DNA from: Patiria pectinifera
Taxonomy: Eukaryota > Echinodermata > Asteroidea > Valvatida > Asterinidae
DNA: 64,000 bases
Assembly: GCA_029964075.1 (NCBI GenBank)
Contig: CM057140.1
Coordinates: 6,466,643-6,530,642 of the forward strand
Direction of reading: 5' to 3'
Shown here piece after piece: positions 1 through 64,000 of this stretch. The position numbers and the translations under genes were made by a program. Within the stretch, counting starts at the first letter, position 1, and every line of letters starts with the position of its first letter. A model generated the notes under the pieces. That model saw nothing but the letters and a program-made list of their open reading frames with translations. It was not told the DNA's origin and ran no database searches.

Positions 1-1
1 T

Positions 2-245
2 GATCACTTCACCATGTTTGCAACCATCGCCATATCTGTTGGGTTCCTGCTCCTACATGCATATGTGAGACCGATGAAAAATGCCACCGATAACCGTCTA
101 CAGATGTGTTCCCTTGCCACCATCTTCCTGAATCTCCTGGCAGCTCCCTTGCTCCTGTCTCCTGCTGGAGGTGGCACAGAGAGAACCGAAGTCCTTGCCG
201 CTATCCTAGTTTTGATGAACTTCAGCATCATTGTGCTTGTCATAG
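2..245 (+). CDS. Gene 1 (partial): penultimate coding exon, C-terminal membrane segments of TRP-like receptor
   Basis: The frame is open from base 2 and carries hydrophobic stretches in the order FATIAISVGFLLLHAY, then VRPMKNATDNRLQM, then LATIFLNLLAAPLLL, then VLAAILVLMNFSIIVLVI. A membrane helix followed by a 'HAYxRP...DNRLQ' motif and two more helices is what I recall for the C-terminal half of TRP-like multispanning receptors that carry cysteine-rich or LRR ectodomains. This recognition is from memory. The exon runs off the left edge. A GT donor follows base 245 (g|gtacgc), which leaves one base of a codon, so the reading continues in a downstream exon. The gene is the upstream paralogue of the LRR receptor at 16101-59015, as shown by their homologous 3' flanks. 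Confidence 0.7.
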
Positions 246-406
246 GTACGCATTTACTAAATCAATCATCTTGATTGTTGTAGACAGTTCATTTGTGCAA
301 TTTGCACGGTGCTTAAGACCAAATTTGACAGAATCTGTGATCACCTGACCAAGAGTCATGATGTAATTGGTCAATGAGCACTATTGGATTGACAGTTGGG
401 ACGGAG

Positions 407-693
407 CTATTAAAATCAGTAACAGTGTTCCATTTTGGGTTTCCTTGTATACAGTGAGTCTTCTCTGGATTGTGATGAAGTCACTGTGGCGCCGTGGGTG
501 CTGTAGCAGTATGGCAGCATGCATTGATAAAGCCTGTTGCTGGTGCTATCGACACGAGTCATTGGACAGGGAAGGCAGCGACATTCATCTCATGATGACC
601 AGCGTGAGTTATCATTCGCTTGATGTTGAGGAAGACTATGCGGAAAGGCCTTTCGAAGATATCATATCAGAACATTATCACAAGGTTGAGTAA
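407..693 (+). CDS. Gene 1 (partial): last coding exon, final membrane segment and cytoplasmic tail
   Basis: An open frame ends at TAA 691-693 and encodes a hydrophobic segment (VPFWVSLYTVSLLWIVM) followed by a Cys-rich, basic-then-acidic tail (RRGCCSSM ... CCWCYRHE ... EEDYAERPFEDII). The start at 407 is inferred from phase: the upstream donor leaves one base, and the AG at 405-406 is the acceptor that restores this frame. Its pyrimidine tract is weak, so the 5' boundary is uncertain. The cysteine cluster just inside the last helix could be palmitoylated (inference). Downstream sequence from about 805 aligns by eye with the 3' end of gene 2. Confidence 0.65.
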
Positions 694-2150
694 AAATAAT
701 TCATACTTCAAAATTAAAAGGCTAATCAGATTTATCAATAATATTGGATTTACTTCTATAGTCAAGCACTTATTTAGAATGGAGGCAAAATAGGTTAGAA
801 AAGATGTTGAATTTTGGGGGACATGTATGAGCTTCAAACTAGTTTGTTGTAGTTTCGGTACAGGTCACCTTGAATATTTGCAATGGGAGTTCACAAAATG
901 TTGAGTTTATTTTATTTGTGGATTTTCGTAAATTATTAGAAATTTCCTTGAGATGAGTGAATTGTAAATAAATATGCACGGACAGATAATGGTCAAATTT
1001 TGATAAATTCAAGATCCCTTAGTCTGGTTGCCTTCTGTTTGCATCAACCACTTGTAAATATGTATCTATAAATATTTTCAAATGTACAAAAATATGGACC
1101 AGAGAACAATGTAGGTTTGCTTAATAGCTATTTTATCCCCATTATCTTTTCATAGATATGATGAATTTCGTAACTAAAGCTCTGCTTTGTATGAGAGACT
1201 GCTCTGAGGTCGTTATTTGGCCAATGGTATCTAGAAGATCGATGATCAGTTAACTCAGATAATGTGAGCAGAGGAGTACCTCAATGTGTTTCTTTGAAGG
1301 CAAATCATCATTCTTAAGTTAAAAACCTCTTAAACAAGCTGGGTTTTTTTTTCAAGATCTTCCTTGGTTTTATGAAATGAATTGTAACAATGCTCACATC
1401 TCCCAATGGTCTCCAATACCAGCAGTTTTTTCATCTTTCTTGCTTCTTCTGGACGTCCAGTCTTCTTTAGTAATAATATGTAGGTGAACAGGCCATCACT
1501 GTAATCTAAGTCACATTATAAACATTTAATTGATGTAAAAATGGCAGACAACTGCACAAGTAAACTTAAATAAGAACATCACAGATAGAATAAATAGGTA
1601 GGCTCAAATGTATGGAAGGTAGTCAATCCAAGCAATTCATCAGTCAGAAAAGAAAACAAATCCTGCTTTACCTACGGTGTATCATAGAAAACCTGAAGCA
1701 GTTTCCTGTAGAGTATATATTTACCTGGACAATACAAGCATGTAAAGAGCCTCAGAGGTTTTCTTTTGACCATTCAGAATTATTGCTTTATTGTTGTAAG
1801 CTTTGGCCTTGACCTCTAGTAAACTGTTTCTGATTGGCTATTGCCTTCTTGTTTTCCCTTCTTGTGTGTCTGTAGGGAAATGGATGAGTTGCTTACTTTC
1901 TGAAGTATACACCATCATTTATAGCTTATTATATAACTCACGATTTGTTTTAGTTTGTACATTTAGTTTTCAGTGTCATTGCCCAATAACAGTTACTTCA
2001 CTCACAGTATTAACAAAAATGGAACTAAATAAAATAGAAAGAGAGCAGACAAGTAGTGATGTATTTGAATCTATACAAGTCTGGTCACAAGTTCATGTCA
2101 GTTCTTCATCTGAATCAAGCAGCTGGACAAGAGAGTGTGAGCAATGTAAA
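694..2150 (+). other. Gene 1 3' UTR/flank, homologous to the gene 2 3' flank
   Basis: From about 805 to 2100 this sequence aligns by eye with 59016-61150 through several well-matched blocks: around 870-900 with 59070-59095, 1021-1125 with 59185-59280, 1560-1720 with 59700-59800, and 1722-1900 with 60758-60945. A possible polyadenylation hexamer AATAAA lies at 967-972. Small open frames here (for example 1803-2156) are not supported as genes. They have no recognisable domain and the corresponding stretch of the second copy is interrupted. Confidence 0.7.
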
Positions 2151-4690
2151 GTATGAGACCTCCCTTGGCAGTTTTTATACTCGCATGAGGTTGCCTCAAA
2201 AGAATCTCTGCAGCAAGGTTAGGAAAAGAAGCCATTTGACTATTTTTGTATTGCTTGGCTCGTGTCTACTGTGCAAAGCAAATGCCACCGGTATGTCTAA
2301 CTCCCCGCCTCCAGGACATTTACCATGGAAAATGTGCCCTGGTAATGCATAGTTGTCTGTTTGGTGATGTTTAGTTTGTCTTATAGTGTCTGCGTCGGCG
2401 TTCAAACTATGTGACGCTAAATTATGTTCTGGCTATGCTTCTAATTTTTGGTAGTGATTTCATCAGTGATGGTAAGTAACTGTTCAATGTCGTTGGTTTT
2501 GTAGAATGACAGCGCAGCCTCCAGAAAGATTGTGCGTAAGGCCAAAAAAAAAAAAAGAGGTCTCCGCGCGTCGTCATAGCCTTGCGCGTCGGCAAAATTA
2601 AACAGTTTTTTTTTCAATGTAAGATGATGTCTCAAAACCGCCAAATTCACTGGTTTGACTGGAATCCTGCTGATGCACAATTTTAACGTGCTTTAGATGG
2701 GGTTACGATCGAGTATAGGCTTTATGTGGCCTTTCTGGGCTCACATATATTTTGCACAGAATAGTCGGGCACCATTTGCAGACGGTGTTGTATTTTTGTG
2801 TTGTGTGTGTTGAAGCCAGAGGTGTGTGTGTAGAAGCGATGGTCGTGAATCAGCACAGACACGATAACGATGTCGCTGTATGGTCTGACGTTGACGTTAC
2901 CGTTTTCTCTGATTTTTGTCTTGACTATCTACATTCTCGGGCATTATTTGCCTTATGGTCTTATTAAGGTCACCTGAAGGTCCACCCTGAAGGATATTTT
3001 GAGAATTTTAAGGGTATCGAAGCGTTATCATCTGCAACATGCCGACATTTGAAGAAGAAAAAAAGTAGGGGAAAAAATAAAAGCCGCGTCGCCGCACCGC
3101 TTTTGGGGCAAGCTCAATGCCAGAAACCAAAAACTTTTTTTGGCCTAAGGGAGGAAGTCAGAAACACATGATGAATCTTCCTGCTGGTACATGGTCCATT
3201 GAAAAAAAAGTTCATGCACATCATGAAACAATTAATTGGTGCAAACGAAATTTGGCATATTTGGAACTTTCTCAACTTTTTTGAAATCATGTCTTACTAC
3301 TAGGTTCGTTTCACAAGAATACTTCGGTTTATCAAGTGATAACTATGAGCAGTTCGTAGGAAGTCTTTGCAGCATCATTAAACTTGGGGAAAACTATATG
3401 ATTACGTTTAATCTACCACGATTACACCTGCATTCAGTCACAGAAACCTGATAACAACAATCCAAATTCAACCAAAATCCCCAAATCCTACTGCAGAACT
3501 AGTGACGATGAGTGTACACGTATTCAAGGGGTCTGTTTTAGTTGCTTACTCCCTCTTTCCATTCATTTCATTAAGAACAACTTGCCAAAAAACAATCATT
3601 TTTTTCTCAGCATTGACACTTATACTTATTATTTATATGAACTGTTCCTAAGCCGCACTCAGGTCAACACAGAACAGTCGGCGACTTATTTTTTTTAAGG
3701 ATAAAGCTACGTACGTCTGAGCTATGATCGTGCATGGTGAATATTTTCAGTCGCAATTTTTTTTTTGCGACCTGAGAGTGGTGCTACAAAAAGCAACATT
3801 CGCAACAGTAGAAACAATTGTGAACTTCTGCGCCACAATGGAACGTGTAATTCCCGACAGTCAGGTATCAATCTCAGTAGACCTGTTTGAAGTAATTGCG
3901 TCGTGCACGCATTCAGGGCATCTAATTTGTATTGCGTAGTTGGTGACATGATGAGTATGGTTATGATTATTCTGTGTCGAGATGCCGCTTGTTCCAAGAC
4001 AATCAATCACACGATTTCTCAGTTTGTGACCTGAGCATGACTGTTGTGCTAAAATTTGCTTGATGCCGAAGATTCTGTCGCAGCACAAGCAAACAGCAGG
4101 TCAACCCGAGGCGCGTGTAACGGTCTTAGTTGTAAGGTATGCTGATCTCTCCGGATGATTTCAGTGGATAATCTAGCACACGTTTCTGTCAAAGGCTCTG
4201 TTATTCCGCCGGGCTGGACTTTCCGTTGAAGGGCACGGACACTGAGCCGCGTTTTAGCCGTTCTGTGAGGGGAGAGGGATCAGAAACACCGAGACAATCT
4301 CCAATAAAGAGGGGTTTTCTTGAGAAAGGAGAAGGGCTAAAACCCTGCTCGGTACCACCGCGTTATTCACACATTTTTACGTCACGCTACTTAATTATTC
4401 AGTGGACTAATTTGTCCACAATCCCATCAGTATGTGTTGTGACAGTCTTGGCCTAAGACTGGATTTGCAGGTCCCGGCGCAGCCAACCGACATCAACGTG
4501 AGAGGGCGCTATCGACGAGACGAACCAAATCCAGTCTTGGCGAATTCGGTACGGGCCTCCCCGAAGTATTCCCAGAAATATTAGCTCGCATTAGCTTGAA
4601 TTGTAGCAGGAAGCTATATACTGAAATGTATTGGTAACACCACCATATATATATGCTTAAGAATCATCATTTTCAACAGCTCTTTTATGG
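2151..4690. other. Intergenic, no gene recognised
   Basis: I see no domain-bearing open frame here. A short inverted repeat with 12-bp arms (AAGACTGGATTT near 4455, its complement near 4530) could form a stem. Homopolymer runs are common. The scattered 65-95 codon frames show no signal or motif that I would call coding. Confidence 0.4.
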
Positions 4691-4705
4691 AATTAACACG
4701 TTCAC

Positions 4706-5083
4706 CAGGCGCGGTTCTACGGTGGGGGTGGGGGCTGGGGGCTGTAGCTCCCCCAAAAATTTTTTTTTTGTCTAGCCCCCCAAAAATAAATTCCGTAAAA
4801 AAAAAATGCATTAGCAAAAAGAAGGATTGTGATGTATATGCGAACGGTCTTCCCCCTAAAGAAGAAATAGCCGTGACAAGGGTGCATTTAGTTAATATAG
4901 TGTGAATGATTTTAGGATTTTATTGGCGCTCCCCATTGAAAATATGGCATTATTTTGATTTTCGGAGGCCTAAGTGTCTGGAAAAAATAACCGGTCAACA
5001 TTTCAGCACGCCTCCCTAAAAACATTCTGGATCCACCGTGCTAGCCCCCCCCCCCCCAAATATTGGTTCTAGAACCGCGCCTG
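4706..5083. mobile_element. Non-autonomous hAT-type MITE with intact 8-bp target duplication
   Basis: The ends are perfect 14-bp terminal inverted repeats, CAGGCGCGGTTCTA at 4706-4719 and TAGAACCGCGCCTG at 5070-5083. The 8-bp sequence ACGTTCAC directly flanks both ends (4698-4705 and 5084-5091). An 8-bp target duplication with CAG-beginning ends is the signature of the hAT superfamily. The 378-bp body has C/G runs and no transposase frame, so mobilisation would need an enzyme supplied in trans. Exact ends and target duplication suggest a fairly recent insertion. Confidence 0.9.
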
Positions 5084-5421
5084 ACGTTCACCCATGTAAA
5101 TCTGCAAATATTCGTCAATCAGAAAAAGAATTTCAAGCTTACGACTCCAACATTGACCAATCGCAATCGTCCCTTTAATTAGATGTATGTTTTCTAAAGT
5201 TCTTTTATATATAACTGAAAAGGTGGTATTATTTAATATTTTTATTTCTTATATTCTCAGTGTGCATATAATAGGTGAATAGGTGATTAGTTAATTCTTG
5301 AGATTTGCATAGTGGAAAGATACTAAGACAAGATAAATTTGCAGTACCACCATGTGAATAAATCTCTTTTCTGAGTATGTGTGCAAACCTTTAAAATGTC
5401 ATCTTATCTGCAAAGGTCAAG

Positions 5422-6280
5422 ATGCGTGAGCGCCATTCCATAAAGCGCTGGAAGTACATCAACAACTTTGCCTTTCTGAAAAGATGCAGAGATTCCAACG
5501 TCATCCCTCCCGGCCTCCGGCTCCACGACCCTATTCGCAGCAAGAAGTCACGCTCCATTCTGCACAGAGCGAGTCTTGCTCTACTCCGCCACCGCATTAG
5601 TTCCACCAGGTCGACCCTTGCACCCTTGAACAGGAAGATCACCACCACCCGTTACCAGCTTAGTTCTAGCGTTTCCCATTCTGACTTCGAAAAGATTCAG
5701 CAACTTTCCCTGTCTTCTAGTAACCACGCCTTCGAAATATCCCGCAGCCGTCAGATCAAGAAATTCGCGAGCATCACCAAGCGCCGTACCCAGGTAATGG
5801 GATCTCCTGTATCCCAACGCCTACTGCCCCAAACCCTACACATTGGATCTTCTATATCCCTACGTCATCAGGCCCCCAACCCGATGAGATGTTCGATGCA
5901 TCCCATCAAGCCTCAACTCCGTTCCCAAGAGTCGTTCACCAAACACACCGTAGTCAACCTGAGCCAGCGTACTCTCTCTGCCGCAGAGACAAAGGTTCTG
6001 CCATTGGGTATGAACTTTGCTTTGTCCCTAAGTCATCCTGTGTCGAAGAGATCATCCAAAGCACAGAATCAACCCTCCGCCACCTCGACAAATCTACCGT
6101 CGATGAGATCCGCCTGCAGATCAACGAAGCCCTCCGCAAACACAAGCCAGCAAAGCCCAACATCTCCAGCCAAGACCGTCAGCCATCGCATCACTTCGCC
6201 AAGACAAGTCCGTCCACATCCTTCGAGCAGACAAGGGGAATGCCACTATCCTCATGGACAAGGCTGAGTATGACCATTAA
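5422..6280 (+). mobile_element. Penelope-like retroelement, 5' fragment (frameshifted)
   Basis: The first frame (from 5422) contains a patch rich in basic residues around CRDSNVIPPGLRLHDPIRS and then VVNLSQRTLSAAETKVLPLG. This matches the N-terminal region of Penelope-like element proteins as I know them: the 'PxGL' patch, then 'NLS..L...E..VL..G.NFA', before the reverse transcriptase. The conserved continuation (EEIIQSTESTLRHLDKST, then LRADKGNATILMDKAEYDH) is in other frames, so at least two frameshifts are present. The fragment stops right after DKAEYDH at 6278-6280, so the RT and GIY-YIG endonuclease domains are missing. It is a dead 5' piece, which is less usual than 5'-truncated copies. 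Confidence 0.8.
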
Positions 6281-6479
6281 ATTTTTGAACATTGTTTTCG
6301 AGGTTGGAGTCACTGAATCAGCTACCAGAATTCTGAGCTATAGGCGTGGGATTCGGGGCCCGTTTAAGGGCCCCGAACAATTTTGGATTCTAAATGCCCT
6401 GTGGTGCTATCTGAGGCAATTTCTGACCACTTTAACCAATATTTTCCAAGCAAAAGATACATTGTAGTACATAATAGGG

Positions 6480-6745
6480 CCCTGTAAATGAGACACGAGT
6501 TCAAAAATCTGGGGGGGGGGACATTTGATATTTTGTCCCCCACCCTTCAAAAAGTGGGGGGGGGGGACCAGTCCCCCTGCCCCCCCCCCCAGGATTGACG
6601 CCCATGGCGTCATGTAGATCAATGATAATTTTTTTCAGAAACTCAAAATCTCAGTGGGGGGGGGGGGCGAATGGGGGGAGACAAGGTTTCATGGGGGGTA
6701 GGCTGTCCCCCACGGCCCCCGTGGCTACGCCACTGAGTATACTTT
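6480..6745 (+). repeat. Poly-G/poly-C repeat element ending in GTGGCTACGCCACTG (copy 1)
   Basis: This has the repeated order ATCAATGAT, AACTCAAAATCTCAGTGGGG, a long G run, GACAAGGTTTCATGGGG, a C/G run, then GTGGCTACGCCACTG. The same order recurs at about 7098-7212 and, reversed, at about 10432-10560. The unit has no coding capacity and is probably a non-autonomous dispersed repeat. G-run lengths differ between copies, as expected for slippage. Confidence 0.75.
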
Positions 6746-7097
6746 TATTCAGCAGGGTAGCCTCCCCCCCCGGCCCCCCCCCCCCCCCCGTTGCTACGCC
6801 AATTATTTCAAGGAATTTTAATTGGTCTATTATTATTTAGCTTATATGAATGGAGGAAAACGTTTGTGCGTGGCCGATTCGCGCGATATCGCTGACTGAA
6901 ACTGTGTGACCCACGGACCTCCTGTCTATAATACGTGTTCCATGGTGTGAGCGAGCAGTGCAGTGGGTGTTAATACGCATTTTAGATTATCATTATGCGC
7001 TATGTCACGCCGGTTGTCAGCTTACTGGTCCGCGGTCGCCGGTCGAAGGGTCGTTTCTCAGTGGTCATCATGTGGATCATTCGCGACTATTTAGATT

Positions 7098-7212
7098 TAG
7101 ATCAATGATATTTTTTTTAGAAACTCAAAATCTCAGTGGGGGGGGGGGCGACTGGGGGGGGCGACAAGGTTTCATGGGGGGGCGGTCGCCCCCCCGGTGG
7201 CTACGCCACTGC
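7098..7212 (+). repeat. Poly-G repeat element (copy 2)
   Basis: A second copy of the unit described at 6480-6745. It begins near ATCAATGATATT and ends in GTGGCTACGCCACTG, with an expanded G tract in the middle. Confidence 0.75.
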
Positions 7213-7649
7213 CTACACAGTATTGAGAGCCCCATCTTTTTTATTTTACCAGTTTCATTTTACCAGTTGTATCAGTTTTATCCGAGCTCTGTGAACGTGT
7301 AAATGTCAAATAATGTATTAAACATAGCCTCTCTAGGTTGTTTTCCAGCAAACACTGAGAAAGAACACCTCCAACAACCAGAGACTATTGCTGCAAAAAT
7401 CATGTCCCTCGGCGAATCACTAAAACCTCGAACAGTTAAAATCCCTTCGATTATTCACCGCAAAAACCCATCAGCGCATCAACACAAGAAGAAATACGAT
7501 TCCAATAATCTGTTAAAATCCATCGCAATGCATAACATGCCTGGGTTTTCATTGACAATGGAAACGTTAATTCCACTAACCTTGTCTCGAACAGCTTGTA
7601 CCTCATCAACATTGTCTAACACGTCGCAGGTTCACCGAAGAACTAGCGG

Positions 7650-7795
7650 CACGACTTCACATTGTATCCCTTGTATATAGAGATCCCCTTTTGGGAAGAC
7701 TCTGTGGGCACTTTGCTGGCAAAAGGGTGTAACCCTAAAAATCAACTTCACATTGCATCCCTTGTTAGAGATCCCCTTTTGGGAAGACTTTGTAC
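7650..7795. repeat. Short direct repeat, about 45-bp unit, 92-bp spacing
   Basis: A unit containing ACTTCACATTG, ATCCCTTGT and AGAGATCCCCTTTTGGGAAG occurs at about 7652-7700 and again at about 7744-7790. The core CCCCTTTTGGGAAG is itself near-palindromic. Confidence 0.7.
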
Positions 7796-7857
7796 TCTGA
7801 AATCCTGAAGACGATCCTGACGTTGAATACTGTTTGGTCAGGAAAACAGATGGATCC

Positions 7858-8180
7858 GAAATGCGCCTATCAAATGTTTCCCCCTCCCCCCTCCCGCGCT
7901 GCCCCAGGTCCGATGTCGTGATTTGGTCACTTTTTACATGCCCAGGGGTGGGGAATCTGGTCACTAAAATTACATTGTTAACATTGAAACTACATTGTTA
8001 CTACATTGAAAGGCAATGACTAGTGCGCCCTCGTATGTATGTCGGGGCACGATCGGGGATTGTCACTTAAATGTTGCCCGAGGGTTGGAGATTTTGTCAC
8101 TTCAAAAGTGACAATCACCACGTCTTGGATGGGGCAGCCCAGGGGAGGGGTGGGGGAAACAATTGATAGGCGCATAACGA
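7858..8180. mobile_element. Inverted-repeat (MITE-like) element with about 110-bp arms
   Basis: The left arm (about 7858-7965) and right arm (about 8050-8180) are imperfect reverse complements. Both begin ATGCGCCTATCAA, then TGTTTCCCCC, a CTGCCCCA block, and GTGATT.GTCACTTTT. No transposase frame is present. The mirrored small frames on the two strands come from the inverted repeat and are not genes. Confidence 0.7.
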
Positions 8181-8924
8181 TAGCAGTTGAAAATCTCGTT
8201 ATGGCTGCCGTAACAATAGCCACAATCTTTAACATGACAATTGTCCAATTTATTAAGCATAACCTTGTTTTTGAAGACGACCAGTTTGTTTTCCACCACA
8301 CACTTACCAATTATTCAATATCCACATTTACTGGAAGCAGATATTTCTGCCAATATTGACCGGCAATCGGCGTATTTACCGAGGTGAAACTGGGCAGAAC
8401 CTCGTTCAAACTTGTTTACGCTCTCCATTTCCAAAGAGCATTGCGCCTAGCTCTGTCGACAAATAATGAACATTTTAAGAATGAAAGCCGTGAACTTATG
8501 TGCCTTTGCGTTCGACCAACAAATACAATTTGCTTGTCCTGCACAATATAAAATAATGATGTTATCAATTTTATCAATATTTGTAAAATATTAACCTTTT
8601 TTTTCAAACCATATTAAGTCTTTCTTGTTTCGATATAAAATGAATTGTTTAACGAGAAGTTCATTCTTGGACGGTTCCATTTGATAGAACCAAAGAGGAC
8701 TTTTAAATTGGCACTGAAGCCGAGGGACCAGAGTCTTTACTGTGACTGAGGAATGATGATTTAATTGGGGAAATGTATATTTGTTGGCATAGTGTACACC
8801 CTTATGGTAACCTTTTATTCGTGTGTTAACATTACCGATTTCAAAAAAAAATAGATTGGGCGCCTGGGCAGGCTTGGCAGGGGTCATGGGGTCATTGTGC
8901 AAGACTGTGTTGCAGTAAAGTACT

Positions 8925-9065
8925 TTTTTCCGAGTGCCGTGTACTGCCGAGTACTAGCATTTGTACCTCCGAGTACAAGAACGGGTCTCCGAGTACGAGT
9001 ACTTCTAAGTGCGAGTACGAGTACCTGTACTTCAGAGTACGAGTAGGAATACGAGTACTTACATT
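8925..9065. repeat. Degenerate GAGTAC tandem array (block 1)
   Basis: The hexamer GAGTAC and close variants recur many times, for example CGAGTACGAGTAC at about 8991 and 9018, separated by short non-matching bases. The pattern looks like an old minisatellite. A second block lies 230 bp downstream and a weaker one at 35085-35210. Confidence 0.85.
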
Positions 9066-9295
9066 TTCGAAAACTACCATGCGGCAAATGGTTAATTGTG
9101 CGTAATTGGCCCAGGCCCAGTCAGACCGATATATACAGACCCACTCACGGCTAGCTAGCTGTTAAATGTGTTTGTCCGGACTTTCACAGAAGAAAATCAG
9201 GAAATCTCGATTTCTCAACCAGCCAATCAACTATTTCAACCTGAAAGTATCGATAAAATAAGGCCATGGTAAGTGAAGCTAAAACATTTTCGACA

Positions 9296-9392
9296 TGTCG
9301 AGTACGAGTACTTTGCTGCCCTAGTACGAGTACTGTCATTTCGAGTACGAGTACTTTGACATTCGAGTACGAGTGCGACTACGAGTACTCCC
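9296..9392. repeat. Degenerate GAGTAC tandem array (block 2)
   Basis: Repeated CGAGTACGAGTAC modules about 20-25 bases apart, the same motif as block 1. The intervening 9066-9295 is unique by eye. Confidence 0.85.
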
Positions 9393-10431
9393 CAAAAAAA
9401 GGGACAGCGGCATGGTCGGTGGATATGAATCATTCAAAATATGGTCTAGCCACGCCCGTATATGTGTATTGTGCTGTTCAAAGTACGCTTAGCCTGTCGA
9501 TTGATTGGTTCAAAATCATTGAGTATTGGTCTGTGGTACTTCTACTTTAATACCTTGCATGAAAAAAGGACGGCCTTCGTCTTGTTTGCATGCACACAGC
9601 TTTGTGAGACGACTGGAAAACTGTCAGAGATTTGTACTTGATCTCGAGTTTCAGAATACCACAAGTGTTTGTCCACTGTTTTAAGTAACGTTTTTCTGTC
9701 ACATTCTAGGATCGAATCGAAGGTCGGTCTGTACTATAATCGCCTCTGGGAGATAATCCAAAGTGATAATAATTGACCATGGAACAATTGACATTTGTTC
9801 CAAGGATAGTTGTACGAGTGTCGTACATCAAAACGGGTTTGTTAATGCGGTTGACAAGAAATGGTATCAAACCAGAAGAAATTGTTTTCTTGGCAATTCT
9901 ACCACGCACCGGGGGCTTGTGCCCAACCAAGGTCGACCCGGAAACATGCATCAGTAGGGATGTAGAATTAAACATGTTGATTGAAGGGAGTACAATTGTG
10001 GAGGATCTTGGTGGTTCTAGAGGGGGTGAAACATCCAGGATACAATTTGGATGATGTTCATATGAATCAATAAGGGAAAATCAGTATAAGACGACCCTTT
10101 TTACCACATGTGGTAAGTTAAACGTTGCAGTTGCAACTTTAAAATAAAACAAACAAGAAGATCGTTAATGCGGTGTCTTCAAACGTAACAATTATTTCGG
10201 TTGACAACCATTGCTGTGATGGTCTTTACCGAGTTTGTAAGATCGTTTTGCGAAAGGTCGTTATAAACATCCATAAGCTGTGCTAAAGATATTAAGGCTT
10301 CTAAAGAAAAGAGGGGTCAAAGAATGTATATAGATTGATGGTTAATATTCCACTTAATGACATGATATGGCCTTTAATAACAGTTCAAAGTACTGAAGAG
10401 GCTACCCTGCTGAAATAAAAGTAGTATACTC

Positions 10432-10620
10432 AGTGGCGTAGCCACTGGGGGAACACCCCCCCAATAAAACCTTGTCGCCCCCCCCCAGTTGCCCCCCCCC
10501 CCCACCACTGAGATTTTGAGTTTCTAAAACAATTATCATTGATATACATGACATTCCCCCCATGAAATGTTCCAACCCCCTCCCCCTCCCCCCACTGAAA
10601 AATTCCTGGCTACACCACTT
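10432..10620 (-). repeat. Poly-G repeat element (copy 3, reversed)
   Basis: The reverse complement of the unit at 6480-6745 and 7098-7212. It begins AGTGGCGTAGCCACTGGGG and proceeds through AAACCTTGTCGCC, C runs, CACTGAGATTTTGAGTTT and ATTATCATTGAT. Confidence 0.75.
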
Positions 10621-12122
10621 AGTATACTTCAAAAGATGTTACTTTATTTTGTAATTATGACTTGTTTGATAAAAAAAAAAAAAAAACGTTTCAGGCAAAC
10701 AGGATGTTTGTCAACTTTCTTTTTGTAGTGTATGCTGCATGTTACCCCGTTGCTCAAAAGGGAGTGAATTCGAAGCAGTGAATTCGAAGCAGGGGCTGGG
10801 CGAAAGTGGTTTTATCAACTGTGAGCCTTCTCCTTTGGTAACAGTGGATCCGTTCTACTCGTCATTCTTGTACACAATAATTCAAAATTATGTGAATAAA
10901 TGCTGTCTGCAGTGCCATGCACACGAAGAAAAGATGGCCTGTTCCTGCCTACCCAGGCTTATATACGGGCCTCGCCTACGGGCTCATTTGAATATCAATA
11001 CATACTTTGAATGTATTGTGTGATCCGCATACCTATCACGTGAAAAGGAATGCAAATCCTCTAAAGACTTGTACGAATGTTATGAAATAGAATTCAGTTT
11101 TGCAATAGATTTCAGGCATGCAACTTTTCCTTGGATCTGCTGATGTCCTTCTTTTGTATTCTCATGTCATTCTGCCTCTCAAAATTGAACAACCCAAAGC
11201 ATTCTAAATTTTGGAACTTCCTCTTTTTTGAGAATTTACAGTTGCATCCCTGAAATTTAGTTACTGGAAGTGATTGAAGCACGATTCATTAGGAGAGCCA
11301 TATATGAACTGTATTGACGACTCGATCGGAATCCCTTTTGTCGTCACGCTGAGTAGGATGGGCGTAAATTCCTCCCGTTCGTGATACATGTTAAACCTGA
11401 GACGGCTTTTTAAACTGGGTGCACATTTTCTTTGTTTTTATCCTAATTAAACCACAGATGGCCCCGCATTGATGATTCATGTAAGCTTGCAATTTGTGAC
11501 TGTTTGTAAGGGATGGCCGGTCCTTTCCCCCTTGGCCCCTACAGGGTTATGGAGACATTGAGTCTGCCTTGCATTTCCATAGGGAGATGAAGCCATATGC
11601 TAAGATATACATGTGGTAGAGTCAATTAAGGCTTAGCAAGTTGGCATTACCAGACATATGATACTCCAAGAAGGCTTCTCTTTGCGGCAATAAATCTTAT
11701 GAACAGGAAAGTTATTTTACTAATTAATACCAAATTGACTTCACACTTCACAAGAAGTAATTTCCGGGCATAAAGTCTTTTTCACAATTGTGGGTGACTC
11801 TACTTTTATTCTCCTTTGTTGGCACCAAACTTTACCATCGGGAGGGTGGCGGGTGGGGGTTCAATAAAGGGCAACATTTTTCCTACCGTGGGAAGTGGGG
11901 TGGGGCTGAATCCTACGTCACTAGACGGCTGTGCATGTGGTTGTCCAAAGTTTGATTTATTGGTACGATTAATTCCCTTCCAGACAGTTTCTTTTGTTAA
12001 ATGTACAATCAGCAAGTAATGAGTATTGACATTGAGGCTCTGATACGGAGCATGATGGTGTATGAAGAGAGGGAAAACATGGGGGAGATGCCCCTCCCTC
12101 CACCCACTGCTGTTCTTGAGGT

Positions 12123-12170
12123 CCTTCGTTCTTGTGCATCGTGCTATAGCACGATGCACAAGAACGAAGG
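12123..12170. repeat. Perfect 48-bp palindrome with no spacer
   Basis: CCTTCGTTCTTGTGCATCGT then GCTA at 12123-12146 is followed immediately by its exact reverse complement at 12147-12170. There are 24-bp arms, no mismatch and no loop. It could extrude as a cruciform. No repeat-element boundary is obvious around it. Confidence 0.95.
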
Positions 12171-12254
12171 TTGCCAAAATATTTCAAGTTTTCTTGCACA
12201 ACGTTAACTGCCATGTCTTTATATCCAAAACAGTAACGGTCTGCTGAACTCCTG

Positions 12255-12405
12255 AGTAAACTAATAGATCCGAGACATAATGACGTCACGCTTTGTTAAC
12301 ATGTGCACTTTCCTTTCGGAGCTCGGTGGCTCTCGTGCCCACCTGGCTCCCATAGAGAAGTGGACATGTAAGTAAAGCATGACGTCATCAGTTCTATTAA
12401 TGACT
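12255..12405. mobile_element. Small inverted-repeat element (MITE-like)
   Basis: The left end (about 12258-12303, with AATGACGTCACGCTTTGTTA and ACATGT) and the right end (about 12366-12405, ACATGTAAGTAAAGCATGAC then GTCAT) are imperfect reverse complements of roughly 40 bp. About 60 bp of unique sequence lies between them. There is no coding capacity. A target duplication could not be defined by eye. Confidence 0.55.
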
Positions 12406-13241
12406 GCAATAGTTTCGTGTACACAGGCCTACATATACACCCTTTTAAACCTTTGTGACTGAATGATTTGATTGATCCAATAAACTGGGCTTGCCATTTT
12501 AAAATGTTAATAAGCTCCAAGATGCTCCAGTTGAAGCTACTTTGGAATCTTATTCTCAGGCGACAGAAAGTTTTTCAATATCCAGAGAGTGGGCGAAAGT
12601 GCCGTCCTGGGCCCCTGGGTTTTACAAAACAGGTTGGTGATAACTTTGGAAAAATCTTTCAGTTTCATTGGTGGATATCGAGTGGGTGCGGCACAAAGCA
12701 ATCACTTTCACATTTAACATGCACATTTAGATACCAAATCCGTCATATTTTGCATGAGAGGGTTGAAATACAAAGATATACATCTAACTATAATTCCAGG
12801 AATCTCTGTGTGTCTGTGTGGGTGTGTGTTTGTACGATGCCCGTGTCATACGCATGTACACAGTACGCGGGATTCACGAATTTTCCGAATGCATTTTCAA
12901 AGCGGCGGGGCCGGGATATATGCGTAGTGTATGTCTGCCTGCTATTTGGATTTGGGCAGATGGTGCCATTTGTCTACATGCAGTCCATATATTCAATAGC
13001 TATGTACGTGGTTCCATCGTTTTCTTTCTTTTTTTTTCTCGAAAAACTACCACAGTGGTATTCTCTTTTTATTAACCTTTCCAAAGGTACTTCACTTGAT
13101 TCGGAATAAACTGTCCAAGACGATGAAAAGTCCCAAGAACTGTGAACGTTAATTTCTTTGCGATTGAGACACCGATGAACATTACAATCAAAGGTAATGT
13201 TTTGAGAGTATTTTCGCATGAAGTGTCTTGCCGAAAAGCTC

Positions 13242-16085
13242 ACAGTTTTTTTTCTGCTACTAAATTATCGTTCTTTTTTTCTGTCGATTTATTAATGTAT
13301 ATCTCGAATACCAACAACTGATTTTTAATATTAAGTGATTGAAAAAACGGCCTGCTGTGAGCTGTTTTTATGCAAAACGAGCAAGCGCATAAACAATATG
13401 GCGCCATGAAAACAGCGGTGGAGAAACGTGTGTTTTTGAAGTTGTTAATTCAAGTTGAATTATAAGCTGCCTGGATAATCCTCATTTAAATAACCAAGAG
13501 AAAAACTTGACAGCGATTGAAAGAGGTAAAGTTGTTTCCTGCTTTACGCTTTAATCATTTTGCATGCCTTTTGTTAGCAGCAATGGACATATTTCCCTGT
13601 GTCGCTGTTGTCATGGGATACAAATAAACCTAGGAATTTCCTTTGGACCTTCGTCCGAGTTCACCACGTATCTGTTCAACACCAGCAAGAAGTCCTCTGG
13701 ATTGAAACAGTGAACGTTTTTATTCTGATTTTTAAAACAGTTTGAAAGAAAATCTATATTTAAGATCGATATCGCTCTGCACTTTCTACTAGTGTAATAT
13801 AGCTCCTTCATGCTGGACCGCAGTTTGGAGCGAAACTCTACCTAGTCATTTAATCATATAGAGAAAACTTCAATATACAGCAACTGTAGGAGGTAAAGTT
13901 GCTTACTGCTTTACGCTCCAATAATCGTGCATGCCTTTGTTAGCAACAATGGCTCCATTTCCATGTGATGATGCTGTCATGGGGTAAAAAATAAACCTGG
14001 GAATTTCCGCTGGACCTCCGTCCGAGTTCATTACCACGTATCTGTTCAAGATCTGCAAGAGGTACTCTGGATTGAAACAGTGAACGTTTTTATTCTGATT
14101 TTTAATACAGTTTGAAAAAAAATCAATATTTAAGATCGATATCACTCTGCAGTTTCTACTATAGTGTAATAGCTCCTTCATGCTGGACCGCAGTTTGGAG
14201 CGAAACTCTACCTAGTCATTTAAATCATATAGAGAAAACTTCAATATACAGCAATTGGAAGAGTTAAAGTTGTTTACTGCTTTACGCTTCAATAATTGTG
14301 CATGCCTTTGTTAGCAACAATGGCTCCATTTCCATGTGACGATGCTGTCATGGGGTAAAAAATAAACCTGGGAATTTCCGCTGGACCTCCATCGAGTTCA
14401 TTACCACGTAACTGTTCAAGACCTGTATTTAACAAGTGCTCTCGATTGAAACAGTCAGTGTTTTTTTTTCTAATTTTAAATACCGTTGAAAGAAAAGTGG
14501 GATTTAAGATCAATGCACACTGCAATGTAAAGCCAACCATACTTGAAGCCAGACGGTCTATGCAGTACGCGGCAGCTCACATTCTTTTCTGCTACTAAAT
14601 TATCGGGGTTTTTTTCTGTCGATTTATTAATATATATCTCGAATACCAACAACTGATTTGTAATATTAAGTGATTGAAAAAACGGCCTGCTGTGAGCTGT
14701 TTTTATGCAAAACGAGCAAGCGCATAAACAATATGGCGCCATGAAAACAGCGGTGGAGAAACGTATGTTTTTCAAGTTGTTAATTCAAGTTGAATTATAA
14801 GCTGCCTGGATAATTTAATTTAAATCATAAAGAGAAAAACTTGAGAGCAATTTAAAGAGGTAAAGTTCTTTTCTGCTTTACGCTTTAATCATTTTGCATG
14901 CCTTTTGTTAGCAGCAATGGACATATTTCCCTGTGTCGCTGTTGTCATGGGATACAAATAAACCTAGGAATTTCCCTTGGACCTTCGTCCGAGTTCACCA
15001 CGTATCTGTTCAACACCTGCAAGAAGTCCTCTGGATTGAAACAGTGAACGTTTTTATTCTGATTTTTAAAACAGTTTGAAAGAAAATCTATATTTAAGAT
15101 CGATATCACTCTGCAGTTTCTACTAGTGTAATATAGGTCCTTCATGCTGGACCGCAGTTTGGAGCGAAACTCTACCTAGTCATTTAATCATATAGAGAAA
15201 ACTTCAATATACAGCAACTGTAGGAGGTAAAGTTGCTTACTGCTTTACGCTCCAATAATCGTGCATGCCTTTGTTAGCAACAATGGCTCCATTTCCATGT
15301 GACGATGCTGTCATGGGGTAAAAAATAAACCTGGGAATTTCCGCTGGACCTCCGTCCGAGTTCATTACCACGTAGCGGTTCAAGACCTGTATTTAACAAG
15401 TGCTCTCGATTGAAACAGTCAGTGTTTTTATTCTGATTTTTAATACATTTGAAAGAAAAGTGGGATTTAAAATCAATGCACACTGCAATGTAAAGCCAAC
15501 CATACTTGAAGCCAGACGGTCTATGCAGTACACGGCAGTCCGCGTGTATACAGGCATGGAGCGTGGTTGGTACATGCAGTTCATTTTAGCTTTGGCAATG
15601 TTGCACTATGCGACTCTTATTTTGACGGTTCATGCAAGCAAGGAAGCGTGTGAGGTGTTTGAGTGTAGCGACCACGGGCCTCGTATAGTTGACTGCAGTG
15701 ATAGAGGTCAGATAGAGCTACCGTATAAACTAATATAAGATGGAATTTTGAGTCGGGGTGATATAAATCAAAACTAAAGTTGTTTCTTGCTTTACGATGC
15801 AATTAGTTTGCAGGTCTGCTGTTAACAACAATGGATCATTTTTGTCACGATGTTGTCATTGACTACAAAATAAACCTTGGAATTTCCCTTGGACCCCCGT
15901 CCAGCTTTTACCATGCAGCTCTTTAAGACCTGCAACAAATGATCTCGACTGAAACAGGAAGTGCTTTTGTTCAGATTTATTAAACACAGTACGTTGAAAG
16001 CAAATCGAGATTTACCTTCGATAACACACTGCAGTGTCAACCCAACCATACTTGAAACCAGACGGTAGATGCAACACCGGCGTAC
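13242..16085. repeat. Higher-order tandem array upstream of gene 2 exon 1
   Basis: Six degenerate copies of a 320-365 bp unit lie at about 13519-13887, 13888-14253, 14254-14578, 14855-15217, 15218-15540 and 15770-16085. Landmarks are CTGCTTTACGCT, GCATGCCTTT, GTTAGCA.CAATGG and GATTGAAACAG. A separate 240-bp block occurs twice, before unit 1 (about 13242-13485) and before unit 4 (about 14585-14812). Units 5 and 6 are followed by exon-1 sequences. Units 3 and 5 share the same 3' end (TATGCAGTAC.CGGCAG), but unit 3 then jumps to the 240-bp block, which marks the recombination junction. Confidence 0.9.
15556..15738 (+). pseudogene. Decayed duplicate of gene 2 exon 1 (signal peptide + LRRNT)
   Basis: Opens with ATG at 15556 and encodes MERGWYMQFILALAMLHYAT and a following segment nearly identical to gene 2 exon 1, including the [16 protein letters not shown] cap motif (first Cys replaced, FECSDHGPR). 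After DCSDRG the copy diverges, hits TAA at 15736-15738, and has no GT donor at the expected place. It lies 545 bp upstream of the intact exon and follows the same upstream repeat unit. It may be a dead alternative first exon. A short secreted peptide is possible but unsupported. Confidence 0.75.
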
Positions 16086-16100
16086 AGCGTGTATACAGGC

Positions 16101-16297
16101 ATGGAGCGGGGTTGGTACATGCGGTTCATTTTAGGTCTGATGATGTTGCACTGTGCGACTGTAACCTTGACGGTTCATGCAAGCAAGGAAGCGTGTGAGG
16201 TGTGTGAGTGTAGCGACCACGGGCCTCGCACAGTTGACTGCAGCGATAGAGGTCTGATGGAGTTTCCGAAGGGGATACCAAACGACACCAAAGTCCT
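16101..16297 (+). CDS. Gene 2 exon 1: signal peptide and LRRNT
   Basis: Encodes a hydrophobic leader ([19 protein letters not shown]) and the N-terminal LRR cap, with cysteines in [20 protein letters not shown] and then [11 protein letters not shown]. The donor is CT|GTAAGT, phase 2. It follows the last unit of the upstream tandem array. Confidence 0.85.
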
Positions 16298-19200
16298 GTA
16301 AGTGAAACAATTATTATTGCTGGCACTACAACGTACTTGTTTTACCTTTCTGACTGACGACCCCCCCCCAAAAAAAATGACTCCCTGTCTCGTTTTTGTC
16401 TACCCCCGTTTTTCCCCAAGAACATCATGGGAAAGAGAAAACCGGAGACAATTTTGGTAAACAAAAACCAAAAGAGAAGAATCGAATCAATCTTGTACTG
16501 AACCTTAAATTGAAATCCTTCACTGTACATAAAATGAAATCTTTTACTGTACAATACAATGACTGGAGAACTACTGAAATGGCCTTAAACTGCAAAATAT
16601 ATTCGTATACGTATGAAATAGATTTGAACAGGGACTTCAGATGATGGTCCCCGTCCCCGTTATTCGATTTTTTCCACGGTCGATATATCTAAGCACACAA
16701 ATTTATGCGACCCTGCGACCCAGCCAATCGGAGTCGACTAAATCGTGACGTCATTAAATTTCGAAATCTGGCCTAAAGTTGTGATTTTTCAATTCAAATG
16801 CAGTGGTTTGTTTTATTTGTAATACAACAATGGCTGGGCATAGATCTATTAGACAAGCTTGGCACTGTGTAAGATAATACACAGCGCATGACCGCAGCCT
16901 GCCTTTGCTCAATTCACAGCACATAATTGTCGTGCTCGGGTTGCGATGTCTATGACGCAACAACGGTTTAATGACCAAATAGCCTATATAGAAAGCGCCC
17001 ATTGATTGGTCAAGATCTAGAGGTCAAGAGGCGGTTGTCTTCCATCATTAATCGTCAAATCTGATCATAGACTACCAAAAACAAACCAATCCCCCCCCCC
17101 CTTCTCCGCGACTGCTGACTGACTGACTGCTCCTGACAAGCTGGGTGGTGGTTTCAGATAGGATGACCCTGCAACAACGAAGCAGCCAAGAGTCTTTTAG
17201 TATCTTTCTGACTGACTGACTGCTCCTTGTGAGCCGGGCAGTGCAATCATGTAACGCCGATGAATGCACTGCAACCCCTAGGTGTAGACCAGATGGATGA
17301 CAACACAGCAGTGAATAGCCATTCACAATCAATTGAATAGTATGTTGTGATCTTGTACCAGCTTTACTAGGGTTGCTTTGTCTTGTTTATTTTGAGTTGA
17401 TTTCATTGCATAATTGATTACAACAAAGCAAGCATTTCTTGAAATAAAAAGCTCGTATAACTTTTCTTTTTCCAAATTCAACTTCGACACTGCAGGCTTA
17501 TGTCAAGTTGTGCTTAAAATATTTTTCTTGAACTTTCATCCCGAAAATGATTCAGTTGAGGAAGGAATTTCGCATTAATATACAATATATGCTAATAGCG
17601 GCCTATAATAAAGCCTTGAATGCACAATGTTCATTTTCAGAAACCTTGCCGAGAATGTCTTGAAGAAGATACCTAAGAATGGTTTCTTGGACCTTCCGCA
17701 CCTTATTTTGCTGTAAGTACATTGCTTATTGTTCTAATGGGTGGCATGCCACAAAGCAAACAACGCCCTTGGCCTTCTGTATAAAATAATATTTTTAATT
17801 AGCACTTCAATTGCCTTGTAGAAACATGTTATCAACACCGTTTCGTTTGTTTTGAATTGACCTGTTCTCAGATTAGTTTTACACAGCAGTAAGTACATAC
17901 GCTTACTGACATGGAAAGAATCATTACAGCTTGCAAGCCACATGAGAATGGATCCAGATATATTGGATATTTTACATCATTTGTTTTTACTGAGTTACAC
18001 ATGTATACCCGATCTCTTTAAAATATAATTAGTCCTGATTGCAAAGTTCCAATTTGTACGTATTTCTTTTACGAAACAAATTCCACTATATTCCAACCTC
18101 GTCTAGAAGAGTAACTTTATTTTCAACCTTGTTTCCCGGAAAAAAAATATTTTCGGAATTTGTTTTCCCTGTATATTGATTGCACACAGCAACAGCAAGT
18201 AATGTTTGTTGTGAATTATCACGTTCACGCCACCTCATCAAGAGCCCCCATATCCATTTTGCTTATTTTTATGTTGTGCTGCCGTTTTTACTGCAGGCAC
18301 GACCCTAAAAAGGTAAATTTGGGATGGCGCCATTTTCCGGCATGAATATGAACATCTCTGCCAAGTTTCACGTTTTTATGCAAAGGTGCACAATTCATCG
18401 ATATTTTGTCACATATCCGCTGGACTAATAATGGTTTGATAAGATTGCTACTTTTCAATTTAAAAGGCACTGTAAGCGCAAGAAGGCACCAGATTATTAC
18501 TTATTTGCATATGTGTGCATAGCCTTGGTCAAGGCGCTTGTCCCTAGGGTATTCGGCGGCATATCTTTGCCGCACACTTCAAACAGAACAACGAAGACTA
18601 AAATATTCTCCAGAAACCATGAGAAAACGTCGCGCGACACTATTATACCGACTGCCGTTGACCAAAAAAATTGGCCAACAAATATATCAAATTTACCTCA
18701 AAACGACCTCCTGAAATACAAGGAGAGATCGATGATTAAAATCGAGGAACTACAGATTGCTTACGTGTTGGATGAAAAGTGAAATTTCCCGTTCCGAGAG
18801 CGCCCCTCGCGATCAATCGTGAACACGCTAAATTTCCGACTCGTGTTTGAACAACACGGTGTGGACGTACGTGCCCAGCGTTAATTCGATGGTCCTAGCG
18901 CGATTCCGTTACCGAGTGCGATTCATCGATTATGATAATGAGTAGACTGGATCTCGCTTGCACACACAAGTGCATTTCGAACTATGATACGGAGTCGGGA
19001 ACTAGGGCAGCTATCAGCGGAAACCAGTTAAAGCTAGTTCCCGACCCCATATCATCGTTCGAAAGCACTTAGTGTACAAACGAGATCCAGTCTGCTCATT
19101 ATCATAATCAATGCATCGCCCTCGGTAACGGAATCGCGCTGGGACCATCAGATGAACGCTGGACACGCACGTCCACATCGCATTGTTCAAACACGAGTTG

Positions 19201-22200
19201 GAAATTTATCGTGTTGACGATCGCGATGGAAGTTCTCGGAATTGAACGGGAAATTTCATTTTCATCCGACTCGTAAGCAAACTTTACTACCTCAATTTTA
19301 ATCATCGATCTCTCCTTGTACCTCAGGAGGCGTATCTAGTAATTTGGAGGCCGTTTTTAGGTAAATCTGGTGTTTTTGTTGGCCAATGTTGGTTTTCTTG
19401 GGGTCAACGGCAGTCGGCAGAATAGTGTCGCACGACGTTTTCTCATGGTTTCTGGAAAATCGCCACCAAAATCATCGAAAAATTTCCTATTTTTGTCTTC
19501 GTTGGTTTTTTTTTTAAGTCGAGTACATGTACTAGCTTCATGAACGTCTGCTGCATCGTATGAGGTATGAATTATGGAATCTGGGTCGGAATAATATAGG
19601 GAAAATAACCGTTTTTGTAATGCACTGGGGATGTACAGTCCGAGATTTTGGGATTCTTACGACCCGGTGATTGTAACGTAGTTTTGACTCGAGCTCTAAT
19701 GCCATAGGCATTAGAGCTGGAGTTACTCAAGCTAAGTAACTATAGGCAATATTGAGTGAAAATGTACATTTTTCTAAGAATCCCTTTTTTTCTACCAGTT
19801 TTTGCTCGTAGAAGGTACAATTTTGAATATTTGTCAAGTGCCCAACACCACACACACCTACATCACACATCATTTGAGAGCCTAACATGTCTACTTTTAG
19901 ATTAGGCATAATGTGGAACTGTCAAACGAGGGAAAATTTGTCTTTTGGCTCATTTTGGTCTAAAAGTCACAATTTTGGGTCAAAAATATGATTTTACAAA
20001 TGTTATATTCTATATACCTGTGGGACCAGCCTGAACCATCGAGGAAAGTTTTACACCAAATTGACGTTCCATAAATTCACAAATACCATATTAAGATTAT
20101 AAAATGTAAAGTAACTAAAGGCAATATTGAGTAAAAATGTGATTTTTTTTCTCAAAATCGTGTTTGTTTTTAAGGGGGACATTAAGGTAGCATTTTGTTA
20201 TTTGTCCGTTGCCAAACATTACACACCTACATCATGTAAGGAACACAATTGGTTAAATTTGGTATTTCAGCAAATTATGCCTTTTTATCAGCAAGCAAAT
20301 AAAAAAATCGATCATAGATCATTTTCACAATAACTTGACTACGACTTAGTGTATTTCTCGCCAATTTTATTTAATAATTGTAGACATCTATGGAGCAAGT
20401 CCCATCCATGGAAGCAAGTTGTACAGCTAAATGTATATAATCTCCCATAAATTCACTACAGAAATCTTAGTATTACAAAATGTACAGTAACTATAGACAC
20501 TATTGAGTCAAAATGGTTTTCTCAGAATCGTATTTCTAAAAAGCAAAATAAAATGCTGAACTGCACAAATTTATATTTAGGCATAAGATGGAACTGATGA
20601 GTGACATTTTTTTTTTATAAGAATATGACTTGTTGCTACAATCCTGGCCAAATCTTGCTGGGCCCCCGTTCAATGTTGTCTCTCATTGCGCGATGTGTGC
20701 TCCATCAGCTGGAAACACAACATTGACCGGGGGAGTGGGTGACCGTGGCAGGCTCAGGAAGTGTCCCAACCATTTTGGCCGGGATTGTAGCATGAACTCT
20801 TGTCAGTGCTGGAGGTGTTTCTCTTATATACATCTGAAAAATGTCCCTAATTTGTAGCAATGTTAAAGATGTAGCAGGTCTGTTTAGTTCACAAGACAGT
20901 AGAGTAGATACCTGAATGTGTCTGCATGTTTCATCCTTGAATGCAGCTTGGTACTGCGGCGCTGCGAGCGTGGCTGCCCTTAATTCAGGTCGCCCTGGCC
21001 TCTTGACTTAAACCTTTGGTGAGCGAAGACGAGCAGTGATCTCAGTGACCTAGGGAATGTGTCCGTTGGGAAGGCCGTATGCCGCCATCACGTACAAAGT
21101 GGTCTCCTTAAGGATGTACAATTAAGGGAAGGTCACGAACTGACCGACTGAACAAACGATGAATGCACAAACACTGACCCATTTATTTATCAGACAACAT
21201 GATACTTTGTGGTTCAAAAGTGCAGTTGGCTAAAATAGATATCCCATCTGTTAACATAGATAATTCCATCATTTACATTTCGGATTCTTGTAGAAATTTA
21301 GGCGTTATGTTTGATTCATATATGTCCATGTCTGTTCAAGTATCTGCTATTTGTAAATATGTTCGGTATCATTCGCGTAACCTTGGTACAATCAGAAAAT
21401 ACTTAACTCGTTCAGCCACTGAAAAAATTGTTCCTGCCCTGATATCATCCCGTTTAGACTTCTGCAACTCACTTCTTTATGATTTACCCAAAACACAGCT
21501 TGCCCGATTACAGAAACTCCAGAACACAGCTGCTCGCATAGTTACTCTAACTAGTTGTAAAACTCACATAACGCCAGTTCTGCGTTCCCTCCATTGGCTG
21601 CCAGTACAGTTTCGAATAGTTTTCAAATTACTTTTGCTTGTTTTTCATTGCTTACAAGGTTCTGCCCCTGGATATAATTCTGATTTGCTCATTTCTTACA
21701 ACCCTGCTAGGTACCTCAGGTCTTCAAATTCGTCCCTGCTTGTTGTGCCTAAAACTATTAAATCTTGGGGGGACCGTTCATTTTCTCATGCTGGACCTAT
21801 GTTATGGAACAAACTTCCTCAAAATATTCGTGATAGTGCTACTTCCCATGAGTTTAAATGTGCTCTGAAGACCCACCTATTCCAAACAGCATTTCATTAA
21901 TCATCCAGTTTGATTTCACTCTCATATGTACTGTTTCATATTCATGTATTTTCATTTGTGCGTAGTTTTCTTCCCTGCTGTTTTTGATGTTCATGTTTAT
22001 TTGTTTGTTTCTCTGCGCCTTGAGCATCTAATCAAGATGGATTTGGCGCATTATAAATGCTCTTTATTATTAACATGTAGCCCACGAGGTAGCAAGACGT
22101 ACACCGACCAAGCTTCAGATCCCCGGTGTGTCTCCGGCTTGCCCAGTCGTTAGCACGTCGGTGCAGCAACACGACAACGCACACTGTTCTGTTCTCCACG

Positions 22201-25200
22201 AGACGCCGCAATCCACGTCCGTTCTCAACGATGCGCTGTGATCAACTCCTACTTTGGAACACGCGCACGGTTCTAACCACAGAGGGCGCTGCGCAAGCTT
22301 GCTGCTTCGTGCCCTATAAAGTACTCGCTGCAAGCACACCACTGCGCTACAGTACCAAGGAGTGAAAGGATATGTGTCATCATTTCCCTGGACACACGGT
22401 TTTCGCAGTCAACTACTTTTCCAGATATGATGCTAGGTTTGGCAGGAAGGTTTTTTTTATATTCTGAAGGCCAGAAGAGCAACAATAAAAGCGCTTTGCA
22501 AATCTCTCCAAACCGTCAGAAAACGAGGAAATAGTGCTAATAAATGCAGTAATACAGTAGCTAGTGGTAAAGTCGTATGAACAGAGCGTGGAGGGTATTG
22601 AAGATAATATGGAATATATCTAAGGTCAAAGGTCATAGATCAATGGTCAAATCAAGTCATTTATGATACAATTCGTAAAAGTTTTGATTCAGTTGTTATC
22701 TCTGAGGGTGGCATGGAACGGGGTTTGGCGAGTACCAAATCGTTCATTGGTGACATGGGGATGGTAACCCCCAAGACGGTAAAGAGCGAATTGTTAAGTT
22801 TTGCGACTCGACCTGTCGAGGCGAAGAACAACAGTTCAGCTCGAGTTGACATCTCATCAGTGGGTCCGTCGCCACTGAAAAGAGAGGCACGGGTCCATGG
22901 TGATGTGGGTCAGATGGGTAGTTTGGAGCGACCAAATCGCAGGCCAAACATAACCCCTGTTCGGTACATCGGAAAGGTGCTCTGTTGGGTGACTCTGGCC
23001 ACAAGTACACGTAGAGTGCGCTTGTAAAATTGTTTGAGCGGAGGTTTGGGTCAGCTCGATAGAGTGAAAATTATCTCGTCGAACTGAGACATCGGCGCCA
23101 AAAGCCTTGAATTAGGGTAAGCGATTCACGAATTGACAGCGAGAGCATACCCTAAGTTGCAGGAAGATGCTCATGAGAGGTTGGCTAAGAACCACTTCAT
23201 AGATGCTGTTGACAGTCATTCAGTTAGGGAGGGCATCAACAGGGCTCGTCCAAAAACTTAGGATGAAGCAGTCCAGGCTGCCCTGGAGACTGAGAATTTC
23301 GAGAAGGTGGAACAATTGCTGGACCGGAAGCCCGCTAAATTGGCGAGAGCTTTGGGCTCAGAAACTGAACAGAGGCTGGACACTCTCGAGGAATGTCTCA
23401 ATAAGCAGGCTAAAACTTTGGACTCTGTGGCTGAATTGGCGAAGTCTTTGTCGTGTCAGATTAAAGGTCAAGGTCAGGGTAAGGGCGTGTTGTCTCCCCA
23501 GAATCACAAGCCCGGGAAGCCTGAACCTGGGGCATAGCGGTGTTTCAGATGTGGTGACTCAGATGTGGTGACAAAGGACACTTCGCCCGGGAGTGCAAGA
23601 AAACTCCAAAGCAGGGAAACGTCAATCAGCCCCCTGTCGAACCCGCGGGAGGGCTGGGCGGTCAAAGGGTTCAAAAGACAACATAGTGACAGCGAGGGTG
23701 GTGGAGCTCGGTAAGGTTTGTTTGTTGATGGGATGGTAAGGACGACAAGTGTCGATTTTTGATCGACACGGGGGTCCACCAGTACTTTAATAAATAGTAC
23801 GGTGTACTACCAAATTCCGAAAGAAAAGAGGCCCGTCCTACAGACGGATGATGTTCAGGTGAAACAAGTTGACGATAGTCAGCTCGCCCTGTTGGGTATA
23901 GCTTGGGTAGAGGTACAAGTGGGTCAAACCACGCACCAATTCAGGGCAGTGTTTGTCGACATGAAATACTGTGGTATCCTGGGCATGGATTTCCTGGTAC
24001 CCTCAGGTAGAAATCTAAATTTCCAGTCGAAAGAGGGGAGGCTCAGTGGTGAGTGAATCAAATGCACCAATGGTGCTGGCGAGCCTTTTGTTGGTCGTGT
24101 TGTAGTTTCTCAAACAACGGTGATTCCGTCAGGTCATGAGGCCGTGGTCCCGGGTATAAATGCTCGGAAGGGTGCTGACTTGGTCGGGCCTGTCATGGTA
24201 GAACCGATGGAAGGTGGCGGTGACCTAGCCAAGAAGGGCTTGGTGTTGGCCAGATCTCTGGTTTGGACTGAAGCCGATGTTGTTGCGTTGCGGGTCTTTA
24301 ATCCCGGAAGAGAGAAAAGAGTTGCACGTGAGGGTACAACAGCGGGACTGGTCTCCCAGGTGGAAGTTGATTCAATTCATGGTGAGTTGGATAAGGTGAC
24401 AAATGCTGGTGAAGAGTTACCCCAGCACTTGCAAGATTTGTTTGCGAGGGGTACAGCCAATGTGGAGGCTATGTACCATGAGGACGTCCGGAAATGTCTT
24501 GTAGACTTTCAGGATGTGTTGTCCAAGGGTGACCATGACACTGGTCGCACGGACGTGGTGCGGCATCACGTAAATACTGTTGATGCTAAGCCGGTGAAAG
24601 AACGGATGAGGCGTCATTCGTATTGTTAGGAGGAAATCCACAGGCAAGTCAGTGATTTGGGAAAGAGGGGGGGGGGGTGATTGAACCTTCCGACAGTCCA
24701 CGGGGGCAAATGTTGTTTTGGTTGACAAAAAGGATGGTACGAAACGCTTCTGTATTGATTACAGAAAGTTGAATTCGGTGATCATCAAGGATGCCTATCC
24801 TGTGCCGCGCATTGATGAATCATTTGATGCATCGGGTGGGGCGAAGTGGTTTCTTACACTTGATTTAGCGTCGGGGTGCTGGAAAGTCGCTCTGGATGAG
24901 GACGCCAGCCAAAAGTCATCATTTGTGGTGAGAAGCGGGCTGTACCGGTGAAAATGCATGCCTTTTTGAGCGGCTTATGGAAAAATGGTCATGACTGGCT
25001 TGCAGTGGGAAATCCTACTGATTTATTTGGATGACATCATCGTGTTTGGCCAGTCCATGAGGAAGACCCTAGAGCGTCTCCGAGTTGTGTTTGACAGGCA
25101 AAGAAACGCTGGGCTTAAACTCAAGCCCAATAGGTGTCATTTGTTTCATATGTCAGTGGCTTACCAAGGGCACATTGTGTCCTCAGAGGGGGTAGCCACG

Positions 25201-28200
25201 GATCCTCAGAAGATCAAGGCAGTGGCAAGTTGGCCTGTTCCGAAGTGTGTACAAGCTGTGCGAAACTTTTTAGGCCTCGCATCATACTACCGGAAGTTCA
25301 TAAAGGGGTTTGCAGAAGTCGCAATCTACTTTATGTATTAACCGAGAAGTCAAGAAAGTTTGTGTGGACTGAGAGTTGTCAAGAGGCATTTGACGAGCTG
25401 AAGGGCAGGCTTCAAGCCACCCCAGTTTTGTCATATCCGATGCCCGAGGGTGACTTCATCTTGGACACCGATGCCAGTGCTGAAGGTATCGGGGCGGCCA
25501 TGTCGCAGGTCCAGGGTGGTGACGAAAAGTGCTTGCGTATGCGAACTGGAAGCTCAGCAAATCTGAGCGAGATTACTGCGTCACTCGTAAAGAGTTGTTG
25601 GCTGTGGTTGTGTACTTGTAAGGCCGCAGGGTAACGGTCAGAATTGACCATGCCGCATTGGGGTGGGTACTTAATTTTAAGAACCCCGAGGGTCAGCTGG
25701 CAAGGTGGATTGAGGTCCTGTCTCAATATGACTTGGTCATTGAGCTCAGGAGTGGCAAGAAATATGGTAATTCTGATTGGTTGTCGAGACGGCAATGCAA
25801 ACAGTGCGGCTGTGAGGAGGTGGTCAAGGAGGATGAGGCAACTGGTGTAGTACCCGAGGTTCAGCATCAGGGGAGTGAGTTTTGGTTAGGGGCGTAGCTG
25901 CCCAACCAACCCTATCTCGAAGTGCTTTAAAGGAAGCACAGCAAGCTGACACCATGAGTTACCTCGTGAAGTTGAAGGAGGACGGTAATGGTCGTCCTGA
26001 GTAAATGCTGCCACTTCAGAAATTCGATAAAAATACTCACAACACTCCAAGGTGTTTGATACACACGTCAAATTAAAGCTTATTTCATCATCTTTTATTT
26101 TATTTAAATTTTTAGGGGGTCAACTGATGACTTTCAGGAGAAATATCCATCTATAGATGATCACCCCTGAAAATAGTCCTGAAGCACATCGCCATTTTGA
26201 AAAACGATGCCTACACTCTATTGCAAAATAGAGCGCGTTTTGGTTCCAAATTACATCCAAATTACACAGAACTGCAAGCTCCCAGTCCTGTGCACGGCTT
26301 CCACCCATATTTTTTACAATGCCTCAAGTTCATGGCCCACAGCATGCTCAAATACTGAAGATTTTGAGGGCATGCACATTGTGATTTGGCCGGCATAGGC
26401 AATTTCGGACCGATTTACTGGTCTGCACCCATAAATGCGTGCCTGGAGATTTCATTTTGGCTTTGGAAGGCTTTGATTGTTAGGTGAGATACTGCTTGTG
26501 TGCCTAGTTTCGGGGCTCAGCTGTTTCAGGTGTTGAGTTCCGGGTGTCTGGAGATTGCGGGCTAGAGCGTAGCTGCGACAGCGGGCAGAAAGGTCGGTGA
26601 ATTACTTGTACTCTGCACGTGTAATTGCTTAGGCGATTCCTGTACAAAGTCTGTGTAGCTGTACAGGGGTTGCGCTGGTACGTGTAGCTGAATTCTGGCT
26701 TACACACACGGCGTAGCGGGTACCCTGCTAACGGACCGTATACATTGCTAAGCGGCTGTTGTGCGCTTGTGACCCTGTGTTATTGCTAACTTAGCGATTC
26801 ATAACTAGCGCTGTGCATATATGACGCCACATGGACCACATCGGGGTCAACACACCTTGGGTCAGACAAATGAACAAACCACTACTTAGTCTATAAATAA
26901 TACTGAACTAGAAAATCTTTAATTTGAAAATTCGGTCAGAACTCTATATCAAACCTATAACACCAGCGCTGATGATGATAATCAAAAATAAAACTTTAAG
27001 TAGGCCTACATGTAAATGTTTAGGTCAACAATGTCACTCTAAGGCAATCAAGTCCCAATCCAAAAATGATGATCGACTAGTCAGTTCAGTTCACTTCACT
27101 TCACTTCGTGGAGTTCCGGCGAAACTACAGAAGTTCATTGTCACTGTATACGCTACACAGTAAACTAAACGGTTCCTTCACAAAATTCCTCCTGCTTGGA
27201 GATAGACTGATGTGAAGGATGCGCCTGTTACGGTAGTTCACCTAATGCAGACAGCATACATGTAATTCTTGTCCTTGTTAAGATGTAACATGTGTAAGCT
27301 CACACGTGGCCAGTCCAGTCACCAACGGCTTGATCCACTCAAGATGTGGAGCAGAGTTCCAGACTGTGACTGTCCAGGCAGCAGAAATACAGATCAAGTT
27401 AATCCCCAAACTATCGGGGTACACCTGAGAGTAAAAGAAAAGCAAAATATGTACCTTAACAAAAGGATTGTGTCTCTACACAAAGCAATTTAGGGGGTCA
27501 AAACAGACGGTAGATCAAATAATCCACCCAACTTCTAGCATCAGTACACTTTAAACTTGTTCAATTTCTAACATTACTCAACATGTAACTTAATTTGAAT
27601 CATGCCAGTATGTGAGGTTTCATTACGGAAAGGTATATTGGTCACAAGATCAATTATTTCTTCTAGATGCATTTAAACCGGCTCCCGATTCATACAATTC
27701 ACATTTGTTTCTGTAACGTTAATTTCAACATCAATTATCAATACAACTTATCATCAAAAATCACCCCAAATGTTATAATCATCCCATTATCCTTCACTTA
27801 TTCTCACCTGAGAGCCACAAACTGTAGGATTTTCAATCAATGTCAAACTAACAGTTGACTTATAGCACGAATCTTGGCATTTCACTGCGGGAATTTTCGC
27901 CAAAACATGTGCGAACATGGCGCCTGCCATGGTTACAGTACACGCGTGTCTCATAACTGCTTGAGGGCGCACTTCAGCGTACCGCACGGGCTACATATAT
28001 AGTTGCTCATTTTGCTGCCATTGACGTCTAGTGCTTAATGTTGTGTGTGTTGTTGCATTGGCGAGCAGCGGGCTATCTCCAGTATCTAATGACCCTGGTA
28101 ATAAAACAACCCACCGAATCACATCCTAATTAATGTACCTGATTATTGTGAAGAAATTACCTTCATTGTTGTTTGAGATTACCGACAAACTGCTTCCGGT

Positions 28201-31200
28201 GTTTATGTATACAGGTTAATTGTGCAATTAAGTAATACAGATAAATAATCAACACTCATTCATAATCGGGCGGTAGATTTCCACCAAAACGGACCTGCAC
28301 CTTTAGCCTTGAAGGTCGCTCTGAGTGATCTCTCATCTAGGGAAGAGCTGGGTTTGGAAAGACTGTCTTCGCCTCGCTAGGAGTCAGACGTATCCTAACA
28401 AACTTAGGTTGGCCGGGGGGGGGGGGGTTCCCGCCTTACTATCTATTAACCATATTCACGTTTTTATTTAGCTCGGAAAACAGGCACAAGTATAGTAAAT
28501 AACAAAAAAAAATACCTTCATGTTGTTTTAAGAAATACGATTGTTAGAAAATTGCATATTTGCACTAAATACTGTTTTTAGTAACTGTACATTTTGTAAT
28601 CTGAATATGGTATTAGAGAATTTATACAACGGCAATTTGGTCTAAAACGTGCCTCGATGGTTTTTGGTGGTCCGACATATATTAAATACCAAATTTGTAA
28701 ACTCATACTTTTGTAACCAAAAATGTAAGTTTTAGAACAAAATAGCTACAAAGCCACATTTCTCCCAATTTTGAAGCTTCAAATCAAACCTAATCTTGAA
28801 GTAGACATATTAAGCCTGCTCATGATGTATGATGTAGGTATGTGTAGGGTGGGGCATTTTAGTCAACCCACATTTTGATTCCGCCGCTCGCCTATTAACA
28901 CCTAACTGTATCTTCTCTGTTTTTACAAAGCGATTTGACTGGCAACAGCATTGACAAGCCTTTCGAAATTCCAGAGTCTGTGATGATGTTGTAAGTATTA
29001 AATAAATTACAACATTCAACTGCCTCTTGTCTTGGTAAATCACAAATATTTGTGTCTATCGAAATAGTTGCATCATCTGGTTATTTGCTAGGATAGCCAA
29101 TTTCAAAATTGCGTTCTCTTCTATGATGACAATTGAACAATTGGACTATTTTCATGTCTGGCTTGCTCGTAGACACGCTCGTGGAAATCAACTGCGAGAC
29201 ATCGACTTGGTCATGAAAAATGGAGCCCATCTAAAAACAGTGTGAGTCAATATTAATTGCTAGCTTTTCGTTGATTGTTATATTCAAATAACAGAAATTT
29301 CACTCATATTATAGTCTATGTGAGTGAATCAGTCATGTTTTTCGACTTTTAAAACATCCACATGCTTTAAGAGAATCAGTTTTCAAAGTGATCCCGTGAG
29401 GCACCTGCCGCGTTAAACTGGGAAATTATAAACTACTTCGACTCTACGGATTAAATCACTGTAACTGTGATTTTTGACCTCCACAAATTATTGTCAAACG
29501 TTTAAAAATATTTGGACTTGAATTTCCTGGTTTTGTAATGTTGTAAAATCGTGCATGTGCACACGCAGGATTGTGTTGCATTAGTTTAAGCTGTTCGGCC
29601 ATGGCATACATTGTGCTGGCGCAGGGGATTTTGTCTTCGCTGTATCGCCAATATGATTAACGCAAAGGAATTAACGTATATTTCAACATCGGTTTCTGTT
29701 CCAGGGATTTCGAAGGCAACAGAATGACGGTTATTGGTAGAGACACCTTTGCAAGATGTACACAGTTGACACATGTGTAAGTTCGCAACTTTAAGATCGT
29801 AATTTAAGGTCTATAATACGAACCTCGTCCCGTTTTTCTTTGTTTTAAACCTCGTCGCTAAAAGTAACCCATGTTTGGGACATTTACATCCTGTAGGCCT
29901 ATCCCAATTAGACATGGCATGGTATTCTTATCGTGTACATCGTGATTTGTTTCTAACGTGTTTTTATGACCTGCTCACATTAAGGAGTGCCCTAATAAAA
30001 CAAACATACAATCTCAAAAGGATAGCTAAAGTTCTTAGTTCAACAGACCATTCCACAATGAAAACAAGAAATAAGAAGAAAAACAATGGTTATTGGGCTA
30101 TGCCTCACTCAAAAGTGAAGAGAGACATGCCTATTAGCATCACATGCAGTCACATTTGATCAAAACTGATTGTTTACTTTAGTGAACTTATCATTTAGTC
30201 TGCATTTGAAGGACTGCCTGCCCTTGTAATGTATGTCTGAAAGAACTGATGACGGTAGACTGTTCCAGATCTTCACAGCTGCAGGAAGTTAAGTAGCATA
30301 CACTGTAAAAAATTGCGTTATTTAACAGTTGTTTTTCTGATGAAATTTCTGTAAATTTACAGTAGATGTTACTGTTTTCGGATTTTTCTGTAAATCTACA
30401 AATGTGTTCCTGCCTACGTACAGTTTTCTCCATTCCTCTGTTTGATTACGGAATATTCGCTGTTAAACTAAAATTCTGTGCACGCACAAGGAACATCATG
30501 TTTTGAACAAGCCCCCCGTTTCGACTCTGTTACAACACAGTCACATCGCTGTCGGTCAACAGAGAATCATCTTTTTTTGTACAGGGTTCGGCCGTATCGC
30601 GTGATTTTTCCCTGGTAGGCGGTAGTAGTGCAACGTTACTGTGGCATAAACGCTGAAGGGTACCAGTATGTTGTCAAGGAAGGCGCGCGCGGGAGTCGGA
30701 CTATACAGTGCCATACAACTTCCCGTTGCGTCCGTGCGTATGCGTACCGTGAGTGTGATGTTGTAGCATCTTGGAGCAAATTTACTAATCCGTTTCTGCT
30801 TACATGTTTGTATTTGTATTGTAAATGACTATCATTATCAAGGAGAAGCGCTATATAGAAGCGGTTTCAGTTTGTAAGCCTGATTGTCAACGACAACATC
30901 AGTTGAAAGTTGCCTGGTTGTCATTGCAGCCTGACACGCCGTAAGCCAACGTGCAAGTATCTACATTCAAACCTTAATGAGTTTTATCGATAGCACCACC
31001 ATTACATGACGTGTTACAAGTACCTGCATGTGATGTACGTTCATTATACGAGACTATCTGTGGACTGAAGCTCACAGAGGACCTGTCATTCGCAATCCCC
31101 GATACAAACATGAACACTTTGTCGTTTATCGGCCCCCATTAATAATCACCGTTTAAACAAAAGCAATCTTTTGTTCAGTGACAGACAGTTGTTAAGGAAC

Positions 31201-34200
31201 AAACAAAAACAGCGAATATGCTGTTAGGTTTCAAAACGACAACACTTAATCATCTGTTGCAAAACAGTAGAATCTCCTGTAATTGAACAATATCAAATAA
31301 AGTAGAATCTGCTGTTAATGTACAGAGAAAAAAGAAACAGTAGAATATACTGTGCAAAAACAGTAACTCCTGTAATGCCAATTGACAATAGAATCAACTG
31401 TTAATGAACAGAGATTTTTTTAACAGTGTAGATTGCCTGGTTTGTCGAGCAGCAGGTGGCCTTACAGGTGGTACCATGGATTTCAGCAAGGTTGGGCACT
31501 TGCTGCACCGTATTCTATATTTATAAACAGGAGACTGCTGCAACATTTCTTCGATGGGGTAAACTGCTAAGATTATGCCTCGATTGATCTTGATTGCTTA
31601 ACCATATTAGAGGGCAGCCTCTCCTTCGGATTTTGTTAAGAGTCGAAAGATGGAAAGTGCTAGCTCCCATCCAGGCAGTGCTAGTGATATTCTTCAGATG
31701 TGTCTTCCATTCCAGTTTGCGAGAGAATGTAACTCAAAAAGTTTCATCTCCAGCCCATTACTGACAACCTGGCGTTGGAACATTACAGGCGGATGATTTT
31801 GCATGTCCTTCATGCTGAACACAGTGAGACACTGACTCAATGTTCATAGTCTCTCCTCGGTTGCTTGATCGTTCCAGGTCTTCCTGAAGTTGTTTAGCAG
31901 CTGCTAGCTTGAAGCTTGATCTTATTTCAGGAGGTGAGTTTTTGATGAATGTGAATATCGTGGTGTCAACATCATAGGCCAGAAGTTCTGAATGACAGAT
32001 CACATCACGTAGATATTAGATGTAGATCAGGAACAGAGTGGATCCAAGAATACTGGGAACGGCAGCATTGATCTCATAGCGATTGACTTCCGTCCAGCAA
32101 CCACTACCTCAAGATGTCTGTTGCATAAATAACTGTTCATCCAGGTAAAGCAGTTGGCCAGTGATTCCAAATGAACCTAGTTTTTGAAACAGACCATAAT
32201 GCCATACTCTGTCAAATGCTCCTTTAAAGTCCAGGGCGACTACTCGAGCTTCAACTCTCTCATTTAAGATGGTGAACTATCGATGAGACCTTATAGATGA
32301 GGATATCAGAGGCAGAGTGAAGGCTTCTGAAAACAAATTGGTTATCTGATATGAGGTAGTTTTCAGAAATAGGTTTCCGTAGTTGATCATGTATGATGTT
32401 CTCCACTACCTTGCTGATAATAGATAGTATGGACATCGGCCGGTAGTTTGACGGGCAAGATTGATCTTTATTCTTCTGCAAATGAACAACTCATGCAACT
32501 TTCCACTGTGAAGGGGAAATAGCCTTTGCTAAAGCTGAATCGGAAAAGTTTGGCGAGTGAAGCTGCAGGTTCTAGAGGGCAGTTCTTCACAACCTTGGCG
32601 GAGGTTAGGGCCTGATGCTTTGTTCTTATCCTGCTTTGTCAACTTCCTTTTTATGTCTGAAAGTGACATTGCTGAGGTGAACAGCAGTACGGTCCTGGAT
32701 GACGGGTAATGGATCATCTGCAGAGTTGAGATTACGTTTGTTGGAAAAAAAGTTGGAGCCAGTATATCTTCAATCTTTTGAGCTGTTGAGAAATAGATGT
32801 TATTCTGTATTACGTGTTTTCACATTCAATGTAAATTACCACGACATCACAGTGCCTAAAAAAAATCACCTTTTTTTCATTTTGCTGATATTAATAATGT
32901 CGTGTACCATTGCATGTTGGATGGGTTGACAATGTAAGATGACAACTTTGAACCAGCAAAAAAAGTTTTTGGATCTAGCGCTTTGACGAATAGATCCCAT
33001 TTGTAAACCCCCGGCGCCCCAATGGATGTTAACGTCCGTGCAGTTACAAAGCATCCAGTGCGACGGAAAATCTTACTTTGAAAAAGAACTAACCGTGCAC
33101 GTGACACTATTCGCCAGAGACTAACAAATGGTCAATTCAATTTACTTCCAAGTACATCATTACCACACAGGTAGAAGAACTCGCGGAGGACATACAACAT
33201 GAGCTGGAATGTGTCATCAAAGACTCTGTGCCTCCCAAACTCAGCTCTAACATGTTTAACCAACCGTGGCTTAATTCTGACACCAAGCGTTCCTTAAGAC
33301 GCAAGATTAGGGCCTACAGGAAAACTCGCTGCACCAACAGAAACAAGGACTCTGCCCGCTTGCGACGGCTAAAGAGAGACGCCCATAAGATTTGTCGTAA
33401 CGCGCACAACAAATACATCTACGAAATTGTGCACAGTGAACCAGTAAGCGCTAGGAAAAAGAAGCTTGGTGCTCTTATAAAGTCCATGAACGAGGGTGGA
33501 TTCCTACAAGCAGATTCATAGACAAACGCTGACGTCTTAAACCGGCAATTCACATCCGTTTTGTCCAAATATGATGGCTCCACACTTCCTGATTTAGGTT
33601 CCAGGAACTCTCTCGCCATGGAGTCCATCGCTGTGAGCCAGATTGGTGTTACCAAACAACTTCGGAACCTCAAGCCATTACTGCATCTGGCCCTGATGGC
33701 ATTCAAACTAGACTTCTGAAGGAACTAGCTAAAGAAATCGCTCCTGCAGTCACACTCATATTTCAAGCCTCCATCAATCAAGGGTACCCTCGCAATGGAA
33801 GAAAGCTCACATCGTCCCTGTCTTTAAGAAGGGTAGCAGGTCAGACGCAGCAAACTACCGCCCAATCTCTCTCACATCGGTTTCATGCAAGCTCTGCGAG
33901 CACATTGTTTACTGTGGCAGTGATCCGTCATCTCGATGACTGCAATATCTTCTCAAACACACAGCACTAGTTTCGCCAAAGTAGAGCATGTGACACCGAT
34001 TGGATGACAAATCACAAATTGATGTGATCCTACTTGACTACTTGATAAAGTCTCGCACCGCCACTTCCTGATGAAAGTTGAGCACTATAGAAAACGAGAC
34101 AGCACCTTGGATTGGACCCAGGATTTTATCCATAAACGATCCCAATTTGTCCGAGTTGACGGTCAGAAGAGCACCGAATCCCAGGTAACATCGGGAGTAC

Positions 34201-37200
34201 CACAGGGTAGTGTCTTAGGCCCCTTGTTGTTGCTAATTTTCACCAATGACCTACCTGATTGCGTCCCAACTTCCACAACAAGGCTGTCTGCTGAAGACGC
34301 AGCCAGCCTTTAAAAAGATCATGATGCCCTCTAAGATAGGGAGTCCAAGTGGCCGATGAGGTTTAACGTTAAGAAATGCCAGGTCTTTCGAATCACTAAC
34401 AAACGTAAAGCCATCCTTGCATCATACACCATTCATTGACGCACTTAAGAAGTAACCTATTCTGCGAAGTACCTTGGAGTTGATCTCGACTCTCATCTCA
34501 CCCCAACACCCATGTGGACACTATCAGTAGGAAATCCAATTCCACAACGGTTTTTTTTTATCTCGTAACCTCAGACATTGAAGTTGAAATGTGAAGGAAG
34601 CTGTCTACATGAAGCACCACCTGTGTCAGACATACAGTGGACTATGCTTGCTCTACATGGGGGAACCCACACACAGCGAAACACGCTTATGCTACAGGAT
34701 CTGAACTGGCATCTGTACAGGACTGACGTAGTACTCACAGTTGCCTGGTCATGATGTACGAAATCAACTACAATTTAGTCGACAATATTGAAAACCAGTC
34801 TCACCCAACATACTACACCAGCCAGAGGCCACGATTCCCGGTTCGTCATCCCACACACTAAGTACTGCCTTCTTCCCACGCACCATCCGGGACAGTAACA
34901 GCCTTGTGGTAGATCCAGTGGAGTACAAATCCCTCGACGCCTTCCAGCTGGCACTAAGGGATCATCCACTGAAATAGTCAGCACAACCAGCTTTTTATTT
35001 GCAGATCTATACATGTACATATTAGTTATACATATAATTGCTCAGACCCATGCGCAACATATCGTGCATTTATCCTCGAAGAATCTGTGGAAGAATACAG
35101 ATACGGGTACCTTTCTACAAGTAGGTGTATGAGTACACTTTTATGAGTACAAGCACTAGTATGAGTCATAAAAGAAAATACTCGAGTTCAAATACGATCA
35201 CGAGTACAAAAATGTGCTATGGGGGAGGCAATCACATTAGCATGTGAGTTATAGTTTGTATAATGTGTTCCTTGTATGATATTCTAGCCTGGCATAACTG
35301 TATATTCTTATTGGTCAATATTAACAAAATATTATGTATAGAGTATGACAATTTCTCTACCGAATCGGTAGTGTACAAAAAAACAAGCATTCTCCAGGAG
35401 ATAGTGAAGGCGCCTGTGACATCGTCACGCGTACTGGTCTCTTTTTCGTGCCGGCATCCGAGGCGCAACGCGTCCGGGTAGCCAAGCGTGACTTGACTAA
35501 AGTATATGAGCCTACTGGCGCCCGGTCCGTATATTGTTGATATTAATTGTGGAGCGAGAACCAGACTACCTGCCAGAAGGAAATCGTTGTCAGGCAGCCA
35601 ATAATTCGAAATTGTAAAAGAATAATTCAATGACAAACTGTCGATGTTTCATCAAAAATAACATGATTACTAGAAGATGACCAAAAAGAAATATCTATTT
35701 TCAGGATGAAATTCGAAAAAGGCAAGGGGAGCGCAAATTTATATATGTTTACCATCAACAGCCCCCAGACACATTGGGAAATTCCACAGGTCTCCAAACT
35801 GTTTGGCGATGACTTTCCATTCCTTCTGACACTTGGGTACATTTATGCATTTATTGCCCAGTTGGTCGAATATGACTTTGCATGTCTCGTTAACAATTTG
35901 GGAAATACATTGCCTGCTGATTCGGAAATTGAAGGAGAGAGATTTGAAAGTTTCACCAGTAGCTAGGTACCGAAGTGTGACTGCTAGTCTCTCATTGGGG
36001 CTTATGCTGTCGCGCATCAAAGTGTCTTGCTTCTGAATGCCGGGAGCTACGACCTGCAGAAGTTCCTGGAACGTTTCCTGGTCCATTCGAAGCCATGACC
36101 TATTGTTCAACCAAACAACAGAAAATAGTTCAGAGCATAGAAGTTCCCCCGCTGCTGTGAACTTAGCTATATTGACCGACTGCATAATTAATTAAATTTG
36201 TTGGTGTTATGTGTGACGTTTTGTTTTCTTCTAATTTTATTTTTCTGGACTATTTCTTATTTACTATCCTTCCGCCTCATTTTATTATTTTTAAATCATC
36301 TCCCACAATGCACTCGTCCCGGTCCGGCAAACAGCCCGCCGCACTCCATTTTCTAAATTCATGATTACTTTCTCCTCCATTTACAGAAATAAAACAAGAG
36401 ATATAACATCAGATAATAATGTAGCAGCCGTTTCCTCATTTCCCATTTTTCGACACTGATTCCCCTGGTGTCACATATATTTGGTTATATTTCCTATTGT
36501 AAATTTACCATAAATTTGTAATGTAATATGTTTTCACTCGGCCTGTAATTAGCGGTTATTAGCTGTTTGCTGAGGCGAATTAATTAAAAAATCAAATAAA
36601 TAAATAAATCTAAAGAAATTTTGAGATGATTTGAATTGATATAGGCCTATGTCTACATGTAGGCCTATACCTTATTCGCAACTCCCTCCCTCACCTGTAA
36701 CTGACAAAAGTGTTCAAGATAAATGAAATTTACCTGTAGCTTGGTGTGTCCTCTTCAGAAAGCTCCCTTAAAAGATTACCAAAACACCCTTGGTCTTTCC
36801 TTCGCAAAAGCCAATTTCTGGCCCACAATCTTTTCTTTTTCGTCGCTGTCTCGTCCTCCAAAATAAGAAATAATACTGCAGCAGCTCTTTTTTTACTTAA
36901 AGACATTCTCCATACGATGACATCATGCCATCAAGCTGATGAGACTGAGCGCGTGGCACGTACTTCAGTTTGAAAATTGCTCGGTTGCGTGTGATTTTGA
37001 TTGCGCGCGCGTTGCCCTTGAATTGCCGCGTGTGACACGCACGTTGCTTCGACAAAAATCGCCAGTGCCGAGATTGCTAGCAACTTAGTTGCTCGTAAAT
37101 TGCCCCGTGTGACTACGGCTTAAGACACAAATTTCCTTGCAGGAATTTAAGAGGGAATGACGTGACTAGTATTGAAGCGGATGCATTCAAGAGTTGCACC

Positions 37201-40200
37201 AACCTTCGATATTTGTGAGTATTAACGAATATATATTTGTTTAAATAAGATATCGTTACACAATCAGTACATAGATATTTTACCATTAATTGACCACTTT
37301 TGTGCAGCTTGGGACGTGCTTTGTTAATTCGTGGTTTACAATAATGTCAATGCCAATTTAGAGACATTTAAAACAAAGACAACATTCAGAACAGATACAT
37401 TTAGCAATTTTGGTACTTAAGAGGGACTGACGGGGGCATTCGTATTGCGGTGTGAGAGGTGAAATTCTTGGATCGCTGCAAGACGACAGACTGCAAAAGC
37501 ATTTGCCAAGAAAGTTTTCATCAATCAAGGCGTGATTTTCGACAGAAAACTATCAATTTCAAGACAAAATGAATCTTCCAAAATTGATGTTGGTGGAGTT
37601 TCACAATTTGCTGCAGATCCTGTCCTGGGGATGGTTATAATGATAGGTGAAGCCGATGTGAATAGGCCGAATGTCTGGGCGAATGAGAACCTCCTCCTAC
37701 AACCCTCCCTTAATCACTCGAAACCACGGCCTATTGCATTCATGACTGGGTCCAAAAAGATAGATGATATAAAATTGCCACATCTGCAAAAGAAAAATAT
37801 GGAATGTTTTGGTTTAATCAGATTACTGGATAAAAACAAGATATCAACCATATCAGCCAAGGAATTGACTGGCCCGAAGGACATGAGGGAATTGTAAGTT
37901 TCTTTTTATTCCTTAACTGTTACTTTGTGCAAGCAGTAATGAGTAACGAAACAGAAACAAATCATGATGATACAGGAATGAATTTTAATGACTGAGGGGG
38001 GTTGGCTTTGCATTGACGTTAATATTTGCATGACCTATGACCGTTGGAAATTGTGTAAATATAAACTGAATTAACATTTTGCTTCGCGTTTCTTTAATCT
38101 ACAAGGGGTCTTGGCAGCAATAAGTTGAAGGAGCTCGGCCCAGATACCTTCAAAGGACTGCAGATTCGAGAAGTGTAAGAAACACTATAGGCACGGTGGA
38201 ATATGGGCTCAGTGCTCGGAAAGGGAGAGCAGCGTCTTAACTAAACACAGCAAAAAGAAGAAAGTCGACACTCATTGGAGGGGTCATATTTTTAATCTGA
38301 TCGTCTTATGATGACGTCATTTATGTATACCTTTGGGAAATTCCGTGACCTACATTTGTGTACCCCGTTTACTGCAAAATACTGTTAATCGTTCAAGATT
38401 GGCAACGGTTAATGAAAAACGGTGCAGTTTGAAAAGTTGCAACTTACGAGATACACGAAGACAAAATGCGAAATGCAAAAACGCATGCCCGTACTTCATT
38501 GGCCCTTATATGGTCTTCAGTGTCCAAACACAGAGCGGATGATTCAATTTCACGCGCTCCCATGTTTACAACCACTATGTGATCGATATTTCATGCAGTT
38601 CGTTTCGGGCAGTCCCGCAGGAATTTGCACTCGACTCGCGCTCTCTTTAAATTTGCAACGTTTGCAACTGCATTATTGTCAATATTAGACATTCTTACTG
38701 GGAATGTTGTGGACTTTTGAAGCAACCGCCGCTTAAGTCCTTATTCGTTGCATTACCTGTTCTCCTCCCTTTGTCTGATGACATCATGAATTTGAAACCT
38801 TGCCAAGTTCTTAGGAATATTGTGGACGTTTGAAGCAATACGCCGCTGGAGTCCTTATTCGTTACTTTACCTGGTGTTCTCCCCTAATATCAACATGCTT
38901 ATGTACACTGATAAGCATTGCTAAATCTCAACGTGTTACTCTTTTTACCTACAGGATATTTCATAACCTTTAAACTTTCTTCATCAATCAAAACCCCGCT
39001 CGAATTTTTAACCCGTTGTCTCAAACTTCACGTGTTAAATTACCGTTGCCGCACGCGCGTTTACCCTGACCCAACGTAAGGGGAACCCTTCTTCCCCATG
39101 GCCCAATTGAATGATGTCGTCGTGTGTCATGAGTGACTCTACATCACAATACCTAGTGTCCGGTCCTGCCCTATAGGCTAAACGATCTTGGGTATTATTC
39201 ACATGTTTTGGCATTACAGGCGGATGGACGAGAACGATGTGCAAGTGTTAAAGGCATACACTTTCGGCGGAGTCATCTCCTCCATGTGAGTATACATGTA
39301 GGTCGTGGTGAGTAGAGAACTCAATAATAAGAAAGGCCTTCAGAGAATGAATTGATGCTCGTTTCTTTGTAATGCAGATGTCTACCAAAGGTGATTTGCT
39401 CAAACATTACAACTGGTACATGTCATGTTACTGTAGAATGATATTTCGAGAATGAAGTACACATAACATATTATACTTTCAATTAAGAAGGCATAAGAGC
39501 TTTATTATTGTTTAGAACAAATACCAGAGATAACCCTGACGATTTGTTTATTATAGGCACACATTTTGCATTTAAAGTGTTTTGAATAAGAGGTATAATG
39601 AAGGGCAAAACCTAATTTCATCACCCCGGCGCAAAAGGTCCATCTTAGGCTAAAAAAAAAAAAATATTCGGTCACTGGTCAGACCAAAAGTCCGGAATTG
39701 ACGCGGCCACGCGGCTTTTTTTAGCTGTTTCGGTGACACACCGAAACAGCTCTTGTTTTCGTTAAGATTTTTTTTTTTCTTTTTTCTTTTTTTTTTTTTT
39801 TTTCTTCTCCTTTTTCAGAGAGTGTGGCGTCACCACCATGATTGTTGACTGACTGACTCACCGACTGATTGTGGGAAGAACAAAAAGAGAGTCTTCTATG
39901 TATATACCTGCCTGACTTAATGACTGCATGTCTCTCGTGAGCCAGGCAGTGCAATGAATGTGCTCCAACCCCTTAGTGTAGACACTATTGATTGATGAAA
40001 AATATCATCCGGTGAATGGCCATTCAGAATCAGTTAAATAGTATGTTTGTGGTCTCTGGGACCAATTTGATCTAGATTTGCTTGTTCTTGTGTCTTGGAG
40101 GGTGACAATGCATATATCTAATAACAGCCAAGGTAAAAAGAATTACTTGAAAATAAATATGTCGGAGGACAATTGTTTCTCAAGTTCAACTTCGATACTT

Positions 40201-43200
40201 TACATGTATATATATCAAGTTGTGCTTTTGGGGCTTTTGACTCCTCATCAACAGTCCTTGCCACGACCTTCAACGTAACCTATACACTGATACCACGAAG
40301 CAAAACATTCCTTTCTAATACACAATGTACGCTATACAGAGGCCTACGATAACACCTCGAATGCACAATATTAATTTTCAGAAAAATTGCCCAGAATGAC
40401 TTGAAGGAGATACCGAAGAATAGTTTGATGGAACTTCCGTACCTAATTTCGCTGTAAGTACATTGTATGCCTTATTGTATGCCCGTTTTGTACAAACATT
40501 ATTATTTAGCCCTAACATTGCCGAGCAAAACCAATTTCATATGTTTTGTATTGATTGTACTAGCTTAGTTTTACATAGCAGTACGTACATACGCTTACTA
40601 ACATATTATAAGGAAACTTTACTGCTTTGCAAGCCACATAAAATTAGATCCAGATATATTGTTATCTTCATATCAACTTTTTACAGAGTTTTAATGAATA
40701 GCACGTCTCTTTCAAAATTATTAGTCCTAATACGCAGTTTATTGTTATTAATGGAAAATCCACTGTATTCCAACCTCGTCTCGAAGAGCTACTTTATTTT
40801 CAACCTCGTTTCCTATATTAACCTCTGTTTTGAAAACTTTTCCTCTGTATCCTGATTCGACACAGCAACAACAGAAAAAGATCATTGTCATTTATAAGGT
40901 TCACTTACTTCGGTCCGAACCTGTTTCGCCATCTTAGCTATGTCTCATTTCAAGGTACAGTCCATATAAATATCATTGGCAGCTATCCAACAAGTAACTG
41001 AAGATTTTCTTTGTTGAAAGGCATACTTGGTTTTAAGATAGTAATAGACTAAACACCACGAGGAATTATTCTTTCTGGCAAGCTGTCATGTTGAAGAATA
41101 TAATAAAATCAGTCCATTTCCAACGATGCGTCTAAAGACGCAATTTTAGTCATTTTCGTCAGCAGTTCCTGTTTAATTCGGTGAAGCCGTGAATTGATGC
41201 GCGTAGGGCATTAACACGACTTACACGCCTGCGGTTGTTATAATTCGTCGTTTCGGTTAGCGACATCATGCCATTTGTAGCTGCAATTGGGTGAAAGAAG
41301 ACGTGTCCCGGACGTTGATTTGGGGCGCAATTCAAAACATGGGGAACTTTTGAATAGAAATCCAGATCCTATAATATTGTTTTCTCGGAATAGACAGCAT
41401 TAAAGGGAATAAACATCATTTGCTTTTGCTGTAATTTTCAGAAATGGATGGAATTGGGGGGTTGGAAATATATAGCAAATATAGTTTCACTGACTTTTTT
41501 GAGGTTTTGGGTTCGAAAATGCTATAAAAACCAAGAAAAACAATCATTTTCCTGTAGTCTGGTTCCCTGACTCCATTTAAGAAGAAACAGAGCAGTTTAT
41601 ATATATTGGGGAACTGTAAGGTCAGGGAACCAGTCTAGCTGGCTTGTACCCGTTCATAGGTGTGTAATCAATTGCAAACAAGTGCGATAGTCAACTGGGG
41701 CCAGTACTTGAAAAAAAACAATTTTTTTGCCAACGCTGATCGGCTGATCAGCGTTGGAAATTGGTACAAAAATACCACTTTTCTTGAAAATGACAGTATA
41801 CCAGGTACCATGACTTTACAGGATGCTTTACACTGTCATTCACTATTAGTCCAGCAAGGTATTTCAAAATGATTTGGTAGTTTTATTTTTTGAAGTTTGC
41901 AAATGTTGTATTTTCCCTTTAACTGAGCTAAAACTTCCTCAGGTTAGTTATTCAGTGTCCGTCTTAAGATTTGAGCACTTTTGATGCTTCAAACGAACAT
42001 AGTGCACAAGTTACAATGATGTACTCTACCTCTTAAATATATACTAAAAAAATAGCACTTGAAAATGTGAATATGAGGCAAAACTCGAATATAACCACCG
42101 TTTATTAAAACCTAACTGTATTTTCTCTGTTTTTACATAGCGATTTGACCGGTAACAGCATTGACAAGCCCTTCGAAATTCCGGAGTCTGTGGTGAATTT
42201 GTAAGTACAACACGTATACAACATTACATATTGAACTGCCTCTTGACATTGTATATCACTGGTATTTTCACATCAAAACAAAAGTCACTTCGCGGTCTCA
42301 ATTGTGAAGATAACCAATTTCAAAACATTCTCTTCTTATATAACACTTTAACAATGGGAATACGTTCACCTGTTGCTCTTAGATACGCTAGTAGAAATCA
42401 ACTGCAAGACATCGACTTGGTCATGAAAAACGGAGTTAAGCTACAGATAGTGTGAGTCAATATTAATTGCTTAATGTTCGTCAATTATTCAAATAGATGA
42501 AATTTACTCACGCAGATCAATCACTCACGCCTTTCGACTTTTAAAATGTTTAAGTTCTTCAAGATAGTTAGTTTGCGAATTCGATAAGTTATTTGACGCG
42601 TAAATGGGAAATGGGAAATTGCTTTGATTCTGAGGATTAAATCACTGTAACTGTGATTTTTTATCACCACAAATTATGTTGTTCATTGAGATATGCAGAC
42701 TGGAAACTGATGACTTTATAAATGGGCGAAATGTGTACTGATTGTGTTGTATTATAATGAAGCTCTTGCGCCCAATCATAATACTGCCGCAGGGGATTTT
42801 GTCGTTGCGGATGATCAACGCAAAATAATTAACTTATGTGTCAACTTCGGCTTCTGTTCTAGGAATTTCGAAGACAACAGAATAAAGGCGATCGGTAACA
42901 ACACCTTTGCAAGATGTACCAAGTTGATAAATGTGTAAGTTCGCATATTACTGTTATATTTGGCGATTAAGACAGTGCCACTTTTGTGAAAGCAAAGTCT
43001 TATACCAATCTCGCCCAGGGCTTACTTTATTTTAAACCTCGTTGACAATAGTACGGGTGGGAAACATGTTTCTTGTATTGCGATTCGATATAGCTTTCAA
43101 AAATCATGTAGAGTCCAGTTATTAGATCAAGATGGACGAGTCAAATCGAGTCACAGTGTGTGGTCGAGTCGAGTTGAGTCAGTTACCCCTTAGGACACAA

Positions 43201-46200
43201 GTGCAGTCGGGTCGCTAAATTGAGTCCGATCTGACCAACTCTGCGGATCTGATTCCGAGAGAAATTATCCCATCTTCAACTTAAACACTACATACAAAAC
43301 CACACTGATTTAAGAGTCATTTCGATTTTTTTTTTATACTTTGTGGGATGAAAAGACTTTGGGAGCAAGTAACCAAAATAGAATTTTGAGGATGCAATGA
43401 TTCATTTTTTTGCGTTATTTTCAAAGGTCATCAAGCCAAACTGCGAAGTAATGTCACAACAGTAAATATATAACGACAAAGTATCATCCTTATCCTTTAC
43501 AAGGAAAAAATGAAAACACTTCTGAAAAATCCCCTTTATATTATTTTAGGCCCTATAATACAGCATGTTTTTACAACTATCAAAATTGCATGTTTTGCTC
43601 CATTTTTATCCCTCCAAAATGGCACTTGTCGGGCACTCTGAATAATTTCCCTTCGGCAATGGTTAGTTCAGACATTGGGTTTTTTTCATATCTTGTGAGA
43701 AAATCTTGGGTTATTGTATATCCTTTGTGTAGTAGCGCTCCAAAAATGGTAAATTTCCCAAAACCTTAAAAGGTGTATTTTCAGTGTTTCCTTTATGTTC
43801 AGTCATAACTTGTATAATTGGTATTGTTTATGAATCAAGCACATCTTCACACAAAAAGAATCAGACTTTGTATCATTTTTAGACAAGTGGATGAATAGTA
43901 GGTCGTGTTGTCTCACCCACACCTGGCTAGGCCCCGCCCACTCCCCCTTTGCCACCGAATGTATAAGTTGTATGTTGCATAACAAAACAAATGTAAATAA
44001 ATAATATGCAAGTGAACATTTCGAAATAACATAGTCTTCCTTTTCACAGCTTCCTCTCCCCCCCCCCAACCCCGGGGGCATTGCTAGGGGTTGAGGGTGG
44101 GGTGTGACCACCCACCAATAACTTGGCTTTGTCGGTAAAATCATTGTCACATGGGCAAACCTCATGTGTTTGCAAGCCGCAATGAATATTAATGGCCATA
44201 TCCATTGTCCTCTTATTGAAGTGCACCATTATTCAAATGTTGTCCAGTCCTCCCTTGGCCCCGCCCCTTCCCTTGCCACCAAATTAAGATTTTGATTTCT
44301 GCATGTATTTGCCTAAATTGAATTGTAAATACTAGATATCAATTTGCAAGTGAACCTTTTACAATCTACAAGAAATAGTAAGTGGACCGCATATTTCAAA
44401 CAAAAACTCTTTCACAGGAATTTGAACTCGAATGATTTGCCTGTTATTGAAGCAGGTACATTCAAGAGTTGCAGCGACCTCCAACATTTGTGAGTATACA
44501 ACTAAGACGCTTTACAAAAAAAAAAAAAAACGCCGTAAAAAATCACAGAGATAACTTATAAGGTTTCCATTTTTTATGGTTGATACTGTTGACAACATGA
44601 ATGTTTCAACGTTTGACCTTATTTTCGCAGTGTAGGCTGCGCTTGGCTTATTCGTGGGTTAGTCAAATTTCAGGGCCAACTTATAGACATCTTACTCAAA
44701 AGATAACATTCAGAAAAACAAATAAGCTATTTTGGTCCTAAATCCGAGATAAAATTTTCAACAGAGATCTATCAGCGCAAGGTTAAAGTGAATCTCTACA
44801 AAAAAGTATGTTGAGTTTCGATTTCTTTCCAAATATCCAGTTCAGGGGTTGGTTATAATGACAGTTTAAGGCGACGTGAATAGGCAGTATATCTTGGCAA
44901 ATGAGGGGGGATCTTCGCAGAGCGCCCTCAGGCGCTCAAAAACCAAAGCACTTCATTAAACTTCATTGGTTGCATGTTTCTTTCTTTCCCCGAAGGAATC
45001 TTTTAAGCAATCATTTGAAGGAACTCGGCCCGGATACTTTCGAAGGACTGGAAGCCCAACAAGTGTAAGAAACACTGACAGCACGGTGGACTTTGCACTA
45101 AGTGTGCCTAACTATCCGGTTCGTTAGTAACAACGTCATACATGCGCGCACAACACTGATAACTAGCTCCCAGTAGTCAGGGCTGTTAGGGCGTTTTAGG
45201 GGCTGTTTGGTTCAGATTCTTCCAAAATCACCAAATTCGGCACAGATGCCGTCCATACCATTCTATTTATGTGGAGTTATTGTGGAGTGTTGTGGTCCAA
45301 TGGTTACGGTGTTTGGCTCACTTGTTGCAGTACGTGGGTTCAAACCCGGACGGGAAACATGGCGCTTGTCTTCTTGGGCAAGACACTTTACTACAATTGC
45401 CTCTCTTCACCGATGAGAATAAATGGGTACCTGTGAAGGTAGAGACCAGATTGCGCTGATCTTGAGCTGCTGTAGAAACTGGTCACATGGCCTGATGAAC
45501 AGGGGTAATGAAGCCCTTTGAGAACGTTGGCATAAAGCGCTATATAACCTCAATATATTATTATTACAATTATTAGTATTATTATAAGATTTGAGGCTTT
45601 ACATGGTGGGGTATCGGTATCGTTGCGGTTTGCGGTAACACCATGTGGTAATAACTACTGCTTAGAAGATATTAGTTCTGAAAAGAACTTGTCCTGCTTA
45701 TTATCAACTTTGCTAAGTAGTTTTTTGTTCTGATAAGAACAGTCCTGCTGTAAGTTCTAAACGAACTTGTCTTTGGTCTCATCGTTTCGACTAGCCTGCT
45801 CTAGTAATCGTCATTATTATGACGGAATCATTAAAATGACATCAGATTTAGATTCTGTGAGCCCGAAAACCCATTAAAGAAGGTATTATTTAAAATGTTA
45901 GGTCGTTATTTTTTTAAAACTGTGATATATGAGCCGGCATTTTGGATTTTGCCAAAACAGCGGTCCCTTTGGGCGTCTGTCTTGCCTCAAATCGTTAAAT
46001 AAAATCAGAATGATTCAGATTTCTCGACCCCGAAAATACCTGGAAATTGGTAACATTTATGATTCTAGTTCATTTGGTTCAATTGACCTCCGACGCGGTT
46101 GGCGGCAACTTTGCCAATATGGCGGCCCCGCCCCACAAAATCGAAATAGTATGGTATTGTCGACATCTGTGCCGAATTTGGTACTTTTGGAAGAATCTGA

Positions 46201-49200
46201 ACCAAAATATCCCTAAGACCCCCGACTACATTGGATAAACGGGGGAGGTGCGTTAACTTCCGTTTCCATTCGCGCTATGCTACACCGTGTGAATTATGCA
46301 TGGTTGAATTGAGATGACGTCACACTAATGAACCGGATAAAATGGTTCATGCGCAAATGGTACACATGAAAGGGATACGTGCGCAAGTGGTACACGCGCT
46401 GATACAATGTGTTATTTCCTTTAGTTCAAATAACACGCGCAAATCAGTTACCTTGTCTTACCAGAATGTGTTTTAAACAGGTTTCACCATTTATGTGAGT
46501 TTTTTTTTTCCTTTTGGTGTACTTACAATATGGCGGGGAATTGTTAAGTCTTGACGGAGCGCAACAAAAACCTTTTCGAAATACTGAATTTCCCCATATA
46601 CGCAATGTACACAAGTAGAATTACCATTCGTGCATATGAATAATTAATTAGCCATAATTCCAAAACCCTTTGATGTATAGTGAGGAACCTTATTGGGTAT
46701 GTTTATGATTAATTAATCTATGTATGTACAGAGCTTCATAATTTGTTGTTACTCAATTGCCAAGATCCCTCCCTCCGTTTGAGAGATGGTCAAAATAACC
46801 CGGCTCTCTTAAGGTTAAACCTTGAAATTTATAAGTGCGTTTGTTCACATTTCTGGCATTACAGATTGATGCGATACAACGATGTGCAACTGTTTAAAGC
46901 ACATACCTTTGGTAAAAGCACCAAGCTCAACTTGATGTGAGTATGCATGCCAGTCATGGTAATTACTGTAAGGAGAAAAGCATTCAAAGAACGGTGGTCG
47001 TTTCTTCAAAATACAATTTTCTCTCTAGAATGTAATTTTGAAAATCTACTAAAATACGCCCAAACTATTACATGTATATAAATATTGAGGATATAAATGG
47101 TTATACTTTTAAACGGATAGCAGAGACAACCCTGAGGATTGGCTTATATATACGCACAAGTTTTGCCCTCAAAAATGGTTTGGATTAGAGGTTTTATCCT
47201 TTCAAAAAAAAAAAATATATATATATATCAATCACATTATTTTATTACCACACTGAAGTTTGTTATTTGTGAAAGAAAATATAGTTGTTAAAACTGCGTG
47301 TTCAATATTCAATGTCTTACAGAATTTTAGATGACAATCGAATCCCCGAGATTCCAGCTTATTTGTTTGTGGATCCCTCGAATAAACTACACAGGAAACA
47401 AATCGACACGTTGTGAGTATTACAGTACTCTGAAAAGATAATGGCGCACAGGTTTTGGGCATTGTTAAAAAAGTCTTACTTTTTACTTTTGGGGTCTTCG
47501 TTTTCAAGACTGAGTATCACAACAAATTGAACAGATTATAACTTCAACTTATCCAATAACAGTTGAATTGTTTTAGTAATGTGTGGGTTTTGTCTCTCAT
47601 GCTCTTTAGTTCTATTGCTAATAACGCAGTCAGCCGAGTTGCCATTGGAGCTTTTAATGGTGTTAAAAACTTCCAGAAGCTGTGAGTAAAATTAATCATC
47701 AACGTTACATACAAGAAAAAAAAGTGTTTTTTATCAAGTTTACGAATGCAGTGTTATAACAGTGGGCATTGGAATTTAAAACCGAGATGCATTATCATTA
47801 ATATTTCAACTCCTCAATTTGAACTCTGTAAAACTGTATTAGGAGAATGCAGAACAATCACCTAACGACTCTACCAGAGGGTTTGTTTGACGCGAAGACT
47901 GAAATCAGTCAAGTGTGAGTGCAGTACACTTCTTCTGATTTATGTTTCCATATGTCTTCATGACATCAAGTGTAGTAAATAATGCTATCATCGATCATAA
48001 CAGTATTACAGGCAACTTTTGTTTTATTATTGAAGGAACTTCCCAGACAGTTAGTCAAATATCTAAAGTCTATAAAATGTAGTCTTCCTTGAATGTAGGA
48101 CCTATTATAAAAATCCTTCCAACGAGATTCGTTATCATAACATATGAGACAAGAAGAACATTTTCAATCACGCGTATTAATTAGGTGGTCATTTCTATCC
48201 GTTTCTATCCCCTACAGGTTTCTAGCGGAGAACGATATCGATTTTCTACCAGAGAATTTGTTAGTTAACACATCAATAACCGAAATGATGTAAGATTTTT
48301 GACAGACATTTTTTTTTTGTTTCATGTATAACCAAAAACATATTTTAGCAACAATGAGCTATTTTCCTATACAATGCGCCAAAAACAAATAATTCCTTTG
48401 AAAATAAAAATACAGGCGGCATGCTGCTTTAGACAAATTAGTTTTTAAAAGAATAACTATATAACATCCGAGTCTGGGGTAGGATGGGCCTTGAGAAGGT
48501 GTCTTATTTTTGGGACAGTACATCTATCAATTTTAATAAATGGCCAAAATATATATTTGGTAATTAAATGGTCGTATACACAACGTGCCTAGATTCCAGC
48601 AGGCCGCACAAACCCCTTCAGATTGTTTCCCAAGAGGGACATTAATCAAGTCTATTTGTTGCAGTTCTCAACCCAGCCCTCCCTGTCAATAAAAGACAAT
48701 CCGACGAAAACAGACACCTTCACCTTGTCTAACCTTCATCTTGAATACACTTAAAGGAATTTTGAATTGAACCTACCTTTAATTTGCCTTTCTTTTCCCA
48801 ACATTTTCATATTTCGAAGTGACATTAGCTTCAATCGTCTCCCATCCATTCCTGATGGCTTATTTCGCAATCAGACTAAGCTAAAGAGACTCTTCATACA
48901 ACGCAATCAAATCAGGGTCCTCAACAGAGAGATGTTCAAGGATCTTCACTCCCTAAATTTACTGTGAGTGTTAATAGTTTCTTTTTTTATCAAATAAGAA
49001 ATCTATACACTGTAAAAAAAAATGCCCAAGATTTTACGGCAAAGCACTGTCAAAAGGGTTGCCAACAAAAACCGTTAAATGACGGTCACTCACGGGTTTC
49101 CTACGGTGACCGTAATTTTAATTCAAATTTCCCGTAAATGTAACGGTGATTTGCGGTAATGGAATACATAGTGGGGATGGCGTTGGGGCAGGGTGCAGGG

Positions 49201-52200
49201 GAGGGAGTAGGTTCCAGTACAGCAGCTGGGAGTGGGGTACGCATGTAGGTTTTTCAACTTGTCTTTTACATGCATGGTGATTTTTATATCATTTTCATTT
49301 TAGGTGAATTTAACTTAAAATTGCAACATAACTTGCATCAGTAAGTTGTAATGTAATTTTCATTTAGAGCTTTTTACTGATCCCACGGAAAGGGGTCGAC
49401 CTATTGTCAACACCGCAGATATAGGAATTGACAAGGAACAAATTGCCCTGCCCAGGCCACGTATTTATTTTTCCTAGGGGAGAGGGGCAATACATGAATA
49501 ATTCAGTGATAATTCATTTGAATCATTGTAGGACAAATAGGTTCTCGTTCTCTTCTCTTTTTTTCACCATAAATTCAAATTATCCCACCGATACATTTGG
49601 AGAAGAAACAGAGTCGAGGAAAATGAGCATCGGTGGATCATTCGAACAAGGCATCTTTCTATATAGAACCTATCTCGCTATCCACTAGGCTACTGCGGCA
49701 GATATTGTTGATGTCATTGTTCTGTTCATGAATAAACATAATTAACCTTGAAAACTACTGCATTATTCATGAATTGCCCCTTACCATCTTAAGGGAAAAA
49801 ATTCACCAGCCTTTGCAATTTCCTTAGCCGAAAATCACACATAGCAATGGTTCATCATGCCCTTGTGTATTGATAAAGGATTTCAAAATCATTTCAAGTG
49901 TCCCATCGTTATAGGCCTTACGTTTACAGAATACACCGTCGACAAACAACCAAACTGCAGTTCTTGTTATTTTCTTTGACAGATTCGCATTTGGGAATCC
50001 TCTCATTGAGATACAAGCCTGGATTTTCTATAATACGCAGCTCACGAATGTGTAAGTACATGTATTTCCTCTACAATCATTGTTTAAGTGAGGTTACTGA
50101 GGTTTTGCATCCACGTGACAATATCACACGATGCACGCGTGCTCGATCGATCGTCCTGCGATATCTGCCAGGGTCAATATCCGATTTGGAGAGTTGTGGG
50201 TTTGTTTCGTGAATTGATGACAGTTGGCCTATTTATCAATGGAATTTATGGTAGATTAATTACTAGCCTGCAACAAAGATGTACAATATGGCAGGCGCTT
50301 GGGTAACTTTGGTGACTACTGAACTACGACGTCACGTGATACGAAATACCTCAATCGGCCAAAACATGATCCATCCAACCAGGCTCCGCCCGGCCCATGA
50401 AGCCTGACTAATCACAGCAACTGTTCTACCTTTTTTACCAGGCAAACATACTAAATTGGGAGTTGCAAGCACTGTTTATTTCTTTATTTCGAAGTTGTGG
50501 TGCTGGTGGATTGTTCTGAAATTTGTCCGGATCAACTGGATGTGCAGGTTCCTCCTTCCTACTGTGACTAGGCTCGTTTCTGTCCGACTCCTCCTCCCTT
50601 GGTGTAGACATAGGTACGACTGGATCAATGACGGATGTCGCAGGTATTTGGCGGGTCTACATATCGTCTACAGACTAGACTATCCTGAAGCTGAATAGTG
50701 TACATGCAGTTACCGATTGCAGCCATGATGAAACCAGTGATCCAACGAGGACCAGAGGCGAGATTTTTGGCAAAGACTGCCTCATTAGTATTGAAGGTAC
50801 GAGGTTTGACACGCTTGTCATGGTATCTTTTCTGTGCTGGCTGTTTGTTGTCGACCCAACTTTGGATGTTTAGTCTAACTGTAACAAGTCTTGTGCGAAG
50901 CTTGCGTTTCATCAACATCTCTGCAGGGCTAACCCTGTTGTTGCATGTGATGTCACGCGATATGTCATCAGAAAACGTGACACTTTAGTCTCTACGTGCC
51001 CTCCTTCATGCACATCATAGCGGCTTTGAAGGAATGCACCGCCCTTTCAGCCAAACCATTTGACAAAAGGTGGAATGGGGCAGACCTGACATGGTTGATG
51101 CCGTTGACTTGCAGAAACCTCTCGTATTCTGCACTGGTGAGGTTGGTGTTATTATCAGTGACAATGACTTCTGGCAGTCCATTAGCCGCAAAAGTCTAAC
51201 GAAGCCGTTCTACTGTGGCTTGCGATGTTGCAGTGTGCATAGCGTGGATGTTTAGCCACTTGCTTTGTGCATCGACTATGACAAGAAACATATCCCATCC
51301 ATGAATATACCAGCATTGTCCAAGTGTAAGTGCGACCATGGACGACTTGGCCATTCCCACGGATTTCCGCGAGGTTGACAGGCTGTACACTGCTTGACCT
51401 TATCCTAAAGGTCTTTGTTCATTCAAGGCCACCAAACGAAGCTGCGAGCGAGTGTCTTTATCCTCGAGATTCCAGGGTGTGAATCGTGTAGTTCCTCGAT
51501 GATCTGTGATCGGCCTTGTGGGGGAATGACGACTCGTGATCTCCACAAGATGCAGCCATCTTGCACGCTTAACTGTAAGGCTTCAATCCTTGATCTTGAC
51601 AGTCACGTAGCCAACCGTTCATAACGTAGGTAGGCGCACGATTGACAAGGTAGGATCTCTTCCAGTCCAGAGACGAATTTTGTCTGGACAGGGGTGGATT
51701 CAAGGCGATACATGATCATTGCACTCTTAGAAAAAAGTACCCAATGTTGCGTAAAATTGTACTCTTTGTGGTGGTAAAAAGGGAACATGGTCGTTGGCGG
51801 GGTAAAACGCTACGCAACAGGGGTTGCGTCAAATTTTACTCAATTCCTGCGTAAAACGTTTACCCCACATTGAGTCCGAATTCTTACCCAATGGTGTTGC
51901 GTCAAAATTGTACCCCACAAATAATCACCCTTTCTTTTGACCACCAGGGGCAGGGGGTGGAGGGTTGGGGGCTCTGTCAACCTTTCTGCATATTTTATTA
52001 ACCATTCCTCTAACCTGATCCCCCAAACATAAATGCTCCGCTAACAAATAGCGCTGTCATGCAGGCCCAGATACTGACCGTGTTTGAATGTTGCAAATGC
52101 CATGTACATATTGTACACGTACGATACACACATCGCGACATTGCAATTCAATCATCGACCTATCTGTCACAAATATCCAATGTTGTAGGTTTACCTCATA

Positions 52201-55200
52201 CTGCCCACGTTTTTTCGACGACGTATTTTATGAATCAGTGCATCCTGAAAAGTAAATGATTACTGCTAAATAAAGGTATCGGCGATTTTGAATCCCACTC
52301 TCGCAGCACGTTCGTTAGTCCACTTACCGCCTTGTTGAATGTTACTGTCGATATCGAGAACGTTCTTTAGGCAACACTTGGGCAGTTTTTACTCATTATG
52401 GGGTAATATTTACCCATATGAGAGCACATATGCCTGTGTTGTTGTACGTTGCAAGGTCAAATGATGTCACTTAACCCATAATTGGGTAAAAAAAAAAGTA
52501 CTCAACGTTGGTACGCGACACATTTACTCAGCAAGCTTTGACACTTCTTTTGTAGAGTGTATGTAGTCTGCTGGAACAAGGGTACGGCTGATCAGCCGTA
52601 CCCCTATTCCAGCAGACTACGTCATGATCATGAATCGCCTTGAATGTCCAGCAGTGGCACTGTCATTCAAGTGACCTGGTTTGCAGAGCAAGTGAAAGTC
52701 ATAAGCTGCGATTGTAAGGGCCCAACGTCGAATTCTGGACGACGCAATAGGGGATACTTACCCGCTACCTCGCATCGAGGAACTGTCTGCAGACATATCA
52801 TGCGGGAAGACCTTCAGCAAGCTGGATCTTAGTCATGCCTTTCTCCAGCTTGAACGATTGAGGAGGAGTCACGTGAACTCCTTACTATCAACACCCACAA
52901 GGGTTTTTTTAAGTACACGCGTATGCCCTTTGGTGTATCTGCTGCACCTGCAATCTTCCAGAGGACTATTGAAAGATTTTTGGCAGACATCCGCCAGGCA
53001 GTCGCATTTCTTGATGATGTGCCAGTCACTGGAAAGACTGAAGCAGAACATTTCGCAAATCTCAACAAGGTCCTGAGTCGACTTCAGAGTGCAGGACTCC
53101 GTCTAAAGTGCGAGAAATGCGTCTTCTTCGCCCCTGATGTATTTGGGGCACCGTATCAAAGCAGCAGGCTTGCATCCTTCATCAGAGAAGGTTCAAGCAG
53201 TCAGGGATGCACCAGTACCACGTTAAGAGACAGAGCTGAAGTCCTACCTGGGACTCCTGAACTATTATGGCCGATTCATGCCGAATCTATCATTGGTTCT
53301 GGGGCGACCACACTCGCTGCTCAAGAAAAACATCGGCTGGTCATGGAGGCCAGTACACGGTGAATGCTTCCAAGCTTCAAAGGATTTGCTGTAGTCAGCC
53401 AGAGTGCTCATGCACTATGACCCAGGTAAACAGTTTTATCCAGTGATGCCAGCCCGTATGGTGTGGGCGCCGTGCTAGCCCACCGCATGCCCGATGGTTC
53501 TGAGCACCCAGTCGCTTACGCTTCGCGTTCGCTATCGTCAGCAGAACGAAACTACTCACAGCTAGATAAGGAGGGACTAGCAGTGATCGTCGGGTTGAAA
53601 AAGTTTCACCAGTAGGCCTACGTGTACGGTCGCCACTTCGAGATAGCTACGGATCACAAATCGCGGCTAGGACTGTTCAGTAAGAAGCGACCAGTATCAG
53701 TGTTAGCTGACTGGTTTACTGTGGCCTTGAAGTCACCACAGATTCGCAGTTTACCCGACTCTTTCATCACGGGTACAATGGGGGATGCCCAACGAAAGAA
53801 TGCTACAGGTTCGATGACTCCATCTCTTTGGAGTCGACCGAGTTCATCCTCCACTGGCTGTTTCATGGCGAAGGGTACTGGTCTGGCTTCAGAATTTGGT
53901 TTTGCGTCAGCTTTTACGCTGATGAGCTCCTGTTGTCCTTTGAATTTTGTCTTTTGAGTTTGTTCAATTCATCGCGAAACAACTCACTGTACTGTACTGT
54001 CCTGTGATGTCGATAGGAACAGGTGTGTGGTTCACTTGACGGATTGTGTGTCATGCTAATCGAAGATGGCGTAGCCAGTTACGGCCAAGAAGATTGGGTC
54101 CCTTGCCTGACACGACGAGAAGAAGCAATTGAGCGGTTTGGTTGTTGTGCTCAACTGCAACGGTGCAACTTGCAATGACTGGTATTTTCTGACCTGTGTA
54201 TGCACGCAGTTCAATGTCCGTGTCCTTGCATAGTGTCAGTTTGTTGTCAACAAATACGACTCGATGGTGTTGTCAGTGAGGATGGAAACCGAGGCACCAG
54301 TTTCGATTTTCATGGTCACCGGTTTGCAGTTGATGGACACAGTTACTAAAAACGGAGGCTCTTTCGTCTGTGAAGTTGTCTTGTACATGGTGTAGGTTTT
54401 TGTAGGGGGCGCACTCTCTTCCACATCAACATTTCCATCAATGTTGTATGTGTTGTGCTTTGACTGTGTCGATGATGACGTCTATAGGGTTTACTGGTCC
54501 TTCACACCTTGGCCACGTGACCTTGCTTTCCACAGTTATTACAGTTATATGAGCGAGCTCGGCAGTTCTGTGATGTGTGTTCTGTTTGTCCACAGCGATA
54601 GCACTTGCGAGGCCCATGGGACTTGCCGTGTGCTTGACTGTGAGTTTGTGGCCTCCCTCTACCCTTACCCTGGGGCTTTACACTGCCGACTTTGTGCGTT
54701 TGTTTGTTTGGGTGGATGGTGGGGGGCTCCCGTCGCTTGTATGTTGCTGGATATCCTTCGCATTCTTCGCTGCCAGCTCCATGGCTCGAGCCATTTCCCA
54801 ACCCTTATCAAACTTGAGAGTAGATTCAGACAACAATCTACATTGAATCCGATCATCCTTGATACCGCACACCAAGCAATCACGTGGCATGTCATTGAGA
54901 GTCTCCCCAAAACCATAGTGTTGTGCGAGGTGACGTAGTTCCGCAATAAACTGAGAAACTGACTGGCCTGCTTGCCTAACTTTGGAGTTAAACTTGTATC
55001 TCTCCTCTATGACAGATGATTTTGTGCTGAATTGATTCTTGGTGATTGAAAGTAGTTCATCAAATGTCTTTTCACCAGCTTTGTCTGGCGCAACTAGCTG
55101 GAAATCAACTTGAATGTATCCGCCCCATAGCCAGTCAACAGTATGGCTCTTTTCTTACCCAGTGCTCTCACATCATTCGCCTTAAAAGACTGTCTCCAAG

Positions 55201-58200
55201 GGTGCACATACGCCATGTCTCCTTCTTAACATGAAACTCACCTACGTTACCGAAGGTATTCACGTTACCTCGTCGCCAATTGTTATAACCAGGTAAACAC
55301 ACTAATTTGGGAGCTGCAAACACGTATTGTTTATTTCTACATGACTACACGACTCGTGCATCTACATGACGCACACTTGCAATGCACACTCATCGATAGT
55401 ATTTCGCACATCTTAGCGAATATAAATAAGACCTAAGTCATCAAATATGATGACTTAAGTCGTTGCTTGCAAACTGAATGAGGAAAACAACAACTTTATG
55501 TATTTTCAATTTTGTGTTAGATCCATGTTCCAAAACAATCTTTCATCGATTGGAGAGAGGCCATTTGCCACCGTCAATAAAACAATCCAACAGGTGTAAG
55601 TAAATTCATCATCCAATTTTTTTGTTTTGTGCTTCCCTGAACGGAATCAAGTACAAGTCCATGTATAGAACTATGTTTGTCAAAGCATGCAACCAATATT
55701 TTGTATAACTTATCCCTTAATGAACAAGACTCCGACATCAATTTGACGTCCTGGGTTGCACATGTATATAAGCATTTGCCTGTTCAAATCACGTAATGAG
55801 TGTACCAGGTTAAATATTAGATTCAATAACTCAAGACAGAAAAATGTGGTTTTCGCCAATATCGCAGGTCTGATAAAGTACTTAAGTGCATGTAATGATA
55901 GATTCGCGAATTTCCATCATTGTGTCATATAGTATGAAATTAGATTCTAACTTTTTCCGACTTTCCAGATCGTTGTATAACAGTCATTTGACAACTATTT
56001 CCGATGTCGTATGGCAAGATTTGGGAATCAACGCCTATGTGTAAGTTACAGTTTGTGTGACAAAGTTTTCGCTTTCAAGTTTACATTTTGCTGCCAAGAT
56101 TGTTACTGTTGTAAATTTTCCTTTCTGAATATTTTTTAAGTTATAGTTGTAACGTATCGCAGCATTAACGATGTACCTCATTGACAACTTTTTTGGGAGA
56201 TTATTGGGGTTGAACATAATACCTTTTCATTTTGTTCCTTTGTTCTCAGGGCTGTTGATAACACCCTCCAGTTTGCGCCTGCAACAAACCGGACTGATCT
56301 GAAAATGTAAGGATCTTTCACGACTCTCATATAAATTATTACTTGATGGTTACTAAAGATATTGGTTTTGCTCTACATGTTATAAATGGCCCATATGCTC
56401 TCTATTTTATAAAAATGCAATCCTTGAAAATGCACCTTTGAGTCGAATTCAACCTTATTTTAAATTGCATATGTTTGTCATTTGCAAGGGTTCTTTTGGT
56501 GCCTTTCGGTTTTATACTGAAGCAAACGTCCATATATAATTTTGAGTATACGTGTGATGTCATTCAAGGCAGAATCCTGGGTGTCAATTCCAAATATATC
56601 ACATCAACAGGTACCTGGATTTTGGATGTATTGCTATCATAAATGTTCCGTTACGATAACAGTAAGCCAAAGAGCATCTTTTCTCACAAATGTTTTCATT
56701 AAGCAAACGGTCTGGTTTACAACTTAAACAGAAAACCCCTGAAATGGACAGTGACTTCCAAAAATGACATAACAACAACAGCGCCCTCAGTTGTTAGGAA
56801 AACATGGAAAATTTGAAATGTTCAGAGAGGTTTTTATACATTAATTTTTTTAATGTTCCTAAGGAAGTTCATGTCATGGAACTTATAGACTTGACCTGTA
56901 TTGCATTGGTACAATACACCGTAAAAAAAAAAAAAAAACATAGGCATAGAGTTATTTTTTTGTACCTTCAAATTTCAGTGAACAGGTTGGTGACGGGTTT
57001 GCCCTACCGATAATTGTAACGACGGAAATGGCAGATATCTTCACAAAATCTGGATTCTCCTGTTCAAGAACTGTTCATTGGTGGCGATGCGTGCCATGTG
57101 CCCAAGGATATTATGGAGATCTGAGGGAGAGTGGGTGTAAAGCGTGCCCAGCTGGTACTACGAAGTTCAGTTTTTTTTTTGATAAGATATTTTTGGAAGG
57201 AAATTGGAAGCAATGTTCATGTCATTGCACACGTTATCTGCTTGAAGGTTATTTATGCGCAATAGCATGAACTAATGATCTACAAAGTTTTCTGATTTCA
57301 AGGATGCACTGATTTAATTTTGAATGGGTGTCCTAATACTAGGAGGATTTCTCCCTACATTATTTAGTCGGCTAATGGAAGTACCACTGCTCGGATTATG
57401 AGAAAAGAAAAGGTTTGCATGACATTTTGCAAGTACTATGTTGAAAGTCGAAGAAAAGTGTCGAATGGCAGTGAGGGGTTTTGGACAGTTTTAATGAAAT
57501 TACATGTATTATCTTTGAATCGCAGGAGGCTTTTACCAAACCAAGACTGGACAGGCAGCAGACACATCACAGCCCATCAAGTGTCAAAAGTGCAACAATG
57601 GAACCTACGTCACCCCAGCTGCTCACCCTGGTATCAGCCCTGCAGATTGCACCGTGTGTCCTACAGGTACCAATAAAAGTCTCCATGCAGGGTTCCGCGC
57701 ATGCTTTTGTCTCGATAAGTACTACCGGAAAGATCGGTTTGATGAGTGTTATCCTTGCCCAGACGAAAGTCTCAACTGTTCAGAGGAGTATCAACACCTC
57801 TTACCTGGATTTTGGTGGACTTGGGACTGGGGTTCAAACGACAACTGCGAAGCTTATCAACATTTCGTTGTCAACATCAGAAACAGAAGTGATTCTTACA
57901 ATAGCAACACTCAGCAGTTTAGGGGAGTGTTGCCTAAGGTACATCCGTGTCCACGTAAGGAGTCTTGTTTGAATGAAGGTGATGGTATCAATGTCACTTG
58001 TGAGGTTGGTTATGAAGGTTGGCTTTGCTCTGAATGCAGTGTGGGGTACTATGCGTGGTTTGATCGTTGTAATGTGTGCCCAAAGTGGTGGTGGTTCTTA
58101 CTTGAAGTCGTTCTTCTGTTGGTTGTGTTGGCAGTGGTAATACTGGTCATCGCTTGGGATGTGCGGAGAAACCGGAGAAAAGGACGGTCGGCCGTTGATG

Positions 58201-59015
58201 TGATCTTTGCTCGAGGGAAAATCTTGCTTGGTTTCTATCAGGTGATGGGCGAGATTTTCTCTGCCCTTGATGAGATTCCCTGGCCGAATATTCTGACTAA
58301 GTTTGGGTCATTTTTCAAACTGCTGGAGATGAATATTGTCCAATTGGTCATCAGTCCCCGCTGCTACTTTCCAGACTTCACCTACCGCAATGTGTACATT
58401 GAGTATTTGTTTGGAATGAGCTTAGTTTCGTTTGTTGTGCTGGCAGCATTGTGTGTCTATTGGGTTTCAAAGTGCTACTTGGCGATCAAGAAATACACTG
58501 TTGAAGAGCGTGTCAAGACTTTGTCAACCACAAGACAGAAATGTTACCTGTTTGTTGTTATGCTTCTCTTTGTGTCTTATCCCGGCTTGTCCAGTGTTAT
58601 ATTCACCCTCTTGCCTTCTGGTTGCGACCTGTTCTATCTAGATGAGAACGAGACCTACAGTGCTACGAGACTTCGATCCGATTACTCTATCGACTGTCAA
58701 AACGAGCAGCATGTTCATTTCAACCATGCTGCCGAAGCTTCTCTCTGTTACGTTGTTGGCTTCCCGTCCTTGCTGTTCGTACTTCTGTGGAGAAGCAACG
58801 GACAAGACAAGAGAAAGAAATCGCATGAGCACCTTTTGCCTGAATCGTCAGTAGATGATCCGAGTTACTGCAGCATCAATGATCCAACTATGCCACACAG
58901 AAATGAAAATGATTCCACATTTAATCAACCAGGCATCAACCAGGCATCACTTATAATTACATGTATTTGCAGTGGAATTGGGCCCGGGAAGGGGAGTGCC
59001 AGAGAAGATGTTTAA
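16101..59015 (+). CDS. Gene 2: LRR / cysteine-rich / multispanning receptor, 27 exons, 1207 aa
   Basis: This is a predicted cell-surface receptor. The order is signal peptide (1-27), LRRNT cap with [14 protein letters not shown] repeats (about 66-655), ephrin-receptor/GCC2-GCC3-like Cys-rich region (about 680-895), then four hydrophobic segments near 899-922, 1002-1028, 1052-1073 and 1115-1133, and a short polar tail. Exon lengths sum to 3624 nt and keep one frame. All introns are GT-AG; all are phase 2 except the last, which is phase 1. I start at ATG 16101 because it gives a clean signal peptide; the frame has only GTG upstream. Exons 10-16 are a duplicate of exons 2-9. Relative to gene 1 the C-terminal membrane segments are missing. 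The ligand is unknown. Innate-immune or sensory recognition is inference from the LRR ectodomain. Confidence 0.85.
16298..17640 (+). other. Gene 2 intron 1
   Basis: No gene seen. From about 17090 it shares TGACTGACTGACTG stretches and the block GAGCC.GGCAGTGCAAT with 39840-40040, the upstream edge of the internal duplication. Confidence 0.6.
17641..17712 (+). CDS. Gene 2 exon 2: LRR (72 nt)
   Basis: One repeat, [20 protein letters not shown] then LILL, flanked by TTTTCAG and GTAAGT. Partner of exon 10 (40382-40453). Intron sequence on both sides is also homologous (about 17090-18250 versus 39800-40890). Confidence 0.88.
18587..19505. repeat. Foldback: about 920-bp imperfect palindrome
   Basis: The left arm (about 18587-19006) and right arm (about 19033-19505) are reverse complements over most of their length, separated by about 26 bases. 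Matching landmarks are GAGATCCAGTCTGCTCATTA (right, about 19081) with its complement at about 18942, ATCGATCTCTCCTTGTA with TACAAGGAGAGATCGAT, and TTCTCATGGTTTCTGG with CCAGAAACCATGAGAA. The right arm carries about 50 bases more. No transposase is visible. Confidence 0.9.
19734..20600. repeat. Three tandem copies of a ~370-bp repeat (inverted fourth copy at 28560-28760)
   Basis: The marker GTAACTA.AG.CA.TATTGAGT recurs at about 19736, 20112 and 20483. A reverse-complement copy with the same internal order (CATTTTGTAATCTGAATATGG, CGGCAATTTGGT, CCTCGATGG) lies at about 28560-28760, upstream of exon 3. The repeats bracket the LINE and gypsy insertions of intron 2. Confidence 0.75.
20658..20740. 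repeat. Hairpin-forming inverted repeat
   Basis: CCCCCGTTCAATGTTGT at about 20660 pairs with ACAACATTGACCGGGGG at about 20718 with one or two mismatches and a loop of about 40 bases. Confidence 0.7.
21199..22075 (+). mobile_element. CR1/L2-like LINE, 3' end with RT C-terminus
   Basis: A 233-codon frame (21199-21900) carries the C-terminal region of a non-LTR retrotransposon polyprotein: [55 protein letters not shown] and [20 protein letters not shown]. The 3' UTR ends in a GGCGCATTATAAATGCT-type hairpin followed by TTATTATTAA, the short repeat tail usual for CR1/L2-clade elements. The 5' RT catalytic part is absent, so this is a 5'-truncated copy. The frame is intact, suggesting relatively recent insertion. 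Confidence 0.88.
22700..25990 (+). mobile_element. Ty3/gypsy LTR retroelement relic lacking integrase
   Basis: Recognisable parts in order: a gag-like frame with a CCHC knuckle remnant ([10 protein letters not shown] at about 23540), a protease active site LIDTGVHQ at about 23760 with ILGMDFL at about 23975, and RT from about 24718 ([39 protein letters not shown] at about 25025, [15 protein letters not shown]). RNase H follows ([20 protein letters not shown] at about 25452, [10 protein letters not shown] at about 25767). Stops and frameshifts break the frame many times. No integrase follows and no 3' LTR was recognised, so the right part was lost. Sequence at 22080-22600 may include the 5' LTR, but this is unproven. 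Confidence 0.88.
25991..28555. other. Gene 2 intron 2, unassigned segment
   Basis: No protein-coding signal or recognised element. A G run lies near 28420. Some of this may be gypsy LTR or flank, but I could not define ends. Confidence 0.35.
28560..28760 (-). repeat. Inverted copy of the 370-bp intron 2 repeat
   Basis: Read on the minus strand it matches the 19920-20110 segment (CCATCGAGG, CAAATTG.CGTT, CCATATT). It is a single copy, partial. Confidence 0.7.
28931..28990 (+). CDS. Gene 2 exon 3: short LRR (60 nt)
   Basis: [20 protein letters not shown] between TTTTACAAAG and GTAAGT. 18 of 20 residues are identical to exon 11 (42141-42200), and most base differences are silent. An 11.2-kb transposon-filled intron precedes it. 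Confidence 0.88.
29173..29241 (+). CDS. Gene 2 exon 4: LRR (69 nt)
   Basis: [20 protein letters not shown] then KTV, flanked by CTCGTAG and GTGAGT. Partner of exon 12, with 15 of 23 residues identical. The changes are mostly replacements. Confidence 0.88.
29705..29776 (+). CDS. Gene 2 exon 5: LRR (72 nt)
   Basis: [20 protein letters not shown] then LTHV, flanked by TGTTCCAG and GTAAGT. Partner of exon 13, with 14 of 24 residues identical. About ten codons differ by replacement and two or three silently. Confidence 0.88.
30190..32720 (-). mobile_element. Antisense LINE relic, split by a DNA transposon
   Basis: Read on the minus strand, 32720-31430 encodes RT pieces: [27 protein letters not shown], then [20 protein letters not shown] and VDTTIFT. 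It ends [19 protein letters not shown] just before 31430. The peptide resumes at 30300-30190 as [20 protein letters not shown] then [12 protein letters not shown], the usual C-terminus of jockey/I-like LINEs. The 1.13-kb element at 30301-31428 is inserted at that point. Several stops and frameshifts make it inactive. Confidence 0.85.
30301..31428. mobile_element. TA-flanked non-autonomous DNA transposon inserted in the LINE
   Basis: Ends are inverted: CACTGTAAAAAATTG on the left and TTTTTTTAACAGTG on the right. TA dinucleotides lie at 30299-30300 and 31429-31430, and removing the insert plus one TA restores the LINE reading. A TA target duplication suggests a Tc1/mariner-like mechanism, or another TA-targeting superfamily. 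Short degenerate repeats (ACAGTAGAATC.CTGT) fill the interior near the right end. No transposase is seen. Confidence 0.8.
33190..34975 (+). mobile_element. Jockey-like LINE relic (sense)
   Basis: A basic linker frame (33228-33521, with [20 protein letters not shown]) is followed by RT fragments: [20 protein letters not shown] at about 33683, the hallmark [14 protein letters not shown] at about 34190, [11 protein letters not shown] at about 34465 and [16 protein letters not shown] at about 34826. Multiple stops and frameshifts break it. Its orientation is opposite to the neighbouring LINE. Confidence 0.85.
35085..35210. repeat. Diverged GAGTAC-rich stretch (block 3)
   Basis: Contains ACGGGTAC, ATGAGTACA, ATGAGTACAAG and ACGAGTAC at irregular spacing, resembling the arrays at 8925-9392 but weaker. 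Confidence 0.6.
35739..36099 (-). CDS. Harbinger transposase exon 2 (truncated)
   Basis: Begins after a CAATAG acceptor and encodes the helix-turn-helix-like and start of the DDE region ([47 protein letters not shown]). An in-frame TAA follows GKHI, although GATG|GTAAAC just before could serve as a donor to a further exon. I found no convincing continuation. Confidence 0.72.
36734..36906 (-). CDS. Harbinger transposase exon 1
   Basis: ATG at 36906-36904, open to the donor. It encodes the basic, Trp-containing N-terminal segment typical of HARBI1-type transposases ([15 protein letters not shown]). It ends in AG of an Arg codon completed by the next exon. Confidence 0.75.
37143..37214 (+). CDS. 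Gene 2 exon 6: LRR (72 nt)
   Basis: [20 protein letters not shown] then LRYL, flanked by CCTTGCAG and GTGAGT. Partner of exon 14. A Harbinger-type element ends about 20 bases upstream of its acceptor. Confidence 0.88.
37417..37528 (+). pseudogene. 18S rRNA fragment inserted in intron 6
   Basis: The segment AAGAGGGACTGACGGGGGCA, TTCGTATTGCGGTGTGAGAG, GTGAAATTCTTGGATCG, AAGCATTTGCCAAGAA and GTTTTCATCAATCAAG is the conserved central region of eukaryotic small-subunit rRNA. It is about 112 bp with several mismatches, in sense orientation. Nothing of the rest of the rRNA is present. The homologous intron of the duplicated block (44700-44900) lacks it. Confidence 0.88.
37822..37893 (+). CDS. Gene 2 exon 7: LRR (72 nt), no partner in copy 2
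   Basis: [20 protein letters not shown] then MREL, flanked by TTTAATCAG and GTAAGT. The phase fits its neighbours. The corresponding interval of the second block (about 44825-44995) keeps the upstream intron sequence but not this exon. Confidence 0.8.
38106..38174 (+). CDS. Gene 2 exon 8: LRR (69 nt)
   Basis: [20 protein letters not shown] then REV, flanked by CTACAAG and GTAAGA. Partner of exon 15, with the core LKELGPDTF identical. Confidence 0.87.
38690..38890. repeat. Local direct duplication, about 80-bp unit
   Basis: TGTTGTGGACTTTTGAAGCA with GTCCTTATTCGTTGCATTAC at about 38708-38757 is echoed at about 38819-38877 (TATTGTGGACGTTTGAAGCA, then GTCCTTATTCGTTACTTTAC), spaced about 112 bp. 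Confidence 0.7.
39220..39285 (+). CDS. Gene 2 exon 9: short LRR (66 nt)
   Basis: [20 protein letters not shown] then SM, flanked by GGCATTACAG and GTGAGT. Partner of exon 16, which is 6 nt longer. The 5' flank GGCATTACAG is shared. Confidence 0.85.
39286..40381 (+). other. Gene 2 intron 9, junction of the internal duplication
   Basis: No gene. Position 39800 onward is homologous to 17090 onward, so the duplication junction should lie in this intron, probably near the T-rich stretch at 39760-39810. Confidence 0.6.
40382..40453 (+). CDS. Gene 2 exon 10: LRR (72 nt), start of duplicated block
   Basis: [20 protein letters not shown] then LISL, flanked by ATTTTCAG and GTAAGT. Duplicate of exon 2. 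Confidence 0.88.
41555..41636. repeat. Hairpin-forming inverted repeat in intron 10
   Basis: GTAGTCTGGTTCCCTGAC at about 41555 pairs with GTCAGGGAACCAGTCTA at about 41620, a stem of about 17 bp around a 47-base loop. A smaller stem, CCAACGCTGATC with GATCAGCGTTGG, lies at 41730-41757. Confidence 0.8.
42141..42200 (+). CDS. Gene 2 exon 11: short LRR (60 nt)
   Basis: [20 protein letters not shown], flanked by TTTTACATAG and GTAAGT. Duplicate of exon 3, including the upstream intron end CCTAACTGTAT.TTCTCTG. Confidence 0.88.
42383..42451 (+). CDS. Gene 2 exon 12: LRR (69 nt)
   Basis: [20 protein letters not shown] then QIV, flanked by GCTCTTAG and GTGAGT. Duplicate of exon 4. Confidence 0.88.
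42863..42934 (+). CDS. Gene 2 exon 13: LRR (72 nt)
   Basis: [20 protein letters not shown] then LINV, flanked by TGTTCTAG and GTAAGT. Duplicate of exon 5. Confidence 0.88.
42935..44417 (+). other. Gene 2 intron 13, no element identified
   Basis: Contains a GAGTCGAGT-rich patch (43135-43230) and a C-rich patch near 44055. I found no coding or mobile-element signature I could support. Confidence 0.4.
44418..44489 (+). CDS. Gene 2 exon 14: LRR (72 nt)
   Basis: [20 protein letters not shown] then LQHL, flanked by TTTCACAG and GTGAGT. Duplicate of exon 6, without the adjacent Harbinger insertion. Confidence 0.87.
44996..45064 (+). CDS. Gene 2 exon 15: LRR (69 nt)
   Basis: [20 protein letters not shown] then QQV, flanked by CCCCGAAG and GTAAGA. 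Duplicate of exon 8. The following intron bases (AAACACT..CAGCACGGTGGA) also match copy 1. Confidence 0.86.
45113..46339. mobile_element. TIR transposon (about 1.2 kb) in intron 15, carrying a SINE
   Basis: The left arm begins TATCCGGTTCGTTAG and the right arm ends CTAATGAACCGGATA. Inner parts also pair: GGTTCAGATTCTTCCAAAA, ACCAAATTCGGCACAGAT and ATACCATTCTATT on the left (45207-45270) with their complements on the right (46145-46205). Arms are therefore about 165 to 195 bp. TA at the outer edges is compatible with a TA target duplication. No transposase frame. It is absent from the corresponding intron 8. Confidence 0.82.
45285..45600 (+). mobile_element. tRNA-derived SINE
   Basis: The RNA polymerase III A-box-like TGGTCCAATGGTTA (about 45294) and B-box-like GGTTCAAACCC (about 45336) are spaced as in tRNA genes. 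They are followed by a body with GGCAAGACACTTTACTACAA and AAATGGGTACC. The tail AAAGCGCTATATAACCT ends in TTATTATTA repeats, the L2/CR1-type end that would let a LINE partner copy it. It sits inside the TIR transposon's left arm. Confidence 0.85.
46865..46936 (+). CDS. Gene 2 exon 16: LRR (72 nt), end of duplicated block
   Basis: [20 protein letters not shown] then LNLM, flanked by GGCATTACAG and GTGAGT. Duplicate of exon 9. Confidence 0.87.
47323..47412 (+). CDS. Gene 2 exon 17: long LRR (90 nt)
   Basis: [20 protein letters not shown] then [10 protein letters not shown], flanked by GTCTTACAG and GTGAGT. It is 18 nt longer than the standard unit, which puts extra residues on the variable side of the repeat. 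Confidence 0.84.
47610..47681 (+). CDS. Gene 2 exon 18: LRR (72 nt)
   Basis: [20 protein letters not shown] then FQKL, flanked by CTCTTTAG and GTGAGT. Confidence 0.86.
47843..47914 (+). CDS. Gene 2 exon 19: LRR (72 nt)
   Basis: [20 protein letters not shown] then ISQV, a textbook LRR (LTTLPEGLF), flanked by GTATTAG and GTGAGT. Confidence 0.88.
48218..48289 (+). CDS. Gene 2 exon 20: LRR (72 nt)
   Basis: [20 protein letters not shown] then TEMM, flanked by CCCTACAG and GTAAGA. Confidence 0.85.
48820..48963 (+). CDS. Gene 2 exon 21: two fused LRRs (144 nt)
   Basis: Two repeats, [20 protein letters not shown].. and [20 protein letters not shown].., in one exon of exactly twice the standard 72 nt, flanked by TTTCGAAG and GTGAGT. 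This suggests intron loss between two ancestral single-repeat exons. Confidence 0.87.
48990..49160. mobile_element. Possible end of a CACTGTAAAA-type transposon
   Basis: TACACTGTAAAAAAAAATGC at about 49003 resembles the left end of the element at 30301. It is followed by repeated CCGTAA/ACGGT motifs. I could not locate a matching right end. Confidence 0.35.
49380..49692 (-). mobile_element. Antisense tRNA-derived SINE-like element
   Basis: On the minus strand from about 49692 it reads GTAGCCTAGTGGATAGCGAG (A-box-like) and TTGTTCGAATGATCC (B-box-like) at tRNA spacing, followed by a non-tRNA body. The 3' end is not clearly defined. Confidence 0.6.
49983..50051 (+). CDS. Gene 2 exon 22: LRR (69 nt)
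   Basis: [20 protein letters not shown] then TNV, flanked by CTTTGACAG and GTAAGT. The following intron contains the rearranged minus-strand gypsy element. Confidence 0.85.
51722..52559. mobile_element. TIR element inserted in the gypsy copy
   Basis: The ends CACTCTTAGAAAAAAGT and ACTTCTTTTGTAGAGTG are near-perfect inverted repeats. The 838-bp interior has repeated TTGCGTAAAA/TTACCC motifs and no transposase. It separates the RNase H end from integrase in the retroelement. Confidence 0.7.
52563..52620. repeat. 58-bp near-perfect palindrome with no spacer
   Basis: GTAGTCTGCTGGAACAAGGG then TACGGCTGA pairs with the following 29 bases with two mismatches. It abuts the right end of the TIR element. 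A further inverted pair of about 22 bp (ATTCAAGGCGATACATGATC at 51699 and its complement at about 52625) flanks the whole insert. Confidence 0.9.
55521..55595 (+). CDS. Gene 2 exon 23: LRR (75 nt)
   Basis: [20 protein letters not shown] then TIQQV, flanked by TGTGTTAG and GTAAGT. Confidence 0.85.
55969..56040 (+). CDS. Gene 2 exon 24: LRR (72 nt)
   Basis: [20 protein letters not shown] then NAYV, flanked by CTTTCCAG and GTAAGT. Confidence 0.85.
56250..56306 (+). CDS. Gene 2 exon 25: degenerate terminal LRR (57 nt)
   Basis: [19 protein letters not shown], flanked by GTTCTCAG and GTAAGG. The LRR consensus is weak, as is common for the last repeat before a cap. Confidence 0.8.
56979..57154 (+). 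CDS. Gene 2 exon 26: LRR-to-Cys-rich transition (176 nt)
   Basis: Starts [20 protein letters not shown] and moves into [20 protein letters not shown] then [11 protein letters not shown]. The CxxCAxGYYGD..GCKACPAG pattern is that of ephrin-receptor-like/GCC2-GCC3 cysteine repeats. It ends GCT G|GTACTA, switching the intron phase from 2 to 1, consistent with a module boundary. Confidence 0.84.
57526..59015 (+). CDS. Gene 2 exon 27: Cys-rich region, four membrane segments, tail
   Basis: The 1490-nt last exon after ATCGCAG. It continues the Cys-rich region ([58 protein letters not shown]). Hydrophobic segments follow: [60 protein letters not shown] and [17 protein letters not shown]. The reading then enters a polar tail ([15 protein letters not shown]) and stops at TAA 59013-59015. 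Family members known to me continue after the 'VGFP..LFVLLW' helix into further helices ending in a 'HAYLRP..D.DNRLQ' motif. That motif is present in gene 1 at about 50-120 but absent here, so this protein looks C-terminally shortened. Confidence 0.85.
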
Positions 59016-61150
59016 TTTTTGGCAACATGACCTTCAAATTTGTGTTGTATAGTTTTGGCACAGGTCAGCTTTGTATATTTGCAATGGTAGTGGGAGCTAA
59101 AAAGATGTTGATTGAATAATATTTGAGGATTCGGGGAAGTTGTAATAGATTATTTTCTTTGAGATCGATATCAAACAATGTTAGCCTGGTTGCCTTCTGT
59201 TTTCAATCAACCACTTGTAAGTGTGTAAGTATAAATATTTCAAAATAAATATGGAATACGAGAACAATATCAACGTTGCTTTGCCTTATAGCTAATTTTA
59301 TCAATTTTATTCTTTCATGGATCGGATGAATTCAATAACTAAAGCTATTAGTACATTTGATTCTACTTTGCTTTGCTTGACAAGTTTGATGATCAGTTAT
59401 TCAGATTTATTGCGCAGAGGAGTATCTCAATGTGTTTCTGTAAAGCAAATCATCATTCTTACTAACGAAATTGTGTAACTTACCTCCAATTCCAGATTGT
59501 TTGCTGTATCGTCCCTGGTTTTAAGAAGGGTATTGTGACAACGGTGACATCTTCAGACTTGTCTTGCCTCTTTTAGACATTCCCTTTAGGTTTGTTATAC
59601 AATGTTGTCGTACAGGACATAACTGTCATCTAGGGCAAATTAAAATAATTAAAATAATATTAAATAAGCGGCAATTGCACAAGTAAACTTAAAGAAGAGC
59701 TTCACAGATTGACAAACAGGTAGACTCAAATTCATTTAAGGCAGACAATGGCCTGGTTTACCCACCGTGTATCAAAGGATCATTTAAGCAGTCTCCTGTT
59801 GAGTAAGGGACATTCATGTAAACGTATTGTGGCGAAACATTCGACCCTTGTTTGAGTCATTGGAAATTATTACAACTTTGTATAATAAATTGAGTGGTTG
59901 TGTATAAAGATTATGATTGAATATTTGACCAGAGAAGAATAAGACCAATTGCTGATCGTCCTTTGAAACATTTGTCTCTGTGATAATTATTTGGATTATT
60001 GTGAAGATTATTATAATAAATAAGTGTTCTATTACATTCAAGCACAAAACGGTGGTATATTTTCACCAAACAAACAGCCCCTAGGCTTAGTCCGTCGTTC
60101 GTCAATTCTCCCCCCCCCCCCTTACGTCTGGGTAACCTCTCATCCTTGCGAGAGGTTAATTAATACTTTTGTGGGTTAGCAGGAGTTGGCTAAAGTCCTG
60201 GGGATAAATAAGACCAGTCCTTCTGGGTTCCGCCAACCACCGGTTCCGCAACAAATGGTGCCAGGGGTCGGTTTCGCAACAGTATGCTAATTTTCAGAGC
60301 CTCCGGGTTTTTTTAGCTTACGCTCAACTCGGTTGTGTAAAGTATTAGTAAAGCGCCCTCTATGTTTGTTCCGTATTTTGCGCTTTTATACCCACTCGTC
60401 ATATGTATCTTTACTAAAGATTCATCTACAACGTTTCGCCTTCACTCTTTAAGAGGTAATACTATATTTATTTATTTTTTGTAAACTTCACTTTACTTTT
60501 AACAAACATTACATAATTAGACATTAGTCCATCATATTCCTCATGAATCATTCTACTTCTGCATTTTGGATATTATTTTGTTGATTAACGTTGTATATTT
60601 TGAGCCGATTTGGAGCTAAGCACGGATCCCATAGAGGAGGATGAACGACTGCTCTGAGCTCTAGAACAAAATGCACTGAATGAACAGCAAACAAGATCTT
60701 TGTCGCCGATTGCCTCTTCCTAATTTCGGCTAAATGTCTACGTGGGTTACAATTATATTTACCTGGACTACACTGGTTGTCCAATGCAAGCATGTGCAGA
60801 GCTTCAGGTGCCTATTTTTACCCATTAGAATCAGTTCTTTATTGTTATATGATTTGGCCTTGACTTATATTAGGCTGTCTCTGATTGGCTGTTACCTTCT
60901 TGATTTCCCTTCCTGGGTATCTGTAAGGAAATTGATGACTTGCTTACTTTCTGAAATATGCAACGTCGCCCTGTAATAAAGTTTTCAAGCTCTAGATTTC
61001 TTTTCTACGTTTGTTTAAGTGTCATTGTCGAAACAAAATCACGTCACTGATGGTATATGAAAACATTGCTTGCAATACATTAAGAAAGGAGAGAATGAGT
61101 GATGTAACATTTGAGTCCCTCAGTAGTCTGGTCACATGCCAATATTCATA
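59016..61150 (+). other. Gene 2 3' UTR/flank, homologous to the gene 1 3' flank
   Basis: Aligns by eye with 805-2100 in several blocks, including GGTTGCCTTCTGTTT and CAACCACTTGTAA, and GATTTGGCCTTGACTTATAT against the corresponding gene 1 run. A possible AATAAA lies at 59244-59249. A stretch of about 0.95 kb (59815-60750) has no counterpart in the gene 1 flank. Confidence 0.7.
59815..60750. mobile_element. Insertion in the duplicated 3' flank, possible LTR remnant
   Basis: Present only in the gene 2 flank. It contains a CAACAAATGGTGCCAGGGGT motif (about 60249) resembling an LTR end plus a TGGTGCC-type primer-binding site of BEL/Pao-like elements. No coding region accompanies it and the ends are not resolved. 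Confidence 0.35.
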
Positions 61151-64000
61151 AGTTCAGCCAAAAGTAACAGGGAATGAATGATAACGAAATGCCTTTGTCA
61201 CTGTTAATGCCTTGGAAATTATTGAATGACATGTGATGGACTTCTGATTGACTTACTCCGCAGACCTATACCGCACGATTCCACAGTCTCAGTGTACGGA
61301 ACATCAAGGGTCACACCTTACAGCGTATAAGCCTCGGCCCCGTTAGTCACACTCCGCACAGCATCACATGACTGTATCCTTCGAACCCACTTATCATTTA
61401 GCTTTGCGATTATGACATTGTCTCACTGATCAGAGAGGAGGATTGAGATTATTTATTTATTTGATGTTAAATTGGCATTAGCTGTTGTAATGAGGATTTA
61501 TGTTTTGCTGCGATAGACAGCTATTCAAAAACAGCAATTGAAAACTAAAATTATCGGGGCAGGATCAAGCTTTCAGGGAACGAGCGGGGGTGAATTAAGG
61601 AGGGAGTCTCAAGCAGAAGCTGCAGATGTAGCCGAGATTTCGTAAACCCGATTGGATGACATTTCCCTTGTGTGCGCTTAGTCTTCGACATAAATGACAC
61701 CACTTCGTTGCGTCATAAGCATTTGAACGCCCAAGTGCAACTTGAGTTTTAAATGTTCAGGTCCTTGGTAGATTGTGGTAACACTTTATGGTATTGGTCC
61801 GCCTAGAGAATCAAGTGTCAACAACTAACAATGAAAGCACGTTCAGCGCGCGTTGGTTATTGTGACTTTTAGACACCTGTTGCTTCACAATATTGTCCAT
61901 ACGTAAAACATTGATCTCCTTTATATTATTTAGATCAATTCATAAACTCATAGAAATATTACAGTATTTGACAATTTCCTTTTTGATGCAAAAATGGTTT
62001 CTTCTAAAACGAAATATTTGCATAAGTTTCTGGAAGAAAACTTTCTGCTAAAAACAAAGCAACAAATAAAGGCGCATGTGAGCGTACACAAATCGGGCAG
62101 GGGAACGATTTCAAGAAAAGGAGCAGAAGCGATTTCATATCGCAGAATCTTGGGTTACTAATTTTCAAAAAATCATAAAGTGACGAATAATTAAAATATG
62201 GATGGTTGTAATGAGTCCAAAGTTGTACCAGCTCCGTCTCCAGCCGATTGGATTTCATCAGGAATAATCAAGAACAATTTTTACTCCTAGAGGATTTCTC
62301 TAATAGTTTGGTTTTAAGACCAATCCGCATACGTCAACCTCAGTTCAAGGATCAATAAAGTGCATGGACATGTCTTTGACTTATCATGAATATTTATTGT
62401 TGCAATGCATTTTTATTGTCACTGCTTTATTGTTAGGCCAAGTAAAATGAAAAGAGGAGCTTGAACAAAATGCTCGTCATTTACTCATCACTGGTCGCAA
62501 CGAGTTGTGAAGCATCGCAATGGGGTTTTCCAGGCATACGTGTTTGGGTACGTACAAAAAATTAAGTAGTCATAATGGGACAGCGCTGCATGAAAGCTCT
62601 GATCATTTCAATCCTGATTGCTGGTCTAGTGATCCGTGCAAACGCTGAAAACAAGGTTGAAACAGCCCACAATGAATGGATGAAACTGAGAAACATTGTG
62701 GTGATACTCAATGTTCAACGCCTGTACTCGCAGAAAATCTTAACGCAGCTCTGTCAACCTATCCCACACGTATGCAAATCAGCTCCCCGATCATTATATA
62801 TTAAATTCAAATAAAACCCCATGTGTCATCAAAGAAGATTAGGGGCCATGGAGATATCGTCAATTATCTTTGTCTGATATTCTTTGGTCAGTTTAGTACG
62901 AGTACTCCCATTCATAGTTGGAGCAAAGACTATAAAGCTAGCAGAATGATGTTGAATTGGTGTTTTGTGTTCCAAACATCTTTTCTGTTCATCACGTCTA
63001 ATTTGTAAACCCTATAGGCCTAATGTGTTTAGCAGCACCCTCATTAGTTTAAGAATATGGCCTCCTCTCTCTGTTGCACTTGAAGAGAGTGGTGCAGCGG
63101 TTGTACACAAGTGATGAAGCACGAGACACGTCTAACATCCAATGTGCCGGTGAATTTGACAGACCTTGAATCACGGCAGAGATGCATGGCAGGGACATAC
63201 GTCATGTCTCGTCTACACTAACTTGAACGACGTGTGGTCATGTCATAAACAAGAATGGAAGAATATCAGGTGTTGGGTCTTAACGTTTTACGGTTAATTC
63301 AAAATTGCATTAAATATTTATTGCCGGTTTATGACCAGAAATAAAACCAAGATACTGGAACGGTTACCCGACGTACACGAAATGCAGAAACTTGGATAAC
63401 AAACACGTTTAGAATTGTAGTCAGCCGATAAGTCACCTTTCAAGTTTTCCGTCTTTTTTGGGAACAGTGTAAGACATTAGGTTGCTTTTCTTTCAACCAG
63501 ATGTTTGAAATAGGATAAGTAAACAATCCGAAACATGAAATTTTCGGGGATTTCGGGACCTAGTGCCACTATAAACCCAGCCTACAAGCACACGCACACA
63601 TCGAGGGCTTGATGATCATGCGGCAAGCACGCAAGGAGCTGAACTCACACATTACAGGGTGAGTAAAACAAAAATTTCCCTCTGGATAATTCTTTGTCTC
63701 CCACAAAAACGGGAAAGGTTGCCAGGTTTTTTCTTCTCATCCAACATTCAATGAGGGTAATGACCACATTGACTGATATTCATCCATGCATGCAAAGGAT
63801 ACAGGCCTTTCTTTTTGTCTACCCCACAAGACTACCAACATTATTCAACGTTATTTAATGTGCAAACAAGAGCCTCAAAAAGGGTGCCAAGATATCCAGA
63901 TATGATCAGCCTTTGATTTTTCTTTGGGCTACCTTAAGGACCGGGTGAACCGCATTGTGCCAAATACCCTGCAAAAACTTCGCCAAAATGAACAAAACAA
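61151..64000. other. Right-end intergenic region, no gene recognised
   Basis: No domain-bearing frame. A 79-codon frame at 62575-62814 begins with a plausible signal peptide (MKALIISILIAGLVIRANA) but has no known motif, no similarity to the receptor exons and no clear splice donor, so I leave it uncalled. Confidence 0.4.

Follow-up and report, generated by a model that had tools for sequence, protein, structure and literature searches.

A putative hybrid, 3′-truncated member of a clustered LRR receptor family in Patiria pectinifera

A 64,000-nucleotide stretch of the 613.5 Mb Patiria pectinifera genome (C12:6466643-6530642, hereafter the window) carries a 27-exon gene that we consider probably to be a member of a clustered, expanded family of LRR receptors, a hybrid of two paralogue types that has undergone a 3′ deletion of about 900 bp and is now either non-signalling or dying. 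The most likely overall interpretation is that the family consists of cell-surface recognition receptors and that the window gene is a hybrid copy unable to signal, or one that is being lost. An immune or sensory role is possible.

An independent rebuild of the exon chain reproduced the original prediction of 27 exons joined in a single frame of 3624 nt with no internal stop. The frame opens with an ATG at 16101, closes with its one terminal stop at 59013-59015 and encodes 1207 aa, and all 26 introns begin with GT and end with AG; the gene and its exons lie on the + strand. Exon 1 (16101-16297) encodes a predicted signal peptide and an LRRNT cap, ends in a phase 2 donor and is identical at 189 of 197 nt to the paralogue copy58, and likewise to copy60. 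A degenerate second copy of it, with 80% amino acid identity over 56 residues and without a donor, lies at 15556-15723 (+), in a 5′ flank (13237-16268) made up of diverged copies repeated in tandem. About six such copies can be counted by eye, and two of these contain exon 1, in one case in degenerate form. Exon 1 is followed by block A (17641-39285), eight single-LRR exons with phase 2 at both ends that were recovered by an exon scan and by comparison with paralogues (17641-17712, 28931-28990, 29173-29241, 29705-29776, 37143-37214, 37822-37893, 38106-38174, and 39220-39285). Block B (40382-46936), recognized by self-comparison of the window and by paralogues, contains seven single-LRR exons paralogous to those of block A (40382-40453, 42141-42200, 42383-42451, 42863-42934, 44418-44489, 44996-45064, and 46865-46936), with no counterpart detected there for the sixth block A exon. 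Nine further LRR exons, U1 to U9 (47323-56306), came from the same two sources as block A: 47323-47412, 47610-47681, 47843-47914, 48218-48289, 48820-48963 (two LRRs), 49983-50051, 55521-55595, 55969-56040, and 56250-56306 (a partial repeat). The chain ends with a first Cys-rich exon (56979-57154; phase 2 in, phase 1 out, with a weak donor, GTACTA), similar stretches of which occur in the left neighbour, copy58, copy60 and a gene fragment to the right of the window, and a last exon (57526-59015) encoding a further Cys-rich part, DUF7630 and four clear hydrophobic helices before a truncated 3′ end.

As originally proposed, most LRRs occupy an exon of their own of 60-75 nt. This length holds for 21 of the 24 LRR-type exons (72 nt in 12 of them), the other three being 57, 90, and 144 nt long, and phase 2 boundaries on both sides hold for all 24. 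The total is 24 repeats plus one partial repeat, and a conserved Asn stands at a constant position in 22 of the 24 exons. The accompanying argument that such a chain is very unlikely by chance carries less weight than it seems to. Symmetric phase 2 exons, each picked because it is open, stay in frame in nearly any combination, so the absence of stops across 27 joined pieces is weak evidence. Exons of the + strand LRR series were sought as open exons between AG and GT with phase 2 ends; a strict first scan was blind to them, probably because the phase 2 junction divides the LRR motif, and looser scans recovered them. With a filter requiring a pyrimidine tract, a donor, an open frame and half an LRR motif, the region 16-57.5 kb gave 21 candidates in the phase 2 frame on the + strand and none on the - strand, compared with a mean of 1.27 and a maximum of 5 in 100 first-order Markov simulations. 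The other two frames gave 0 and 1 on the + strand and 2 and 3 on the - strand. Twenty of the 21 candidates belong to the gene model, the outlier being 22707-22763. Furthermore, exons of the same length, flanked by AG and GT and at least 0.70 identical, were found for 17 of 17 slots in the left neighbour, 16 of 17 in copy58, and 14 of 17 in copy60. The exon chain is real and beyond chance, and the comparison with paralogues is better proof of this than the joint open frame. Together these data establish an open, spliceable chain as the predicted gene structure.

The introns also hold elements of other kinds. An 18S rRNA fragment of eukaryotic type is present at 37417-37522 (78.5 bits, model positions 869-974), and reverse transcriptase and RNase H fragments are present at 24970-25631 (+) and 52854-53360 (+), with matches to RT_RNaseH_2 (4.7e-15) and RVT_1 (7.7e-7, just below the cut-off, and 1.5e-16). 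A weak match to HTH_Tnp_4 (1.9e-4, below the cut-off) lies at 35739-36191 (-). A long intron contains a long palindrome at 18605-19460, 79% identical to its own reverse complement, whose inner arms are separated by about 106 nt.

The joined protein has the predicted composition of an LRR, Cys-rich, multi-pass protein, with Pfam matches to LRR_8 (1.5e-60), LRRNT (28.3 bits, 1.3e-6, above the cut-off of 25.8) and DUF7630 (PF24633; E = 5.2e-8), the last scoring 34.9, 33.3, and 38.2 bits across separate searches against a gathering score of 27 bits. The combination of an LRRNT cap and tandem LRRs is that of extracellular LRR proteins; no LRRCT cap appeared among Pfam hits to E = 1. Two finer labels in the original prediction did not hold. 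The cysteines it called ephrin-receptor-like reach only 15.1 bits (E = 0.02, in two stretches) with Ephrin_rec_like (PF07699), below its cut-off of 23.1 bits and thus short of a formal match; the available text of one report considers this domain to be of ancient eukaryote origin (PMC6993872). The membrane part was called TRP-like, and no TRP or ion-channel family was among Pfam hits requested to E = 10, a range in which HMMER filters discard most matches above about 0.1. Neither a 7tm family nor a TIR domain was among the Pfam hits, the last exon had no sequence match in the PDB to E = 1, and an AlphaFold model of that exon alone reached a pLDDT of 39.6. The ectodomain matches 271 distinct PDB sequences, the best among the 60 listed being the IGF-binding acid labile subunit.

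The window gene has four clear hydrophobic helices in its membrane part and an intact sibling has seven; nine in all would be our guess for the sibling. The segment after the first helix contains 8 K/R and 2 D/E, and that after the helix at 1007-1025 contains 7 K/R and 2 D/E. The segment 1072-1113 has the reverse composition (2 K/R, 7 D/E), and the C-terminal tail is balanced (5 of each) yet rich in K/R beside the last helix. From these compositions the first two segments look cytosolic and 1072-1113 looks extracellular. This charge pattern would fit an additional membrane crossing between helices one and two, and would place the end of the protein in the cytosol.

The original prediction placed the gene in a receptor family, and this family proved to be expanded. 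The last-exon protein matches at least 44 places in the genome with E ≤ 1e-5. At least 35 of these matches, by our own count, span 425 or more of the 498 residues of the query; the match counts are lower bounds. At least 20 of these near-full-length membrane exons lie on C12 at 4.88-6.53 Mb, within 1.65 Mb (13 on the + strand and 7 on the -), and the rest are distributed over C10 (5), C14 (4), C6 (3), C21 (2), and C18 (1). The DUF7630 model scores above its cut-off at 27 places in the genome and at none in 14 control genomes. Pattern searches for relatives gave no match in viral contigs; two such searches of bacterial and archaeal genome contigs gave 15 and 53 matches, none of which was confirmed. 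Among the papers listed by literature searches, none named an LRR and DUF7630 multi-pass family, and a search by the name DUF7630 found no paper. Ordinary members have about 17 LRR-type exons in the fetched paralogue stretches where these exons were sought, which represent a minority of the 35 copies. Incomplete copies also occur. Among the 35, one contains a stop (C12:5773778). The member at C12:5773683-5775112, whose match is split and interrupted by a single internal stop, is perhaps a pseudogene, and C10:8546258-8620488 contains short membrane-exon fragments, several with stops. To the right of the window, positions 726-3629 of the stretch beginning at C12:6530643 hold a family-gene fragment with the last LRR exons and a Cys-rich exon, and no membrane exon was found within 20 kb of it.

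The window gene was described as complete, and comparison with its relatives contradicts this. Relative to the sibling at C12 6.166 Mb it is 99.4% identical over 57417-58941 and the alignment resumes at 58946, with 902 bp absent; relative to the siblings at C12 5.602 and 5.143 Mb the same deletion measures 904 and 903 bp. Beyond the deletion site (58942-58945, +), the final approximately 24 codons, which end with the stop at 59015, correspond to sequence located 3′ of the sibling's stop. In all six paralogues read there (the left neighbour, copy58, copy60, and three siblings) the last exon continues into a WYWE stretch and more helices, which the window gene does not have. Its open frame of 498 residues is the shortest of the 35, the other 34 ranging from 561 to 742, and it lacks the complete membrane module and tail of a full-length family member. 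The missing part can be seen at the other end of the window, where the first 693 bases are the end of the upstream neighbour and encode three helices, the tail, and a stop: the end of its large membrane exon (1-245, +) supplies helices absent from the window gene, and its last exon (455-693, +) supplies the end of the last helix, the tail, and the stop. Parts of this neighbour's 3′ flank (797-2101, +) are similar to parts of 59001-61122, and also to 62479-62511. A position of the missing membrane exons further downstream in the window was considered and rejected, the region 57.5-64 kb giving only weak matches (best E = 0.016). In the assembly, then, the gene has lost about 900 bp, and with them its last membrane helices and its tail, either before or after the hybrid joining.

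Such an end raises the question of whether the gene is simply a pseudogene, a dead hybrid in a birth-and-death cluster, a reading that overlaps with the dying-copy option of our main explanation and to which we give somewhat less than even chances. The loss of the C-terminus, with a tail read from former 3′ flank, would fit it, as would the presence of a partial copy on the right flank and of another copy with a stop. The body of the gene speaks against it, with all 27 exons open, all 26 introns bounded by GT and AG, and no frameshift. The deletion is recent, given the 99.4% identity to the sibling over the last exon, and there has therefore been little time for decay either way.

The second departure from an ordinary member concerns the LRR array. 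Self-comparison of the window showed that parts of 17189-39594 resemble parts of 39888-47192, in exons as well as introns. An internal tandem duplication giving rise to blocks A and B was entertained and then displaced by the genome comparison, which shows a join of two paralogue types. Over 15762-39730, matched stretches are 89.8-99.5% identical to copy58, reaching 99.5% in 37120-39730, and the window front is 89-95% identical to copy60 up to 39600. Copy58 has nothing matching 16750-17978, which holds the first block A exon; copy60 has this exon, identical at 71 of 72 nt. Beyond 39730, copy58 matches longer than 150 nt and above 84% identity are confined to 49958-50104 (85%) and 57445-58941 (90%). 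From 39819 the sequence is instead sibling-like: 39819-42546 is 97.5% identical to the sibling at C12:6.148 Mb and 95-96% identical, in pieces, to a sibling at about 5.584 Mb (the stretches compared with the 6.1-Mb siblings being 39819-42546 and that from 57417). The hybrid junction is thus placed by alignment at 39730-39819 (+), where a T-rich tract separates the copy58-like end from the sibling-like beginning. Additionally, exon 1 stands directly before an exon of the first block B type in the siblings at C12:6.148 Mb and C12:~5.583 Mb; a third sibling stretch contains exon 1 and only the beginning of an LRR exon and is uninformative on block order. The block order of the siblings and the switch of identity at 39730-39819 indicate that the front of the window gene belongs to one paralogue type and the body behind it to another. 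As the assembly reads, exon 1 and the eight block A exons, all of one type, precede the LRR array of the other, and the gene appears to have arisen recently as a hybrid of two neighbours. A split of the locus into a first gene that stops behind block A and a second that begins with block B was also rejected, as tblastn found no first exon between the last block A exon and the first block B exon, and no membrane exon between the blocks.

A T-rich tract at the junction and near-identical copies in the cluster make misassembly possible. The hybrid, the deletion, or both might be assembly errors among near-identical genes, with a true locus made of ordinary single-block genes. We regard this as unlikely. 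In its favour, in addition to the position of the junction, the last-exon protein is 98-99% identical to those of three cluster members, and the truncated end is unique among 35. However, the block A segment is largely 90-98% identical to copy58 and 89-95% to copy60, and the start of block B is 97.5% identical to the sibling, such that neither half is a plain collapse of any paralogue read. Moreover, the C12 contig spans 15.4 Mb.

Alternatively, blocks A and B could be mutually exclusive splice alternatives that are never joined in one protein. Symmetric phase 2 exons would allow this, and the seven compared pairs of A and B exons retain open frames and splice sites. Against it, the left neighbour, copy58, and copy60 each have a single block, and two siblings go from exon 1 directly to an exon of the first block B type; single blocks in the paralogues make the double block look like a private event of the window copy, and we consider alternative splicing of the two blocks very improbable.

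Substitution patterns differ between the two parts of these genes. For the membrane exon, distant paralogues give a dN/dS of 0.21-0.27, and the two close pairs, with small counts, give 0.34 and 0.43. For the LRR exons of block A, block B, and U1-U9, respectively, the values are 0.68, 0.50, and 0.41 when compared with the left neighbour; with copy58 they are 1.05, 0.48, and 0.50, and with copy60 they are 6.55, 0.62, and 0.44. The ratio of nonsynonymous to synonymous changes relative to the left neighbour is 113:60 in the LRRs and 52:58 in the membrane exon (Fisher P = 0.003). By these sequence measures the membrane exon is conserved and the LRRs are faster-changing. Within the repeats, positions 0, 3, and 21 would face the ligand by LRR geometry. 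These positions were changed in 23 of 36, 23 of 36, and 22 of 31 cases, compared with 0 of 36 for the conserved Asn and 1 of 36 for position 9, in tallies that come from five pairings with shared sequences, and are hence non-independent, and with variable positions chosen after seeing the data. Position 2, which is on the strand too, was changed in only 9 of 36. Between blocks A and B, changes were seen in 14 of 21 cases at positions 0, 2, and 3, compared with 1 of 14 at positions 1 and 4 (Fisher P = 5.6e-4, with positions chosen post hoc). The two blocks differ by a dN of 0.23 and a dS of 0.38 (NG86), or 0.26 and 0.29 (YN00), and when compared with neutrality gave P = 0.087 for amino acid changes and 0.074 for the absence of stops. 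Block A shows 23 nonsynonymous changes and 1 synonymous change relative to copy60 (Fisher P = 0.038), in one of several comparisons and over aligned stretches that differ by 5-11% anyway; relative to copy58 it shows no excess of amino acid change (P = 1.0). Relaxed constraint, rather than selection driven by ligands, could lie behind the LRR changes, because the A versus B comparison is not clearly below neutrality, the pairings have sequences in common, the positions are post hoc, and position 2 is changed in only 9 of 36 cases.

The main explanation, a recombined and truncated member of a receptor family, can be put as follows. An ordinary member would have a signal peptide, an LRRNT cap, about 17 LRR-type exons, a Cys-rich DUF7630 stalk, and a multi-pass domain; its LRR ectodomain would recognize a ligand of protein or microbial nature and pass the signal on through the conserved membrane module. 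Because all introns of the LRR part are in phase 2, repeat exons are recombinable in frame between neighbours, and unequal crossing-over within introns may have joined the two paralogue types in the window gene. Its product, if made, may bind ligand and should not signal. The truncated product could act as a decoy or a dominant-negative form, or the copy could be becoming a pseudogene. A bolder proposal, which we hold as doubtful though worth stating, is that the cluster is an undescribed animal recognition repertoire comprising 20 or more LRR-DUF7630 multi-pass receptors. Their LRR arrays would recombine between neighbours via phase 2 introns and diversify on the binding face, the signalling module would be conserved, and truncated hybrids would be decoys or inhibitors. 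How large germline receptor families are built by recombining repeat exons is a long-standing problem in the study of invertebrate immunity and chemosensing. Provided that the assembly is correct, the process is legible here in the sequence, with the two parents and the two joints still recognizable at high identity in one gene; this gene would be a by-product of repeat-exon recombination, not a complete receptor, and the cluster would offer a testable set of orphan receptors sharing a conserved membrane module.

The idea that the window gene is an LGR-type GPCR is hardly credible: LGR4 and LGR5 are among the listed PDB sequence matches of the ectodomain and LGR genes have one LRR per exon with symmetric introns, but 7tm families are absent from the Pfam hits and the best of the 60 PDB matches listed, out of 271, is the IGF-binding acid labile subunit. 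The architecture has partial parallels elsewhere. With the proteins of PF24633, a curated Pfam family of unknown function, the window gene shares a DUF7630 match above the curated cut-off; in the window gene this match follows Cys-rich sequence and precedes a multi-pass region. An LRR ectodomain on a multi-pass domain is shared with LGR and RXFP receptors, from which the window gene differs in a membrane part without a GPCR match, in the Cys-rich DUF7630 stalk before it, and in its large clustered family; the available text of two reports gives 18 exons and 10 LRRs for RXFP1 (PMC7196478) and describes introns in the membrane part of LGR genes (PMC11863921). Variable lymphocyte receptors and Toll-like receptors likewise use LRR recognition ectodomains, and both are among the PDB sequence matches, whereas the window gene is multi-pass and has no TIR among its Pfam hits. 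In Tetrahymena, LRR genes with 90-bp exons and phase 2 introns have been attributed, in the text available, to exon shuffling and ectopic recombination, and most are described there as having no transmembrane domain (PMC6564038). To the extent covered by that text, the window gene resembles them in its uniform LRR exons and phase 2 introns, and differs in that its commonest exon is 72 nt, it has mostly one LRR per exon, and its product is predicted to be membrane bound.
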